Below are positions 1 through 55,120 of a stretch of DNA of 55,120 nt, in pieces (position 1 is the stretch's first letter; every line of letters starts with the position of its first letter). Source of the stretch: a virus. The stretch is from positions 1-55,120 of IMG/VR virus record IMGVR_UViG_3300037560_000072; one strand, given 5' to 3'. The notes under the pieces are model-generated. The model was not told the origin of the DNA. It did no database searches and saw only the letters and a program-made list of their open reading frames with translations. The position numbers were made by a program, and so were the translations under genes.

Positions 1-127
1 CCCTGTCCCTAAAGAAGTCATTCTCTCGCCAAGGTGACTTCACCGACTTCCGTGCGTTGACCGCCCCAACGCCGAAGTCCATCGTCCGCTTGGGGGAAGT
101 GGTCGGACCATACCTTAGTGACCCGAC
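1..127. repeat. Terminal direct repeat, left copy
   Basis: Bases 1-127 are identical to 54994-55120. The reading frame of the polymerase gene runs through the join without interruption, so the two ends overlap and the contig closes to about 54,993 bp. A length of exactly 127 is also a common maximum k-mer of assemblers, so this is more likely an assembly overlap of a circular or circularly permuted genome than a biological terminal repeat. Confidence 0.95.
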
Positions 128-2288
128 CCTTCCCCCTTTCCCCCGTTCCTGCCCAGTCTTTACCACCTACCACCCCATGGCGTGTGGACGCGACAAGAAC
201 TATGCTCCCTACGTCAGCTCCCACCTCAAGATGCTGAGTGACTACATAGATGGAGACCTCACCTACGAGATCAAGGGTGGCAGCCTCACTATCCAGACAG
301 CACCTCGCCCGCCGAGCTACCCACTTTCCCGGTTGAGCCTGGACATAGAAACGTATGGAATTCTCAAAGGACAGAACCAAACTCAGTTCCATCCTCTCAA
401 GTCCATGGTCCACGACGGTATCAAGAGAAAGGACCTGGTAGTGACTGTGGGCCTTACTTGGCCCAACGAAGAGGACGAACTGGAACACGCTATTTTTATT
501 ATGAACCGGGAGAGTCACCGGAGAAAGCTGTGGTCATGGCTGAAGAAGTGTTACGAAGCAGTATCGGACCTAACGGATGTCGGAGGGTTCGGGTACCTTG
601 GAGGACAGAACATCAAGTTCGATCTGATGTACCTACGCCACGCATACCCGGAGTGCAAGACATGGCTGAACTATCCCCTACCGATCGTAGACCTGATGGT
701 AACGAACTATCTGCTCAACGAAGGCAGACCAGAGAAGAGTCTGAAAGCTTTGGCACCATTACTGCGGATCACACAATACGATGGGGGCTTCACCCAGTAC
801 CCATCCCAGAACGATCCGGCTCTACATCAGTACAACTGTCAGGATACGGCAGCTACCCTCCTTTCTCAAACCAAATTAGAGAGTATGATCCAGACTCTAT
901 ACGGGAAGGACTCACCCAAGCTATCAGAGTTCAATCGCGAATGGTACACGAAGCTGCTGTGGTCAACCGTCTGGATGGAGGAGTCCGGGATAGCAATGAA
1001 TCAGCAGGCTCTAGAAGGGCTCTTGAAATCATACGAGGCACGGATGGTAAAGCTGGAGAGGGGAATCAAGAACCGATGGAACATCAGCCTCCGGGGGAAG
1101 GGCAGTGCAACGTACAAGAGGAAGATAATGGACGAGGCGTGCCAGACGTGTTTAGAGGTATCCCTCCCGATCCCGAAACTACAGAAGACCAACACGACGA
1201 GGGACATCTCATTCAAGGAGGAGAATCGGAACGCATTACTCGATGTACTTCCTGCAACAACAGATTCCTACAAGAAGTTACAGGCAGTGGGGCGTGTACA
1301 CACTGCGGGGGGGACCTTAGATAGATACTTGTATCCATTATTGGTGGGGAGGGGCAAAGGTCACAGCGACCCGACGACTCGCCTAATTAACGGCTTAGTT
1401 TACCCACGCTGGTATCCCGTTCCTTCGGAGTGGGAGGACGGGAGTGTGGGAGGAACCAAACAGTGTCGTATTGTGGCCAAAGGCCCCCCCTGCCAAACCT
1501 TTCCATCCCCAATCAAGAAGTGCATTACCTCTCGGTATGACTACCTCATTTGGTTTGACTACTCACAGATTGAACTCCGAATCGCTGCACTTCTCAGCAA
1601 CGATCCGTGGATGACGGAAGAATTCAGCAAGCCGGACTGTGATTTCCATTTAGGTGCTGCAACTAGGCTGTTCGGAGAGAAGGACGCAAAAAAGTTCCGG
1701 CAGGTTGCCAAGATTCTCAATTTTCTAGTAATTTACCTCGGCGGGGCTGGCCAGTATCAGACTACTCTTCTCCGTGAGAAGGGCATCGTCCGATCTCGCG
1801 GCCAGTGTCAGCAAGACATAAACGACTGGTGGAAGCAAGCTATTCGACTACACAAATGGCAGGAGGAACTCTACGAATTCGTCTGCACCCACGGCTACTT
1901 CCAGCTTCCCCTCGTTGGCCAGTCCCGCCTCTTTCTTGGTAACAGACGAGAAGTAAGAGACCAAATGAAAGAGATTGTGAACATGCCTGTGCAAGCGGTA
2001 GCAGCAAACGTAATGCTATCGGCACAGTTCGAGTTACAGTGGGCCTTCAAACAGAAACGAATGAAGTCCATCCTACCCATAAATGTATACGACGCAGCAG
2101 CCATTGAGTTTCCTAAACAGGAGCTGTACGCAGTACAGCATGAGATGAAAAGAATCCTGCCCGATCCGCCCTACTATCGGGCATTGTGCAAGGTTCTCGG
2201 ACGCAGGCTACCTCTGGCTTGTGAAGTAAAAGTTTACAGGGTGGACAAGAGCGGATTCAATACAAAAATTGAGAAGTATTCCGTTTGA
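1..2288 (+). CDS. UDG-DNA polymerase I fusion, exonuclease and polymerase part
   Basis: Continuation of the gene starting at 54555 (base 1 is the second base of codon 147). A DnaQ-like 3'-5' exonuclease has LDIETYG (D261, E263), GQNIKFD (Exo II) and YNCQD (Exo III). The family A polymerase palm has motif A DYSQIELR (D666), motif B R713-x3-K717 and motif C VYDA (D844). Motif B reads NFLVIYL where NFGVLYG is usual, and motif C has YDA instead of HDE, so the fingers and catalytic turn are divergent, but both metal-binding aspartates remain. It is the replicative polymerase of the phage and leads the plus-arm operon. The TGA stop overlaps a promoter for the next gene. Confidence 0.93.
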   Translation, partial: LSLKKSFSRQGDFTDFRALTAPTPKSIVRLGEVVGPYLSDPTLPPFPRSCPVFTTYHPMACGRDKNYAPYVSSHLKMLSDYIDGDLTYEIKGGSLTIQTAPRPPSYPLSRLSLDIETYGILKGQNQTQFHPLKSMVHDGIKRKDLVVTVGLTWPNEEDELEHAIFIMNRESHRRKLWSWLKKCYEAVSDLTDVGGFGYLGGQNIKFDLMYLRHAYPECKTWLNYPLPIVDLMVTNYLLNEGRPEKSLKALAPLLRITQYDGGFTQYPSQNDPALHQYNCQDTAATLLSQTKLESMIQTLYGKDSPKLSEFNREWYTKLLWSTVWMEESGIAMNQQALEGLLKSYEARMVKLERGIKNRWNISLRGKGSATYKRKIMDEACQTCLEVSLPIPKLQKTNTTRDISFKEENRNALLDVLPATTDSYKKLQAVGRVHTAGGTLDRYLYPLLVGRGKGHSDPTTRLINGLVYPRWYPVPSEWEDGSVGGTKQCRIVAKGPPCQTFPSPIKKCITSRYDYLIWFDYSQIELRIAALLSNDPWMTEEFSKPDCDFHLGAATRLFGEKDAKKFRQVAKILNFLVIYLGGAGQYQTTLLREKGIVRSRGQCQQDINDWWKQAIRLHKWQEELYEFVCTHGYFQLPLVGQSRLFLGNRREVRDQMKEIVNMPVQAVAANVMLSAQFELQWAFKQKRMKSILPINVYDAAAIEFPKQELYAVQHEMKRILPDPPYYRALCKVLGRRLPLACEVKVYRVDKSGFNTKIEKYSV

Positions 2289-2313
2289 CTTCGGCACCGA
2301 ACTGGCCTAAAAT
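2285..2313 (+). promoter_or_regulatory. Sigma70-type promoter, plus strand
   Basis: TTGACT (2285-2290), 17-bp spacer, TAAAAT (2308-2313), with GCC just before the -10 as in the other promoters here. The -35 overlaps the polymerase stop codon. It would boost the genes from 2326 onward. Confidence 0.65.
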
Positions 2314-2325
2314 GGAGAAGAACAC

Positions 2326-2715
2326 ATGCAAGAAGTACGAAAAGCATCAACAAGGCGGTTACGAGTTTACATTGCTGGACCTATAACCAACGGCGGCAAG
2401 GGCTATGACATGAAGTCAATCCACGAGGCCACCAAGGTCCACCTTCGGCTCATCGAACTCGGCTTTGTCTCTCACTGTCCACAGTTGACAGTGTTCTGTG
2501 ACTTCATGGCTCCTAACCGGATACCCTACGGCGTGTGGCTTGACTTGGACCAGTGCTACATTGATGACTGTGATGTTATCCTGCGTCTACCGGGAGAGTC
2601 AAGGGGGGCAGACCGGGAGTGTCAATACGCCGAGTCCATCGGCATTCCAGTTCTCGATGGTCTAGGTAATTTCCTGGCCGAGTACAAAGACTGTTACGGA
2701 AAGGTACCAGTATGA
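2326..2715 (+). CDS. DUF4406 / nucleoside 2-deoxyribosyltransferase-like protein
   Basis: 129 residues. The N-terminal strand and loop VYIAGPIT (about 14-21) and LPGESRGADRE (about 88-98) followed by an A-rich helix are the signature of the DUF4406 branch of the deoxyribosyltransferase-like Rossmann fold. A role in nucleotide or nucleotide-sugar metabolism is likely, but the substrate is unknown. GGAGAAG lies upstream of the ATG. The stop overlaps the next start (ATGA), so the two are translationally coupled. Confidence 0.8.
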   Translation: MQEVRKASTRRLRVYIAGPITNGGKGYDMKSIHEATKVHLRLIELGFVSHCPQLTVFCDFMAPNRIPYGVWLDLDQCYIDDCDVILRLPGESRGADRECQYAESIGIPVLDGLGNFLAEYKDCYGKVPV

Positions 2716-3470
2716 AACGTCTTGTCCGAATAACCCTGCCGGATGTTCACTTTCCATTCCAAGATGATAATCTTCTCAATGCTTGGGCCAATCATGCCGC
2801 CCAACTAAAGCCAGATGGAGTTGACATCTTGGGGGACCTGCTAGACTGCTACGCACTCTCCCGGTTTGACAGGAATCCGAATCGTATAGGAACGTTCCAA
2901 GAAGAGCTGGATCAAGCTAAGGAGTTTCTTGCATTCATACGGGACGTGGTTGGTGATGACTGTGACATCCGAGAGTCTGAGGGTAACCACGAGCACCGAT
3001 TTACCAAAGTCATGTGGAACAAGGCACCTGCACTGGCAACCATTAGAAACCTTACCATTCCTGAACTTCTTGGCCTAAAAAAACTGGGAATCAAGTGGCA
3101 CAGCATTCAAAATCCATACAAAATTCGTGATCTCTGGTACACACACGGTGACATACTACGCAAGCACGCAGGCATGTCGGCCCGTGCTAAGTCAGAGGCA
3201 ATTCACGGATCAGTTATGGTGGGCCACTCCCACCGGGAGGGTTGGTCTCCTTACACAACGTGGGAGGGCATCGAACAGGCTTACGATGCTGGTCATGTAA
3301 GCGATTACACTCAGCTTGACTACGTCCACACCACTCCCAACTGGCAGCAAGGCTGGCCCGTAGTAGAGTTCCTGCCCGAAGGCGTACATGATGTCAGTTT
3401 CGCTCGTGTACACAACGTAGGCAAGAAGAGGATCGTAGTCTACAAGGGTGAGGTCATTGCAAAGCTATGA
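2712..3470 (+). CDS. Calcineurin-like metallophosphoesterase
   Basis: 252 residues with the metallophosphoesterase motifs in order: LPDVHFPF (D-x-H), LGDLLD (GD), EGNHEHR (GNHE), a TYTHGD-like WYTHGD and GHSHR. These bind a dinuclear metal centre and hydrolyse phosphomonoesters or diesters. Such proteins sit in phage replication modules and may trim DNA or nucleotides; the substrate here is unknown. It starts within the stop of the DUF4406 gene and overlaps the next small gene in the same ATGA fashion. Confidence 0.88.
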   Translation: MKRLVRITLPDVHFPFQDDNLLNAWANHAAQLKPDGVDILGDLLDCYALSRFDRNPNRIGTFQEELDQAKEFLAFIRDVVGDDCDIRESEGNHEHRFTKVMWNKAPALATIRNLTIPELLGLKKLGIKWHSIQNPYKIRDLWYTHGDILRKHAGMSARAKSEAIHGSVMVGHSHREGWSPYTTWEGIEQAYDAGHVSDYTQLDYVHTTPNWQQGWPVVEFLPEGVHDVSFARVHNVGKKRIVVYKGEVIAKL

Positions 3471-3631
3471 GAGAAGAAAAACCAACACCAAAACCAAAGC
3501 TGTGTCCCCATTGCAACAAAGAAAAGGAACTCGTTTGGACTACTGATCCGTACCAAGAAGACATCAACAACATCAGGGTATGGAACTGGTTTTGTGAAGA
3601 CTGCTATCACGACTTTGTAATGGAGATTTAG
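3467..3631 (+). CDS. Small zinc-ribbon-like protein
   Basis: 54 residues; ATG overlaps the TGA of the phosphoesterase gene (ATGA). A CPHC knuckle near residue 14 and CEDC near residue 43 form a probable four-cysteine zinc site, with aromatic residues between. It ends in TAG just before the next ATG. Its function is unknown; it belongs to the set of tiny Cys-rich proteins typical of this genome. Confidence 0.7.
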   Translation: MREEKPTPKPKLCPHCNKEKELVWTTDPYQEDINNIRVWNWFCEDCYHDFVMEI

Positions 3632-3632
3632 T

Positions 3633-3845
3633 ATGTCCAAGGGAGACACCCCACGACCGACTAACAAGGAGAAATATAATGAGTCGTTCGAGCACATATT
3701 TGGCCGGAAAGAAATCAAGACATGGAACCCAGACGGAGAGGAAGAGAATGAGAACGGCCTTCATTCTCCAGACCAGAACGGAGAAGGTAGCGTGCCTGGT
3801 AGCATCCAAACTCAAGACCCTGGTAATAGAAGAGGTAGCCAATGA
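3633..3845 (+). CDS. Small hydrophilic protein of unknown function
   Basis: 70 residues. The N-terminus (MSKGDTPRPTNKEKYNESF, then a short IFGRK segment) looks like a type of very small protein often seen in phage genomes. The last 35 residues are polar and low in pattern, and that stretch overlaps the next ORF in another frame by 98 nt. The start is one base after the TAG of the previous gene. Its N-terminal half is more convincing than its end. Confidence 0.5.
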   Translation: MSKGDTPRPTNKEKYNESFEHIFGRKEIKTWNPDGEEENENGLHSPDQNGEGSVPGSIQTQDPGNRRGSQ

Positions 3846-4083
3846 ACTCAACCGTAGAGGAATTAACAATAGCCCTGTGGAAGGTGGAGAATCAGATCAG
3901 CAAGCTGACGGACAAGTACCTGTCAACGAACCTAGCAGCGAAGACTTTCATGACCAATCAGACACCCCTCCTGATGCAGAGGAGCGTCCTGATAGCCAAG
4001 ATCAAAGTCCTAAGCGTCCCCTCCCCAGATGTGCCGGATGCGGAGCAGCCCCATTCTTCTGCAACTGTATGAGTAGCGTATAA
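3748..4083 (+). CDS. Small protein with C-terminal Cys knuckle
   Basis: 111 residues from ATG 3748, preceded by a purine-rich SD (GGAGAGGAAGAG). An N-terminal helical segment (about 1-35) is followed by an acidic, disordered linker and a C-terminal knuckle (CAGCGAAPFFCNC) that could bind zinc. The linker and knuckle region is also read in another frame by the ORF 3842-4072. Both frames look protein-like, so true dual coding or an unrecognised frameshift are both possible. Confidence 0.5.
   Translation: MRTAFILQTRTEKVACLVASKLKTLVIEEVANELNRRGINNSPVEGGESDQQADGQVPVNEPSSEDFHDQSDTPPDAEERPDSQDQSPKRPLPRCAGCGAAPFFCNCMSSV
3842..4072 (+). CDS. Small helical protein, overlapping frame
   Basis: 76 residues entirely inside 3748-4083 in the +1 frame. 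GAGGT lies 5-7 nt before the ATG, codons favour the AAG/CTG/ATC pattern of neighbouring genes, and the first 55 residues predict two amphipathic helices. No family recognised. If real it is a fully nested gene. Confidence 0.5.
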   Translation: MNSTVEELTIALWKVENQISKLTDKYLSTNLAAKTFMTNQTPLLMQRSVLIAKIKVLSVPSPDVPDAEQPHSSATV

Positions 4084-4086
4084 ACT

Positions 4087-4605
4087 ATGATTCCAAACCA
4101 GATAACAGTACTGATTGACAGCCGGGAGCGTCAGCCTCTTCTCTTTCCCTCATGGATCGAGTGGCACGGTGACCGCACCCTTGAGGCCAGACAGATACAG
4201 GTCCTTGCTAAAGTCGTTACTCTTCCGGCCGGTGACTACACGCTGGAGGGCTACGAAGGCATCTGTATCATTGAGACCAAGAGATCCCTTCGTGAGCTGT
4301 TCAACAACGTCTGTACCGAGTGGCCCCGAGCAGCTAAGGCCCTACACAGACTATCCAAAGCCTGTAAGTATCCCTACGTAGTGTGGGAAATGAGCTGCTC
4401 CGACCTGATGCGTAAGTCCAAACACGTACAGGACCCCCCGCTGGCAATTGATAGGTGGTTGCAAGCCTGCACCCGACTAAATCTGCGACTCATGTGGGTA
4501 GGCTCCCACAGTCAGCCGGGTCCTCGACGTAAGTTAGGCGAACAACTGGTCCGGCTCATGCTAGCCCATATAGAAACAGAGGAGGCAGAGAATGCACTAT
4601 CCTGA
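4087..4605 (+). CDS. ERCC4-type nuclease
   Basis: 172 residues. The ERCC4 (XPF/Hef) nuclease core is visible: LIDSRER (D11, E14), PAGDYTL (GDY 49-51) and IIETKRS (E63, K65), followed by a helical part. These residues bind the catalytic metal; the enzymes cut branched or flap DNA. Only the nuclease domain is present, without helicase or HhH domains, as is usual in phages. It probably processes replication or recombination intermediates together with the PD-(D/E)XK nuclease and the Sak4-like protein downstream. Its end overlaps the next gene by 14 nt. Confidence 0.82.
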   Translation: MIPNQITVLIDSRERQPLLFPSWIEWHGDRTLEARQIQVLAKVVTLPAGDYTLEGYEGICIIETKRSLRELFNNVCTEWPRAAKALHRLSKACKYPYVVWEMSCSDLMRKSKHVQDPPLAIDRWLQACTRLNLRLMWVGSHSQPGPRRKLGEQLVRLMLAHIETEEAENALS

Positions 4606-5341
4606 TGGTAGCTATGACCTAAAACAGAGTGACACCAAGCAGACGTTCTCGACGGGTGCCCAACGTGACACCCAGGAATCCAAGTCCAGGATTGATCTCA
4701 TTAGTCCCGTATTCTTGGAGCGACTGGGCATGGTCCTCACCAAGGGGGCCGAGCACTACGGTGAGAGAAACTGGGAGAAGGGGGTGCCACTCTCCCGGTT
4801 ACTGGCATCTACTGCTAGGCACCTGAACCAAACTATTGATGGACTGGAAGACGAGGACCACCCAGCACAGGCAGCGTGGAACCTCATGGCCTACATCCAC
4901 ACGCTGCACAGGATTAAAGCAGGAACTCTCCCGGTAGAGCTGGATGATATGCCGCAAGAAAAAAACTTGGAGCAGGAAGTTGGCCCTCAAATTAAATGCG
5001 GGCGGGAAAAATGTGAGGCGTGTCATCCACACCCCGAGCCGTCTATGCTTGTACCTGTAAAAACCTTGCTGTGTCCATGGTGCAACAAGACGAAGGACTG
5101 GAACCTCTTTAAGAACATAGAACTCAAAGTAGAAATCTGCAACGGCTGCTACTGGAAAGGAGCCCACGAAAAAAATCTGTCAGCGGACTTGACTTCTGAC
5201 AAAAAGGAGCCTACAGTTGGGTATAGACCGGAACGCCTCTTACTTATGTGTACCTACTGCGGATTTAAGTTTGATGTAGAATTTGGGCAAACTGCGTCAG
5301 TCATACACTGCCCCCGATGTATAAGGAAACTACACTCGTGA
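4592..5341 (+). CDS. DUF5664 dATP/dGTP diphosphohydrolase-like protein with zinc-ribbon tail
   Basis: 249 residues in two parts. Residues 15-115 match the DUF5664 family (TGAQRDTQESKSRIDL, a KGAEHYGERNWEKG segment, ARHL, DEDH, AAWN), all-alpha MazG-like hydrolases that remove diphosphate from purine dNTPs. Residues 130-249 contain several CxxC pairs (CEAC, CPWC, CNGC, CTYC, CPRC), at least two zinc ribbons. That tail is unusual for the family and could be a fusion. No PurZ-type gene is seen, so a modified-purine genome is not supported. Two copies of the dispersed element lie inside (4790, 4926). Confidence 0.75.
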   Translation: MHYPDGSYDLKQSDTKQTFSTGAQRDTQESKSRIDLISPVFLERLGMVLTKGAEHYGERNWEKGVPLSRLLASTARHLNQTIDGLEDEDHPAQAAWNLMAYIHTLHRIKAGTLPVELDDMPQEKNLEQEVGPQIKCGREKCEACHPHPEPSMLVPVKTLLCPWCNKTKDWNLFKNIELKVEICNGCYWKGAHEKNLSADLTSDKKEPTVGYRPERLLLMCTYCGFKFDVEFGQTASVIHCPRCIRKLHS

Positions 5342-6525
5342 GAACTACTGAATTCGTACTACCGGAGCATGACTCGTCCATCCGACTCGGAGTGAAGGAC
5401 TGCAAGGATGCACACCCCCATGCTGATAGTAAGTTTGGGTGTAACATGCCTCGATCTCTTGACGAGTTCTTCAAGGACATTCGGATAGCTCCCATCAGGT
5501 CGTCTGGTATGCACGACTTCGAGCACTGTCCTCGCAAGTTCCTCTACCGATACAAGCTGGGCATCAAGCCACGTAACTATCAGCCCGCCCTACACATTGG
5601 CACTGTACTCCACTTGGTTCTCCAGTCCATGTTCATGGGCAAGTCCCAAGAGGAATCTCTCGACGCAGCCAAGCAGTACTTCCACCGATTCTGCAACAAG
5701 ATCCTAGCCTCTGCTGATGAGGTTGGGTTCACACCGGGAGGCAAGTCAGTTGAGGGAGTCATTAAGTCTGCCAATGATGACTACCATAAGGCCAGGGCCA
5801 TGGCAATATCTTTCATGTCCTTCAAGCCTTTTGACTGGAGCAAGTGGGAACTCCTCCACACTCCAGATGGTGTTCCCTGTGTCGAGCTGCTTCTGGAGGC
5901 CAAGGTCAGTGGCATCCCAGTTCCCATCATTTCTCCGATGGACCTGGCCCTGCTCCGAAAGGGCACTAAGGATGTCTTCATTGTAGACCACAAGAGTACC
6001 AGTGCCGATACCTTAGCCCGTGCCAAGTCTATCAAGATTAGTTCACAGATAGCCCTATACCGCTTGGTACTACAGTGCCACCTAGATGCTTGGGCTGAGG
6101 AGGACGAGAAGTATCAAGGACTACGTGTCGTTGGATCAATCCACAACATTGTCAAGAGGCCTACGATCAAGTACTGTAAGAAGGACGCTTCCTTTGAGGC
6201 CTACATTGACAGGGTCATTGAGTGGTACAAAGAGAAGCATGAGGAGGACCCCGAACACTCGCCCATCCTTCAACCAGAGACACGCTTCACCGAGCCCACC
6301 CTTACTAAGGAACTGTTCATGCGTCTCCGTCAGCAGGCTCGGGCAGCCCGTGCAGCTCCCAGCCTAGACAGGTTCTACCGAGCGGGTGACTATGCCTGCC
6401 ACAAGTTCAACTCGGTCTGTTCCTACGCCGACCTGTGTGACAGTAACCCAGTTATGTGGCCAGACATCGTTCGTACCAGATTTGACATTGAATTCAGAGA
6501 GGATGAGGAGAAAGAAAATGACTAA
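5317..6525 (+). CDS. PD-(D/E)XK nuclease, RecB/Cas4-like with Fe-S cysteines
   Basis: 402 residues from the most upstream ATG, which overlaps the previous gene by 25 nt; a later start near 5446 is possible. Motifs: CPRKF after a conserved helix (about residue 71), GTVLH (motif I His), SPMD and VFIVDHKS (catalytic D and DxK), QIALYRL (QxxxY). Cysteines near the C-terminus (CHKFNSVCSYADLC) together with the CPRK cysteine match the Fe-S cluster of AddB/Cas4-type nucleases. A recombination or replication-fork exonuclease is expected. Confidence 0.85.
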   Translation: MYKETTLVRTTEFVLPEHDSSIRLGVKDCKDAHPHADSKFGCNMPRSLDEFFKDIRIAPIRSSGMHDFEHCPRKFLYRYKLGIKPRNYQPALHIGTVLHLVLQSMFMGKSQEESLDAAKQYFHRFCNKILASADEVGFTPGGKSVEGVIKSANDDYHKARAMAISFMSFKPFDWSKWELLHTPDGVPCVELLLEAKVSGIPVPIISPMDLALLRKGTKDVFIVDHKSTSADTLARAKSIKISSQIALYRLVLQCHLDAWAEEDEKYQGLRVVGSIHNIVKRPTIKYCKKDASFEAYIDRVIEWYKEKHEEDPEHSPILQPETRFTEPTLTKELFMRLRQQARAARAAPSLDRFYRAGDYACHKFNSVCSYADLCDSNPVMWPDIVRTRFDIEFREDEEKEND

Positions 6526-6709
6526 CAAAGAACTTCGGGAAATACTTCTGGGTTATCCAGACAATTGTCCAGTAAGATTCTTCAACAGAGACGAAACCGA
6601 AGGCTCTCCCTTCTATGAGATTAAAACGGCAGAGTACACACAAGTAAATAACGAGACAATTATGAGCTGCGTACTAACTGACGATCCAGAAGGAGTTACA
6701 CAACGATGA
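6518..6709 (+). CDS. Small protein of unknown function
   Basis: 63 residues from ATG 6518, after a strong purine-rich SD (GAGGATGAGGAGAAAG), overlapping the nuclease stop by 8 nt. The sequence begins with a helix (MTNKELREILLGYPDN) and then a beta-rich part, a pattern common in small phage proteins. No family assigned. Confidence 0.65.
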   Translation: MTNKELREILLGYPDNCPVRFFNRDETEGSPFYEIKTAEYTQVNNETIMSCVLTDDPEGVTQR

Positions 6710-6843
6710 CTAGATGTAGCTACTGTGATAGAGAGACTGTCCTAGATGATAGAGTCCAACTGGACGAACCGGGAGAGTTTCTGTGTTTCATCTGCAACGA
6801 AGAGTTGATGGAGGAGTTAGATGACTTCACAAGTAATAACTAG
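6706..6843 (+). CDS. Mini zinc-knuckle protein
   Basis: 45 residues; ATG overlaps the previous stop, with AAGGAG upstream. CSYC (residues 4-7) and CFIC (about 31-34) form a putative four-cysteine zinc site. The acidic C-terminus overlaps the next gene by 23 nt. An exact dispersed element (6767-6777) encodes its Glu-Pro-Gly-Glu segment. Function unknown. Confidence 0.6.
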   Translation: MTRCSYCDRETVLDDRVQLDEPGEFLCFICNEELMEELDDFTSNN

Positions 6844-7723
6844 CCCCATCCCGAGTGACCTAGCTGACATCCCCGGAATCGTTACTGGCTTCCGTCCTGT
6901 CCCTGTAAACCGTGGTCGCTATGTACTCTGTGGAAGGGGAGGTTGTGGTAAGAGTACTCTCCTACACAGCAACCCCAAGGCTTTCATCCTTGATCCCGAA
7001 GAGGGCGGGAATACAGTCGATGATCCCAAGGCCATCTGCTACGCTCCCGACCCCGATCAGGTTCCAGAAGGAAGCTACGCAGAAGCCTACATGGACGTGG
7101 CAGACAGGATCATAACCCGATACAAGCAAGGCAAGAGGGAGTTTGAACTACTTGGAATAGATACTCTCGATGAACTAATTGAGGTATTCCTTGTAGACTT
7201 CTGCCGCAAGCACAAGCTGGAAGATCCTCTCGACTACAAGAGTGGAGAAGGTAATGCCTACAGTATAGTCAGGCGAGACATCTTCCGCATACTGGACCGT
7301 GCTCACCGAGCTGGCATGGGGTGGGTTCTCCTCTGTCACGTCACACCCAAGACCATCAGACAGGCAGGTGAAGAGCGAGTGGTGCAGTCCCTTGCAGTAT
7401 CGGATTCCTTCCGTAACGCAGTGTTCCGCAAGTGTGAGCACATGATGTTCATGGACTACTTTACAAAGAACATCAAGGGGCCTCTCATTAAGAAGGTCAT
7501 TAAAGGCAAGACAGTATCTATCCCCGGAGAGATGAAGCAGGAGATATGGAGAGTCCTGAAGACCAAGCCGGGTGGTCTCTGGAAAGGTGAATCAACTAGT
7601 GATGTAAAAGTTCGGGTTCCGTTTCCCGATTCCACTGAAATCCCACGCCTCGGAGGATGGAACGTGGTAACCAAAGCCTACGACGAGGCAGTCAAAACCC
7701 TTACCCAAGGAGTAACGACATGA
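6821..7723 (+). CDS. Sak4-like RecA-fold ATPase (AAA_24)
   Basis: 300 residues. Walker A GRGGCGKST (38-46), Walker B LLGIDTLDE (D114) and a conserved LLCHVTP segment (about 170) match the AAA_24 phage nucleotide-binding family, which includes Sak4 single-strand annealing proteins. It would promote annealing or strand exchange during replication-linked recombination. GGAGG precedes the start, which lies within the preceding small gene. The stop overlaps the start of the SSB-like gene (ATGA), the usual partnership of Sak4 proteins. Confidence 0.85.
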   Translation: MTSQVITSPIPSDLADIPGIVTGFRPVPVNRGRYVLCGRGGCGKSTLLHSNPKAFILDPEEGGNTVDDPKAICYAPDPDQVPEGSYAEAYMDVADRIITRYKQGKREFELLGIDTLDELIEVFLVDFCRKHKLEDPLDYKSGEGNAYSIVRRDIFRILDRAHRAGMGWVLLCHVTPKTIRQAGEERVVQSLAVSDSFRNAVFRKCEHMMFMDYFTKNIKGPLIKKVIKGKTVSIPGEMKQEIWRVLKTKPGGLWKGESTSDVKVRVPFPDSTEIPRLGGWNVVTKAYDEAVKTLTQGVTT

Positions 7724-8229
7724 GTGATGTAGATGCTGGATTTTTGGAGGTCCTCGCAGGTTGTGAGGGTGCCGAGGGCGAGGTAGACTATACCGACGAT
7801 GGGTGGAAACCCGCTGACGGCGAGTACACTGTGCTCTTGGAGAAGTTTACCGCAAACACCGTAGACAAGAACGGAGTTGTATGTGCCATGGCAAAGGCCA
7901 TCTTCCGAATCCTTGGCACCGAAGAGTTCGATGGCAGGTCCTTTAGTGAGCTATTTTGGCTCCCCGGACACTCTGCGAAGACGGGTATGGGTCAAGCCAA
8001 CATGCTTCGGCTTGCCGCCTGTCTCGGTGGCCGCGAACTCCAGGTCTCTGAGACCAGGGAAGCCGCCGAAACGATCAACTCAAATGCTGGCTGTGCCATC
8101 CTTAACGTGCGTGTCTTCACTACCAAGAGTAAGAAGAACGCCAAGACCTACACCAACACTCGGTTCCTGGGTCTGGTGGACGACGCCGGTACGGATGCCG
8201 CTGTGGAAACTGAGGAGGCAACTGCGTAG
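7720..8229 (+). CDS. DUF669-like single-stranded DNA-binding protein
   Basis: 169 residues from ATG 7720, coupled to the Sak4-like gene. The DGWKPADGEYTV start of the beta-barrel, GRSFSELFWLPG and a GMGQANMLRLAACLGG segment resemble the DUF669 proteins that act as ssDNA-binding partners of Sak4. The acidic C-terminus (VETEEATA) is typical of SSBs. A further upstream start exists in frame but would overlap the previous gene and lacks support. A strong terminator follows. Confidence 0.72.
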   Translation: MSDVDAGFLEVLAGCEGAEGEVDYTDDGWKPADGEYTVLLEKFTANTVDKNGVVCAMAKAIFRILGTEEFDGRSFSELFWLPGHSAKTGMGQANMLRLAACLGGRELQVSETREAAETINSNAGCAILNVRVFTTKSKKNAKTYTNTRFLGLVDDAGTDAAVETEEATA

Positions 8230-8247
8230 ACTTTAACCGGGAGAGTA

Positions 8248-8291
8248 GAGGGGGACCGCTCTGGCTGGTCCAGATGTCCCCCTCTCATTTT
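8248..8291 (+). terminator. Rho-independent terminator
   Basis: Perfect 9-bp stem GAGGGGGAC (8248-8256) with GTCCCCCTC (8276-8284), followed by a T tract (ATTTTT). It closes the first plus-arm operon. An exact AACCGGGAGAG copy (8235-8245) lies just before the stem in sense orientation. Confidence 0.9.
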
Positions 8292-8302
8292 TGGAGTAAG
8301 AC

Positions 8303-8776
8303 ATGGCTGATCCACAACGAACAGTATGCACCGCAAGCGTATGGCCTCACCGCCACACCAACGAACTGACTGGCCCGCTGGACGTCAAGATCAGCTACAA
8401 AAACCAGCCACCCATCGTGCGGACCTGGGCTAAGATGAAGTCAGCTTGGATCTACCTAGAACAGCCAGATGAACGGACTAATCTCACAATTATAAGGCTA
8501 TCCTTTGGACACAACCCTGACCCAGGCTATCGGATCAACCAGTGCCGCGTTGGAAAAGATGATACTCTGAAGCTCTATATCAAAGCCAGGATTACCAACA
8601 AGATGGAGCACCCAATTCCGCGTGGCCGGTGGCAAGGAACCTGTCAGTATACTGATGAGTGGTGTGTATTTACATTCCAAGCTATGACCATGAAGGTGAA
8701 GCCCAAGTATGAACCCAAGATCGTTCTACCGGACGGATCTCTCCCGGTTAAGAAAACTAGGATTGTAATACCATGA
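8303..8776 (+). CDS. Hypothetical protein, beta-rich
   Basis: 157 residues, SD TTGGAG before the ATG. The sequence alternates hydrophobic and basic residues (predicted mostly beta), with several Trp. No family recognised. It is the first gene after the terminator, so its expression needs read-through or an unseen promoter. The stop overlaps the next start (ATGA). Confidence 0.7.
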   Translation: MADPQRTVCTASVWPHRHTNELTGPLDVKISYKNQPPIVRTWAKMKSAWIYLEQPDERTNLTIIRLSFGHNPDPGYRINQCRVGKDDTLKLYIKARITNKMEHPIPRGRWQGTCQYTDEWCVFTFQAMTMKVKPKYEPKIVLPDGSLPVKKTRIVIP

Positions 8777-8964
8777 GTCTCATACCCACAGTCGAGGAAG
8801 ACCTACAACATGATGACTTGTGTTGGCAGTGCGGCTGTGAATCTGCCGACTGTATTTGCCACGAGAGTTTACCAGACGACTTTGATCCTCTGGACGAAGA
8901 CGGATATGATCCAGATTGGGATGACTATGTTGATGACCTTGGACCTAGCCCGAAAGATATGTGA
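8773..8964 (+). CDS. Small acidic Cys-knuckle protein
   Basis: 63 residues. CWQCGCESADCIC near residues 17-29 is a probable zinc knuckle; the rest is strongly acidic (many Asp). This knuckle resembles those at the ends of 3748-4083 and the start of 9044-9388. Function unknown. Confidence 0.65.
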   Translation: MSLIPTVEEDLQHDDLCWQCGCESADCICHESLPDDFDPLDEDGYDPDWDDYVDDLGPSPKDM

Positions 8965-9043
8965 CACCGCAGAACCATTCATCAAAAGTACAATGAAGAG
9001 ACTAGCGGAAGAGGAAGCACGAATCTTTTATGGAGAAACAGAA

Positions 9044-9388
9044 ATGTGTAATACATTATGCCCAGAGTGTGCCCAAGAAGAGGGTGCGTGTCTTTGTAAA
9101 GAGGTAATCAAAACTCCTATACCTCTTGGTAAGAGAGTACTGCTAGTAAAGGCTGACGCTGCGGAGGAGAGTAAGGGTGGAATCATACTTCCCTCCGACT
9201 CACGGGAGCAGCCCCTTGAAGCACGGGTAGTTGCAGTGGGACACGAAGTAACCCAGGTTGCCAAGGACGACATGGTTATCTTTGCTGCCTTTGCTGGTAC
9301 CACGTTTACCATTGGTGACCGGGATGTAATCGTATTGGACGAAGAGGACATCATGCTAGTCCTCCGGGAGGTGAAAAGTGACGACTAA
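9044..9388 (+). CDS. GroES-like co-chaperonin with N-terminal zinc knuckle
   Basis: 114 residues from ATG 9044, chosen for its SD (GGAG, 8 nt upstream); the frame stays open upstream to about 8906, so a longer form is possible. Residues 6-18 hold CPEC...CLC. From residue 20 the Cpn10 fold is clear: PIPLGKRVLLVK, then a mobile-loop-like region ending SKGGIILP, EARVVAVG, and a C-terminal DEEDIMLVL strand. It would cap host GroEL, as T4 gp31 does, to fold phage proteins such as the capsid. The knuckle is an unusual addition. No GroEL gene is present. Confidence 0.82.
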   Translation: MCNTLCPECAQEEGACLCKEVIKTPIPLGKRVLLVKADAAEESKGGIILPSDSREQPLEARVVAVGHEVTQVAKDDMVIFAAFAGTTFTIGDRDVIVLDEEDIMLVLREVKSDD

Positions 9389-9947
9389 GGAGAAGGTCTA
9401 CTTTACAGTGCGGTTTACAGAAAAGCATGGACTTACCGTACCGGAGTTCCTGGAGGCTCACCCTAACTTCCTGCCCCAAACTGTATATCCCTGCTTCACC
9501 CAGTTGTGCAAGGCAAAAAAGATTCTGGATAGCCGGGAGCGTCGTAAATCAAAAAACAACCGACGTTCTATCGTCTGGATTGACGCCAAGTATGGAGGTA
9601 CCATCCCGGTATGGGGTAGTGGGCAGCCCAGCTACAGCTACAAGAACCGAGCGAAGATTATCATGGACTTACTAGCTATTTTCGGGCCTCTTAGTGTGGC
9701 TGAAATGATGCAGTGTTCAGACAGTCTGAAGCCCATGAGCACCTCCTCTCTAGTGTCTCGATTAGTACTACAGCAATGGCTTCGTAAGACCAATAAGACC
9801 AGACAGAACCAGATCAATCAGACGTGCTGCTTGTATGACCTAACACCTAGAGGTAGACAAGTGAGAGAGGGGGCTCCCAGCCTCTTCAAGAAGACCTATG
9901 ATGCAGCCCCAATCAAGCGTACTGATACGGAGAAGACTCGTGGCTAG
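9378..9947 (+). CDS. Winged-helix-like DNA-binding protein
   Basis: 189 residues. Two helical segments look like winged-helix units: residues 13-50 (EKHGLTVPEFLEAHP to CKAKKILDS) and 93-150 (IMDLLAIFGPLSVAEMM to LYDLTPRGRQV). The protein is basic, with an Arg/Lys-rich loop between. This architecture suggests a transcriptional regulator. It is the last plus-arm gene and a candidate to bind one of the repeated sites in this genome; that link is only inference. Its TAG stop shares CTAG with the convergent minus-strand gene. Confidence 0.6.
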   Translation: MTTKEKVYFTVRFTEKHGLTVPEFLEAHPNFLPQTVYPCFTQLCKAKKILDSRERRKSKNNRRSIVWIDAKYGGTIPVWGSGQPSYSYKNRAKIIMDLLAIFGPLSVAEMMQCSDSLKPMSTSSLVSRLVLQQWLRKTNKTRQNQINQTCCLYDLTPRGRQVREGAPSLFKKTYDAAPIKRTDTEKTRG

Positions 9948-12900
9948 AAATCGAACCTGGAGCTGCTTGGTAAGGCCTGACGCCCCACCTGTTGAGGGTC
10001 CACTGAGTCAAACGGACCAGTCCGATAGCTCTGCCGAGCAGATGATTGGGGTCCGGGTCCAACAGAACGGGATCGTTCTCGTACAGACTTTGGTTCTCCG
10101 AGAAGTGCTGGATCAATTCCTAGCAGAGATGGCCCAGAGGCTCCCAGAGTCGCTGCAATTAGCTGTACATATTGATCTCGTGCCGGTCCAGGCGGCAGGG
10201 TCCGGACCAATTGTTCCAGCCTAGACACGCGGCGGCGGACTTGCATTGCCTCAACGTCTTGTTCAGAAACCGGGAGAGGGAAGCCAAACTGTATTTGGAA
10301 TCTCTCAGCGATGGAGTTGGCCGCCGAGGCATCGTTCTGGAGGCGTGAGTCCAACCAGTCCTTTCGTATCTCCCTAATCTGGTCACGTCCTTTGACCAGC
10401 GTGGACATCAGCTCCTCCTCAGCCAGCTTGTCCCCAGACCGGATGCCCATGCCCATCTTCACCAGCTCCCACCGGCTAAAGTACCCCTTCAAAGTACCCT
10501 GTCGAGTGTACACCGGTATCCGGCCATCTGGTGCGGGGTTGTTGTAGTCAGCGTAGGACCTGCCGAGGACCTTGGAGGCTCGGACTCCAATGTCACCGCC
10601 CAGTGACGGTGGAAGCAGCCCAGCAGCCCGGAGCATTCCGGTACCACCAGGGATCAGCAGGGGGGTAGCCCTCATCAGGGATGAGAAGTCCCCAGTGGTA
10701 GCACTCTGGGCTATCGCTCCCATGATGCCTATGGCTGGTGGAACAATTGGGAACCCACCGAACGGTCCCTCTGTCCGGGACTGGAACGTTGGTACCGCAC
10801 CGCCCACCAGAGCGTCAGAGGCATCTACCCCAAGGTATCGTCCCAGCTCCAGGGCCATGATGGACCCAGCAATCATGCGAGCGAAGGTGCCTGGGTTCTT
10901 ACCCATCACGTTCATCTTCTTGCCGGTCAGTGGATCAATGTCATTTACGCCCAGGTTGAAGGCTGTATGGGTAGCAAACTCCAGGAACCTAAGTGGGAAC
11001 TGAGCAAGCTGACGGACCAACGCATTGCGTCCCAGTAGAAAGTAGGGGGTATTCTGTGGACCAGTCAAGAACTGGGTCTCCTCGACTACCCTCGCAGCGA
11101 ACTTATGAGCCATCTCTGCTGGCATCTTGGCTCGCCTAGCATGGATCAGTGCTGCCTCCCATGTGACCAGGCGGTTGGTTGTCTCTGTAGCAGTGAACAG
11201 TGACATCATAGACGCACTGATCTTCTTCTGCAAGTTCATCACCTTGCTGGGTGCCAACGACTGAACACTAACCACGTTCCGGAGAGTACTCTCCAATGCC
11301 TCATCGGTAAGGGGAGCTGATGCTATGCCAGACTTACCAAATGCCGGGTAGGCAAACCGTATGGCATCGTCGTGGCCCATCTTCTTAGGCCCAAAACGAG
11401 CCGCGAAGTACTTGTGGGACTTCCTCATAGCCTCATTAAGACCCTTGGCCGTAGTCACAGGACCGAGAGTGGGAGCGGTAGTGAGAACCATCTGTAGCAT
11501 ATTCTTTAGGGCAGATGCTGGGTTCAAACCAAGAGTGGAAAGGTAGAAGTAACCTGCCGCCTTCTGACTCACGTTCACATAGGAATATGCACTACGAGAA
11601 TTTTCCAGGTGGGTATGGATGATCTTTGACATAGACTCACCAAGTACACGACGAACCTTGGGAGTCTGAGTCCAAGCAGAGAGCTGCATCATATTCTGTT
11701 CCCAGGCTTGTGCCTTGAGAGCATTCTTGAAAGTACCGCGTCCCAGAGCCAGTGGGATGTAAGTATTCTCCAACATCTCCGCACGCATCTTTGCATAGGG
11801 GGCACCCATACGTCCTCCCTTGCCAAGCTCTTTGAGGTCACGGAGATGGTCCATTATCTTCACACCACCACCCTTGATGGTCCACCCATAAGTACTGCCC
11901 ATAGTCTGTGCGTAGTTGTTCATGGTGGTCATTAGCTTCATGGTGTACTGCTTGGGAGTGGCCTCCGACAGTATAGAACTAAAGGCTTGGCCCTCCTGCT
12001 TACTCATAACCGCCGGGTATTTCTCCTTAATCTGGTCAAAGGTCGCCCTCTCTAGCTTATGGAGTACCGGCTGGGTAAGTACACCCTCCGCTCTGGCCAC
12101 TGCAAGTACCTTGAACTTCGATGCTTCCTTCAACTTATTCAAGGCTGCCCTATCAACTAGCCCATGCTGAGCCATTATATCTAGTTCGGGTAGGCTAGGC
12201 ATCATAGCATTGTGACGACGGTAACTCTCTGGACCTAGCCACCGCTCTGCCTTCCTTCCTGCCTGCCGAGCGAAAGCCTTTCCGCTAGATGAATCAGTCA
12301 TGGCCTTCATCATAGCCTGGAAATCTTCCTCACTCCGTATGAGTCTATGTGGATAGTAGTGTTCTATCTTACGTGGATCAGTAAGATACTCAGCCCAGGT
12401 TTCGGTTATCTCATCAAGCTGACCAGACTTACGAAGCCTAGCCATGGTAGCCATGATCGCCTTGCGGTTCTCCTGACTGCCAAAGGACTCACCGTACATG
12501 TCATCGAGCACGCCACGCATACCCTGTGCAAACTGACGTAACTGTGGTGTCATCTGGGCTTCGAGGTTGGGCATAAGAGTACCAACACTCGGCAACTCTA
12601 CACGAGAGGCCCCCTTACCCAGTGTAATAACTCCATCCTTTCCCTCCCATCCACGAAGAGGCCGGTGTAGTCCGTCCAACCAGGACGACACCATAAGCTG
12701 CTCTTTCTGTGAGGGAAGAGTACCAGTGCCCGCCCTATATTGCCTAAGCAAGGTGGACATGCGACCATTGTACTTGGTACGGAAGTTGGTAACGTCGTGT
12801 ATAATCTTACCATAGTCCTCAAACACACCTGTTCCCCTGTACAGGGCTGGCATTGAAGAGAGCCTACCCATAATAGGAAACCGCTTGAGCATGGACTTTA

Positions 12901-13180
12901 CGGCATTCTCCACCTTGAACATGTTCTTGGCATTAGCGACTGGAAACTTGTAGCTTAGAGCCAGTGTGATAATGAGGGCAGGATTAGTAACCAACCGAAA
13001 GATGTGAGACCACGGACCCTGATCCAGTCCATACTCTTTAAGAAAGGCATCCCTCTGCTTGATAGACAGAGTTTGTGGGGTGAACATTGCCTGGAATGCA
13101 CCAGGCAAATCACCTACTAGTGTATTCTGTAGGGCCTGACCCGGACGTTCAAGAGCCCCTATTTGTAGAGGTACAGGCAT
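9944..13180 (-). CDS. Large internal virion (ejection) protein
   Basis: 1078 residues; SD AAGGAGGAG before the ATG. The sequence is mostly helical and basic, with hydrophobic stretches (about 65-80, 560-600 and 770-800), and a Pro/Arg/Ser-rich tail. Length, last position in the virion operon and lack of enzymatic motifs resemble the large ejection proteins of podoviruses (T7 gp16 type), which enter the cell with the DNA. No transglycosylase motif was seen. It is the last gene of the minus arm and ends on the CTAG shared with the plus arm. Confidence 0.65.
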   Translation of the reverse strand: MPVPLQIGALERPGQALQNTLVGDLPGAFQAMFTPQTLSIKQRDAFLKEYGLDQGPWSHIFRLVTNPALIITLALSYKFPVANAKNMFKVENAVKSMLKRFPIMGRLSSMPALYRGTGVFEDYGKIIHDVTNFRTKYNGRMSTLLRQYRAGTGTLPSQKEQLMVSSWLDGLHRPLRGWEGKDGVITLGKGASRVELPSVGTLMPNLEAQMTPQLRQFAQGMRGVLDDMYGESFGSQENRKAIMATMARLRKSGQLDEITETWAEYLTDPRKIEHYYPHRLIRSEEDFQAMMKAMTDSSSGKAFARQAGRKAERWLGPESYRRHNAMMPSLPELDIMAQHGLVDRAALNKLKEASKFKVLAVARAEGVLTQPVLHKLERATFDQIKEKYPAVMSKQEGQAFSSILSEATPKQYTMKLMTTMNNYAQTMGSTYGWTIKGGGVKIMDHLRDLKELGKGGRMGAPYAKMRAEMLENTYIPLALGRGTFKNALKAQAWEQNMMQLSAWTQTPKVRRVLGESMSKIIHTHLENSRSAYSYVNVSQKAAGYFYLSTLGLNPASALKNMLQMVLTTAPTLGPVTTAKGLNEAMRKSHKYFAARFGPKKMGHDDAIRFAYPAFGKSGIASAPLTDEALESTLRNVVSVQSLAPSKVMNLQKKISASMMSLFTATETTNRLVTWEAALIHARRAKMPAEMAHKFAARVVEETQFLTGPQNTPYFLLGRNALVRQLAQFPLRFLEFATHTAFNLGVNDIDPLTGKKMNVMGKNPGTFARMIAGSIMALELGRYLGVDASDALVGGAVPTFQSRTEGPFGGFPIVPPAIGIMGAIAQSATTGDFSSLMRATPLLIPGGTGMLRAAGLLPPSLGGDIGVRASKVLGRSYADYNNPAPDGRIPVYTRQGTLKGYFSRWELVKMGMGIRSGDKLAEEELMSTLVKGRDQIREIRKDWLDSRLQNDASAANSIAERFQIQFGFPLPVSEQDVEAMQVRRRVSRLEQLVRTLPPGPARDQYVQLIAATLGASGPSLLGIDPALLGEPKSVRERSRSVGPGPQSSARQSYRTGPFDSVDPQQVGRQALPSSSRFDF

Positions 13181-13189
13181 GACTCCTCC

Positions 13190-14395
13190 TTACATGCCAC
13201 GCATTTCGCCAAGCAACCGGTCCAACATTCCATTCATTTCATCTGGAGAGGGACCTTGCTGGCCCATATCAACACCAAACCCAGCCTCACTACCAGTAAG
13301 AACCTTGGTCTGTGAACCACCTAATGCCTGTATGATCTGTTGCATAAGCTGTGGGTCTTGACCTAACGTAGCCCGCCTTGCTTGCAGGTCAGAACGCTTA
13401 TCAAGAATATCATACATGAGTTCCTGGGATACTGAGGCAGTTCCACCACGTCGGCTAGCTTCCAATGCAGCCCGTGCCCTCTTAGATTTGCCAACTAGAG
13501 AGTCATACGCTTCGTGAGCTAAGAGTGGTACAGTTAACAGAGTACCCACCCCACCCAATCCACGAGCCAGCTTGGCACCACGCCCCAGACCCTTGGCCCC
13601 AGCCTTAGTTAGCTGACCAAGAGTACCCTCTTCAGCAGCAGTCAAATCCTTTGGAGTAAGAGCCTCACCAACTCCCTTAGCAGCAGCCTTACCCTTACCG
13701 AACACCCCCTTGGCCTCACCCACACTCTCAGATAGTTTAGTCTTGGCCATACCTTCCAGCTCATCTATCTGAGCCCGAACGCCCGCCGCCAAATTCTGTG
13801 TAGGACCGGTTCCAAGAAACTTCTTACCGGTCAGTTTGGGATCGCCCTTGGTCGCCCACCGCAAGAGCCTCCTAGCAGACGACTCCTTAGTAGCTATATC
13901 ATAGACTCGGGCAACACTTGTAGGTCCAGCCTTGAACACACGCTCTGGCCCCATACGTTTCAGGGCGTCTAGAGTATTAGCAGGTATGCCAGCCTCCGAC
14001 GCTGCCCGCATGGTGATACCAAACAACTTCTTGAGTTCAGCAGGAGTAGCTCCATTAGGGCTAATCTGCCTCAGCATCTTAAGTGTATTGGTAAATGCTA
14101 CCTGTTTCCTTGAACCCCCTGCCGCCTTCATTATAGTCTTTGGAATTCGGTTGGATGACATGGTAAGAACACGCTCACCCATCTCCCCTTCCAGCATTCT
14201 CAAGAGGGACTTGGAGGCATTACCATGACGCATCAGGACTCGGAGTGTATCAGCCTTCTCGGCGGTCGTAGCACCACGCAACCACTGCTCTGACATCCGG
14301 TGCATAATCTCTATAGGAGATAGAGTAGCACCCGCACCAGCCTCGGCAGCACCCAGACCAGCTACAGCTCCAGCTATCTTTAACTCAGGGGGCAT
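13190..14395 (-). CDS. Internal virion protein, Ala/Gly/Lys-rich
   Basis: 401 residues, helical, with Ala/Gly-rich hydrophobic segments near the N-terminus and around residue 290 that could insert into membrane, and basic stretches between. The position between two other probable ejection proteins supports an internal virion role. No family motif recognised. Confidence 0.6.
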   Translation of the reverse strand: MPPELKIAGAVAGLGAAEAGAGATLSPIEIMHRMSEQWLRGATTAEKADTLRVLMRHGNASKSLLRMLEGEMGERVLTMSSNRIPKTIMKAAGGSRKQVAFTNTLKMLRQISPNGATPAELKKLFGITMRAASEAGIPANTLDALKRMGPERVFKAGPTSVARVYDIATKESSARRLLRWATKGDPKLTGKKFLGTGPTQNLAAGVRAQIDELEGMAKTKLSESVGEAKGVFGKGKAAAKGVGEALTPKDLTAAEEGTLGQLTKAGAKGLGRGAKLARGLGGVGTLLTVPLLAHEAYDSLVGKSKRARAALEASRRGGTASVSQELMYDILDKRSDLQARRATLGQDPQLMQQIIQALGGSQTKVLTGSEAGFGVDMGQQGPSPDEMNGMLDRLLGEMRGM

Positions 14396-14396
14396 G

Positions 14397-14807
14397 TTAT
14401 TTCATCCTCTTTGCTGACCTACCAAAGGCTGCCCTACTAACAGACGAGTAATCACCCACGTTGGTTGGACTCAGCCTTCTACCCAGATCCTCTGAAGTAG
14501 TACCCAACCTCTGAGACACAGCATCCAACAGATCGCGTGCTCCAGTAACCCTTCTTCCCAATCCAACTTCTCGCATACCAGAACCTATACTTCCCAGCTC
14601 GCTTTCCAATGCACCCTGTGACTCCTCCTGTGTAGACAACCTCTGCCTCATTCTATTCAGGGGCATCTGCTGTTGAAGTGCAGTAAGTGCTTGATACTTG
14701 GCAGCCTCACCAGCCACCTCACCCTCAGGATCACCACCCATCTGGTCGATGATCTTAGACGCCGCCATGAATCCAGCAACGGCAAAGATTAGTCCTGCTA
14801 CTGCCAT
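14397..14807 (-). CDS. Small virion protein with N-terminal membrane segment
   Basis: 136 residues. An N-terminal hydrophobic helix (about 3-20, AVAGLIFAVAGFMAASKII) is followed by a polar helical body rich in Arg, Gln and Glu. It is packed tightly between ejection-type genes (1-3 nt gaps) and probably belongs to the same complex, comparable to small T7 gp14-like proteins. This is inference from context. Confidence 0.55.
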   Translation of the reverse strand: MAVAGLIFAVAGFMAASKIIDQMGGDPEGEVAGEAAKYQALTALQQQMPLNRMRQRLSTQEESQGALESELGSIGSGMREVGLGRRVTGARDLLDAVSQRLGTTSEDLGRRLSPTNVGDYSSVSRAAFGRSAKRMK

Positions 14808-14810
14808 AGT

Positions 14811-16943
14811 TTATCTCCCTGGACCTTGGATGTCAGGCTGATCTTGCACTTGTCCGCCCTCTTCAGGTTGTTCAGTCTTCTTAGACCGTGCCTCTCTACG
14901 CCGCCTCATTTCGGCTTCCACCTTACCACGACGACGCTTGGAAACTCCCATATAGTTTTCCAGAGCTGCTTGTGATTCCCCCAGATTAGACACAGTAACT
15001 GGAGGCATCGTTACAGGTGCCAAGTCATAATCTCCCGAGTAGAGAGCCGCCAGGAACTCAGGATGAGAAGCAACCCCAGCCATCAATTCACCAGCAGCCT
15101 GAAATGGAGATAGCTTGATCGCTTCCTTCAGAGTTTCTACCTCAAGATCAAATTCCTCTTCTGGTGCTCTATCTTCTTGACCCAAGAATTCTCCATATGC
15201 CCCTTGGGTACTGGCCGAGATAGCTCTGGACCTTGCATCGAACGGCAGCTCCCCCTCTCCCGGTTTGTCAGACATGTAGGAAGCAACTGCACCGTCTATG
15301 TACCTACTAGCAAACCCACCCTTCATTTGGTACGTCTTCATAGTGGGCTGGTCCTCAATTAAGTCACGAAGATCCATAGCCTTCTGCTTGGTCAGCCGGA
15401 ACATTCTATTTATACCGTCGTGCATTTGAGCCTGTGACTTGGGAGTAATAGAACCAAACTTTGTTACAACTGGTTGTAGCAGCTTACCCCTTTGAACATC
15501 ACCCGGTACCTGTGCTAGTGCTCTAAGAAGTTCTGTCTTACCGGGAGAGTTGGGCATTTCAAAGATGGTCTTGGCCAGTTTCATCGACAGAGGTGTACCA
15601 CCTTCTGGGGCTACCGTCATAGCCATAAGCTGATCGTCAATATGTCGTAGCACATTCCTCATATTGAACCCCTTATAGAGTTCAACATCAGTATCTAGCA
15701 CCCCCTTATCACCCTCCCCATTCAGTAAGGCATCTATGTCCTTCAATGAGGCTTCACTACCAGGACCCGCAATGGAAACATAGACAGACTCAAGTAGCTT
15801 GGTAGCCATGTTGTGCATCACGTCCTGAGAACCAAATTCCCCAGATTTCAGGACTAGAGAACTGGTTAAAGAACCGGGAGAGATCCGTCCGGTAGAAATC
15901 TCATCAATGAATCCAGCCGCACCATAGTAGGCACCTTCAACAGCGGTGGGAGCCAGACGATCATAGTCCTTGGTAGAGAACTCAGTTATCTTGTCGTGCT
16001 CTTCCTTTAGGTCCTTGAAACTCTCCAGCCTCATAGCCAAGTAGTCGTCTCGGAACTTCTTATGCTTCACCAAGGCGAAGAACTGTTCGTCCTCCATAAA
16101 TGCCATGTTGCTCATGTACTCAACTGGATTGAAGCCACGGTACTTTTGCAGAGCTGGATCGTCTGGGTCTCTACCATATAGTCCTCCCGGTGGATACCCA
16201 CCAGTATGGTATAGCTCCTCTACCTCCTCGTCTGACCAATCCTTACCCGACATTACATCTCTTGGACTTTCCCCCAGTAGCTTAGTAAGGTCAGCATGGG
16301 GATCACCAGCAAGAACCTGCTCCTGTACCTTGGCCATATCCTGTGCTACCTGACCAGTAATATCAGACTGATGATCCTGTTCGTGGAACATCTCCGCTAA
16401 GCGTAACTGCCGATTCATCTCCCGGAGTCGGTCCATCCCACCCGGCACGTTGGTCCACTGCTCAATCATGGATGGGTCATGTAGCATCTGTCTCATACCA
16501 CGAATGCGGTCACCAAACTCTACCCGATTTGTATTCATCCTCTGAATGAAGTCTCTTCCAGCATTCATCTGAGATGCTACACGGGCCTGGGTGACGGCAA
16601 AGTCTTTGGCCATATCTTTCTGGAGGTTAGCAGTCCACTCATGGTACCGTTCCTGGTACTCCCGGTCCTTCATCTTCTCCTGCATAGACTCTTCACGAGC
16701 CAGCTTCTCATCCTCTCGTGCCACAACCTGATTCATAGATTGAGTCATCTGGGCAGCATTCATGGATGACTCTTGTGCTTGAGCCTCAGACAGCTTCGTA
16801 AAGTTGTCCATCATTTTCTTCTGGGCTGTGTTCTGATCGTTGATGAAGTTACCAATAGCTACATTGGCCAAGGATGAAGCACCACCACCGCCACCCCGCC
16901 CAGATGACTGCATGATAGGAATTGGTTGCGTTGGTTTCGGCAT
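14811..16943 (-). CDS. Internal virion protein, helical, Met/Gln-rich
   Basis: 710 residues. A Gly-rich N-terminus is followed by long Met/Gln/Glu/Lys-rich coiled-coil-like helices (about 40-190) and a globular body; the C-terminus is charged and disordered (runs of Arg and Glu). It has no catalytic motif. Size and position suggest a component of the ejection apparatus (T7 gp15-like by role, not by detected similarity). Three copies of the dispersed element lie within it (15255, 15539, 15872). Confidence 0.6.
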   Translation of the reverse strand: MPKPTQPIPIMQSSGRGGGGGASSLANVAIGNFINDQNTAQKKMMDNFTKLSEAQAQESSMNAAQMTQSMNQVVAREDEKLAREESMQEKMKDREYQERYHEWTANLQKDMAKDFAVTQARVASQMNAGRDFIQRMNTNRVEFGDRIRGMRQMLHDPSMIEQWTNVPGGMDRLREMNRQLRLAEMFHEQDHQSDITGQVAQDMAKVQEQVLAGDPHADLTKLLGESPRDVMSGKDWSDEEVEELYHTGGYPPGGLYGRDPDDPALQKYRGFNPVEYMSNMAFMEDEQFFALVKHKKFRDDYLAMRLESFKDLKEEHDKITEFSTKDYDRLAPTAVEGAYYGAAGFIDEISTGRISPGSLTSSLVLKSGEFGSQDVMHNMATKLLESVYVSIAGPGSEASLKDIDALLNGEGDKGVLDTDVELYKGFNMRNVLRHIDDQLMAMTVAPEGGTPLSMKLAKTIFEMPNSPGKTELLRALAQVPGDVQRGKLLQPVVTKFGSITPKSQAQMHDGINRMFRLTKQKAMDLRDLIEDQPTMKTYQMKGGFASRYIDGAVASYMSDKPGEGELPFDARSRAISASTQGAYGEFLGQEDRAPEEEFDLEVETLKEAIKLSPFQAAGELMAGVASHPEFLAALYSGDYDLAPVTMPPVTVSNLGESQAALENYMGVSKRRRGKVEAEMRRRREARSKKTEQPEEGGQVQDQPDIQGPGR

Positions 16944-16955
16944 AGTACAATACCC

Positions 16956-18113
16956 CTACAAAAATTGCTTAATAACTTCAATTCCTATATTCCATAGATT
17001 GTTCTTCTCAGTCTCGTCCAGATTCTGCATCATAACAGCTAGTGATTTCCCAAACTCATCACTGCGGATGTAATCACCGGCCAAGTCTCTCGTAGCCGTG
17101 AGATTATTGATAGCCACAGGATAAGCCGACACATAGGTATCCTGAGTGTAGTCCATCATGGCAATGTTGTTCTGGTCACCAGCGTTTATGAATGCCCCAC
17201 GAGCAGCAGCATTTTGGGAAAGAGTAGCATCCCGACTAGCTACGGCTTGAGCACCCAACTTGGTCAACTCTGTATTGAATTGTGCCTTAGCCGCGTTAGC
17301 TTGCCCAAATGCCCCGGCTGCCTGTGCCCCAAACTGTCCCTGAACCTGAGCAGCAGTGCCCTCAAACTGGGTAAACATACTACCAAATGATGTAGCAACC
17401 TGGGCCTGTGTCTGAGTAAACATGTGTGCAGTCTGTCCCACGGCGGCACTAAGCTGCATGGCACCACCCATTTTGACCTTGTGCTTCATCATCTGGGCCT
17501 GGGACGGACTCAAAGTTCCTTGTTGTACTTGAGCATCTATCTGTGAAATCTGTTGGTTAATGGCTCCGTGAATACTATCTGTTGCAGCATCCATTGCAGA
17601 AGCCCGTCCCTGCATGACACCAGACAACGCCTCAGTACGCTGCTCACCAAGACCAGTACGAGCTGCATCCAAACCAGCATCTAGTTTCTTTTGCCCCTCG
17701 TCAAATTCTGCCTTAACGTCTTCTGGAAGAGTATCAATACCCTTTCTGGTATCATCAATCGTTCTCTGCACATCTTTAAGTCCAACCTCAGCGGCCAAGT
17801 CGGCCTCGTTGAACTTGTCCATGCCAACAGCCTGCCCACGTTCCTGGTCCCTTTCCTGAGTCCTTGCACGCTCTAGATTTTCTGCTGTTACATCCCGCTC
17901 ACCGGCTACGTGCTCCTCGCCAGCAGTGGCCAAATCCTCTGTAGCCTGGGCCACAGGCTCAAGACGCTCCTCTGCCGTAGGAGTACTAGCTTCTATCTCA
18001 GCAGCTTTCTTCTGACCCCCGGCAAAGATATTGGACAGGAAGGCCTTGGTCTCCTTACCATGGGTCACACCACGCTGCCGGTATTGCTCTATCTGTTCTG
18101 GGGTTAGGGCCAT
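16956..18113 (-). CDS. Coiled-coil internal virion protein
   Basis: 385 residues, rich in Ala, Gln and Thr with heptad-like spacing throughout, few aromatics and no signal peptide. This resembles the small ejection proteins or tail-internal helical proteins of podoviruses. It is the first gene behind its own promoter (18131-18159), so the ejection-protein block can be expressed separately from the upstream tail genes. Confidence 0.58.
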   Translation of the reverse strand: MALTPEQIEQYRQRGVTHGKETKAFLSNIFAGGQKKAAEIEASTPTAEERLEPVAQATEDLATAGEEHVAGERDVTAENLERARTQERDQERGQAVGMDKFNEADLAAEVGLKDVQRTIDDTRKGIDTLPEDVKAEFDEGQKKLDAGLDAARTGLGEQRTEALSGVMQGRASAMDAATDSIHGAINQQISQIDAQVQQGTLSPSQAQMMKHKVKMGGAMQLSAAVGQTAHMFTQTQAQVATSFGSMFTQFEGTAAQVQGQFGAQAAGAFGQANAAKAQFNTELTKLGAQAVASRDATLSQNAAARGAFINAGDQNNIAMMDYTQDTYVSAYPVAINNLTATRDLAGDYIRSDEFGKSLAVMMQNLDETEKNNLWNIGIEVIKQFL

Positions 18114-18130
18114 AAGTAGTCTCTCGGTCT

Positions 18131-18159
18131 ATTATAGGCCTTCAGGAGGCCCAAGTCAA
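18131..18159 (-). promoter_or_regulatory. Sigma70-type promoter for ejection-protein genes
   Basis: On the minus strand: TTGACT (18159-18154), 17-bp spacer, TATAAT (18136-18131); both hexamers are near consensus. An exact dispersed element (18163-18173) lies 3 bp upstream of the -35, and it also touches the stop codon of the upstream gene. The predicted start is about 12 bases before the ATG of 16956-18113. Confidence 0.85.
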
Positions 18160-18172
18160 GTTCTCTCCCGGT

Positions 18173-20989
18173 TTAAGCCTGTCTACTTTGGGCCTCAGAG
18201 ATGCCCAATACTCCATGTATCAGCAGGCCCTGTAGCTCAAAGTCCATGTTTCCACCAAGGAACCTCAGACTTGGATATACCCTCACGTCTCCAACGTCCG
18301 TTTTTGCCACACACTTATCCGGTAAGATATTAAGTGTCACTTCAACCTCAGTCAATCTCTGTCGGTTTCTCCACAGTCCCATTCTGATGTAGGCATTGGT
18401 ATCAGATGATCCCGTCTCCCCTCCAAGGTCAGAGAACGCAGCAGACATGGCCGTAGCAATCTTCCTAACAAAAGGATCAATACCTTTCTCTACATCCAAC
18501 TGACTCATTACCAGTTCAGTCACAATGGGGGCTACGGAGTATCTAGTAGTAGTAGCTGTAGATTCTGAAAGACCAGAGACTGTAATCGTAGTATCGCTGT
18601 TGCGTACTGTAATCTCTACGGAGTCCCCCTCCATATCTCCGTTGTGAATATAGACTTGATGTCCAACACAGTTGACTGGAAACACAGCAGCAGTATCAAT
18701 AATCTGAGTAGATGATCCAGTAGTACAGGTACCGTTGACAGTCTCTCCAGCACCAGTACCACACATTGATCGCTTACCCATCTCACGGGCTGCATCTATA
18801 CAGGTCACCACCCCAGCATCATCTATGAAGTATGCTCTCTGCGGACCATCTGTAAGTACATCTTCTCCACCTACCATGAAACTCCATGGACAGTCCTTTA
18901 GCCTGGTAACGGCACCGGTTGACTCCCACAGTATAAAGCACTCATCCTTGGTAGTATTGAAGAAGATCAAGGCACCTAGCGTAGCATCATACTCAAGAGA
19001 AACAGCACCTAAGCTCTGTGCCCACTCCCTATCACTTACGATAATGCGATCCATAGCAGAGATAGACTTTACTGCCCTAGTATTTCCATCAATAGACTTG
19101 ACGCCAGACTTAGTTACGATAAAGAGAACATTCCCTACTCCAGTTGCAGCATAACGTGATACCCCTCCTAACCGGGAGAGTACGCGGGTGAGGGCCAGAG
19201 GTGATCCTGTACGTGTAATCTGGTATACCGACCCATTGGAGATCGCAAAGAGATGGTCACCAGCCTGCTCTAGGGACAGGAACTTCTCTCCGGAATCCTC
19301 TGGTGGATACCTATTCTCAGTTGGGAAATTCTCTGGTTCTAGTTTGCCAGTATGAGACCAACACAGCTCCTCGGTTCTCTGATCTGCCTCATCCCAATCA
19401 TCTTCCAAACTAGATGGCTCTGCAATATCGGTAATACCTACCAACAGTCCGTTGTACTGAGCAATCCTCTTCATTCGTGGGGCCGGACCAAATGCTTCCT
19501 CGATAGCATCAAACTTTGTTTGTGTGACCAGACCGGTGTCAGTATAGTATGTTGTATCTGGTCCATTTTCACTGCTCCTGTACTCAACAGGGGCGTGGTC
19601 CAGTCGTACCTGGTGAAAACCAGAGTTCTCATCATAGAACCCTTTGGGTAGGTACTCGTTCACCATATAGAGTGGTCCAACTGGTGAGTACTTATCAAGA
19701 TTCAAGCCAGACGCAGCCGCATCGCCCTGTGTCCTCCACACTCGGTATCCATCTACATGTGGTATACCCCAATGCAACATACACGAAGTACCGGGAGAGC
19801 CGTTGACGCTCCCGCGTACTTGGTTGGTCTCGGCACCAACTGCTGATGGTAGAACCAATTCATCTACGAAGTATCTCAGTCCGGAACTCTCACTACCCAA
19901 GGCAAACCTGGTACGCATACGCAAGTAGGAACGAAGGCCATGCTTGCTACTGACTAATTCTATTCCTCCAGTATAGTGCCCAACTGGCATTTCCCAGGGA
20001 GTGTGCCCCCCGTCTACCTCGAAACTCATGGAATCTTCAGAATCTGTAGTAGATCCAGATTTTATAGACCAAACCACATTAGTTGCTGTAGACTGTGGAG
20101 CAACCGTTACAACTACAGTATCAGCTCCGTCATCCTTAGAGGCAATAGTCAGAGTCTCAGACCAACTCATACCAGAAGTAGTACCGGCTATAGTAATGAT
20201 GTCACTGGCCGCCACGCCCGACAAATTTGGAGTGTCTCCCGTCAAGTCAATAGTAGTATTAGAGGCAGTAGTTGCACCAGCGACACCTCGTGCTAGTGTA
20301 CTACGAGTATCTTCATTGATTGGTGTAGCCAAGAGACGCATAGGCATGAGACCCATGAATCTACCGTCGAAGCCAGCTACGAACTTATCCCAAGCATTGA
20401 TCTTCCAGTCCCAGAAGTAAGCCTTGTTGTATGGTGGTTCCTTTTTGTCATAGTTTGTAATAGTGGACGAGGTATCTCCAGAAGCCACGAAGTAGATGTA
20501 TTTTCCTTTTGAGGTAATGTCATACTCGCGGAGAGTATCCATTGTAAAGTCAGTCCAGCTTACTAGGTCCTCTAGCATTACTACATCATAATTCAATAGG
20601 GTTGATTGACCATGGCCACCAGCACCCTCAGAATCACGATAGGCAAAGTAAATAGCAGAACCATTGGCATTCTGGTTCTCAGCGATGTAGACAATACCTT
20701 TGATGGTGTGTCTAGTAGCTCCTTTCTGGATGGACACGTACTTAGCATAGATGATAGTGCTAATGGACTCGATAGTAGTTACGCCAGACTCAGGAGCAGG
20801 AACACCATGCACTGTTATGTCTGCCATTCCGGGGAATGGACGTATGGCTCCCAAGAACCTACCGTCTACTCCAGTGGACTCCACCAAACGAGGGTGCTGT
20901 ACTCCAAGTTGATTCTGGCGGAAGTCAGCTCCGGGATAGGTGAGAAGATAAGGCCACCTAGCATTGTTATCGCCACTAAGTTCAGCCAT
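18173..20989 (-). CDS. Tail nozzle-like protein
   Basis: 938 residues, almost wholly beta-rich with aromatic and Gly turns. The stretch from about residue 520 to 680 (MKRIAQYNGLLVG, then FLSLEQAGDHLFAISNGSVYQI and later FIVTKSGVKSID) looks like the beta-propeller of podovirus nozzle proteins (T7 gp12, P22 gp10). The two ends may form the platform domains. It sits between tail fibre and ejection genes, as expected for the tail tip. Starts in TAATG overlap with the upstream small gene. Confidence 0.68.
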   Translation of the reverse strand: MAELSGDNNARWPYLLTYPGADFRQNQLGVQHPRLVESTGVDGRFLGAIRPFPGMADITVHGVPAPESGVTTIESISTIIYAKYVSIQKGATRHTIKGIVYIAENQNANGSAIYFAYRDSEGAGGHGQSTLLNYDVVMLEDLVSWTDFTMDTLREYDITSKGKYIYFVASGDTSSTITNYDKKEPPYNKAYFWDWKINAWDKFVAGFDGRFMGLMPMRLLATPINEDTRSTLARGVAGATTASNTTIDLTGDTPNLSGVAASDIITIAGTTSGMSWSETLTIASKDDGADTVVVTVAPQSTATNVVWSIKSGSTTDSEDSMSFEVDGGHTPWEMPVGHYTGGIELVSSKHGLRSYLRMRTRFALGSESSGLRYFVDELVLPSAVGAETNQVRGSVNGSPGTSCMLHWGIPHVDGYRVWRTQGDAAASGLNLDKYSPVGPLYMVNEYLPKGFYDENSGFHQVRLDHAPVEYRSSENGPDTTYYTDTGLVTQTKFDAIEEAFGPAPRMKRIAQYNGLLVGITDIAEPSSLEDDWDEADQRTEELCWSHTGKLEPENFPTENRYPPEDSGEKFLSLEQAGDHLFAISNGSVYQITRTGSPLALTRVLSRLGGVSRYAATGVGNVLFIVTKSGVKSIDGNTRAVKSISAMDRIIVSDREWAQSLGAVSLEYDATLGALIFFNTTKDECFILWESTGAVTRLKDCPWSFMVGGEDVLTDGPQRAYFIDDAGVVTCIDAAREMGKRSMCGTGAGETVNGTCTTGSSTQIIDTAAVFPVNCVGHQVYIHNGDMEGDSVEITVRNSDTTITVSGLSESTATTTRYSVAPIVTELVMSQLDVEKGIDPFVRKIATAMSAAFSDLGGETGSSDTNAYIRMGLWRNRQRLTEVEVTLNILPDKCVAKTDVGDVRVYPSLRFLGGNMDFELQGLLIHGVLGISEAQSRQA

Positions 20990-21165
20990 TATTCAGACTC
21001 AACTTCCTCACCGGGTTTGTCCTCTGGTTTAGGGCTGTTCTCTTTTATCCATTTTTGCAGTGACACAGCTAGTTTGCGGCATTGATCGTGTTCGTCGGCC
21101 GATACATGGGCTCTCCTAGTGACCTCATAAAGAACGTTCAATGCTTGAAGAGGACTTACATTCAT
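20989..21165 (-). CDS. Small helical protein between fibre and nozzle genes
   Basis: 58 residues with SD AGGAGAAAC before ATG 21165 and TAATG overlap with the nozzle gene. A two-helix pattern (about 4-45) is followed by an acidic, Pro-rich end. Similar tiny helical proteins sit next to fibre genes in other phages, but no role can be assigned. Confidence 0.65.
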   Translation of the reverse strand: MNVSPLQALNVLYEVTRRAHVSADEHDQCRKLAVSLQKWIKENSPKPEDKPGEEVESE

Positions 21166-21183
21166 TTTGTTTCTCCTGTTCTG

Positions 21184-23364
21184 TTAGTTTTCCGTAGTAC
21201 TGTCCGTAATATAGCCGGATGTTGCCAGTGCTGCCAGTAGATTTTTCACTGCCTCTTCCGGTACATCCCGAGCCCCAGTGATTTCCGGCCTGGCCACGGC
21301 TGCCGCTCCGAGAACTCCCAGCTTCGGTATCCCGCCCGTGGCACCGTCCAACGAAAGGATTAGCTGCTCACCTGCGTATGCCTTCATAGTGTCGGCAACC
21401 GACCAGTCGAAGCTCGCGTCGGGGTTGGTCATCACACCGCCCCCGCCTACAGTCGGGCCGAACGTCAGAGTGCCGTCATGTAACACAACGTCATCGGTGC
21501 CGACGATCATCCAGATACCTGACGTGTCGTCCGCTCCGATGAATACGCCGTCGCCGCTGCCTCCGCTATGCCCGATGCTGTTACTGCCCGAGAAGAGAAT
21601 GGTCGCACCGTCCAGCTCCAACGACATATTGCCGTCCGCCTCCAGCGTCATCACGTTGGTGTTTTCGCCGGTCTGGAATTCCATCCGGGCGTGACTAGCG
21701 GAACGCATGAAGCAGCGGATGCTAGCTCGCACAACCATTGAACCACCCACTTGAGCAGACCAGCTATTCGTACCGATTCGGTTGCCTTCCTCCACATTAG
21801 TTGGACTATCGAGCGTGCCCTTGCTGCACCGCAACTGGAGTCCTGGCTGGTCCGCGGCCGTGTTGGAATGGACACCTATGACGATGAAAGCTGGCATACC
21901 ATCCCGCCGAACATCTATCCGAAAATTGTCGTTCTCGATCGTCGGCCGACCAACTAGCAACACCACACCCTCGGGGGCTTCACCGTCACCGGTTAGTCGC
22001 ATACCCTCGGTACCGGCTCGCTCAAAAATGATGTCGTCACTCGGCGAATTCAGAACGAGATCACCGGTCGTATCGACCAGCTCGAACCCGCCCATGTCAA
22101 AATCACCACCAGCCGTCGGAGATGTATCCTCAACAACATCCTTCAGGTACTGTGTATGATCGTCATCTAATAATCCCGCCAATTGACCATGATCTGTTAC
22201 TCCACCACCACCTCCAGTGGGAATCTTTCGTATGGCTGCGTAGTCAATAAAAATGTTGTGGGTAATATTACCATTTGACGAATGGTTTATCCGTGTATTG
22301 ACAACTCCCCCGCCCGTGACGTACTTAGAACCATTGATAATATCGTAGGTCAAGTAACCAAAGTCAGAACCACCATTCGGAATTGTTCCAAGAACATCCC
22401 ACCCCAAACCAACTTGGTCATAAATCTCGACGTTGACTGTGTGTGCCAAAGATCCATCATAGTAGACATGTAGGTCTAATCGTGTAGGAGTTTCTGTAAT
22501 ACTAACATAATCAATCTCGATCATAAACCCCGGAGAGCCCACAACCTCACTGACCTCCAGAGCATCAGCATCGTCAAGAGTCTGAAGAGAAGCTACGTTC
22601 CCAGAATCCTGGGTTCCAGTGGATACTGTTACACTGTCTGGAACATAATCTACTGGAATAACAAGATCGTCTATGTATAGCTTAGTAGCAAGATCAGCAT
22701 CGGCTACCGGTGTAATTCCCCCGACAGTTCCTGAAAAGTCCCTTGTACCGTCAGCCAAACTATAGATGGTATGGTCATCGTCCCCCAGCCCACTCAATCC
22801 ACCATGGTCATGGACGTGCAAAGAATTGGCCTCGCTACCATCAGTAAGGGTATCCAGCTCTGCTCCTGTAGCAGTAGTATCATCATGTGAAGCTATACTA
22901 TGGGCTTCAGAGTGATGGTCATCAGCCGACACGTCATCCAGGTTGTCATGGCTCTTTGTGGTTAGGTTATTCAGGTCCTCAGCAGCAAAGTCGGTCGTAA
23001 AGTCAGAGGTCTCATAGTGGGATAGGTCAGTAACATCAGCCTCGACGTGGGTGTGGCTTTCTAGGCCGCCCTCTATTACGATAATAGTTGACTCGGTAGT
23101 GGTAAGACGAGTATTAAGAGAAGACACATCTCCTATGCCAGAGCTAGACAAATCAGACGGACTCAAGCTAGGAACTCGTATGCCCTCATTCTGATCCTGA
23201 TCTAAAACCGGGAGAGAAAAGGGGCCATCCTCGTCTACAGGCTCAGCAAACAAACCTCTCCCGGTTGAAAGAGTAGATGGAAGCAGTGACTGATCCAGTG
23301 GCTTATCCACTAGAGGAGTACCAACAGGTCTGTCCTTATTCCAGAACTTCACTACACAAGCCAC
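21184..23364 (-). CDS. Tail fibre-like protein with GDDDH repeats
   Basis: 726 residues. Two HGxLxGLxDDDHTxY repeats (about 190 and 395) are typical of phage fibre shafts, with His-rich turns (SHTHVEADVTDLSHY) near 100. The C-terminal third (about 430-700) is a different beta-rich, probably receptor-binding region. Bases 21184-22150, which encode it, are visibly richer in G+C and CpG than the flanks, a sign of module exchange. The start overlaps the upstream gene by 13 nt. Two facing copies of the dispersed element lie near its start (23206, 23256). Confidence 0.75.
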   Translation of the reverse strand: MACVVKFWNKDRPVGTPLVDKPLDQSLLPSTLSTGRGLFAEPVDEDGPFSLPVLDQDQNEGIRVPSLSPSDLSSSGIGDVSSLNTRLTTTESTIIVIEGGLESHTHVEADVTDLSHYETSDFTTDFAAEDLNNLTTKSHDNLDDVSADDHHSEAHSIASHDDTTATGAELDTLTDGSEANSLHVHDHGGLSGLGDDDHTIYSLADGTRDFSGTVGGITPVADADLATKLYIDDLVIPVDYVPDSVTVSTGTQDSGNVASLQTLDDADALEVSEVVGSPGFMIEIDYVSITETPTRLDLHVYYDGSLAHTVNVEIYDQVGLGWDVLGTIPNGGSDFGYLTYDIINGSKYVTGGGVVNTRINHSSNGNITHNIFIDYAAIRKIPTGGGGGVTDHGQLAGLLDDDHTQYLKDVVEDTSPTAGGDFDMGGFELVDTTGDLVLNSPSDDIIFERAGTEGMRLTGDGEAPEGVVLLVGRPTIENDNFRIDVRRDGMPAFIVIGVHSNTAADQPGLQLRCSKGTLDSPTNVEEGNRIGTNSWSAQVGGSMVVRASIRCFMRSASHARMEFQTGENTNVMTLEADGNMSLELDGATILFSGSNSIGHSGGSGDGVFIGADDTSGIWMIVGTDDVVLHDGTLTFGPTVGGGGVMTNPDASFDWSVADTMKAYAGEQLILSLDGATGGIPKLGVLGAAAVARPEITGARDVPEEAVKNLLAALATSGYITDSTTEN

Positions 23365-25157
23365 CCAAAATAATCGCCACGATCGTCATTGTCTGCCGTG
23401 TCACCAATAGCATGACTCCCAAATCTGGAAGACTTCTTTGAAACCAATTGACGCAGTGCTCTGATCTTCACAAGGTACCGACGCTCAAGCAACTGAAGCC
23501 TTTTCTTGTTGCCCTCATTACCAAGAATATCCATTGCTGCATTCATGCACGCGGCATGTTTGATAATATTACTGTACGTTGGCAAGACTTCATAAATCGT
23601 ACTACCAGTAAGAGAAGGACTGAAGTCTGTTGTCAGCGTAGCAACAAGAGTCGTATTGACATAGGAGTCGATAGTACGCTCCTGTATGTAGCCCGTAGTA
23701 TCTTCAAGAATACGACACAAGTATCCGGCATAAGCATTCGCACGAGTATCCAAAGTTCCATCAGTAGCAGAGGTTGCGAAGGTGATAGTACTATCCGTAG
23801 TAGACTGGGCCGTTCCCTTGTGCATGAAACTCTCCCCGTTGGGAACGTATAGCACCTCCAGAACGTCCGTGCTTCTCCAGTCAGTCAGAAGACGGAACTC
23901 GTTGCCCTCGATAACAAAACCAGACTGGTGGGCAGACCAGTGATTGTCCGACCATGCTTCGTAGACTGGCCTGATAGGAGTGACCGTACTCATCTTACGG
24001 ACAGCCCAAATCTCTCCCACGTTGGGCGGCAGTATGTAGGTCTGCTGACCAGACACTAGGGTAATGTCAAACCTACAGAGAATGTTGTGGTCAGAGTTAA
24101 TATGCAACTCGGCCATCACGGTCGACATAGCAGAGGTCAGTTGCTCTACTATATCTGAGTCGGTATACTTTGGAACCAGAGAAGGCTCATCGGTCATTCG
24201 ACGTATGAGAGTAACACAGTCAGAGAGAAATCCGCTGCCTGACAGAGCGGAAGCACCGACCACAGATGGAGCAACAAGAGTATCAATTGCATCCCTAATC
24301 TCCGTTAGACTGTCCGTACCTGTAGAGAATCCACTTCCAGCCATACTATCCAGCAGCTCACGAATGGACTCCTGTGAATCGGTAGCCGCAGCATAAGTCC
24401 CCACGTCCGACGGATCACTGGCAGTCTTGTCCATCATAGCACTTACATGGCCATGAAGACTGTCACTTCCTGAACCAAACCCAGTAGACAAACTGGTAAG
24501 AGCAGCAAGAGTAGTTGTATCAGCAGCCCACACCTCCACAAGGTCACCGCTGTTGGGAGTAAAGTCTAAATCGGTATCTACAATAAACGACGGGTCACTA
24601 TCATCGTAGTCTGATATTGTACGCAAGTTGAATTGTCCCGTACTCTTAGAGCCGGTATCCCACACAAAGAGCAACATATTATTGTAGTTGTCGTCTGCAC
24701 CTCCAGACGGTGGATCACTAGGCTGGACAAACACCTTAGAAGCTGTGGAGCTGTTCGTTGAGGTACCATTGAATACCCTAGAGGAAACACTGTCTGTCAA
24801 GTCAGCATCAGGGTCAGTTCCTACCAGTTGTATTTCTTCAGGAGGAGAAGAGAAACCAGTGCCAGTTACGTACAGAATCACATGGCTCACACCAGAAGCG
24901 AAAGCGGCATCAGGCCAATCTACACGATAGAGGCCTGGAGAAGAGGTGCCGTCTACTTCATATATCTTGTTGTCACCATGAGCAGCATCAGTAGCACCTA
25001 AATCTCCGGCATCAGCCTTAGCAGCAGGGGCAGCCCCAACTCTAGTGTACTGCATATCAAGATCAGTAACGGTAATCCCCGTTTCCGGGGACCCGTCCGA
25101 GGAGTCTACGATCATTACGTACCGGGTGACATCAGCAGTCCCAACTTGGATATCCAT
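23352..25157 (-). CDS. Head-tail adaptor fused to a beta-rich N-terminal domain
   Basis: 601 residues in two parts. Residues 1-115 (VTDLDMQYTRVG, GATDAAHGDNKIYEVDG, PGLYRVDWPDAAF) match a beta-sandwich module common in fibre- or neck-associated proteins of environmental phages. From about residue 310 (CVTLIRRMTDEPSL, TDSDIVEQLTSAM) to the end it resembles podovirus adaptor proteins (T7 gp11 / P22 gp4 type), which join portal and nozzle. The fusion would put a decorative or fibre-docking domain on the neck ring. Confidence 0.65.
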   Translation of the reverse strand: MDIQVGTADVTRYVMIVDSSDGSPETGITVTDLDMQYTRVGAAPAAKADAGDLGATDAAHGDNKIYEVDGTSSPGLYRVDWPDAAFASGVSHVILYVTGTGFSSPPEEIQLVGTDPDADLTDSVSSRVFNGTSTNSSTASKVFVQPSDPPSGGADDNYNNMLLFVWDTGSKSTGQFNLRTISDYDDSDPSFIVDTDLDFTPNSGDLVEVWAADTTTLAALTSLSTGFGSGSDSLHGHVSAMMDKTASDPSDVGTYAAATDSQESIRELLDSMAGSGFSTGTDSLTEIRDAIDTLVAPSVVGASALSGSGFLSDCVTLIRRMTDEPSLVPKYTDSDIVEQLTSAMSTVMAELHINSDHNILCRFDITLVSGQQTYILPPNVGEIWAVRKMSTVTPIRPVYEAWSDNHWSAHQSGFVIEGNEFRLLTDWRSTDVLEVLYVPNGESFMHKGTAQSTTDSTITFATSATDGTLDTRANAYAGYLCRILEDTTGYIQERTIDSYVNTTLVATLTTDFSPSLTGSTIYEVLPTYSNIIKHAACMNAAMDILGNEGNKKRLQLLERRYLVKIRALRQLVSKKSSRFGSHAIGDTADNDDRGDYFGWLV

Positions 25158-26218
25158 TAAAGCTGCTTTCCGCCTCTCTTGTTAGCACCACCAGGCCCAC
25201 CAGGACCAGTAGACTCCATCGACCCAATGTCCATACGTTGAGTACCACCAGCTAAGATTGACCCATCGTACCCAGCATCACGAGCAGGAGAAGCGACTGT
25301 TAAAGCATAATCTTGGCTACCTTCGTCAACGAAAGCTGGTGCCGATGTTACCTCCCCACTATAGGTTCCTGCACCATTGATGTAGTTGTTGGTATTGGAA
25401 TTCACCAAGTTGTTTCGTGAGATAAACGCCTCTCCATTGGAGAAATCTATACCATTAGTACAGTCATACAGGATACAATTTACTATTGCCCCAAAGTGTC
25501 GAAAAGCCACACTCTGATTTAGACCATTCACAGTATCCTTACCGTCTCCGTCTACAGTACAGTTCACCATGAGCGTAACAACATCATGGGAAGCACCGGA
25601 ATCCATAGCAGTAGTACCATTACTAAAGAAGGTACAGAAGACTGCTAAGGTCGTACCAGATCCATCTAGTCCTGATCCCCCATTACTCATGAATTCACAA
25701 CCGATGAAGATACCATTACTCTGGCAGGCACACCCATCAGCACTATTACTATTGAACTTACAGTTTTCAAAAGCATGAAGCAAACCCACTAACGCTCCAT
25801 GCCCACTAACTGTACCGTTGCCAATGAATTCACAATTTTTCCAGGTAAACCTGTCTACGTCATTAAGGTCTATCCCGTGGCTGGTATGATTCTGTATAAT
25901 GAAGTTCTTGAAGACGTAGTTGGTATTGCCAGCGAAGCCAGATTCTACAATTCCACTTGCTCGTGCAGCTCCACCGTCTATAGTGACCTTTCCGCCATCT
26001 CCGGTAGAAGACGTATACCCCTCAATTACAATAGGAGTATTCCATGTTGCTTGATGCCCATCAATGTCTACAGTCTCGGTATAGCTAGCAGTAGCCTTAA
26101 CCCAAACCTTATCCCCATCCCCCAAGCCAGCCATAGCCTGATCTATAGTCAACCAGGGATTGGCTTCAGTTCCGGAGTCCGTACCCCCATGACCAGCTTC
26201 GACGTAGTACGTTGCCAT
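25157..26218 (-). CDS. Right-handed beta-helix protein
   Basis: 353 residues. Repeated short strands with Asn/Gly/Cys turns (for example NCEFIGNG, NCKFNSNS, GCEFMSNGGSG, NCTVDGDG), each coil about 20-25 residues long, indicate a parallel beta-helix of the pectate-lyase type. The N-terminus (YYVEAGHGGTDSGTEANPW) is a common cap of such folds. It could be a virion surface depolymerase or fibre. It has no clear catalytic signature and sits between capsid and adaptor genes, an unusual place. Starts and stops overlap both neighbours by a few bases. Confidence 0.72.
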   Translation of the reverse strand: MATYYVEAGHGGTDSGTEANPWLTIDQAMAGLGDGDKVWVKATASYTETVDIDGHQATWNTPIVIEGYTSSTGDGGKVTIDGGAARASGIVESGFAGNTNYVFKNFIIQNHTSHGIDLNDVDRFTWKNCEFIGNGTVSGHGALVGLLHAFENCKFNSNSADGCACQSNGIFIGCEFMSNGGSGLDGSGTTLAVFCTFFSNGTTAMDSGASHDVVTLMVNCTVDGDGKDTVNGLNQSVAFRHFGAIVNCILYDCTNGIDFSNGEAFISRNNLVNSNTNNYINGAGTYSGEVTSAPAFVDEGSQDYALTVASPARDAGYDGSILAGGTQRMDIGSMESTGPGGPGGANKRGGKQL

Positions 26219-26658
26219 TATAGAGTTCTCGGAGGCAGGACAGCTCCCCCACTCATTGGAGTACTAAAGGCATACGGAATTGGTGCCTTGTCCTTAGTCT
26301 TCTTCTTCAGCCAGTCCCACCTCTCTTGATCCTCCATGATAGCTTCATTCTGCTTACGAATAGTATTTCTTTCTCGGGAGAGTATTCGTTTCTTCTTCGC
26401 TTTGAAGTTAACTGGTCCATAACACTGCACAATCATCTGGACAAAACCGGGAGAGACAGCCTCAAAGTTAGGACCCAGGTCTTCGATCTCCTCAACGATA
26501 CGTTTTCCTTTGTGCATCCAGAACGCGAGAATCCACATGCCTGTCTGGGAGTGCCAGAAAGTCATAACGTCTTCCTCTCCCAGTTTTCGTCGAAAGAACT
26601 TAGCTACGTTGGTATCCTTAACCAGGTGGATACGCGGATTCAAAACCGTTACTGACAT
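26218..26658 (-). CDS. Hypothetical protein of the head gene block
   Basis: 146 residues, basic, with a beta-rich first half (FWHSQTGMWILAFWMHKG) and a helical Lys/Glu/Arg-rich second half. No family recognised. It lies between the capsid gene and the beta-helix gene; a head-completion or small virion protein is possible. Confidence 0.6.
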   Translation of the reverse strand: MSVTVLNPRIHLVKDTNVAKFFRRKLGEEDVMTFWHSQTGMWILAFWMHKGKRIVEEIEDLGPNFEAVSPGFVQMIVQCYGPVNFKAKKKRILSRERNTIRKQNEAIMEDQERWDWLKKKTKDKAPIPYAFSTPMSGGAVLPPRTL

Positions 26659-26684
26659 TTTACCTCCCCACTCTCCTAGCCTCC

Positions 26685-26729
26685 AAAAATTGGAGCGGCC
26701 CTCCCAGTTATTAGCCGGTCAGGCCGCTC
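26685..26729 (-). terminator. Rho-independent terminator after capsid gene
   Basis: On the minus strand an 8-bp stem (GAGCGGCC / GGCCGCTC, 26722-26729 with 26693-26700) is followed by CAATTTTT (A run at 26685-26689 on the plus strand). The spacing suits termination downstream of the capsid gene and would lower expression of the tail genes. A degenerate element (two mismatches) lies in the 3' half of the hairpin. Confidence 0.85.
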
Positions 26730-26763
26730 TTCAGGAGGAGGAGATCAGTTACTTACTCAATTC

Positions 26764-28260
26764 TTACCCAAGCACCTCACGGATTCCACTCAGCTTCATG
26801 AACTGAGGCTGCGTGGGCATACAATTCCACTGCCTAATGAATGGAGCCTCAAGGAAGTCGGTGGTTGCACCGGACCCACCATGAGCATGTTTGAAGATGC
26901 CCTGGTAGCCACCGGACCCACCCATGGGAGCAATGAACTCAACTTCGGTACCAAACCGCGAGTCCACCTTTGCACCTGGAAGTGACGGGGGAACGTATCG
27001 AGTAATTCCACCGTTCTTCAGTTTCCCGGTGTAGAAGGTTCCACTGTTTGCATAGGTGGACGTGTAAATCTCACACGGCCTAGAAGCAAACCGATAGCGG
27101 AATGACTCCCAACCCGCGTCCACCTCAAGGGCACGGCCGTTACGATCATACCGGAACCGGCCAGGCTGGTCAGCCACAGCCGCATTATAGGTATCCAGGT
27201 TGTCAATGAAGCCAATGAGAACACCCATCGTAGTGATCGCAGCGTCCAGCTTCTTGCCGGGGAAGGACTCATAGAACTTGGCATAGTGCCTATTCAGAGT
27301 ACTCTCCGTCAGAGCAGCATTGATGGCACCCGGAACGTAACTCTTGAACTGAGAGTTGTCCGCAACCGGAATTCCGAAGAAGTCGGTTACCGTAGTGCCG
27401 TCCGCAATCCATGACTCCAGAGAGTTTGGAGCCACACCAACCGAATCCTTAATGACGAGGATGTCATTGTCACACCCAGTACCCGCGAAGGTAACACCGC
27501 CACCGAGAACCGTATCAGTCTGGAAGGTTCCACCATCTACACGTCTGAGCGTAATCTTGTTATCCAACGGATCTACGTTGTCAACAGCAATGTAGAAGTT
27601 GGTATTACGCTTAGTTCCATCAGTAGCGTCATACTGGTCTACCAGCATTCCACCACGGAACCTATGAACTCGACCGCTAGCATCAGTACCTGAGAGGTCA
27701 ATCTCGACCGCTGCCGTATCACCAGACTTGTTGGCAACATTGGCACTTGCATCCCCCATATCCGCGAGAGCAAAGTTGGTCGTGTCGGTGCTATAGAATA
27801 CCGCCGCTTCCTGTTGAGCCAGGAGGTCACCCACACCCTTGAGGTTCTGAGCAACCACCGACCCAATGCTTGCATTCAGACGGTCAGCCCGAAGGATCTG
27901 ATGGGGAAGGTAGAAGTTACCTCGGTGCTCCACAAGCTGAATGGTCGTCTGAATGAAGGCCGGAGCCGTCACTTCGTCCACCGCTTGGAAGGACTGAGGA
28001 GTATCGTACATGGTGAAGTTGTTAGTTCCGGTCACGACGTTACCGCCGACCGGACTCGTAAACTTAGCACCGCCCGCTAGTCCAGCAACCCAGGTCTTGA
28101 GGACGTTCCACCCACGACCAATACCCCGGTTACGCACCACGTTGGTACTAGACCGAGCGATCATCGGATAGATGGGGTCCAAGGCCCACAGAGACTCAAA
28201 AATCGTGGGAACGATCTTCTGCTCCAAGGTAAACTGTACTGCATCGCTAATCGTAGCCAT
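26764..28260 (-). CDS. Major capsid protein
   Basis: 498 residues, with a very strong SD (AGGAGGAGGACGG). Gene order (scaffold upstream, strong terminator downstream), size and composition identify the capsid protein. The N-terminal helix, then residues 80-140 with a long E-loop-like stretch and PHQILRADRLNASI, are compatible with the HK97 fold, but no sequence motif proves it. No protease gene was seen next to it, so maturation probably does not use a dedicated prohead protease. Confidence 0.8.
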   Translation of the reverse strand: MATISDAVQFTLEQKIVPTIFESLWALDPIYPMIARSSTNVVRNRGIGRGWNVLKTWVAGLAGGAKFTSPVGGNVVTGTNNFTMYDTPQSFQAVDEVTAPAFIQTTIQLVEHRGNFYLPHQILRADRLNASIGSVVAQNLKGVGDLLAQQEAAVFYSTDTTNFALADMGDASANVANKSGDTAAVEIDLSGTDASGRVHRFRGGMLVDQYDATDGTKRNTNFYIAVDNVDPLDNKITLRRVDGGTFQTDTVLGGGVTFAGTGCDNDILVIKDSVGVAPNSLESWIADGTTVTDFFGIPVADNSQFKSYVPGAINAALTESTLNRHYAKFYESFPGKKLDAAITTMGVLIGFIDNLDTYNAAVADQPGRFRYDRNGRALEVDAGWESFRYRFASRPCEIYTSTYANSGTFYTGKLKNGGITRYVPPSLPGAKVDSRFGTEVEFIAPMGGSGGYQGIFKHAHGGSGATTDFLEAPFIRQWNCMPTQPQFMKLSGIREVLG

Positions 28261-28361
28261 TTGTCACTCCGTCCTCCTCCTGGACAGAGACGTAAACTCA
28301 CCCCACGCTTTTACTTACAACCTGGCTACGCAGATATGTGGGACATCATCTGCACTTCGTG

Positions 28362-29414
28362 TTACTGTCCGCCTTGCTGAGCCTTAAAGAGGTTATGAAC
28401 CAACGTATCGGCTATGTGCTCTTCAAAGCCAGCTTCGGTAGACGGTACATGTTCAGGCTGCTTTCGCGGGTGGATGTCAGCTCCGCTTTGGCCACCTGGT
28501 GCAGGTCCCAATCCCATTTGGGGTATGGCACGTTGTGGAGTGCCGAGTGCTTCGAGGCGTTCTCTCACTTCAGGTACTACCTCTCGAAGAATCCGGGTTC
28601 CATCACCAAATTTACCATCAGAAGCGTCAAGTCGCCCTCTGACTTTCTCATCAATCATGTCACGAATAGCCTTCTGGCCTTTCGCGTCATATACTGTCAT
28701 ATAATAGGCAAGAACTTCGTCCTTGTCAAGTGTATTCTGGATAATTTTATCCACTCTGATTTCCTCAGCATCACCTATGACCGTTTGCAGGTCATCAGAG
28801 AGGTCACTGAAACCTGTCTGCTTACCACTCAACTGCCCCTGCATTTTCTGTACTACTGCTGTAAGAGCAGCAATCTGCTGAGCTACGTTCCCGCCAGTTC
28901 CCGCACCCACGTTACCACCGTGTCCCTCCACATGGTCATCATACAGGCTATTTTCATCAAATCCTTCTGAACCGGGAGAGTTGCTGCTGCCCTCGTTCAT
29001 CTGTTCGTAAACGACACGGGCAGCTTCCTCTACCTCGTCCCCACTCAGTCCCATGGAAGCCCCGGCCCTACGGAACGCATTGATGTCTCCCGTCTCGGCC
29101 AGGAGGTCCATGTCAGCCTTGAAGTTGATAGCAGCATCAGCCTCCCTGGACTTGGACGATGCCTCCTGGTACCTAGCATCAGAGGATACTCCCTTCTGAG
29201 CCAGCTCCACTAACCGGGCGTGTGTAACAACTTGCTTCTGACCGTCCACTACAATCTCCGTAGTCTGCTGCTCATACGGATGAGGAGCACTCGCTAGTTG
29301 TGGAGGAACCGCTGAGGCCGGGATATTCTGTACCGGAGTGTTGTCAGTTTGGTCCTGCGGCATTGGATATGGGTTTACCTGTGCCTGTCCTGCTAGATTA
29401 GGTTGCGTTTCCAT
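28362..29414 (-). CDS. Scaffolding protein
   Basis: 350 residues, hydrophilic: Pro/Gln-rich N-terminus, acidic helical middle (EVEEAARVVYEQMNEG), low-complexity Gly/Ser stretch, then helices and a C-terminal segment ending in a short amphipathic helix. This composition and its position between portal and capsid genes are those of scaffolding proteins that shape the procapsid and leave before packaging. An exact dispersed element (28970) encodes part of the Ser/Pro/Gly linker. Confidence 0.75.
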   Translation of the reverse strand: METQPNLAGQAQVNPYPMPQDQTDNTPVQNIPASAVPPQLASAPHPYEQQTTEIVVDGQKQVVTHARLVELAQKGVSSDARYQEASSKSREADAAINFKADMDLLAETGDINAFRRAGASMGLSGDEVEEAARVVYEQMNEGSSNSPGSEGFDENSLYDDHVEGHGGNVGAGTGGNVAQQIAALTAVVQKMQGQLSGKQTGFSDLSDDLQTVIGDAEEIRVDKIIQNTLDKDEVLAYYMTVYDAKGQKAIRDMIDEKVRGRLDASDGKFGDGTRILREVVPEVRERLEALGTPQRAIPQMGLGPAPGGQSGADIHPRKQPEHVPSTEAGFEEHIADTLVHNLFKAQQGGQ

Positions 29415-29434
29415 TCTTCATTCTCCTTTAGTTG

Positions 29435-31486
29435 TTATGGTCCACCAACTCCGGGTGCAACACCCGGCGGGATTCCTGCACCTTCAACACCTGGACGCTG
29501 CTCGGCTGCCATAGCTTGGGCAGCAATTTCTTCCGGTGGGCCTAAGCCGGTTGGGAACACACCACTCAGAGTTTCAAGCATCATCTTCCATTCCTCAAAC
29601 CTACGACGTACTGGCTCCTCAGCCAGGGAAAACTCAATTCGGTTCATAAACTGTTGGACTGCCATCAGTTGAATCTGTGGATTCTGAGTATGCTCCCCCA
29701 CCACCAACGGCCCCGGAGTCTTACCATCCCGGAACAGTACAATGATCTGCCAGGTAGCCTTACGCCAGGTCTCCCAGATTTCCTTGTTGGCACCGGGGAA
29801 GTCTAGGTTCTCTTCCAACGCAGCAATCCAGAACCTAGTAGGGTCTACTAGTTGGAGACCATAAAGTTCCTTTAGCTCCTCTTTTCTGACGTTCCTGTCG
29901 CGGGGAGTACGATCTTTGACATTGACTTCGACTTCCCAAGGATTAGGCAGAGGATTATTCGATAACTCCATGAGTCCGGTTGTCGGGTCAATGATGACAC
30001 CTGCAACGGCATCGTCGATTGTGGCCAATTCAATAGTATCACCCGGCCCAAGTCGGTCCTTTGCCACTTGAAGCATCCTGGCATACGCACCAGCGAGGGC
30101 ATCAGCCATGCCATGAGTTGGTAGGCCCAAGGCAATGTTACCAGTGTTGAATAGGAACCCAAGTCCAGCCGCAGAATCAACCCTACCACTTGTCTCTCCT
30201 TGATAGTATGGACCCTGGTTAGCTAGACGCTGCATCTGCTGTAGAGCTATTTCCGCAACCTTAGCAGGCATCGTGCCAGTATTATGGGGACCAAGTGTAA
30301 ACGGCTGTCCACCCGGATTCAACGGATCGGGATCAAACTTCTCGACCTTGGGCCTGACTCCAGTACGCCATCGCTTGAGGTCAATTCCCGACGCTCCCGG
30401 TATGAATAGGGTACCGAAGGTGTCCAGCTCTCTGATGTTCTTGAATAAGGAGGCGAACATCTTCTCACATTGGTCATTGAAAGGGATAAGGGGATGTACG
30501 AATCCGCGAGCAAACATGCGACCAATGTCAGTATGGCGAGCGACATGAAGAGGACAGACAGCCTTGACCCTCTTCTGCTCGAAGTCTTCGTCCACGAGAA
30601 TAACGTCTCCGACCTTGATGATCCATCTGGCAACGAATTCTTGTGAGTCGTCATAAATGTAAATCTCCTCCAGCTTGACGTAGGAACGACCGTCCTTCTT
30701 TGCACGACTCTTACTGTCATCATATTGTGTAATGAGTAGTTCGTCTCGACGTAGACGACTGGAACTCCCCGGATCGTATCCTTGAGGTGACACCCTATCG
30801 AAGCTCTGTTGACCTGGAGGAGTGGTTCCCCACGGAACGTCCTGGGCATTTAGCTTAGCCCAGTCCGCCTTAACCTTGACTTCGTGTACATCCCTCATGC
30901 GAGCAACGGCCCACGCCATAGGTACCCACCGAACACGGGCTACACCAGTCAGGTTGCCAATACCGTCCACGTAAGCAGGAAACCCACGAAGCTGATTAGC
31001 GGGCACTACCTCAATCAGGTCAGGCATCTCGGGATCACCAGTCTCATAATGAGAAACACCCACAGTACCATACTTGAGAAACGGAATGACCACACGACGC
31101 TTGAACTTCTCACGAGGCATCTTGGCAGCAAGTGACCCAAGAGCGGCATTAGCAATAGATGCCTTCCGCAGGGAATCCAGAGACTCACCCTTCTTTTCCG
31201 CTACAGGAGAGATGTCCATTTTCATGTAGCGTCCGGCTTCAGTCAGAAACTGCCTTGCAATCTCCTCAAACTTGAAGTCCAACTCCCCCTTGGCGTTCTC
31301 ATACGCAATGGAGACATGCCCCGACCACCTATCCATCACACGAAACCTACGAACACCGGATAGGTAAGCGTCGATTACTTTCCACCCGACGCTGTGTACG
31401 TTACATTCAGTCTCGGCAGGCTGCAACTCATGCTCCAGGGCATCTGCCAGTTCTTCTTCTTTTGTTGGGAGGTCCAGTCGAGCCAT
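29435..31486 (-). CDS. Portal protein
   Basis: 683 residues. Helical N-terminus with VDIDA-like turns (GWKVIDAYLSGVRRF), central clip region with Trp-rich strands, and a Pro/Gly/Met-rich C-terminal tail. The segment RRVVIPFLKYGTVGVSHYE and the later FNDQCEKMFASLFKNIREL are typical of podovirus portal proteins. It forms the dodecameric DNA channel and docks terminase. Placed between terminase and scaffold as expected. Confidence 0.8.
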   Translation of the reverse strand: MARLDLPTKEEELADALEHELQPAETECNVHSVGWKVIDAYLSGVRRFRVMDRWSGHVSIAYENAKGELDFKFEEIARQFLTEAGRYMKMDISPVAEKKGESLDSLRKASIANAALGSLAAKMPREKFKRRVVIPFLKYGTVGVSHYETGDPEMPDLIEVVPANQLRGFPAYVDGIGNLTGVARVRWVPMAWAVARMRDVHEVKVKADWAKLNAQDVPWGTTPPGQQSFDRVSPQGYDPGSSSRLRRDELLITQYDDSKSRAKKDGRSYVKLEEIYIYDDSQEFVARWIIKVGDVILVDEDFEQKRVKAVCPLHVARHTDIGRMFARGFVHPLIPFNDQCEKMFASLFKNIRELDTFGTLFIPGASGIDLKRWRTGVRPKVEKFDPDPLNPGGQPFTLGPHNTGTMPAKVAEIALQQMQRLANQGPYYQGETSGRVDSAAGLGFLFNTGNIALGLPTHGMADALAGAYARMLQVAKDRLGPGDTIELATIDDAVAGVIIDPTTGLMELSNNPLPNPWEVEVNVKDRTPRDRNVRKEELKELYGLQLVDPTRFWIAALEENLDFPGANKEIWETWRKATWQIIVLFRDGKTPGPLVVGEHTQNPQIQLMAVQQFMNRIEFSLAEEPVRRRFEEWKMMLETLSGVFPTGLGPPEEIAAQAMAAEQRPGVEGAGIPPGVAPGVGGP

Positions 31487-31490
31487 GTTA

Positions 31491-31889
31491 TTATCCTTGT
31501 ATATCTACAGCATCACACCCCTTGGGTGGCCACACATCTTCAGGTTGCTCATCTGGAGTCCAGGACTGTACATCTGAGAAGTTACTTTCAACCCGAGCCT
31601 GTGCCCGGTGGACCACAGCATCCTGAGACTGTCCACGATTCACCATGGACATCTCAATCAGTCGATCTACCAGCTTACTTGAATCCACCTGTGAAGCCGC
31701 CAGCTTGTCTAACCGGGAGAGTATGCTCTCCTCCACCTCATCTATGTGACCTTCCAGTGCTACCATGTCCTTCAATAAATGAAGAAGCTGGTCAAGTTTT
31801 CTTTCAACTGTAAACAGCCTCTGCATTGTCCTACCAAGTTTCACAACAGCCAGTACTAGTTCCTCCAGCTTGTCCAATTGCTTACTCAT
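31491..31889 (-). CDS. Coiled-coil protein between terminase and portal
   Basis: 132 residues. Heptad-like Leu/Val/Ile pattern over about residues 1-85 (MSKQLDKLEELVLAVVKLG onward), then a polar tail with Trp. It could be a small packaging or head protein; no HTH is evident, so a small-terminase role is not supported by sequence. An exact dispersed element is at 31711. Confidence 0.6.
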   Translation of the reverse strand: MSKQLDKLEELVLAVVKLGRTMQRLFTVERKLDQLLHLLKDMVALEGHIDEVEESILSRLDKLAASQVDSSKLVDRLIEMSMVNRGQSQDAVVHRAQARVESNFSDVQSWTPDEQPEDVWPPKGCDAVDIQG

Positions 31890-31898
31890 TGTCTCCTC

Positions 31899-33794
31899 CT
31901 ATGCGTAGTTTACCCAGTCTGGTTCTGGTTCGTAGTCCTCTTCCTGGGCCTCTTCCCACCGCTTCTGGAACATCTCTTCAAGTACTTCGTTTGGAATGTC
32001 CCCAGCATTGATTCCGGACATCACACCAATACCGGAGTCATAAGAGTACTTCCCCTCCTTCAGCATTTGGATAGGGTCCTTGAACATGTGTGTATCTGGA
32101 CCAGCCGGTGCTGGGTGACCAAATAACCCTTTGGCATTCGACATGGCCAAAGTATCAATCGCATCATCGAAACGAAGTAGGGCCAGGTCCTCAGTGAAGT
32201 TCTCAACCTGGTACCACAAATCACTGTACGGCCTCTCCCGGCTTTGATCCAGTGGGAGTTTTACCCTGTACTGCTTAAATCTCCAGTGCAGACCGGCTAT
32301 CTTGTCGGGCTTCTTATAACTCGTTGGAAAACTTACTTCCAACACCCGACAAGGGACCTCGCCCTCCCCATACATTGCAGGGAGGTCGTGTGGTAGTCGC
32401 TTAGCCAACTCCATCTGCACTGGATATGCCTCTACTGCAACAATAGGAACTTGCCACTTAAGAGCCATTAGATAGGTACGTCGGATCACCTCCTCTGTTG
32501 GTTTCTTGTCCAGCCAAAGATCAAGAGACCACAAGGTATCCCGATAGTATCCAGAGTTCTCGATGCCCATTACGTGGATGCACGAGAAGTCGGAGGTTTC
32601 GGAGACGGTGGGTGCCCAATCAATCGTAATAAATCGACGCATTCCGGCAACGGCTTCCCCAAACGGTCGAACGACGGATCGAGGCAATGGTACCGGTTCA
32701 TCCAACGCATTCTCCCATCCGGCGAGTTGGTAAGACACCATCTTAGCTTGGGAGTTGAGGGGATCGGTTGCATAGGCTCCATCTTTGTCCTCCACCCAGT
32801 AGGTATTGAGTTCCGGATGGATACGCAGGATACGCTCTGCTTCCGTTACCGGATTGTTTTCATACTGTGCTGCATAGGCCGCTGGACCCATACGACGCTT
32901 CTGGACTATCTGCCACTCACGTCCCATCTTCTCCGGCCACTCGTCCACGGTTTGGCCATCTGTGTTTACAAAGGTCACAGCATGGAACAGACGCTTCCAA
33001 TCGTCGATGCGAGCGTCCTTAGTAGAGTGAAGCCAATAGATGAAGGTTCTCCGGGAGAGTAGTGTCCCGATGATCCGTATCTTAACATCAAAGTTATCGG
33101 CCATAGGATAGACTACGTTGAAGAAGAAGGACTGGAACCCCTTGATGTTCTCTGAGGGCACCATAATGAGACTGTCATCCTTCTCCACATCATCGAAGTA
33201 AATCTCGTGAGGACGCTTACCTAGTGCAGCCCCCATGATTGGCATACCAGTAATCATAGCCCCATTACGGAGTTTGATTTGACTATGATTCCAGATTCCA
33301 CCCTGTGACTTACTAGGCTTCAATTTTCCGAAGTCATCAATGATTAGTGAGTTGTCATCTATTTGTGACATGAAGTCATCGAAGGTGGTAGTAATGAAGT
33401 CCTGCTTAGCCAGGAACATCACCGACTCCCAGTGGGGACGAGCTACTATCTTACGAAGGATGTTCTCCTTAACCAATGTAGACTTGGCTGCTGATCGTGG
33501 AGCCGCTGTCACCGAGAGCTGAGAGTTCTCCCAGTGATACAACCAACGGTAGTGCATGTCTGGACTGCGGTGAGTGCCGTGTTTATAAAATGGTCCACGA
33601 CCACAAATACCAGAAGCAGTCGGGAAGAGATAGTGCTCACGGAAGAATGCCCACGAGGCCACCTCCAAGTCAGGTCGTCCTTCCAGACGTACTGCATTCA
33701 CACGAGCCAACTTCCTCCCACCACTATCGAGCGTGTCGTAGTCTCTGGGAAGCGGCCAGTATGGGTTGTTCTTTCTAGGGAAGACTGTTGGCAT
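31899..33794 (-). CDS. Terminase large subunit
   Basis: 631 residues. ATPase: a Walker A-like APRSAAKST (98-106), Walker B IYFDDVEKD (D201, D202), motif III IIGTLLS (241-247). Nuclease: FITIDWAPT (D392), VAVEAYP (E455) and a late DDAIDTLAM Asp. It packages DNA into the procapsid and cuts it. The second Gly of the usual Walker A is Ala (SAAKST), an uncommon form. It sits at the head of the structural genes next to the portal. Confidence 0.9.
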   Translation of the reverse strand: MPTVFPRKNNPYWPLPRDYDTLDSGGRKLARVNAVRLEGRPDLEVASWAFFREHYLFPTASGICGRGPFYKHGTHRSPDMHYRWLYHWENSQLSVTAAPRSAAKSTLVKENILRKIVARPHWESVMFLAKQDFITTTFDDFMSQIDDNSLIIDDFGKLKPSKSQGGIWNHSQIKLRNGAMITGMPIMGAALGKRPHEIYFDDVEKDDSLIMVPSENIKGFQSFFFNVVYPMADNFDVKIRIIGTLLSRRTFIYWLHSTKDARIDDWKRLFHAVTFVNTDGQTVDEWPEKMGREWQIVQKRRMGPAAYAAQYENNPVTEAERILRIHPELNTYWVEDKDGAYATDPLNSQAKMVSYQLAGWENALDEPVPLPRSVVRPFGEAVAGMRRFITIDWAPTVSETSDFSCIHVMGIENSGYYRDTLWSLDLWLDKKPTEEVIRRTYLMALKWQVPIVAVEAYPVQMELAKRLPHDLPAMYGEGEVPCRVLEVSFPTSYKKPDKIAGLHWRFKQYRVKLPLDQSRERPYSDLWYQVENFTEDLALLRFDDAIDTLAMSNAKGLFGHPAPAGPDTHMFKDPIQMLKEGKYSYDSGIGVMSGINAGDIPNEVLEEMFQKRWEEAQEEDYEPEPDWVNYA

Positions 33795-34058
33795 CTACTC
33801 GAGCTTCCTCCACACTAATGCTACCGTTCCTGCTGGCATGTCTCCAAGAGGTATCACAAAGAAGGTTTCGTCTCCTACTACCATTGTAGTTTCAACTGTG
33901 GTCTTTGGTGCCGTACTGTTCTTAACAAGACTCCACCAGCTCTCGTAGTCAATACCAATTGCAAACTTCTCTGGATCAACCTTACCGGTCATGGCCCACA
34001 GACAGTTCAAAACAGTCCGGATTTCCTTCTCAACTGAATCTGGTGATATGTCAACCAC
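33795..34058 (-). CDS. Small protein upstream of terminase
   Basis: 87 residues from a GTG start (SD GGAGGTATAGG). Predicted alpha then beta (TVETTMVVGDETFFVIPLGD). No family recognised. It is tightly packed between the Pro-rich protein gene and terminase. Confidence 0.6.
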   Translation of the reverse strand: MVDISPDSVEKEIRTVLNCLWAMTGKVDPEKFAIGIDYESWWSLVKNSTAPKTTVETTMVVGDETFFVIPLGDMPAGTVALVWRKLE

Positions 34059-34059
34059 C

Positions 34060-35088
34060 CTATACCTCCATCAGTGCAAAGCTGAGGAAACCAACCATGA
34101 CGGTTACAAAGGCCCCAGCGACGTGGGGTGCTACCAAGTGACCATTCTGCATCTTGGTAATACGACCACATATAGTTGCAAGAATCTGTGGGTCCTTTAT
34201 CGTGGCCAGGAACCTCTCATCGAATGAAGACTTCATCTCTTCAGGCCATGTATTGTAACTTAGGTTTTTGTTGCAGGCACCGGCAACGAATTGTCTCCAG
34301 AACTTGTGCGGATCTTTCTGACTCAGCCAGTTGGTAACCTGATCCGTTAGAATCTGCTGACGCTCCAGACGCTTTGTCTCGATAGGATCAACCGGCGAAG
34401 TCTCTTCCTCAACCAACTCAAACTGTTCTAAACCGGGAGAGCTGTCGGGCTCTTCAATCAAGGGAGCAGCCGTACCAATAGGACCCATGGACATACTAGG
34501 AGTCGGGGGTGCTGTCTCCTGGGAAACCGGAGGCAGCGTCTCCTTGGGAGAGGAATCTGGCACGTATACGTGGGTCTGTGGATCTAGCGTCGTCTGCACC
34601 GTCGGCGGGACGGGGGGTTGAGGCGTCGGGGGATTCAGGACCGCTGCCAGCGTCCCGTTCGGAGCTGAGCTGTCGAGCGGCTCTGCGACGGGCTTCACCG
34701 GGGGTGTAAGGGGTGGTGCGTACCGTTGGCTTTGGATTAGCTGAGTCATTACTCCAGTCAACTTGTTGATGTTGTCGTTGATCTGTGATACCTGACTCTC
34801 CAGGGCCACAACTCTCCCGGCTTCCTCCAGATTGGATGGGAGTCCTGCTGCTTCGTTCATCTTCTGCTCCTCCAGTTGTTGTTTGGTCATTACGTTCGCC
34901 CTCCTCCGTTGGATTGGGCGGACTGGTCCGTTCTGGGCCATGTACTGCATTGTTCTGCTCAGGCCCTCGTTGACTACATCTACTCCCTCTGATTCTACTG
35001 AGTGTGCCATCTCTACCGATCCCGCTGCTGCTGCTGCCGGGTCCGGCATACTGCGGGTCTGGAACATCGCCATCTGTTCTGGTGTCAT
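34060..35088 (-). CDS. Pro-rich protein with C-terminal membrane segment
   Basis: 342 residues. A helical N-terminus (1-110), a long Pro/Thr-rich disordered middle (about 130-230), a helical C-terminal domain (NWLSQKDPHKFWRQFVAG) and a last hydrophobic helix (about 315-340). The ATG (35088) has GGGAG 9-13 nt upstream, which is part of a dispersed element copy at 35096-35106. The first 593 nt are also covered by an open frame from 35512. Function unknown; perhaps a packaging or membrane-linked virion factor. Confidence 0.65.
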   Translation of the reverse strand: MTPEQMAMFQTRSMPDPAAAAAGSVEMAHSVESEGVDVVNEGLSRTMQYMAQNGPVRPIQRRRANVMTKQQLEEQKMNEAAGLPSNLEEAGRVVALESQVSQINDNINKLTGVMTQLIQSQRYAPPLTPPVKPVAEPLDSSAPNGTLAAVLNPPTPQPPVPPTVQTTLDPQTHVYVPDSSPKETLPPVSQETAPPTPSMSMGPIGTAAPLIEEPDSSPGLEQFELVEEETSPVDPIETKRLERQQILTDQVTNWLSQKDPHKFWRQFVAGACNKNLSYNTWPEEMKSSFDERFLATIKDPQILATICGRITKMQNGHLVAPHVAGAFVTVMVGFLSFALMEV

Positions 35089-35512
35089 CTGGTAACTCTC
35101 CCGGTTCTACATCTATGATTTTCGTAGTCTGACTTCCTGCTTCTAGGAGGGCCAGGGTTGACAGCGTTCTGGCTGCTCCATCCTTGATGAGCTGAAGTCC
35201 TTCTGCTGTCAGCGTCTTCTTGGTTTCTCCATCATCCTGTACCGCTTCGAGCGAGATTCGTCGGATAACACCATGAAGTGTCAGAGCCTTTTCGGCTTTC
35301 TCGTCCAGCATCTTTACGGCCTTCATTCGTTCACTGGCCGTATTGTTGACTGTATCTCTGGCTATAGTCGCCAGGATTTCGATTGCCTGATCCGAGTCCC
35401 ACCCCTGATCGTGTAGGGCATCACCGATATTGGTAGGATCAAATAGGGACTCAGCAAAGGATCGAGGTCCTACGCCTTCTGGATCAGCCTGAATAATTGA
35501 AGTGTCAGCCAC
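34496..35512 (-). CDS. Possible small-terminase-like protein with long out-of-frame overlap
   Basis: 338 residues from a GTG start. Residues 1-140 are well folded (ATIARDTVNNTASERMKAVK, then further helices) and resemble helical repeats of small-terminase N-termini. From about residue 140 the frame turns into Ser/Arg/Gly/Asp/Thr-rich low complexity, exactly where the next gene starts in another frame (35088). The tail could be a disordered domain, incidental read-through, or a frameshift product joined to 34060-35088. The first part is well supported; the tail is not. Confidence 0.5.
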   Translation of the reverse strand: MADTSIIQADPEGVGPRSFAESLFDPTNIGDALHDQGWDSDQAIEILATIARDTVNNTASERMKAVKMLDEKAEKALTLHGVIRRISLEAVQDDGETKKTLTAEGLQLIKDGAARTLSTLALLEAGSQTTKIIDVEPGELPDDTRTDGDVPDPQYAGPGSSSSGIGRDGTLSRIRGSRCSQRGPEQNNAVHGPERTSPPNPTEEGERNDQTTTGGAEDERSSRTPIQSGGSRESCGPGESGITDQRQHQQVDWSNDSANPKPTVRTTPYTPGEARRRAARQLSSERDAGSGPESPDASTPRPADGADDARSTDPRIRARFLSQGDAASGFPGDSTPDS

Positions 35513-35945
35513 TTAGTTTACGGCCGCTCCATGTGCTATGGTCCTTGCGAGTTCTCTTCTTTCTCTTACCTATAATAGCATCATCACCCGCTGAAGTCAA
35601 GGTCTTCGTAAGAAGAAGTACCCTCTTTTTCAGGGCGTCCATGGTCAAGGTCCCGTAGAGGATCCCGGCCAACTCCTGATGGACACGTAGCAAATCCGGA
35701 CGTTCCTTGATCTTCTTGGGCATTCCCAGGCCAAACAGTGCAGATTCAAATGCGTAAGTGAGGATGTAACGGCTGTCAGACGTACCTGGGAAGTGGACGA
35801 GAGGAATCTCCAGGAGGCCCACCAGGGACCTCACGCTCTTCTCTGTGGACCCCAGCAGGTTGGCAAGCACATCTAGACGGGTGTAATGTGCTCCGGCTCC
35901 TAGCTTGATATACGGAGGAGGCGGCTTATCCGGTTTCACTTGCAT
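35505..35945 (-). CDS. Putative DNA-binding protein near terminase genes
   Basis: 146 residues. A helix-turn-helix-like stretch (TRLDVLANLLGSTEKSVRSL, about 22-41) follows a Pro/Lys-rich start, and the C-terminus is basic (KRKKRTRKD). A small-terminase or regulatory role is plausible. SD GGGAG lies upstream; the stop overlaps the next GTG start. Confidence 0.55.
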   Translation of the reverse strand: MQVKPDKPPPPYIKLGAGAHYTRLDVLANLLGSTEKSVRSLVGLLEIPLVHFPGTSDSRYILTYAFESALFGLGMPKKIKERPDLLRVHQELAGILYGTLTMDALKKRVLLLTKTLTSAGDDAIIGKRKKRTRKDHSTWSGRKLSG

Positions 35946-36061
35946 TTTTCATTACTCCCTGCAAGGGATGTCATAGATCCACAGATGAATCTATGTTTTC
36001 CTTATCCTTACTCTATACCCCTTTTTCTATATAAACAGTTAAAAAGCACTATGGTATTGGT
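35946..36061 (-). other. Intergenic stretch with small hairpin
   Basis: 116 bases between the helicase gene and 35505-35945. It holds a 7-bp inverted repeat (CATAGAT 35972-35978 with ATCTATG 35989-35995) and AT-rich sequence near 36010-36050. No consensus promoter was found. It may cover an mRNA processing or weak promoter site. Confidence 0.3.
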
Positions 36062-37411
36062 TCAATTCCGTGGTACGAAAATCTGGAGGCCCACGTAGTG
36101 CATTTCGCGTGCATATTGTGGCCCGAGCCGTTTCTTTTCCACTCCAGGTACCAGCTTCTTTATGAGGCGTCCTACTCCAACAGCACTCAGAGCATTCAGT
36201 CCATTGTCTTTACAGTAAGACTGATATTCTTCCATGAATCTCCTGGTCGGCTCAGAGTAGGTACATGCTTTGACCATGTCATCAACGAACTGAGAAAGTG
36301 AGCAGGTATCATGTCTGGCTTCGGTCTTGGCTTGTAGGAATGACTGAGAGACCGTGAAATGACCTTGCTTCTTGAGTCGCTTGAGACCAGCCAAGGCCCA
36401 ATTGAAGATACCCGGTAGTTCCCGACGAAGAGGCCACGAAGTCTTGCTTGAGTCCAGAAGAGACCGGTCTATCTCATGGTCCTGGAGTCGGACGTTCATA
36501 GGAACTACGATGAACCTATCCCATAGAGCCTCAGAGGTATCCTGGACTTGGGGAAAGACGTTGGTAGCTACAACGATCTTGGCGGTCATCTTGAGATGGA
36601 CAGGCTGCTTGTACTTGCGATCTACTAGGATAGTGTCTCCACCAGTGAATCGCTTAATGACTCCTTCGGCTAGGCGATCGATCTTGTTACAGTCCCCACA
36701 GAAGTTGACCAGCTTGCCGACCATCTCTTGGGGAGAGAATCTATTCCAGAAACACTCTAAAGGTACAGCACTTCTATTCTCAGTTCCAATCATGGCTTCC
36801 AGGATGTTACAGAGGGTAGACTTCCCGGTCTTGGCCTCACCGTACAGGATCAGCATAGACCTAAAGCTGGTATCCTTAGTGAGGCAGTAGCCGAACCATT
36901 CCTGCATGACCTCTTGGGAGGGTTTGTCTGGAAGAACCTTGTCAAGGAAGGACATAAATTTGGGACAGGTTACTTCTGGATCATAGTCATGGTCCATGAT
37001 CACAGTACTGAACCAGTTGGGGGTTGGACGCAGCTTAACTGAACGAACTCCCTCTGTTGAAAGGACATCTAGGTCCATGAGGCAGTCCTTGAAGGCCAGG
37101 AAGTTACTAGTATCGTCGTAGGACTCTATGTCCACGTAGAGTGGCATGTCCACTGTACTGGCTATGTTGACGTGTGGTAGTGATCGGATATGATTACGTA
37201 GTTCTCGGATGGAGGATGTCGAAGCGTCCTCATGTTCCTCCGTCATCCAGGTTACCATCATGCCCGTAATGTCGTCCTCGCTCACAACACGATAACGACC
37301 CATGGACCAGATCCACCATTCCTGCCGGTAGTACCGGAGAGTGGTAGGACTCCCGTACCTGTTCTTTACAAATTGAATTGCTAGCTGGTAGTAGTTCGTT
37401 CCTTTTGACAT
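36062..37411 (-). CDS. D5-like SF3 helicase
   Basis: 449 residues. Walker A GEAKTGKS (191-198), Walker B-like VNFCGDCNK (about 236-243), motif C VVATNVFP (N284) and WDRF arginine finger (297-300), in the order of superfamily 3 / D5 helicases; an N-terminal D5_N-like region is present and no primase zinc domain is obvious. It should unwind DNA at the replication fork. It lies in the minus arm, far from the polymerase operon, which is unusual. Confidence 0.85.
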   Translation of the reverse strand: MSKGTNYYQLAIQFVKNRYGSPTTLRYYRQEWWIWSMGRYRVVSEDDITGMMVTWMTEEHEDASTSSIRELRNHIRSLPHVNIASTVDMPLYVDIESYDDTSNFLAFKDCLMDLDVLSTEGVRSVKLRPTPNWFSTVIMDHDYDPEVTCPKFMSFLDKVLPDKPSQEVMQEWFGYCLTKDTSFRSMLILYGEAKTGKSTLCNILEAMIGTENRSAVPLECFWNRFSPQEMVGKLVNFCGDCNKIDRLAEGVIKRFTGGDTILVDRKYKQPVHLKMTAKIVVATNVFPQVQDTSEALWDRFIVVPMNVRLQDHEIDRSLLDSSKTSWPLRRELPGIFNWALAGLKRLKKQGHFTVSQSFLQAKTEARHDTCSLSQFVDDMVKACTYSEPTRRFMEEYQSYCKDNGLNALSAVGVGRLIKKLVPGVEKKRLGPQYAREMHYVGLQIFVPRN

Positions 37412-37728
37412 TTCGTCACTTCCTTTCTTGCCTGTCTGGGGTCAGAGCAGGCTCGACAGAGAATGACGCAACGTGCTAGAATCTCGTTTATTTGGTCACA
37501 GTTTTTCACGGTCGATGATCGGGATAGTTGTGAGATAGGAACGTCCGAGTCCCTTGGCTCGCCGACGTACTTGAACACGAAGCATCGTGGGTTATATGAA
37601 TCATCCTCCCAAAATCTTGCAAAGCCTCCTTCCAATGCTCGCCCCTTACCACACACAGCACATCCATAGGCTATTACAATTTTCAGCTTCCGAACGGCGA
37701 TGTAGGCGTCTTTTTCTTTGCGTGTCAT
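37381..37728 (-). CDS. HNH-like zinc protein lacking the usual His
   Basis: 115 residues. CAVC (about 23-26) and CRAC near residue 92 are spaced as the zinc knuckles of HNH proteins, with a CFVFKYVGEP segment where the LxFHH motif normally lies; the catalytic His is absent and the final CxxCH reads CRACSD. It is likely a degenerate, non-cutting HNH fold or an unrelated zinc domain. First gene after a strong promoter; SD AGGAGGAAAA. Overlaps the helicase start by 31 nt. Confidence 0.6.
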   Translation of the reverse strand: MTRKEKDAYIAVRKLKIVIAYGCAVCGKGRALEGGFARFWEDDSYNPRCFVFKYVGEPRDSDVPISQLSRSSTVKNCDQINEILARCVILCRACSDPRQARKEVTKCQKERTTTS

Positions 37729-37742
37729 TTTTCCTCCTGCTT

Positions 37743-37771
37743 ACTATAGGCAGGTCGCGGCACGAAGTCAA
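37743..37771 (-). promoter_or_regulatory. Sigma70-type promoter for HNH-like/helicase genes
   Basis: Minus strand: TTGACT (37771-37766), 17-bp spacer, TATAGT (37748-37743), GCC before the -10. The predicted start is about 8 bases upstream of the SD of 37381-37728. Confidence 0.82.
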
Positions 37772-37831
37772 CTAGAATCGAAAAATGTGGTCGGCCGTGA
37801 AACGTCGGGCACGCGACGATCCGGGAACGTA

Positions 37832-38020
37832 CTACCTTATCTTCTTTTGCATCGCCGCTTGCGAAACCGTTTTCTTCTTTCCGGCTTTTCGCATCGCTGC
37901 CGCTACTGCCATCAGGTAACGCTTCTTCTTGGACTTTTCCGGAGCGAACGTTGGACTTTCCAGTGTCTCTTTGATGTTGGAGCTGATTGTCTCCTGACTG
38001 TTTCCACCTTCCAGAGGCAA
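37832..38020 (-). CDS. Small basic protein
   Basis: 62 residues; SD GGGAGGAAC before the ATG. Lys-rich C-terminal half (EKSKKKRYLMAVAAAMRKAG). Likely nucleic-acid binding or virion associated; no family recognised. First of a run of small basic proteins. Confidence 0.6.
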   Translation of the reverse strand: MPLEGGNSQETISSNIKETLESPTFAPEKSKKKRYLMAVAAAMRKAGKKKTVSQAAMQKKIR

Positions 38021-38023
38021 TGG

Positions 38024-38398
38024 TTAGTTCCTCCCGTAATGCTTTTCATAGGCCCCACGACTGATGGGTTTCTTCTTGGCCGGTCTATCAGAGGCAGAAG
38101 AGGCTGCTTCCTTGGTAGTTTCTTCAACAGACTTCAAACCCTTCTTTATCTTGCCTGGCATCTTGGATGCACGCTCAACTAGTTCAAGAACACCACGAGC
38201 ACCTTCTGACAACGAACCCTTCTTCGCTTTAGGCTTGGCGGCTCCACCCCTACCTAAGAGTTTCTCAGTTCGGATCACAATGCGGCTAGCGTGGATGAAT
38301 GTCTTAGAAGTAGTTCGGCCATTCATTCTCTCAACTCGTACAATGCCCCTAGCCTTTGAAAGCTGCTTCTGAAGTTTCTCCCTATTGATTCCTGCCAT
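38024..38398 (-). CDS. Small basic protein, Lys/Arg/Ala-rich
   Basis: 124 residues. An N-terminal part with a beta hairpin (GIVRVERMNGRTTSKTFIH) is followed by a Lys/Ala/Ser-rich tail. No family recognised. Tightly packed with neighbours (1-4 nt). Confidence 0.62.
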   Translation of the reverse strand: MAGINREKLQKQLSKARGIVRVERMNGRTTSKTFIHASRIVIRTEKLLGRGGAAKPKAKKGSLSEGARGVLELVERASKMPGKIKKGLKSVEETTKEAASSASDRPAKKKPISRGAYEKHYGRN

Positions 38399-38781
38399 TA
38401 TGGTTTCTCTGTTGAGGTATTGTCCTTCTTATGCCACTTGGCTTTCTGTGCCATAGCTGACTGGGTGACCGTAGTGGTTGCCTCCTTACCTTTCTTCTTG
38501 GCACGCTTGGTCTTGTAATCTTTGTAGGACTTCTCCAGTTCATGGCCAGCGGCGGCACCAGCAAGACCAGCCTTGAGAAGACGGCCAGCCCTACCACGAC
38601 CGGACAGGGCAGCCGATGCACCAGCTAGGCCCTTCGTTAGGGTGGTTTCTCTACCGGGAGAGTCGTCTTTTGTCTGCTCGGACGGACGCGGACGCTTAGG
38701 TGACTGCTTGGGTGGTTGGATCGTGTCAGAGAGTTTCTTCTTTCGACGCCTGGTTGATTTGTAGATTGGGATGTTTGCCAT
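38398..38781 (-). CDS. Small basic protein with Ala/Gly helix
   Basis: 127 residues. Basic, Pro-rich N-terminus, central Ala/Gly/Leu helix (GLAGASAALSGRGRAGRLLK), basic tail. The central segment could touch membrane or pack against other helices. Unknown function; a packaged basic protein is possible. A TACCGGGAGAG copy lies at 38652. Confidence 0.6.
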   Translation of the reverse strand: MANIPIYKSTRRRKKKLSDTIQPPKQSPKRPRPSEQTKDDSPGRETTLTKGLAGASAALSGRGRAGRLLKAGLAGAAAGHELEKSYKDYKTKRAKKKGKEATTTVTQSAMAQKAKWHKKDNTSTEKP

Positions 38782-38960
38782 TAGATTTTCTTCTTACGAA
38801 GACGGTTCTTACAGGTCGTGTCACGCCACTGAGTACTCCACGAAATCCGGAAGGGGCTATAACCAAGACTGTCCCTACCACATTCAACGAAGGCATGGTC
38901 CATACTGGGTAGTTTGTGTGTCTTTAGTGCTTTGTTATTTGGAAACGTCACCTTTGCCAT
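38781..38960 (-). CDS. Small basic protein
   Basis: 59 residues. Predicted beta-rich, ending in a Lys/Arg cluster. The SD is the GGGAG of a dispersed element copy (38965-38975), 5-9 nt before ATG 38960. The stop overlaps the next start (TAATG). Unknown function. Confidence 0.6.
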   Translation of the reverse strand: MAKVTFPNNKALKTHKLPSMDHAFVECGRDSLGYSPFRISWSTQWRDTTCKNRLRKKKI

Positions 38961-38974
38961 TTTGCTCTCCCGGT

Positions 38975-39184
38975 TTAGAAGGCCGAAGCGAAGTTCTGGT
39001 GTGCTTGAGCCATGGCGATCAGGGCACGCTGCCTGTTGTTCATGGCTTGTCCAATGGCTTCCTGCATTTTGCCAAGTCGGCGACGTTTAGGTCGGGCGGC
39101 GTCACGGGCCTTTGACTCCTCTCGGGAGGCTAGGGCTTCTGTTCCTACTGATGCAAGGGCACCTGCGATCATTCCAATGGCCAT
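38975..39184 (-). CDS. Small helical protein
   Basis: 69 residues. A short hydrophobic N-terminal helix (about 1-15) precedes a charged, Ala/Arg-rich helical part. Its TAA stop overlaps the dispersed element copy at 38965. Possibly membrane-inserting; unknown. Confidence 0.55.
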   Translation of the reverse strand: MAIGMIAGALASVGTEALASREESKARDAARPKRRRLGKMQEAIGQAMNNRQRALIAMAQAHQNFASAF

Positions 39185-39187
39185 GGT

Positions 39188-39667
39188 TTATTCCTCTACT
39201 ATGCCACGTCTTCGTGTTCTCATATTAGCCGCTGGCTCGGCGAAGTTACCGCCAATCTGGCGTCCCTGCATGTTGGCGGGTTGCTGAAATCTGCTCATAC
39301 CTCCCGCACCACCTCCACCTCGTTGGGCCTGGAGTCTCTGCATAATGCTCTGGACTCCACCTTGCTGTCCTTGCCTTCCTTGCTGTAGCTGTTGTCGTTG
39401 GGACATCATTCGAGCGGAGAGACCTTTTTGGGCTATGGCGTTCTGTTGGCCTGCAAGTTTCTTCTTCTTAGTTAGACCTTGGGACATTCGTTCTGAGAGC
39501 ATACCAAGGGCTCCGGTTTGGCCAGTACGTTTTGCTGTTTGTCCAGTACGGGTTTGAATTGCTTGGCGAAGACGACTACCCATTCCCATTTGGGCTGTCT
39601 TGGCAGCTTGGTTTTGAGGGATACGCCGTCCTTGTTGGTTCATAGCGTATTGAGGTTTCTGTGCCAT
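39188..39667 (-). CDS. Gln/Gly/Arg-rich disordered protein
   Basis: 159 residues, low complexity, dominated by Gln, Gly, Arg and Met, with no hydrophobic core. Such proteins can be packaged or bind nucleic acid. No family recognised. Confidence 0.58.
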   Translation of the reverse strand: MAQKPQYAMNQQGRRIPQNQAAKTAQMGMGSRLRQAIQTRTGQTAKRTGQTGALGMLSERMSQGLTKKKKLAGQQNAIAQKGLSARMMSQRQQLQQGRQGQQGGVQSIMQRLQAQRGGGGAGGMSRFQQPANMQGRQIGGNFAEPAANMRTRRRGIVEE

Positions 39668-39669
39668 GG

Positions 39670-39924
39670 TTATACCTTATGCCTTTCCTCTTCGAGGCTC
39701 TTCTCCAGAGGAGGTACCTCATGGGGTTTGGGATTGAGAGTCATGTTTCGATACTGGTGGATAGCTTCCAGGGTAGTATGGCCTATGAGCATCCGCATTT
39801 CTTTCTTGGTGGCGGGGTGCCAGGCTTTGGATGCACTGCAACCGGTTAGCCAGATGAGGCCATAGCAGACTGCTACGGCGATGAGGCCCAGGAACATGAC
39901 TCGTGTGGTTGATCTGTCGTTCAT
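39670..39924 (-). CDS. Putative lipoprotein
   Basis: 84 residues. A basic start (MNDRSTTR), hydrophobic segment (about 9-25) and lipobox LTGC with C29 indicate a lipoprotein signal. The mature part is charged and helical. It could be a lysis-related outer-membrane component (o-spanin-like) or a superinfection factor; no partner i-spanin or endolysin was recognised next to it. Confidence 0.6.
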   Translation of the reverse strand: MNDRSTTRVMFLGLIAVAVCYGLIWLTGCSASKAWHPATKKEMRMLIGHTTLEAIHQYRNMTLNPKPHEVPPLEKSLEEERHKV

Positions 39925-39973
39925 GGTTTATTCTGTGGGGAAGCAGAAATTAGGGTTGCCAGGTACTTCTTCA

Positions 39974-40174
39974 TTAGCAGGTCGCTATTGTGGTTGTACA
40001 GGGATGCTGGGGAAAGACCGGTAGGTCCGTGTTGGGAGACTGCCAAGGGTACCTCCAAGGGTATGGAAATGCCTCCTGGTATGGACGTTTGGATTGGCCA
40101 CAGTGTGGACAGTAGCCACAGTGGGGACATCGGGGGTCTTTGGTCGGGACTAGTCTTTGGTCGGCTTCTGGCAT
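39974..40174 (-). CDS. Small double zinc-knuckle protein, possible frameshifted end
   Basis: 66 residues from ATG 40174 (SD AGGAG). CPHCGYCPHCG near residues 16-26 is a close pair of CxxC knuckles, then a Tyr/Trp/Pro-rich stretch. The last 20 residues look random, while the neighbouring frame down to 39921 continues a better C-terminus (HNSDLLMKKYLATLISASPQ). A real or sequencing frameshift near 40040 is possible. Confidence 0.5.
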   Translation of the reverse strand: MPEADQRLVPTKDPRCPHCGYCPHCGQSKRPYQEAFPYPWRYPWQSPNTDLPVFPQHPCTTTIATC

Positions 40175-40192
40175 ATTGGTTCTCCTATCCAC

Positions 40193-40221
40193 AGTATAGG
40201 CATGGGGAGGGGGAAAGTCAA
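40193..40221 (-). promoter_or_regulatory. Sigma70-type promoter
   Basis: Minus strand: TTGACT (40221-40216), 17-bp spacer, TATACT (40198-40193), GCC before the -10. Start predicted about 12 bases before ATG 40174. Confidence 0.8.
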
Positions 40222-40228
40222 GGGAAAT

Positions 40229-40444
40229 CTAGGAAAGTTCTCGGTTGAGGTTTCCTACCATTTTCTCGATTGCACCTTTGAGTGTGTCTTGCAACCAGTC
40301 AGTTTTTACCTTTACTAGGATGGTGTGGGGGATTATGAGACTGATGGAAACTTGAGCGGAATCGGTCATTCGCTCTTCGTCGTCAAAGACTGGACCGAAG
40401 GCGGGTAGGGTATCTTTTCTACTGTCAAATTGGTAGGTAATCAT
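40229..40444 (-). CDS. Small hypothetical protein
   Basis: 71 residues with SD GAGGAGAAC. Predicted beta strands (QVSISLIIPHTILVKVK) then a helix. Probably cotranscribed with the tRNA-like gene upstream. Function unknown. Confidence 0.65.
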   Translation of the reverse strand: MITYQFDSRKDTLPAFGPVFDDEERMTDSAQVSISLIIPHTILVKVKTDWLQDTLKGAIEKMVGNLNRELS

Positions 40445-40467
40445 TTGGGGTTCTCCTCGGCGATGTA

Positions 40468-40548
40468 AGCAGGGAGGGGACTCGAACCGCTATTTCCAGT
40501 ATCCGTCGGTGGCTAGCTTCTGGGGTACTACCTTTGTACGACCCTGCC
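40468..40548 (-). tRNA. tRNA-like gene with enlarged anticodon arm
   Basis: On the minus strand: acceptor GGCAGGG / CCCTGCT, perfect D-stem GTAC / GTAC with GG-containing loop, and T-arm with loop TTCGAGT (one mismatch in the stem). The anticodon stem can form as CCAG / CTGG but encloses about 20 nt instead of 7-9, so the anticodon is unclear; the loop holds CTAGCC. The predicted transcription start falls on its first base. About 81 nt. Confidence 0.5.
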
Positions 40549-40553
40549 GTGGT

Positions 40554-40582
40554 ATTATAGTCGGTGTTCGGGTACGAGTCAA
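40554..40582 (-). promoter_or_regulatory. Sigma70-type promoter firing into tRNA-like gene
   Basis: Minus strand: TTGACT (40582-40577), 17-bp spacer, TATAAT (40559-40554). Predicted start is at about 40548, the 5' base of the tRNA-like sequence, so no 5' leader would need removal. Confidence 0.85.
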
Positions 40583-40603
40583 GGGAAAAAGGGAATTTTT
40601 TGG

Positions 40604-40867
40604 TTATCTGGGTGGTGCTCCATGGTCTTCCATGCAATGAACAGATATACCAGCTATTTTTCTAATGACAGCAAGGAAAGCGTCTTTCCCCTCCTGAGTG
40701 GCTCCTGAATTGTCGGCCCAAGCGATTGTGGCGTGCATCATATAGCGGGCTAGCATAGTTGCATAGTCCCCCGGTGTATGTTGTACTCCTGACTTTCGGT
40801 CTTTTCCTAGAGCATCCTGGTAGTTACGCTCTCCGTCGATCAGTTTGTAAACTTCTGTGCGGGTCAT
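40604..40867 (-). CDS. Conserved small phage protein (EHGAPPR type)
   Basis: 87 residues with SD AAGGAAG. The pattern YKLIDGERNYQDALG, GDYATMLARYMMHA, then VIRKIAG and the end MEDHGAPPR is a form seen in many phage small proteins. It is all-helical and distantly MazG-like in look, but metal-binding residues cannot be assigned. Unknown function. Confidence 0.68.
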   Translation of the reverse strand: MTRTEVYKLIDGERNYQDALGKDRKSGVQHTPGDYATMLARYMMHATIAWADNSGATQEGKDAFLAVIRKIAGISVHCMEDHGAPPR

Positions 40868-40899
40868 CTAGAACTTCCTTTTCGTCGATCGGGGGATTA

Positions 40900-40974
40900 T
40901 AAGGAGGGGAGGAATCGAACCTCCCAACCGCATCCACGGCTAGACTGCTGCTCTACCTTTGAGACATACTCCCG
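40900..40974 (-). tRNA. tRNA-like gene, class I size
   Basis: On the minus strand about 75 nt: acceptor core GGGAG / CTCCT, D-arm CTC-AAAGGTA-GAG, T-arm GGAGG-TTCGATT-CCTCC, variable loop 5 nt. The anticodon stem GCAGT / GATGC (one mismatch) leaves a 9-nt loop; with one more pair the loop is TAGCCGT, which would place GCC as anticodon. Identity uncertain. It lies 20 bases behind a promoter. Confidence 0.55.
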
Positions 40975-41000
40975 TTCACAAGCTCCCAGTTTTTCATGGG

Positions 41001-41029
41001 ATTATAGGCGGGTTTTAGTGGGAAGTCAA
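41001..41029 (-). promoter_or_regulatory. Sigma70-type promoter upstream of tRNA-like gene
   Basis: Minus strand: TTGACT (41029-41024), 17-bp spacer, TATAAT (41006-41001), GCC before the -10. It would transcribe the tRNA-like gene at 40900-40974 and the genes after it. Confidence 0.85.
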
Positions 41030-41030
41030 G

Positions 41031-41048
41031 TTTCAACGAGCGTTGAAA
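41031..41048. promoter_or_regulatory. Inverted repeat abutting the -35 box
   Basis: TTTCAACG-AG-CGTTGAAA, a perfect 8-bp dyad 1 bp upstream of the -35 of the promoter at 41001-41029. It has the form of an operator or activator site. Confidence 0.5.
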
Positions 41049-41248
41049 GTAGGGATTTTGGTGAAATTTTGGTGAAAACTGGTGGTTCTATTCCGCTACA
41101 TTATCAGACTCTCTGGGGGCCGATGGGGGGTCCGATATTACTTGGGCCTAAGAATGTGTTATCCGGACGTACCGATCAGCTCTCCCGGTTATAGGACGCC
41201 CCAGTGAGAGCTAAGTGCGTGGTTATCGGACGATTGAAGTGGTACTGA

Positions 41249-41294
41249 CTGCCATTATGGCAGGTTCGAGGGCTTTGGACTGCCATTTTGGCAG
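41249..41294. repeat. Twin palindromes, likely operator pair
   Basis: CTGCCATTATGGCAG (41249-41263) and CTGCCATTTTGGCAG (41280-41294): two 6-bp-arm palindromes 31 bp apart centre to centre, about three helical turns, on the same DNA face. This is the usual form of a paired dimeric repressor site. Confidence 0.6.
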
Positions 41295-41369
41295 TGAAGT
41301 GTGACTTGACATGATCAAGGGGCCGATAATATTGCCCATCAATAAAAACATAACGCCCCAATGTGGGAC

Positions 41370-41440
41370 GCCTAACCCTAGACTTAACCTAGCCTAACTC
41401 TAAAGTTAGCCCAACCTAACTACGACGTCCAGCTAACCCG
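41370..41440. repeat. Degenerate CCTAAC / TTAGG repeats
   Basis: About six short copies of CCTAAC, TTAACC or GTTAGC within 70 bases, in both orientations. It could be an iteron-like array or chance in a low-complexity spacer; it runs into the end of the gene at 41420. Confidence 0.35.
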
Positions 41441-41593
41441 CACTATAGAGTGGACGTAACCACGTGGAACATAGATTGTGTCCATATTCGAGTTACCAGT
41501 CTCAACCACGTATCCCTCGGGTTTCTCCCGTGCAACACGATACCACTCCTGTCGTACCAGACCACTATAGTTGAACAACATTTGCACTTCCAT
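41420..41593 (-). CDS. Small hypothetical protein
   Basis: 57 residues from ATG 41593, with a G-rich SD. Predicted beta-rich with several aromatics (FNYSGLVRQEWYRVAREKP). No family recognised. The stop lies in the TTAGG repeat region. Confidence 0.55.
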   Translation of the reverse strand: MEVQMLFNYSGLVRQEWYRVAREKPEGYVVETGNSNMDTIYVPRGYVHSIVRVSWTS

Positions 41594-41608
41594 TTCAATC
41601 CCCCCATC

Positions 41609-41836
41609 TCACCTGACGCCGTGATGATCCTTACATGCCTTGACAAAGCAGCTATTACACAGCTTGATGCGGTCCCCACATCGACAGTCTGTCGGCTTAG
41701 TATCACGCACCCACGACCAGTAGCCCAACCTAGTACCCCCACTACCTACTGCCGCTTGCCACACATGCAAGGGACGAGACGGATGACTGTCCCAATAATC
41801 AAACCCGTCTAATGGCTTTTCCAATTTAACACTCAT
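41609..41836 (-). CDS. Small Cys-containing protein
   Basis: 75 residues, SD GGGAGGATTG. Trp/Gly-rich first half; CRCGDRIKLCNSC near residues 51-63 is a probable zinc knuckle. Function unknown. Confidence 0.6.
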   Translation of the reverse strand: MSVKLEKPLDGFDYWDSHPSRPLHVWQAAVGSGGTRLGYWSWVRDTKPTDCRCGDRIKLCNSCFVKACKDHHGVR

Positions 41837-41872
41837 ACTTCAATCCTCCCTTCTCACTTGTACCCACTATAT

Positions 41873-42217
41873 CTAGTAGCACGAGCAAGGATAAGTGTCA
41901 CAGCCCTTACAGATCGCACACCCACACTTCCCACGACACCCCTCACACCCATCTTCGGCGATGGTCTCACGATTGGCGTCACAATTGGGCCAGTATTCAC
42001 ACGACGGACAACCACACTTACCATCATCGTCCCCACAGCTACTACACTCATCACAAGCGACTAACTCATGATGCACCGTCCGCTGTGGGATAGTAACTTC
42101 CCGTTTCTCATAATCCCCATTAGACGCCATACACATAGCTTCATCTTCAGTGTCCGCTGTAATCGCATACCGCACATGAACCACCGATGTTTCGACAACT
42201 TCTGCTGTCCACTTCAT
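41873..42217 (-). CDS. Cysteine-rich protein (16 Cys)
   Basis: 114 residues. Residues 1-50 form a beta-rich part (AEVVETSVVHVRYAITA); the C-terminal half has 15 cysteines in two related blocks, each with a GKCGC core (GKCGCPSC and GKCGCAIC), an internal duplication. Metal binding is very likely (zinc or metallothionein-like); a disulfide-rich exported protein is less likely as no signal peptide is seen. Confidence 0.62.
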   Translation of the reverse strand: MKWTAEVVETSVVHVRYAITADTEDEAMCMASNGDYEKREVTIPQRTVHHELVACDECSSCGDDDGKCGCPSCEYWPNCDANRETIAEDGCEGCRGKCGCAICKGCDTYPCSCY

Positions 42218-42390
42218 TTCAACCTCCTTAGCTTCGGGTGCCGAATCTTGTGATGTGTCCCTTCACCATGATTTGGACCACGGATCTTGAATCCACACCT
42301 TATACACCGCTCGCGTGTACCCATAGACCTCACCACCCCTTGCATCAGGTGGAATCCACGCTCCGATAGTCCGTTTACAAGTTTCGTCAT
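42214..42390 (-). CDS. Small basic CxxC protein
   Basis: 58 residues from ATG 42390, which overlaps the upstream stop (TGATG). CIRCGFKIRG near residue 29 is one knuckle, followed by a His/Lys/Arg-rich tail. Unknown function. Confidence 0.58.
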   Translation of the reverse strand: MTKLVNGLSERGFHLMQGVVRSMGTRERCIRCGFKIRGPNHGEGTHHKIRHPKLRRLK

Positions 42391-42578
42391 CAGTACCCCC
42401 ACACTTCGTCTATGTCTGTCGAATCGCCCGGTCCACACTCTCCCCGTTCAACCTCCCCAAGTTCGTCCCTAAGCTCTCCAAACAGGGCCGATATTTCACG
42501 GTCCGCCTCATCCGACCCTAAGTCTACTCGAACGTTCTCCAGTATCCTGTCTAGCCCAACCAAGTCCGATACTTTCAC
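42390..42578 (-). CDS. Small acidic helical protein
   Basis: 62 residues, Asp/Glu-rich, predicted helical (VGLDRILENVRVDLGSDEAD). Coupled to both neighbours by short overlaps. Unknown function. Confidence 0.58.
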   Translation of the reverse strand: MKVSDLVGLDRILENVRVDLGSDEADREISALFGELRDELGEVERGECGPGDSTDIDEVWGY

Positions 42579-42778
42579 CGTTTATCCCCTGCCCGTTCTG
42601 TGTCATAACTACCACACTTCGGGCATAGTTTGAGGCCATTTACAGCGGCAGTCCACACATCATACTCGCCCCACGATCCACATGCTCGGCACATAATGTC
42701 CAGGTCAATTCCTAGCCCAGACATAATAGCACTGTCAACAGACCTACCACTAACGTACCACGGTAGCGTTACGTTCAC
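42575..42778 (-). CDS. Small zinc-ribbon protein
   Basis: 67 residues from a GTG start. CRACGSWGEYDVW and CPKCGS, 22 residues apart, make a four-cysteine zinc ribbon. The frame is open further upstream through the inverted repeat at 42795-42860 without a clear start, so the N-terminus is uncertain. Confidence 0.58.
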   Translation of the reverse strand: MNVTLPWYVSGRSVDSAIMSGLGIDLDIMCRACGSWGEYDVWTAAVNGLKLCPKCGSYDTERAGDKR

Positions 42779-42794
42779 GGTCTTGCCCCCTACA

Positions 42795-42860
42795 TCAGGG
42801 CCACGTATACTACGACCGTCAGCACAAGCAACCTCAAGCCATCGTATACGTGGTCCCTGA
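42795..42860. repeat. Long inverted repeat (16 of 17 bp)
   Basis: Arms 42795-42810 (TCAGGGCCACGTATAC) and 42844-42860 are complementary over 16 bp with one bulged base; the loop is 33 nt. In RNA it would form a very stable hairpin just upstream of the GTG start of 42575-42778. It has no T tract, so a terminator is unlikely; it may be an RNA structure or a dimeric protein site. Confidence 0.7.
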
Positions 42861-42876
42861 TTCGCACGGTCAATCC

Positions 42877-43137
42877 CTACTCCCTGGTCACGTTGACACT
42901 AACCTTACAGTCCCCGACAGAAGCAAACCCCCCACTAGTCGCGATAAGGTCAACCACGCGGACCTTACCTGGATCTGCCTTACTAGGATTCGGGCTCCCC
43001 GCTACACATGGATTGCCGCTTGCGTTGTGAGCAATCCCTTTGGTGTCAATCCGAAGAATGATCTCACTACCTTCAAGAGCAAGCTGAAGATTCTTCTTAC
43101 CATACTTCTGTCCACGTCCACCGTCTTCGTTCGTCAT
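42877..43137 (-). CDS. Small hypothetical protein
   Basis: 86 residues from ATG 43137 (SD AGGGGAAC). Basic, Gly-rich N-terminus then a beta-rich part (LEGSEIILRIDTKG and KVRVVDLIATSGG). First gene after the promoter at 43198-43226, with a leader of about 55 nt. Unknown function. Confidence 0.6.
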   Translation of the reverse strand: MTNEDGGRGQKYGKKNLQLALEGSEIILRIDTKGIAHNASGNPCVAGSPNPSKADPGKVRVVDLIATSGGFASVGDCKVSVNVTRE

Positions 43138-43197
43138 TGTCCGTTCCCCTATAAAAGCCAAAAAGCCGTACGGTCTCATTTGCCGCGTCACACCCTA

Positions 43198-43226
43198 AGC
43201 ATACCACACGTTTGGCCCTATGTCAA
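43198..43226 (-). promoter_or_regulatory. Sigma70-type promoter
   Basis: Minus strand: TTGACA (43226-43221), 17-bp spacer, TATGCT (43203-43198), with an A tract (UP-like) upstream of the -35. It would drive 42877-43137 and the cysteine-rich gene cluster. Confidence 0.75.
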
Positions 43227-43267
43227 CTGCCCACCTAACTTTTTTTCACGCCCGATAATCCACAGGC

Positions 43268-43317
43268 CAATAACAAGACTAGGCTAGGAGAGTCTAATAA
43301 CCCACCCAGCCTAGTCT
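43268..43317 (-). terminator. Probable terminator after small membrane genes
   Basis: Minus strand 10-bp stem AGACTAGGCT / AGCCTAGTCT (43308-43317 with 43276-43285), loop 22 nt, followed by a U-rich TTGTTATT. It lies 50 bases after the stop of 43367-43528 and before a new promoter, which fits an operon boundary. Confidence 0.55.
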
Positions 43318-43366
43318 ACACCCGATAACCTAGCCAGCCACGCCACTCAAGGCTATGAACAGGAAA

Positions 43367-43528
43367 TTAGTGTCGCCCGTGTCGTGTACCAGCTTTCATT
43401 AGCTCATGTACATGCTGAGCTAACCTCAGTGCCGTCTCAGCAGCCTCTACACTCCTAAGAGACATGACTGCCTGAAACACAATGTGAAGACCAAACAGAC
43501 CAATAGCAATGCTACCTAGTACCAGCAT
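43367..43528 (-). CDS. Small membrane protein
   Basis: 53 residues from ATG 43528 (SD AAGGAGATAAG). One transmembrane helix (about 2-22, LVLGSIAIGLFGLHIVFQAV) then a short helical tail with His. Could be a holin-like or inner-membrane accessory protein; not assignable. Confidence 0.6.
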   Translation of the reverse strand: MLVLGSIAIGLFGLHIVFQAVMSLRSVEAAETALRLAQHVHELMKAGTRHGRH

Positions 43529-43754
43529 TCTTATCTCCTTTACCTTGCTCCTCCAGTTCTCCCATCCTCCAATCCTCACGTCTCATTGCTACCATGATAG
43601 CTTCCCTCACAGTGCTGGAAGCATCCTCCCTGGTAGTCTCATGTAGCCTAAGCCCTCGACCTGTAGTTGAGTTCCTACAGATCCAACCCCTACCGGGCCA
43701 CGTATGTCTCTGGTTAGCATCCAACCAATCCAATAGTTCTGTATCCGTTAGCAT
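43512..43754 (-). CDS. Small hypothetical protein
   Basis: 80 residues from ATG 43754, overlapping the upstream stop (TAATG) and the next gene by 17 nt. Polar, Trp-containing, with DTELLDWLDANQRHTWPGRG near the start. Unknown function. Confidence 0.58.
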   Translation of the reverse strand: MLTDTELLDWLDANQRHTWPGRGWICRNSTTGRGLRLHETTREDASSTVREAIMVAMRREDWRMGELEEQGKGDKNAGTR

Positions 43755-43948
43755 TAGTCTTTCCACCACTCCCCAATTCCATCAATACCATCCACAACAG
43801 CCCTACTGATCTCTTGGGCTACCTTCACCTTAGCTTCAGCATTTATGGCTTCAGCCTTGCAGATAAAGTATCCCAGCGGAAGAACCATTGCAAGTATACA
43901 AGCAACAGCGACACTACCAATCCACATAAACTCTTGTTTCTCATTCAT
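43754..43948 (-). CDS. Small membrane protein
   Basis: 64 residues. A transmembrane helix (about 9-30) and a charged amphipathic helix ending in GEWWKD. It lies in a row of small membrane proteins where lysis functions (holin, i-spanin) could sit, but none is identified. Confidence 0.6.
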   Translation of the reverse strand: MNEKQEFMWIGSVAVACILAMVLPLGYFICKAEAINAEAKVKVAQEISRAVVDGIDGIGEWWKD

Positions 43949-43950
43949 TT

Positions 43951-44118
43951 CTAATCCCCTTTCTTCTTGTAAGGATACCCATGTGGCAACTCCCCCTTAG
44001 TCCTCGCCAGACTGTCCTTCCAGCTATCATCCGGGAGAGTTGTCTTGTTCCTCCAATCTAGCATAATTAAAGCTACGAGCAGCAGTGCTAACACTAGAAC
44101 CAAGTACAGCCAAATCAT
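43951..44118 (-). CDS. Small membrane protein
   Basis: 55 residues from ATG 44118 with SD GGAGG. N-terminal transmembrane helix rich in Leu/Val/Ala (about 2-20), then a polar, Lys-rich tail. Overlaps the upstream stop. An ATCCGGGAGAG copy is at 44029. Confidence 0.62.
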   Translation of the reverse strand: MIWLYLVLVLALLLVALIMLDWRNKTTLPDDSWKDSLARTKGELPHGYPYKKKGD

Positions 44119-44303
44119 TACTTGACCTCCTGATAGTCCTCTACAGTGAGGACCACGCTGTCTACATTGTCACACAAGCCATAGCCCATTTCCTCTTCTT
44201 CCTCGATTGCTGCGTCCTGTGCTTCCTGTTCACTCTTAAAGAAGAATGGTGTAGCACCACCGTCACCATTGTCTTGCACATGATACCATACCCTGATCTT
44301 CAT
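44118..44303 (-). CDS. Small hypothetical protein
   Basis: 61 residues, beta-alpha-beta-like (KIRVWYHVQDNGDGG, acidic helix, DSVVLTVEDY). No family recognised. Confidence 0.62.
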   Translation of the reverse strand: MKIRVWYHVQDNGDGGATPFFFKSEQEAQDAAIEEEEEMGYGLCDNVDSVVLTVEDYQEVK

Positions 44304-44707
44304 TCCTCATCCTCCCTATCTTTGCTTTTCTCAATTGACTCAAACAAACCACGCATCCAAGGTGGACACTCTTTAGATGGATACACATTCAACAGTCCAT
44401 CCTTCCCTAGCACATCCCTACCACCAGATAGAAGAGCAAAGGTTTTGCATAGTATACTGATAACTGGGCACAAGGCATGTATGTCGTTATCCATCTGTCT
44501 AGCCAATCCAGCCGCCACCCTATCTACGAAATCATCAGTAACTCCTCCTTTGATAGCCATAGTAGTAGAGTAAATACTGCCCTTGAGCTGCAAGGTAGTA
44601 GCAATCTCGCTGAGGCCAAGCTCTACCTCTCCACCATCACTCACAGCCAAATCAGCAGTCATAACCCCAGCATCGTCCTCTGGACACCTCTGATAGTTAA
44701 GCTCCAC
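44300..44707 (-). CDS. Hypothetical protein
   Basis: 135 residues from GTG 44707, preferred because GGGGAGGAA lies 7-8 nt upstream; an ATG six codons earlier lacks an SD. Mixed alpha/beta, no motif. Coupled to the genes on both sides. Confidence 0.58.
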   Translation of the reverse strand: MELNYQRCPEDDAGVMTADLAVSDGGEVELGLSEIATTLQLKGSIYSTTMAIKGGVTDDFVDRVAAGLARQMDNDIHALCPVISILCKTFALLSGGRDVLGKDGLLNVYPSKECPPWMRGLFESIEKSKDREDEE

Positions 44708-44709
44708 AC

Positions 44710-44784
44710 TTATTCCTCCCCACATTCAAGGGTACTTCTTCCAGCAGCGTTCCAAAGTGAGACAACAATTACAGTCTCCGTCAT
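44710..44784 (-). CDS. Possible 24-residue peptide
   Basis: ATG 44784 overlaps the stop of the upstream large gene, has SD GGAGGATATTC, and its TAA abuts the SD-start region of the next gene. The peptide (MTETVIVVSLWNAAGRSTLE and four more residues) may serve translational coupling. Confidence 0.4.
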   Translation of the reverse strand: MTETVIVVSLWNAAGRSTLECGEE

Positions 44785-46187
44785 GTGAATATCCTCCCCG
44801 GCACCGCACACTCTCCCGGTTTAGAGGGAACAGGACCATTTGGAACATCTTTAGTGGCCTCCTCTGTATAGGTCACCTCTTCCCCACTATCGACTGCTTC
44901 CTCTTTGGCAGAAAGTAGTTGTCCACTTGAATCACAATCATTGATCTCTAGGTTATGTGAGCCGTCGTCTCGCTCCTCAAAAGAAGTTATTACAGAAAAG
45001 TGCAGGATAGGACTTGAGATACTGCCCAAAAACCGTACAGCAGGAACCTTTCTACTTTCCTGCAAAGATAAATCCTGCCTCTCGTGTAGCCCCAAAGGCA
45101 ACTCTGACTCTCCCAAAGTTTCTGCACATTCTATGGCTTTATTCAGCCACTCGTCTGGGGGATTAAGATCAGAAGGCCAGTATGACACCACACCTGGAAG
45201 GTCAAGGTTAAACCTATTAATCACTCCCGCTGTAATCTTGTCGCCTACAGTATCATACATAATATTACGTGGTAGACCAGTGCATGGCTCACTGGGAGGT
45301 CCGTTGAACATCCAATTTCTTTGTATGAAATACTGAGGAACTAGTGGTGGTATTCCTCGCTCCAAATTCTTACTTACTACTTCCAGTAATGCTTGGGGCA
45401 TAACAATATTGTAATACATCGGGCGAACTACTTCCAAATCCCACTTCCTATGCCCATCATTTCCGGATATATGACGTAGTCTACTCCAGTCAAAACGCTT
45501 GGTCGATGGAGATGTGAATCCAGGATAAGCCCTACCTGCCACCAGAAAAAGCATGGTCCTATAGTTCTCATCTCTTTCCAAAGTTACATCTTGCGTATAT
45601 GGACTGTCTCTATACAGTCCACGCATCATATCCTCAATAAAAGACGATAAGCTAGTTTTGCCAAGTAACCGCCTGAATTCGACTCCACTGGGAGTAGTAT
45701 CTTTAGGATGAAGTAGGGACGTAGCTCCCACAATCATTCTATCCACTCTAAATAGGCTATCTTTATGGTTACCTATAACCATACTGTTGGCTACCCGAGG
45801 TATCACTCCTCCCGGAAACTCCTTCTCTATAAGCTCACTTTGGCAGTTAATCCTAATTGGACAGTATCCGTACTGTACCTCATCTTCTGGGAATGATGGA
45901 GATAGTCTCAAGTGTGTACTTTTCCTACTACCTACGTTGATTATCCAACACCCTAATTCGTCACGCCAGCAGCTCCTCAAGTCGGGAACCCCGATCCACA
46001 TAGCCCCAAGAAGTGAATCCTTAGTTTCGGACCACGGACTACAACTTACCTTGTTTGATGTTATATCAGGGGGTCTTAGTTCATTCATAACCTTAGTAAC
46101 AACTCTACTTACTTGGTTCCCCAAACTTGGGTTTAACGCCGTAGTACTATTCCAATCCAAAGGACGGATGATTCTACTACTACTCAT
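44781..46187 (-). CDS. Unknown 468-residue protein linked to JAB/E1 genes
   Basis: Start ATG 46187 overlaps the JAB gene stop (TAATG) and has SD GGAGGAAGC. It has no recognised domain: mixed alpha/beta up to about residue 380, cysteines at the start (CWRDELGC, YCPIRINC) and an acidic tail. The tight coupling to the JAB gene suggests a role in the same system, as an E2-like enzyme, adaptor or target; sequence alone does not show an E2 fold. An exact dispersed element (44811) encodes a Lys-Pro-Gly-Glu near the end. Confidence 0.6.
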   Translation of the reverse strand: MSSSRIIRPLDWNSTTALNPSLGNQVSRVVTKVMNELRPPDITSNKVSCSPWSETKDSLLGAMWIGVPDLRSCWRDELGCWIINVGSRKSTHLRLSPSFPEDEVQYGYCPIRINCQSELIEKEFPGGVIPRVANSMVIGNHKDSLFRVDRMIVGATSLLHPKDTTPSGVEFRRLLGKTSLSSFIEDMMRGLYRDSPYTQDVTLERDENYRTMLFLVAGRAYPGFTSPSTKRFDWSRLRHISGNDGHRKWDLEVVRPMYYNIVMPQALLEVVSKNLERGIPPLVPQYFIQRNWMFNGPPSEPCTGLPRNIMYDTVGDKITAGVINRFNLDLPGVVSYWPSDLNPPDEWLNKAIECAETLGESELPLGLHERQDLSLQESRKVPAVRFLGSISSPILHFSVITSFEERDDGSHNLEINDCDSSGQLLSAKEEAVDSGEEVTYTEEATKDVPNGPVPSKPGECAVPGRIFT

Positions 46188-47251
46188 TACTTGCTTCCTC
46201 CAATCCTGATACAAAGATTCTTAGCCTGGGGAGTTGGACATATATCTTTACACCACGACTCCAGACCAGCATACTGGGAACTCGTCATAATATACCAGTG
46301 GTTCCGATAATATACAAGACGAAGATTCTTCAGATGTTCAGGACAAATCTTGAGTGCTCCCAGTATATCCAAGGAATCCTCGACATAATCCGAATCGACA
46401 GTGTCTGCAATGTCTACAATAGTTTGGGCAACTGTAGTCTTAGTAGTGAGTCGGGTACGTTTGGATTTAGTCTTGAGTTTCTTGGTTGGCTCAGGAATCT
46501 TCAATAGTTCTTCAAGACTTCTGTTACCACTCCTAGAGAATACAACTGCTACCCTCTCAATATCGCCAATGCTTCCGTCCAGCAATTGAAACACTTTACC
46601 TGCAATGGCCCCATTGATTGTGTACGATCCATCCCGACCAAAGACTAAGTGAAGTCCAGACTTCTCTGGTTCAGCCCAATCATCAATATCGGTTTGGCTA
46701 GGACTGCATGGCTCTCCCGGATGAATATGTATTGTTCCAATCCATCGTGCCTTCTCTTGGAACTTTCCCATCTCCTCCGTAGTGTCTTTCCAAGTAACCC
46801 CACCAGGTGTACCTGTCTGTGGTGGTACGTGATATGTCCAGCCAGTTAGGTCCCTATTACGTCCAACCAACATAAGGACCTCTCTATTGTACTTGGAAAA
46901 GAACACGTCAAACAACCAAGCTAACTCGGACATGGGAGGAAAGTTAGGCCAGTCAATCTTGTCAACATAGACATTTGACTCATCTTCGTCCAGCTTAGCT
47001 GGAGCTAGACATTCAATAAGTCCAAACCTGTGCTCGTAGACCCTCCTATCATCTCCCATTACAAGCCTAGTAGTCGAAAGGTTCACCGTGTTCAAGTCAT
47101 CTAATCCAAGTAGGTCCTGACTCTTACCAGGCATAGTTGACTTAATAGCTGTAGTGGACACATGAGAAGACCGAGGCCATTCTGGATTCCACCCGGGATC
47201 TTCGTATCCATTCTCATCATCGTCGTTGAATAACCAGTCTAAGTCTATCAA
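46187..47251 (-). CDS. JAB/MPN (JAMM) metallopeptidase
   Basis: 354 residues from a TTG start that overlaps the E1 stop. The JAMM site is intact: E124, then HIHPGEPCSPSQTD giving H175-x-H177-x7-S185-x2-D188. Such zinc peptidases remove or process ubiquitin-like proteins. An N-terminal region (1-105) and a C-terminal region with a Lys/Thr-rich linker (about 255-275) flank the domain. Neighbouring E1-like and ubiquitin-like genes make a role as deconjugase or Ubl processor likely. Confidence 0.85.
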   Translation of the reverse strand: MIDLDWLFNDDDENGYEDPGWNPEWPRSSHVSTTAIKSTMPGKSQDLLGLDDLNTVNLSTTRLVMGDDRRVYEHRFGLIECLAPAKLDEDESNVYVDKIDWPNFPPMSELAWLFDVFFSKYNREVLMLVGRNRDLTGWTYHVPPQTGTPGGVTWKDTTEEMGKFQEKARWIGTIHIHPGEPCSPSQTDIDDWAEPEKSGLHLVFGRDGSYTINGAIAGKVFQLLDGSIGDIERVAVVFSRSGNRSLEELLKIPEPTKKLKTKSKRTRLTTKTTVAQTIVDIADTVDSDYVEDSLDILGALKICPEHLKNLRLVYYRNHWYIMTSSQYAGLESWCKDICPTPQAKNLCIRIGGSK

Positions 47252-47964
47252 GAGACCACCACCTTCCTACACTTGGCTAGTGTGTTCCACATCCGGACTG
47301 AACCAATACCGTGTTCAGAAGGAACAGACCAGTAGAACTCCAGAACCTCATCTATTCTATCACACCGAGTTTCTTGTAACCGGAAAGCAATGTCCTCAAT
47401 ACACATACCCACTAAAACGCCAGTCAAAGCATTGGCTCTCACATCCTGGAGGTTGCACCTATTAGCCTGTAGACCGACCTGTCCTACGTCTGAATGGTGT
47501 TCTCTCCAGTCAAATATAGCCTCCCCCCCCATCCAAATGCCAGGATAGCACTGGCCATGCAGTCTTTCACAACCCGAGACAATCATAATACCGGGACTCG
47601 ACCTAGAAGCCAACCACTCAGCCGCATCCAATCTAGTCCAATCATTGTCCACATTCACAACAGCAATTACCGGTCGGCCCTCTGTTTCTCTACCTAGTAT
47701 CTCGTCCATAGGAGAGAAGGAGTCAACCACCTGCCAGGACTCTGCCTCGTTCAGGATTTGTGACGCCACACTCACCTTAGTACTCCCGGGTTGAAATCCA
47801 GGCCACTGACGTCCATAGTTCTCTGATTCAACTGTGTCTGGATCTATCAGTATGGCCTTAGTCTTACCATATCTCTCTCTCAGTACAGCCAGATAAGGAC
47901 TAGCTGCATAGAATGTTCCACCACACCCTATAAACACCCAAGTATATTCATCAAGAGTCCACAT
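47248..47964 (-). CDS. ThiF/E1-like activating enzyme
   Basis: 238 residues. Nucleotide-binding GCGGTF (13-18, a GxGG variant), then LIDPDTVESENYGRQ (D41, D43, N49, R52, Q53), the adenylation signature of ThiF/MoeB/E1 enzymes; NVDND (D107) fits the second conserved Asp. Cys132 and Cys139 are candidates for a thioester cysteine. The usual C-terminal CxxC zinc site is missing. It should adenylate the C-terminus of a beta-grasp protein, most simply the one encoded at 48361-48600. Confidence 0.82.
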   Translation of the reverse strand: MWTLDEYTWVFIGCGGTFYAASPYLAVLRERYGKTKAILIDPDTVESENYGRQWPGFQPGSTKVSVASQILNEAESWQVVDSFSPMDEILGRETEGRPVIAVVNVDNDWTRLDAAEWLASRSSPGIMIVSGCERLHGQCYPGIWMGGEAIFDWREHHSDVGQVGLQANRCNLQDVRANALTGVLVGMCIEDIAFRLQETRCDRIDEVLEFYWSVPSEHGIGSVRMWNTLAKCRKVVVS

Positions 47965-48149
47965 TAGAACGGGTCCTCCTCAAGATCAGAAATACGCTCA
48001 CCAGGACTACACTCTATATCTTTTACCACCACTTCCCATACCTCACCTGGAATTTCATCCTGGCCCTGAAATTTCTCGGCCTCAAGAACGCTGACACGCC
48101 TCTCTAATTCTTTGACCCTCTCTAGGAGAGCTACAAACTTTCTTGACAT
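47964..48149 (-). CDS. Short coiled-coil protein upstream of E1 gene
   Basis: 61 residues from ATG 48149 (SD AGGTAGAG). Heptads in about 1-28 (MSRKFVALLERVKELERRVS), acidic tail. The stop overlaps the E1 start (TAATG), so the two are coupled. Could be an adaptor; unknown. Confidence 0.6.
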   Translation of the reverse strand: MSRKFVALLERVKELERRVSVLEAEKFQGQDEIPGEVWEVVVKDIECSPGERISDLEEDPF

Positions 48150-48360
48150 TACTCTACCTTTCAAACCGGGAGAGGAAAGAACCAAGAGGGGGGAGGCGTG
48201 TCGCCGGATCACTACCACCACGGGACAAGATCATCAGGGGACTTGCCTCTATGTGGCGGGCAGGACTCGAACCTGCCTTTCCTCTCCTCTCCCAGTTCAT
48301 CCTCTCTCCTCAGCTAGTCTGTCTTGGTTCCCCGATGCACTTAATCTCTACCCGAACTGA
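48150..48360 (-). other. Spacer with tRNA-like T-arm inside Ubl/E1 cluster
   Basis: 211 bases between the ubiquitin-like and coiled-coil genes. 48259-48277 forms a perfect T-arm (GGCAGG-TTCGAGT-CCTGCC minus the shared bases, 6-bp stem and 7-nt loop); CTAGC lies further 5' as in the two tRNA-like genes. No matching acceptor or full cloverleaf was found, so it is a tRNA remnant or mimic. One exact (48164) and one near (48287) dispersed element lie here, facing each other. Confidence 0.35.
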
Positions 48361-48600
48361 TTAGGCCCCCTGCTTGCCGGACTTCGGAACTTGAGAAATA
48401 CGATCTCCCTCCTGGAGGGGAGTGGAGTCGGAAGCTGGAGTCCCATTCACGCGAGTACTGACAACTTCAAGACCACGCAGGTGGTTATCCTCAATCAGTG
48501 CTCGAATAGTTGAGCCCTCGGGAACCTGAGTGTCAACGTTCTCTCCGCCCTTCTCGATCCTCACACTAATCATCCCACTCTTGATGTCCTCAATGTACAT
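48361..48600 (-). CDS. Ubiquitin-like (ThiS/MoaD-type beta-grasp) protein
   Basis: 79 residues, SD GGAGAAGG. Pattern: strand ISVRIEKGGE, strand DTQVPEG, helix STIRALIEDN, strand STRVNG, LQEGDRISQVPK near the end. This order (VPEGST-helix-RVNG-x-LxxGDxI-VPK) is that of ThiS/MoaD-like ubiquitin relatives. The C-terminus is SGKQGA and not Gly-Gly, which is atypical for a conjugated form. Next to E1-like and JAB genes it is the likely modifier of this cassette. Confidence 0.78.
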   Translation of the reverse strand: MYIEDIKSGMISVRIEKGGENVDTQVPEGSTIRALIEDNHLRGLEVVSTRVNGTPASDSTPLQEGDRISQVPKSGKQGA

Positions 48601-48862
48601 TACCTTCTCCCATTTCTGCCACTGTGTGGCCGTGCTTCCCTAGTTGGATCATAGCGTGTATGTCCTTGACCAGGGAGTCTGGAAACTCCAGGTATACCAA
48701 GTAGATTGTACTTTGATGCCAGAAAGCCACATGGCATTGTCCAACACAGAGGGTACTTCCATCGGTATATACTGAACCATCCAGGCTTGCGTAGGATCGT
48801 CGAGCGAGGAACCATTCCACCGCTTTCCTTCGACTTTCCACAGTCTCCTTCGACCGGATCAT
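48590..48862 (-). CDS. Small protein upstream of ubiquitin-like gene
   Basis: 90 residues with SD GGAGGGACA. N-terminal basic helix (SRRKAVEWFLARRSYASLDG) then beta strands with aromatics. Overlaps the ubiquitin-like gene start by 11 nt, so it is part of the same operon. No family recognised. A longer frame from 48968 overlaps it in another phase and is not favoured. Confidence 0.6.
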   Translation of the reverse strand: MIRSKETVESRRKAVEWFLARRSYASLDGSVYTDGSTLCVGQCHVAFWHQSTIYLVYLEFPDSLVKDIHAMIQLGKHGHTVAEMGEGNVH

Positions 48863-48972
48863 AAGATGTCCCTCCGTGAACTGAACTCACAACTGCCTCC
48901 TGATAGGAACCAAGACTACTTCTTGCTGCCAGTTCTCCCTCAGTCGTGATGCAAAATTCGACGTTCATGGCG

Positions 48973-49002
48973 ATTCTATGCCACCCGGTCGCGTCAAGTC
49001 AA
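48973..49002 (-). promoter_or_regulatory. Promoter for the ubiquitin-like/E1/JAB operon
   Basis: Minus strand: TTGACT (49002-48997), 18-bp spacer, TAGAAT (48978-48973). The start would be near 48966, giving a leader of about 100 nt before 48862. A dispersed element (49048-49058) lies 46 bp upstream of the -35. Confidence 0.6.
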
Positions 49003-49109
49003 CTTTTTTCTTAATTTTTTACGGCCGATAACTACTTAGATGTGTAGAACCGGGAGAGTTCCGCTGTGTCTAGTACCAAGAACTACCCGCAAGCGGTAAT
49101 TAACTTTGC

Positions 49110-49415
49110 TTACTTACTTAGCGTCTGAAGTGCATACTGAATAAATACCGGATTGGATTTGATAAACTCAGTCAGGGCCTGTCCAAGTATAAGTACCACC
49201 GCCTCCTCATCCTTGAACTCCGCTCCCACAAGCATAGCGTGCAGAGCCTCATGGAGTAGTAGCTCTATCTTTCGAGAGGCTGCTGTTCTCTTGTACACTC
49301 GGATGATATTGAAGTTGTGGTCTACCTCGGCTATATTACCCTTGCCAAGATCTTTACGGTTGACGTGCTTGATCCGGTACGTCTGTCCCTTAATATCAAG
49401 GGATCGTGGGATCAT
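49110..49415 (-). CDS. HExxH zinc-peptidase-like protein
   Basis: 101 residues. HEALHAML gives HExxH near residue 55, with Glu residues 12-15 positions later, as in small phage metallopeptidase-like proteins (SprT/ImmA-type look). An N-terminal beta part (LDIKGQTYRIKHV) precedes it. Proteolytic activity is inferred; target unknown. It is just upstream of the ubiquitin-like operon promoter. Confidence 0.68.
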   Translation of the reverse strand: MIPRSLDIKGQTYRIKHVNRKDLGKGNIAEVDHNFNIIRVYKRTAASRKIELLLHEALHAMLVGAEFKDEEAVVLILGQALTEFIKSNPVFIQYALQTLSK

Positions 49416-49424
49416 CCTCTCCTC

Positions 49425-49664
49425 CTATCTCTCTCGAAGAACTGCCTCCACTGCTGCCAGCCTCTGAGCCACCTCCGACAGGCCCTGATTCATGCCTTTG
49501 ATGTCCCCCCGAAGAAGCCTAAGATGTTCGATAGCAGTCACCTCAACATAGCTGGTCATCTCAGCCCGGGAGATAAGATCAGGAGCCATGGTCAACCAGA
49601 GGACCGTCAGGCCCACTAGTACGCCCGCTATAACCTTGGCAGCTACCTCTCCCGGTTTAGTCAT
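49425..49664 (-). CDS. Membrane-anchored coiled-coil protein
   Basis: 79 residues from ATG 49664, which overlaps the TGA of the propeller gene. One transmembrane helix (about 9-28, VIAGVLVGLTVLWLTMAPDL) and a coiled coil to the end. This shape fits an i-spanin-like or virion-linked membrane protein, not proven. A dispersed element (49647-49657) encodes residues 3-6. Confidence 0.6.
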   Translation of the reverse strand: MTKPGEVAAKVIAGVLVGLTVLWLTMAPDLISRAEMTSYVEVTAIEHLRLLRGDIKGMNQGLSEVAQRLAAVEAVLRER

Positions 49665-50524
49665 CTTGACACCGTCCGACCTACTAGAAATATAAGACGA
49701 TCCCATCTCCGCTTGGGAGTCCGCCCACCAGGAACCAAGTAAATGGATTGAATGTCCTCAGATGCTTGTGAAGCAGACCACAAGACCTTTTCTTGTGTAC
49801 CATCGAAGTTAGCAACCCGTAAGTCTATACTAGTGGCACCAACCCAGCGATTGAAGTACATCTTCTGCTTTTTGATGTCCAGAGTAATATAAACGAAGCC
49901 ATCAGTTGCACTGGTAATTAGTACTTCTGCGTTACCACCATCGAGATCAGCTCGTCTTACACTGGAAGTACCAGGCCAGTCAACCCAATACATCTTCTCC
50001 CTATCTGTGTCGATTTCAATACCGAATCCAGAAGGGGCGGACGCAACAACATCCGCGGTACCGGCACCCTCCATGGTAGCCTTGGAAATTTTGTCCGGAT
50101 TGGGTTTTTTATCAGTCCAGTACATTTCCCTATTAACTAAATCAAGACCCAGTCCACTGGCTCTAATACCAGTTACTAGGTCTTCACGCCCTGATCCATC
50201 CAAGTTAGCTCTTCCAATACGCTCATCGGCCGCTGAGGAGGAAGCATAGTACAGTTTGCCGTTTGGGACATCTAGTACAATGTCTCGGCATCCTGTTTCG
50301 CTAGTAATGAGTTGTTCTACTCCGGTGCCGTCTAGATTGCAGCGAGAAATGGCATCTACTGCTCCCCACTCACTGTAGTAGATTTTTCCTTCCCCCTTAT
50401 CTACAGTTATGGCTTCTGGAGTGTCCAGACCATCTAGAACTGTAACTTTCTTCTTACCATTGGTCATGCACCTGCGTATGGCACCCATGACCGTATCGGT
50501 CCAGTATATCTGTGCTACACCCAT
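49661..50524 (-). CDS. YWTD-repeat beta-propeller protein
   Basis: 287 residues with six repeats about 43 residues apart, each with a YWTD-like strand: IYWTD (6), IYYSEWG (48), LYYASS (91), MYWTDKK (134), MYWVDW (178), MYFNRW (222), and LDGxG turns between. This is the LDL-receptor class B (YWTD) six-bladed propeller. No signal peptide, so it is probably a virion protein used for binding to the cell or a partner. YWTD propellers are uncommon in phages. Confidence 0.82.
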   Translation of the reverse strand: MGVAQIYWTDTVMGAIRRCMTNGKKKVTVLDGLDTPEAITVDKGEGKIYYSEWGAVDAISRCNLDGTGVEQLITSETGCRDIVLDVPNGKLYYASSSAADERIGRANLDGSGREDLVTGIRASGLGLDLVNREMYWTDKKPNPDKISKATMEGAGTADVVASAPSGFGIEIDTDREKMYWVDWPGTSSVRRADLDGGNAEVLITSATDGFVYITLDIKKQKMYFNRWVGATSIDLRVANFDGTQEKVLWSASQASEDIQSIYLVPGGRTPKRRWDRLIFLVGRTVSR

Positions 50525-50536
50525 AGCACACTCCTC

Positions 50537-50902
50537 CTATTCCCAGCCGACTACAGCAACTTTATCCAGATCGTCAGCACCATCAAGGGTTACGAAAGAT
50601 ACACTCAGGACAGACAAGCCGCTTCCGATACTAACGTCAATGGTCTCTCCATCAGCAAGAGTAAAGTGTCCCGGACCATCATCATCTGCATCATTGTCAA
50701 AGTCATTAGAAACCGTACCATTGGTTTCCGCATTGACTTTAACCCTAATGTCATTACCATTACCAGTACCATTCATTACAATACACGGACGTACCGGCGT
50801 ACCGAAGATAATGATTCTTGGATCGGTAAGACTATTGTCTGTACCATCAGCAGCCTGAGTTCCTTGAACTGGAAGTCCAGCCTTTACAGTGCCTCTACCC
50901 AT
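50537..50902 (-). CDS. Small beta-rich, probably virion protein
   Basis: 121 residues, Asp/Gly/Asn-rich with alternating hydrophobics, typical of head-decoration or minor surface proteins. No family recognised. Same operon as the propeller and jelly-roll genes. Confidence 0.58.
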   Translation of the reverse strand: MGRGTVKAGLPVQGTQAADGTDNSLTDPRIIIFGTPVRPCIVMNGTGNGNDIRVKVNAETNGTVSNDFDNDADDDGPGHFTLADGETIDVSIGSGLSVLSVSFVTLDGADDLDKVAVVGWE

Positions 50903-50912
50903 GAGTCTCCTC

Positions 50913-51599
50913 CTACTTTAGGATTCGGGAAATCTTCTGTCCGTACACCGTCAGCGTGGCCGCGTCCGCAGCCCCATCCGCCTCGACACCAATGTAAGGC
51001 TTGAGGTTGACCGTATTACCCCTAAAGCTGCGAGAGAATACCTCACGTCCGTTTATGAACATGTGGCACACCTCGTCCTTATCAAACTTTACCTTTACAG
51101 TGTAAATCTCACCAGCAATGAGGATGTTGTCTGATACATGAGAGAGGTCGGTATCGTTTACGGAGACTTGTGCTACAATCGCTGCTGACGAAACATCGTC
51201 CTCATACCGAAAGTAGGTCTGGTCAGCATCAGTGGCTACCACGTCTGTATCAGTCAACTTGAGACCGAACCAGTAAATTGAGGAATCAATATCTCCAGCC
51301 TTGAAAGTGCATTCCCATTCAGTTTCGTCGTCTGTACCCCAAGTAACAGTCTCCCAAGGAGCAAATGTACCTCCTAATTGAGGTACAATGAAAATGCCCT
51401 CCCCATCAGTAGCATCCGTACTGTAAAGAGCCCCGCCATCAGTGGCAAATGCCACAGTGAGGGTAGAAGTACCTAGACCCTCAAAGAGTGGATCTACTGC
51501 AAAAGCATATCCAGCAGCATTCGCCGCAGTCAGGCCCTTCTCACCAGCAATCCACTCCATGGTAAGACGTCTTGCCTTGTAGTCAATTGACATACTCAT
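50913..51599 (-). CDS. Lectin-like jelly-roll virion protein, copy A
   Basis: 228 residues, related to 51610-52296 along its full length (shared: MEW-AGE start, TEWEC, GLKLT-T, TDADQ-YFR, NTV-LKPYIG, TVYGQKISR end). Beta-rich with the look of a concanavalin-like jelly roll. Probably a surface or decoration protein. Tandem duplication with its neighbour. Confidence 0.68.
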   Translation of the reverse strand: MSMSIDYKARRLTMEWIAGEKGLTAANAAGYAFAVDPLFEGLGTSTLTVAFATDGGALYSTDATDGEGIFIVPQLGGTFAPWETVTWGTDDETEWECTFKAGDIDSSIYWFGLKLTDTDVVATDADQTYFRYEDDVSSAAIVAQVSVNDTDLSHVSDNILIAGEIYTVKVKFDKDEVCHMFINGREVFSRSFRGNTVNLKPYIGVEADGAADAATLTVYGQKISRILK

Positions 51600-51609
51600 T
51601 AGTTGTTCC

Positions 51610-52296
51610 TTACGCGATCAGCCGGGAAATCTTTTGACCATACACCGTCATAGTGCTTTCGGACCCACCAGCTCCATCAATGATTCCAATGTAGGGTTTC
51701 AAATCTACCGTGTTACCCACAAAGCTAACCTGACTAACCAGCTTACCATTCACAAACATGTTACATAGCTCGGCCGCGTCGAAGACTACTTTCAGGTGCA
51801 TGATCTGACCGACCGCAGCCAGAACACCAGTATCGACAGTGGTCAGAGAGGTATTAACCTCCACAAGGGACTGCCACTTGCCAGAGTTGATTCCATTCTC
51901 AAACCTAAAATACGCCTGATCGGCATCGGTACCAGAAACATTAGTATTAGTCAGTTTGAGGCCGCAGTACCCAATATCATCAGCAATAGTACCAACCTTC
52001 AACAGGCATTCCCATTCGGTCTCGTTGTCAGTCCCGAATGTTACATCATCCCAAATACCATGTTCGGCATCAAGGTGCGGAAGAATAATAACACCATCCG
52101 AGGCAGCACCATCCGTCGTCAGCAACACGCCGCCGTCAGCCGCGAATGTTACATCATCTGCCGTAGCATTTGTCCCTAGAATCTCGAACCAGGGGTCAGC
52201 CGCGAAGTTCTCGGTCGCAGCATTAAGAGCAGGAGTACCATGTTCACCCGCAACCCACTCCATAACCAGCCTATTACCTTGCAGTGAAAAACCCAT
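51610..52296 (-). CDS. Lectin-like jelly-roll virion protein, copy B
   Basis: 228 residues, paralogue of 50913-51599 of identical length; many substitutions, so the duplication is old or the copies have specialised. Same features (TEWEC, GLKLTNT, TVYGQKISRL). May form hetero-oligomers or bind different glycans. Confidence 0.68.
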   Translation of the reverse strand: MGFSLQGNRLVMEWVAGEHGTPALNAATENFAADPWFEILGTNATADDVTFAADGGVLLTTDGAASDGVIILPHLDAEHGIWDDVTFGTDNETEWECLLKVGTIADDIGYCGLKLTNTNVSGTDADQAYFRFENGINSGKWQSLVEVNTSLTTVDTGVLAAVGQIMHLKVVFDAAELCNMFVNGKLVSQVSFVGNTVDLKPYIGIIDGAGGSESTMTVYGQKISRLIA

Positions 52297-52306
52297 CTTT
52301 GTCTCC

Positions 52307-52831
52307 CTACATTACCCGCAAAAGGGTAAGTTCCACGAATAGCTTCATTGTATTCGTATCGTTCGTTAGAGGAACCCGTGAAACCACCTTCACAGACAGG
52401 CTCCCATTAGCAGAAACCTCTTCGCCACCAGTCGTATTAAGAGGTACATTCCGCACCTCATTCATCGTCATGCCCTTCAACTGGGCAGCACACACAACCG
52501 AAGACCCGCTCAGCACGCTTAAACTCAGTCTACCGTTCGGACTCCGTACAACACCGTTCGCGTCGTCCATCAAAGTTGCTTCGCACTTCAGTACTCGAAA
52601 CTTCCACGGAGCATCTGAACTAAACAGCGATACAGTTTGACTGTCATCGGCCGTAGCCGTAAAATAAGCCACCATCTTGACGGACTGACCAAACGCCGTA
52701 TTTCCATCTGCATTCGTTAGTCCGCCGGGAGAGTGTAGCATACTCTCGGGGTCCTGGGTTACAACGCCCAGTACCCCATCAGCAGTCAGGTTGACCTTAA
52801 CACCAGTTCTACCAACTTCGTTCAATGACAT
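52307..52831 (-). CDS. Beta-rich virion protein, paralogue of 53373-53969
   Basis: 174 residues. Shares with 53373-53969 the start pattern (ESG/EVGxTGxxV), a QPP/QDPESM segment, a SDAPWKFRVL-type strand and a late VVxxV pattern, so the two are related. Probably a minor virion protein or head fibre. Unknown fold. Confidence 0.62.
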   Translation of the reverse strand: MSLNEVGRTGVKVNLTADGVLGVVTQDPESMLHSPGGLTNADGNTAFGQSVKMVAYFTATADDSQTVSLFSSDAPWKFRVLKCEATLMDDANGVVRSPNGRLSLSVLSGSSVVCAAQLKGMTMNEVRNVPLNTTGGEEVSANGSLSVKVVSRVPLTNDTNTMKLFVELTLLRVM

Positions 52832-53373
52832 TACAGGTTCTCCGTAATGGTTCTCGGCACGACTACATACTCAACCATGACCAGCATTTTTCCAGCTCCG
52901 TCCCCGGCCACAGCAGTCTCACTTCCAGCAGTAGTGAGGGCCACCTCAACACCATAGCCTGCCGGTACAGAGTAAGTAGTCCTATCGTCAGCGGCTGCTC
53001 TGTTATCCCAGTTAGTCGTAAGTGACCCACCAGCCTGCCACACCCCAATAGCCGCATTGTCCGTAGACGTAATCGTATCCAAAGACGCGGGAGTAGCACC
53101 TTTCGTTCTCACCGTAATCACAGCATCAGTATTGGCGGCTAAGATAGCTTCAGTATTGATCGCTCCTAGACTCAGAATGACAATACCAGTTCCCACAGCC
53201 TCGTCTTCGTGAATCAACGTGTGGTACCTGTCCAAGACCTGAGTGTCATTTTCATCCAGGTCAATTTCAAGCATTGCCATCTTGACCGGTACTGACATTC
53301 CCCTATTAGGAACCGCCTCTGAGTTCGACCTAGCCTTCAACGAAGAATGAATAGTAAAGTCAGTCCCTGCCAT
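52831..53373 (-). CDS. Beta-rich virion protein
   Basis: 180 residues from ATG 53373, preferred over an upstream ATG as it has SD GAGGG and overlaps the upstream stop (TAATG). Alternating Thr/Ala/Val strands (TDAVITVRTKGATPASLDTI). Likely a virion surface protein; no family assigned. Confidence 0.6.
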   Translation of the reverse strand: MAGTDFTIHSSLKARSNSEAVPNRGMSVPVKMAMLEIDLDENDTQVLDRYHTLIHEDEAVGTGIVILSLGAINTEAILAANTDAVITVRTKGATPASLDTITSTDNAAIGVWQAGGSLTTNWDNRAAADDRTTYSVPAGYGVEVALTTAGSETAVAGDGAGKMLVMVEYVVVPRTITENL

Positions 53374-53969
53374 TAGTTTACCCTCATGCAAAGCATCTTG
53401 ACGGATACCTCTTCGCTCTCTGTAGCCGCTCCACCATCATTCTTGACCTGTACCACGACCTCCTGACCTGCCGTCACGATAGCATAAGCCTCGATCAGCT
53501 GGCTGGTATCCTCTACACGTCCCAGCTTAATCAGATCGGAAGTATCCTGATCCAGAGTCACCTCATCCGTCATAGCATTGGCCGTATCCAAGGCCCCATC
53601 AGAGTCAAGAGTATAGTGGAAAATTTGCAGTGTGTGTGTCTCAACCTGGTCGCTCAGGAGGTGAGCCCAAGTATCCAGCACCCTAAACTTCCACGGAGAC
53701 CCACTCGTACCAAACACGCGGGCATTGACCGTTCGATCCGTGCCCCCATCATCACCTGCACTGATTCCCATGTGTATAATAAAGGGGATCCCAAATTCCA
53801 CGTTGCTGTCTTCGGTATCGACCGCCCCAACCGCCGTCGGAATAACCGTCAAGGTCGTTCCGTCTCGCTCCTGGGTCATTGAGTCGGGAGGTTGCATCAA
53901 CAGGCCCGTCTGACGCTCACACGTCTCTCGGACGTTCGTTCCAGTCAATCCACTCTCTTCTAACGCCAT
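53373..53969 (-). CDS. First gene of minus arm, beta-rich virion protein
   Basis: 198 residues. Contains SPWKFRVLDTW as in its paralogue at 52307-52831, then beta strands to the end (EEVSVKMLCMRVN). SD AGAGGAAAAC. It lies directly after the terminator-like attenuator at 53987-54032, so its expression depends on read-through. Confidence 0.62.
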   Translation of the reverse strand: MALEESGLTGTNVRETCERQTGLLMQPPDSMTQERDGTTLTVIPTAVGAVDTEDSNVEFGIPFIIHMGISAGDDGGTDRTVNARVFGTSGSPWKFRVLDTWAHLLSDQVETHTLQIFHYTLDSDGALDTANAMTDEVTLDQDTSDLIKLGRVEDTSQLIEAYAIVTAGQEVVVQVKNDGGAATESEEVSVKMLCMRVN

Positions 53970-53986
53970 CTCGTTTTCCTCTTATC

Positions 53987-54032
53987 AAAAAATGTGGGGG
54001 AGGTCGGAAATCAATCCCGTCGCCTCCCCCAC
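53987..54032 (-). terminator. Attenuator: terminator between promoter and first gene
   Basis: Minus strand: perfect 10-bp stem GTGGGGGAGG / CCTCCCCCAC (54023-54032 with 53994-54003), 19-nt loop, then ATTTTTT (53987-53993). It lies about 12 bases after the predicted start of the promoter at 54052-54080 and before the first structural gene. No minus-strand gene lies upstream that it could terminate, so it must act on this promoter. Confidence 0.88.
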
Positions 54033-54051
54033 TCTCCCGGTTTCTATCCTT

Positions 54052-54080
54052 ATCATAGGCACCGTGACGACCCAAGTCAA
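54052..54080 (-). promoter_or_regulatory. Main minus-arm promoter
   Basis: Minus strand: TTGACT (54080-54075), 17-bp spacer, TATGAT (54057-54052), GCC before the -10. Start near 54045. An exact dispersed element (54032-54042) lies in the first transcribed bases, followed at once by the attenuator stem. Confidence 0.82.
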
Positions 54081-54126
54081 GTTAAAAGTCCGATAAAACT
54101 ACATATTTTTATTTTTGATTTTCCAC

Positions 54127-54155
54127 TTGACTCGCCGCAAAACGCCGCCTATAAG
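54127..54155 (+). promoter_or_regulatory. Main plus-arm promoter
   Basis: TTGACT (54127-54132), 17-bp spacer, TATAAG (54150-54155), GCC before the -10. It drives the coiled-coil gene and the polymerase operon. Together with 54052-54080 it makes a divergent pair 46 bp apart. Confidence 0.8.
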
Positions 54156-54198
54156 AAGAGTGCCGCGACCGCCGATCGCCGCCCGGAAACGAACGAAA

Positions 54199-54573
54199 AT
54201 GCCCACGAAAGAAAACCCATATGAGTGTCAACCTCCACTTCCCCAGAAGGAAAAAACTCCACCTCCGACTTGGGACCTGGAAAAAAAGGACCTGCTCTAT
54301 CGCGTGAGCCAGTTGGAGAAGTCCCTAGAAATCTTGTACTTGAGTATGGGTGAAGGTAAGGAAACATCTATAGCTCAGTTAGAAGAAAAAGTCAGTACCT
54401 GTCTCAATTCCATTATTACTCTTTCACAGGGTAAAGAAACTCTTGCATTCCACATGCTCGAATTTCAAACCAAACTCAAAGAGACCATACGAGCTGTCGA
54501 GCGTCTGGCAACGGGCCACTCTATTGGTTGTCTGGGCCTGCCAACGGAGGAATCATGGGACCCGCCTGTGTAG
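54199..54573 (+). CDS. Coiled-coil protein upstream of polymerase
   Basis: 124 residues from ATG 54199; the frame is open further upstream but that lies within the promoter. Pro-rich N-terminus (about 1-30), then long helices with heptad pattern (LEKKDLLYRVSQLEKSLEIL). No family recognised. Its end overlaps the polymerase start by 19 nt, so it may be a polymerase accessory or just a leader gene. Confidence 0.62.
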   Translation: MPTKENPYECQPPLPQKEKTPPPTWDLEKKDLLYRVSQLEKSLEILYLSMGEGKETSIAQLEEKVSTCLNSIITLSQGKETLAFHMLEFQTKLKETIRAVERLATGHSIGCLGLPTEESWDPPV

Positions 54574-55120
54574 CCAACTGCACTGCCTGCCCGCTGCACC
54601 TACAGTGCAAGACCGCCTGCATACCAGCAACGTGGTTTAACCGGGAGAGTGGTACCTGGCCACAGCCTGGTTTTTGTACTCAGCACGATCGAGCCCTCTA
54701 CATCATTGGTGAGGCTCCCGGTTGGAACGAGGATCAGAAGGGCGAGTGCTGGATCGGTAAGGCTGGCAGCATCCTCAAGACTGCCTACATCGAATACTTC
54801 GAGTTTCAACACCGAGTAGATGTCTTCCTATCCAACGCCGTCCGCTGCCACCCGCCCGGCAACAAGAATCCTACCAGGACCCAGCTCAAGATGTGCCAGG
54901 GATTCTACCTGGCCGACATCGTTTACCTTCAACAGCTCTACGATCAGGTCATCATCCTATGCTGTGGAGCACCAGCAACTCAATCCGTGCTCGCCCTGTC
55001 CCTAAAGAAGTCATTCTCTCGCCAAGGTGACTTCACCGACTTCCGTGCGTTGACCGCCCCAACGCCGAAGTCCATCGTCCGCTTGGGGGAAGTGGTCGGA
55101 CCATACCTTAGTGACCCGAC
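54555..55120 (+). CDS. UDG-DNA polymerase I fusion, N-terminal part
   Basis: First part of a 908-residue protein that continues at base 1. ATG 54555 has an SD (GGAGG, 54546-54550) and overlaps the upstream gene by 19 nt. Residues 1-210 are a family-4-like uracil-DNA glycosylase: GEAPGWNED (52-60), a GKAG segment (68-71), SNAVRCHPPGN (93-103) and, beyond the join, YHP (203-205). Four cysteines (C9, C12, C98, C114) have the spacing of the 4Fe-4S ligands of this family. The enzyme would remove uracil from DNA or recognise it ahead of the polymerase. Start and family are clear; activity is inferred. Confidence 0.9.
   Translation, partial: MGPACVANCTACPLHLQCKTACIPATWFNRESGTWPQPGFCTQHDRALYIIGEAPGWNEDQKGECWIGKAGSILKTAYIEYFEFQHRVDVFLSNAVRCHPPGNKNPTRTQLKMCQGFYLADIVYLQQLYDQVIILCCGAPATQSVLALSLKKSFSRQGDFTDFRALTAPTPKSIVRLGEVVGPYLSDP
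54994..55120. repeat. Terminal direct repeat, right copy
   Basis: Exact copy of bases 1-127, lying inside the split polymerase gene. Together the copies show circularity of the assembly; true physical ends are not visible. Confidence 0.95.

Follow-up and report, generated by a model that had tools for sequence, protein, structure and literature searches.

In the uncultured phage record IMGVR_UViG_3300037560_000072 of IMG/VR (positions 1 to 55,120; this whole stretch of 55,120 nt is the window referred to below), a short word recurs along the DNA on both strands. The question is what function such a word serves and which protein reads it.

Abundance, placement and orientation of the word

The original prediction of a genome-wide dispersed element was confirmed by a recount. 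The 11-bp word AACCGGGAGAG has 26 exact copies in the window versus 0.04 expected in dinucleotide shuffles, and its core CCGGGAGAG has 37 exact copies, 21 on the plus strand and 16 on the minus strand, which are intermixed along the window. The site consensus is non-palindromic and asymmetric, with a length of about 11–12 bp. The core is found in coding sequence on both strands, as had been claimed, and codon-preserving shuffling, proposed at that time as a refutation test, did not refute the element: 31 copies were observed within CDS versus a mean of 1.84 and a maximum of 7 in 300 synonymous-codon shuffles that kept every protein.

The density is approximately one site per 1.4 kb, and most sites lie inside genes. 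Among 40 sites found with a weight matrix, seven are intergenic versus 3.2 expected (P 0.036); the predicted enrichment between genes is therefore present but modest in the window, and it is strong in the related genome G005 (17 of 50 sites versus 3.6 expected, P 4e-8). As for spacing, the largest gap does start at 10268, but the near-regular spread described earlier did not hold. The coefficient of variation of the gaps is 0.88 versus 0.96 under random placement (P 0.29), and regular spacing was rejected, since the gaps fit random placement. Strand is independent of gene direction, as predicted, with 15 window sites oriented with transcription and 18 against it; seven genomes pooled gave 78 and 77, respectively.

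Respelled words and kept positions in related phages

The window belongs to a group of uncultured phages having about 20 to 50 copies of the word per genome. A megablast search with the window's first 50 kb as query found no match in phage records, no TerL relatives were detected in GTDB genomes or in named phage records, and Rfam and tRNA scans of the window yielded nothing at threshold. In each relative with at least 20 kb of sequence, a single dispersed word dominates; it occurs on both strands with a density of ~5–10 sites per 10 kb. The contigs G003, G007, G008, and G009 are small, and their length does not permit firm motifs. Two relatives share the core of the window. The word is AGCCGGGAGAG in G001, ATCGGGAGAGAG in G004, TGTGGGTGAGATT in G006/G010, and GCAGAGACAGG in G005. 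G004 contains no copy of CCGGGAGAG but 22 of TCGGGAGAG, and the second base is G in G001 for 12/12 homologous pairs in which the window has A or T.

Site positions are kept far above chance, namely, 13/21 in comparison with G001, 8/17 with G002, and 7/18 with G004, and this conservation far exceeds what nucleotide identity allows. Homologous sites in all three relatives were found for the exact sites 19170..19180 (+) and 28970..28980 (+) and the core sites 4926..4934 (−) and 33051..33059 (+). The exact site 504..514 (+) recurs in G001 and G004 at the corresponding position and in the same orientation, and the exact sites 2856..2866 (−) and 15872..15882 (+) have homologues in G002 and G004. Homologues in G001 were noted for the exact sites 4790..4800 (−), 8739..8749 (−), 26445..26455 (+), 49647..49657 (−), and 54639..54649 (+) and the core sites 2590..2598 (+), 15541..15549 (+), and 32233..32241 (−), and those in G002 for the exact sites 10268..10278 (+) and 34431..34441 (+). 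In addition, the intergenic exact sites 35096..35106 (−) and 49048..49058 (+) have counterparts at the matching junctions of G005 and G004, respectively; despite its very different word, G005 has a site at 3/3 scored junctions that bear a window site (P 0.04). Another exact site (38965..38975, −) is located immediately 3′ of a stop codon. The following sites were listed by sequence match: exact sites 6767..6777 (+), 15255..15265 (−), 23206..23216 (+), 23256..23266 (−), 31711..31721 (+), 41180..41190 (−), 44811..44821 (−), and 48164..48174 (+) and core sites 19791..19799 (+), 34812..34820 (−), 38654..38662 (+), 44031..44039 (+), 46712..46720 (−), and 52725..52733 (+).

Whether the element has a function is settled by the relatives, which keep sites at homologous positions. 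Of the explanation developed below, what has been demonstrated is that the sites exist, that their positions are conserved, and that the word changes in a coordinated way. Conserved positions together with coordinated word change also lend good support to the genome-wide sequence-specific binding protein that had been suggested.

The coordinated change bears on the possibility that the element serves recombination or replication, as a Chi-like signal or as a recognition site of the primase-helicase, read by the phage exonuclease/Sak4 or the D5-like primase-helicase. The phage does encode a PD-(D/E)XK exonuclease and a Sak4-like annealing protein, and its helicase has an RFX-like domain at the C-terminus. 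However, the exonuclease (57–85%) and Sak4 (58–80%) are well conserved, whereas the word is greatly changed. Chi sites are shorter and polar; by strand counts, the word, with plus and minus copies interspersed at 21:16, does not show the polarity that a Chi-like signal would have with respect to replication or packaging. We regard this explanation as very improbable.

It seems equally improbable that the word belongs to the host, as a DNA-uptake-like or host regulator dialect to which the DNA of phages of different hosts has adapted. DNA uptake dialects, such as those of Neisseriaceae, are short, dispersed, unpolarised words with species-specific spelling, a likeness that favours this idea. 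Neisseriaceae dialects are nevertheless host-encoded and host-wide. A 14-base version of the word gave scattered single matches among diverse bacterial and archaeal genomes, and among the matches listed no bacterial genome enriched in it was seen and a host-wide word found no support; no other viral contig was enriched either. Moreover, sites that sit beside promoters and leader hairpins of the phage point to a regulator of the phage itself.

Sites at promoters and leader hairpins

A leftward promoter, TTGACT-N17-TATGAT, is located at 54052..54080 (−) and is probably the main early promoter. The exact site 54032..54042 (−) lies between this promoter and a leader hairpin, GTGGGGGAGG...CCTCCCCCAC, followed by a T run (53987..54032, −). 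In each of five genomes, a word in the genome's own spelling occupies this place, and the order is the same: promoter, site, hairpin with a T-rich tail, and then a long leftward operon. The distance from site to hairpin is near constant in these leaders, and that from promoter to site is variable; the leader site of G001 is 51 bp from the promoter start, which speaks against the operator reading proposed below. A second promoter, TTGACT-N17-TATAAT (18131..18159, −), adjoins the exact site 18163..18173 (−). The site abuts the −35 element in the window and G001 and sits in the spacer in G005; G010 also has a site in the spacer of a similar promoter. In addition, the intergenic exact site 8235..8245 (+) immediately precedes a terminator-like hairpin, GGGGGAC...GTCCCCC with a T tail (8246..8291, +).

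A role of the sites as general promoter operators was rejected: the window has about ten promoter-like sequences between genes, and only two of them carry a site; the site–promoter association in the window was not above rotation controls. The original prediction had considered repression, nucleoid formation, packaging, segregation, and recombination as functions, and the linkage of sites to promoters and leader hairpins tilts the choice toward transcription control.

The arrangement of the five leaders may also resemble antitermination sites, such as the lambdoid Q-binding element. A protein loaded beside the promoter would let the polymerase pass the leader hairpin, and the dispersed copies would be further loading sites. 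The shared order of promoter, site, T-tailed hairpin, and long operon and the near-constant site-to-hairpin distance, with a variable distance to the promoter, fit such a mechanism. On the other hand, antitermination does not need ~40 copies on both strands, mostly intragenic, and of the seven terminator-like hairpins that the window contains, only two are accompanied by a site. We therefore consider antitermination improbable.

Candidate binding protein and comparison with known dispersed elements

The best candidate for the binder, by its presence and predicted fold, is the protein encoded at 9378..9947 (+), with a length of 189 aa and a net charge of +18. The original prediction had already named it, and this choice gained support. 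The protein was found in 6/6 group genomes whose sequence covers the region. Modelling from the single sequence was useless (pLDDT 36); the model from a six-sequence alignment (pLDDT 78) predicts two winged-helix domains in tandem. Among four phages sharing GGGAGAG, the predicted recognition helices are invariant, bar one flanking residue, and the wing tip of the second domain is variable. Tblastn against 50,697 phage records found no match to the protein. Other small basic proteins, or the RFX-like C-terminus of the primase-helicase, may be the binder instead.

We see an even chance that the element is the recognition site of a phage-encoded DNA-binding protein, likeliest this one, that reads about 11–13 bp asymmetrically, and that the roughly 40 window sites would constitute a dispersed operator system; we infer which protein is the binder, that it acts on transcription, and that the change is driven by escape from relatives. 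Each of the two winged-helix domains could read half of the one-sided site, so that one monomer would cover it. At the promoters 54052..54080 and 18131..18159, the protein, once bound, would regulate the host RNA polymerase of the sigma-70 type during initiation or early elongation, and at the remaining sites it would serve, in either orientation, as a roadblock or silencer that times transcription of the phage genome. Joint change of binder and sites would explain why close relatives differ in their word, the driver being probably escape from the regulators of relatives during co-infection.

Alternatively, the sites may be where a protein that organises the genome is loaded, be it for phage chromatin, segregation, or packaging; this protein would bridge or coat phage DNA, and the word would mark self DNA. 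The absence of polarity, random spacing, and mostly intragenic location at ~one site per 1.4 kb agree with this, as do weak fold matches of the candidate to ScpB/MukE-like and AspA centromere-binding structures and the failure to find lysogeny genes in six records. However, sites are kept at promoters and immediately before leader hairpins, no ParA partner was found in the six records, and such quick respelling is not usual for structural DNA proteins. An organiser thus appears unlikely.

The proposed dispersed operator system was compared with the stoperators and immunity repressor of the cluster A mycobacteriophages L5, D29, and TipsytheTRex (PMC9283540, PMC6550527). Both have 20–40 asymmetric sites of 11–13 bp dispersed over a genome of ~50 kb (PMC9283540, PMC6550527); stoperator systems are characterised by 20–30 such sites of 13–14 bp, and the window with its 37 core copies and its consensus of 11–12 bp is alike. 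Some stoperators are located at the main early promoter, as the site kept here in five genomes through respelling probably is, and in both cases the motif drifts between relatives. The cluster A repressor has two DNA-binding domains and about 180–190 aa, which the candidate seems to match, as predicted by modelling.

There are also differences. Stoperators have predominantly one orientation: in D29, used as a positive control, 4 sites are oriented with and 24 against transcription (P 2e-4), whereas no preference exists here (78:77), which confirms the contrast drawn in the original prediction. In the absence of polarity, a stoperator-like role of stopping RNA polymerase is therefore not predicted. 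Stoperators are mostly situated in short intergenic spaces (17/28 in D29), in contrast to 7/40 in the window, where most are in genes. Cluster A phages possess prophage maintenance genes (integrase or parABS), and here searches for tyrosine integrase, serine recombinase, and ParA (PF00589, PF00239, PF13614) were negative in all six records, with positive control searches. Since no provirus of the group was found in the sampled genomes either, a lysogeny repressor would have no obvious purpose. The candidate, a predicted tandem winged helix without a match in named phage records, may also differ from the cluster A repressor; no L5 gp71-like structure (HTH plus Stoperator domain) occurred among its listed fold matches, and the group is a phage lineage distinct from cluster A.

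We judge this non-polar, operator-like system to be a new variation on the known dispersed phage operators, of which those of cluster A mycobacteriophages are the best known, in a separate uncultured lineage without detectable lysogeny genes. Rather tentatively, a phage of this kind may mark its whole genome, independently of orientation, with a self-recognition word, the tandem winged-helix reader being rewritten together with the word. If so, each phage lineage would have its own DNA address code serving global gene control or DNA organisation. The relatives, with at least five spellings and orthologous candidate readers, offer a natural experiment on joint change of specificity in a protein and dozens of its targets, and the pairing of protein and site is directly testable.

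Two other systems were compared. The SPBRE elements of SPbeta, bound by MrpR (PMC10516654), are by analogy similar, being a phage-specific repeat under one master regulator. SPBRE is 15 bp and intergenic, whereas the sites here are mostly intragenic, and MrpR has a tyrosine-recombinase fold instead of the predicted winged helix (PMC10516654). Cluster O mycobacteriophages contain a 17-bp repeat, with 34 copies in Corndog, dispersed in intergenic and coding sequence without an assigned function, and no stable lysogens were recovered (PMC4351075); in these respects they resemble the element and group described here. The cluster O repeat is palindromic and common to the cluster members, whereas the present word is asymmetric and respelled between relatives.

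Dispersed word in the window and its relatives

The window is a 55,120-bp IMG/VR virus record (G+C 50%). Its DNA polymerase A gene crosses both record ends (54435-55120 and 1-2288, plus strand), so the record probably represents an almost complete genome with circular permutation. By eye, the N-terminal part of this polymerase resembles a uracil-DNA glycosylase-type domain. The word AACCGGGAGAG was found in 26 copies against 0.04 expected, and its 9-bp core, CCGGGAGAG, in 37, split 21:16 between plus and minus strands; the top over-represented words of lengths 8, 9 and 11 all derive from this element. Synonymous-codon shuffling within genes, the check suggested with the original prediction, bore the excess out (mean of 1.84 core copies versus 31 observed). 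The near-regular spread of sites that had also been claimed was not recovered, and the gaps match random placement.

Scans with DNA polymerase, TerL and capsid sequences revealed ten related virus contigs, with TerL identity of 66-88% among those with complete TerL. No relatives were found in GTDB genomes, and a TerL search found none among named phage records. The same core is present on both strands in the related contigs G001 (29 copies, preferred spelling AGCCGGGAGAG) and G002 (21 copies, ACCGGGAGAGA). It has zero copies in G004 and G005, in which the dominant words are ATCGGGAGAGAG and GCAGAGACAGG (36 exact copies, strands 19:17), respectively; TGTGGGTGAGATT is common to G006 and G010. 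In every relative with at least 20 kb of sequence, a single word is dispersed at roughly comparable density, in most cases with a spelling peculiar to its own phage. A phage-specific DNA-binding protein reading the word very probably exists.

Homologous sites and changes of spelling

Sites were considered homologous when they occupied the identical column and strand in the codon alignment with the window. Homologous sites were found for 13 of the 21 testable window core sites in G001, 8 of 17 in G002 and 7 of 18 in G004. Nucleotide identity of the aligned codons to the window is 70%, 65% and 61%, from which arithmetic gives an expected 8-mer retention of only ~5%, 3% and 2%, respectively. Of the sites homologous between the window and G001, 12 do not have G at the second base in the window; in G001 every one of them does, for example, TATGAACCGGGAGAGTCAC against TATGAGCCGGGAGAGTCAC. 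None of 26 coding sites is common to the window and G005, and yet G005 has a site at each of the three scored junctions that carry one in the window. The simplest reading is that the sites are under selective maintenance and that the specificity of the reader has shifted.

Promoters, hairpins and comparison with stoperators

Divergent promoters lie between genes 53373-53969 and 54435-55118 of the window, the leftward one being TTGACT-N17-TATGAT (54080-54052). In the window, G001, G002, G004 and G005, the own word of each phage is located downstream of the leftward promoter and 0-6 bp upstream of a strong hairpin whose tail is T-rich; the site-to-hairpin distance is near constant, and the promoter-to-site distance is variable. 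This leader hairpin (53987-54032 of the window, minus strand) is alike in shape in the five genomes, with an outer stem of 8-10 bp, a small bulge, an inner stem of 5-6 bp and a 5-nt loop. A second site and hairpin pair of the window is at 8235-8291. At the promoter with a TSS at ~18124, the site adjoins the -35 element in the window and G001; in the G005 counterpart it lies within the spacer on the opposite strand, and G010 has a similar site within a promoter spacer. Sites are missing from most of the other promoter-like sequences. Transcription control is about evenly poised as the main role of the reader, and genome organisation or self-marking seems rather unlikely to be that role.

Small intergenic tRNA-like elements follow the homologue of window gene 7657-8229 in G001 (37225-37290), G002 (13345-13420) and G004 (12030-12113). 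They have a 7-bp acceptor-like stem, in which bases are changed yet pairing, and a canonical-looking T-arm (GTCGGTTCGATTCCGAC); a full tRNA is not present in the three elements. The word directly follows the element in G002 and G004.

Over seven genomes, 78 sites are oriented with gene direction and 77 against it, confirming that site strands do not follow transcription. A count of the same kind in the cluster A mycobacteriophage D29, the positive control, gave 4:24 (P 2e-4), with 17 of its 28 sites intergenic; thus, the published orientation rule of stoperators, the dispersed repressor sites of cluster A (PMC9283540, PMC6550527), fails here. Like stoperators, the element appears to work as a dispersed operator system, but it differed from them in polarity, intergenic placement and prophage genes when each was tested, and it was therefore kept out of the stoperator family. 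Since searches of six records found neither integrases of the tyrosine type nor serine recombinases or ParA, a classic lysogeny repressor is not evident, though extrachromosomal or lost lysogeny is conceivable.

Candidate reader and other genes of the window

The best candidate reader, a 189-aa protein of net charge +18 (9378-9947), is encoded in all six group genomes with sequence covering the region, the other five copies showing 77, 68, 69, 47 and 46% identity to that of the window. The AlphaFold2 model from the six-sequence alignment (pLDDT 78) predicts two winged-helix domains joined by a loose linker: domain 1 with helices 3-13, 21-27 and 33-45 and strands 49-69, and domain 2 with helices 91-102, 107-113 and 122-131 and strands 135-155. 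The best structural matches, all weak, were PadR- and MarR-like single domains and tandem winged-helix proteins. Among phages with GGGAGAG, the predicted major-groove helices are identical or near-identical, and the second wing tip differs (QNQ, LNR, RNA, RNE). This pattern is no more than suggestive. Possible alternatives are the product of 35505-35945 and the winged-helix, RFX-like C-terminus of the D5-like primase-helicase (36062-37411, minus strand).

A GroES/Cpn10-like domain is encoded at 8810-9388 (plus strand, Pfam 5e-18). An apparent ubiquitin-like conjugation set (44781-48600, minus strand) comprises ThiF/E1-like (47248-47964), JAB isopeptidase-like (46187-47251) and ThiS-like (48361-48600) proteins, grouped with a 477-aa protein (44781-46214); a PRTRC ThiF match was weak. 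Two neighbouring 228-aa paralogues (50913-52296, minus strand), represented by one gene in the relatives, evolve fast and are perhaps receptor-binding or decoration proteins. Gene 49661-50524 (minus strand) encodes a beta-propeller-like protein that contains low-density-lipoprotein-receptor class B repeats. In addition, the palindrome AGAGTACTCTC occurs in four copies in the window.
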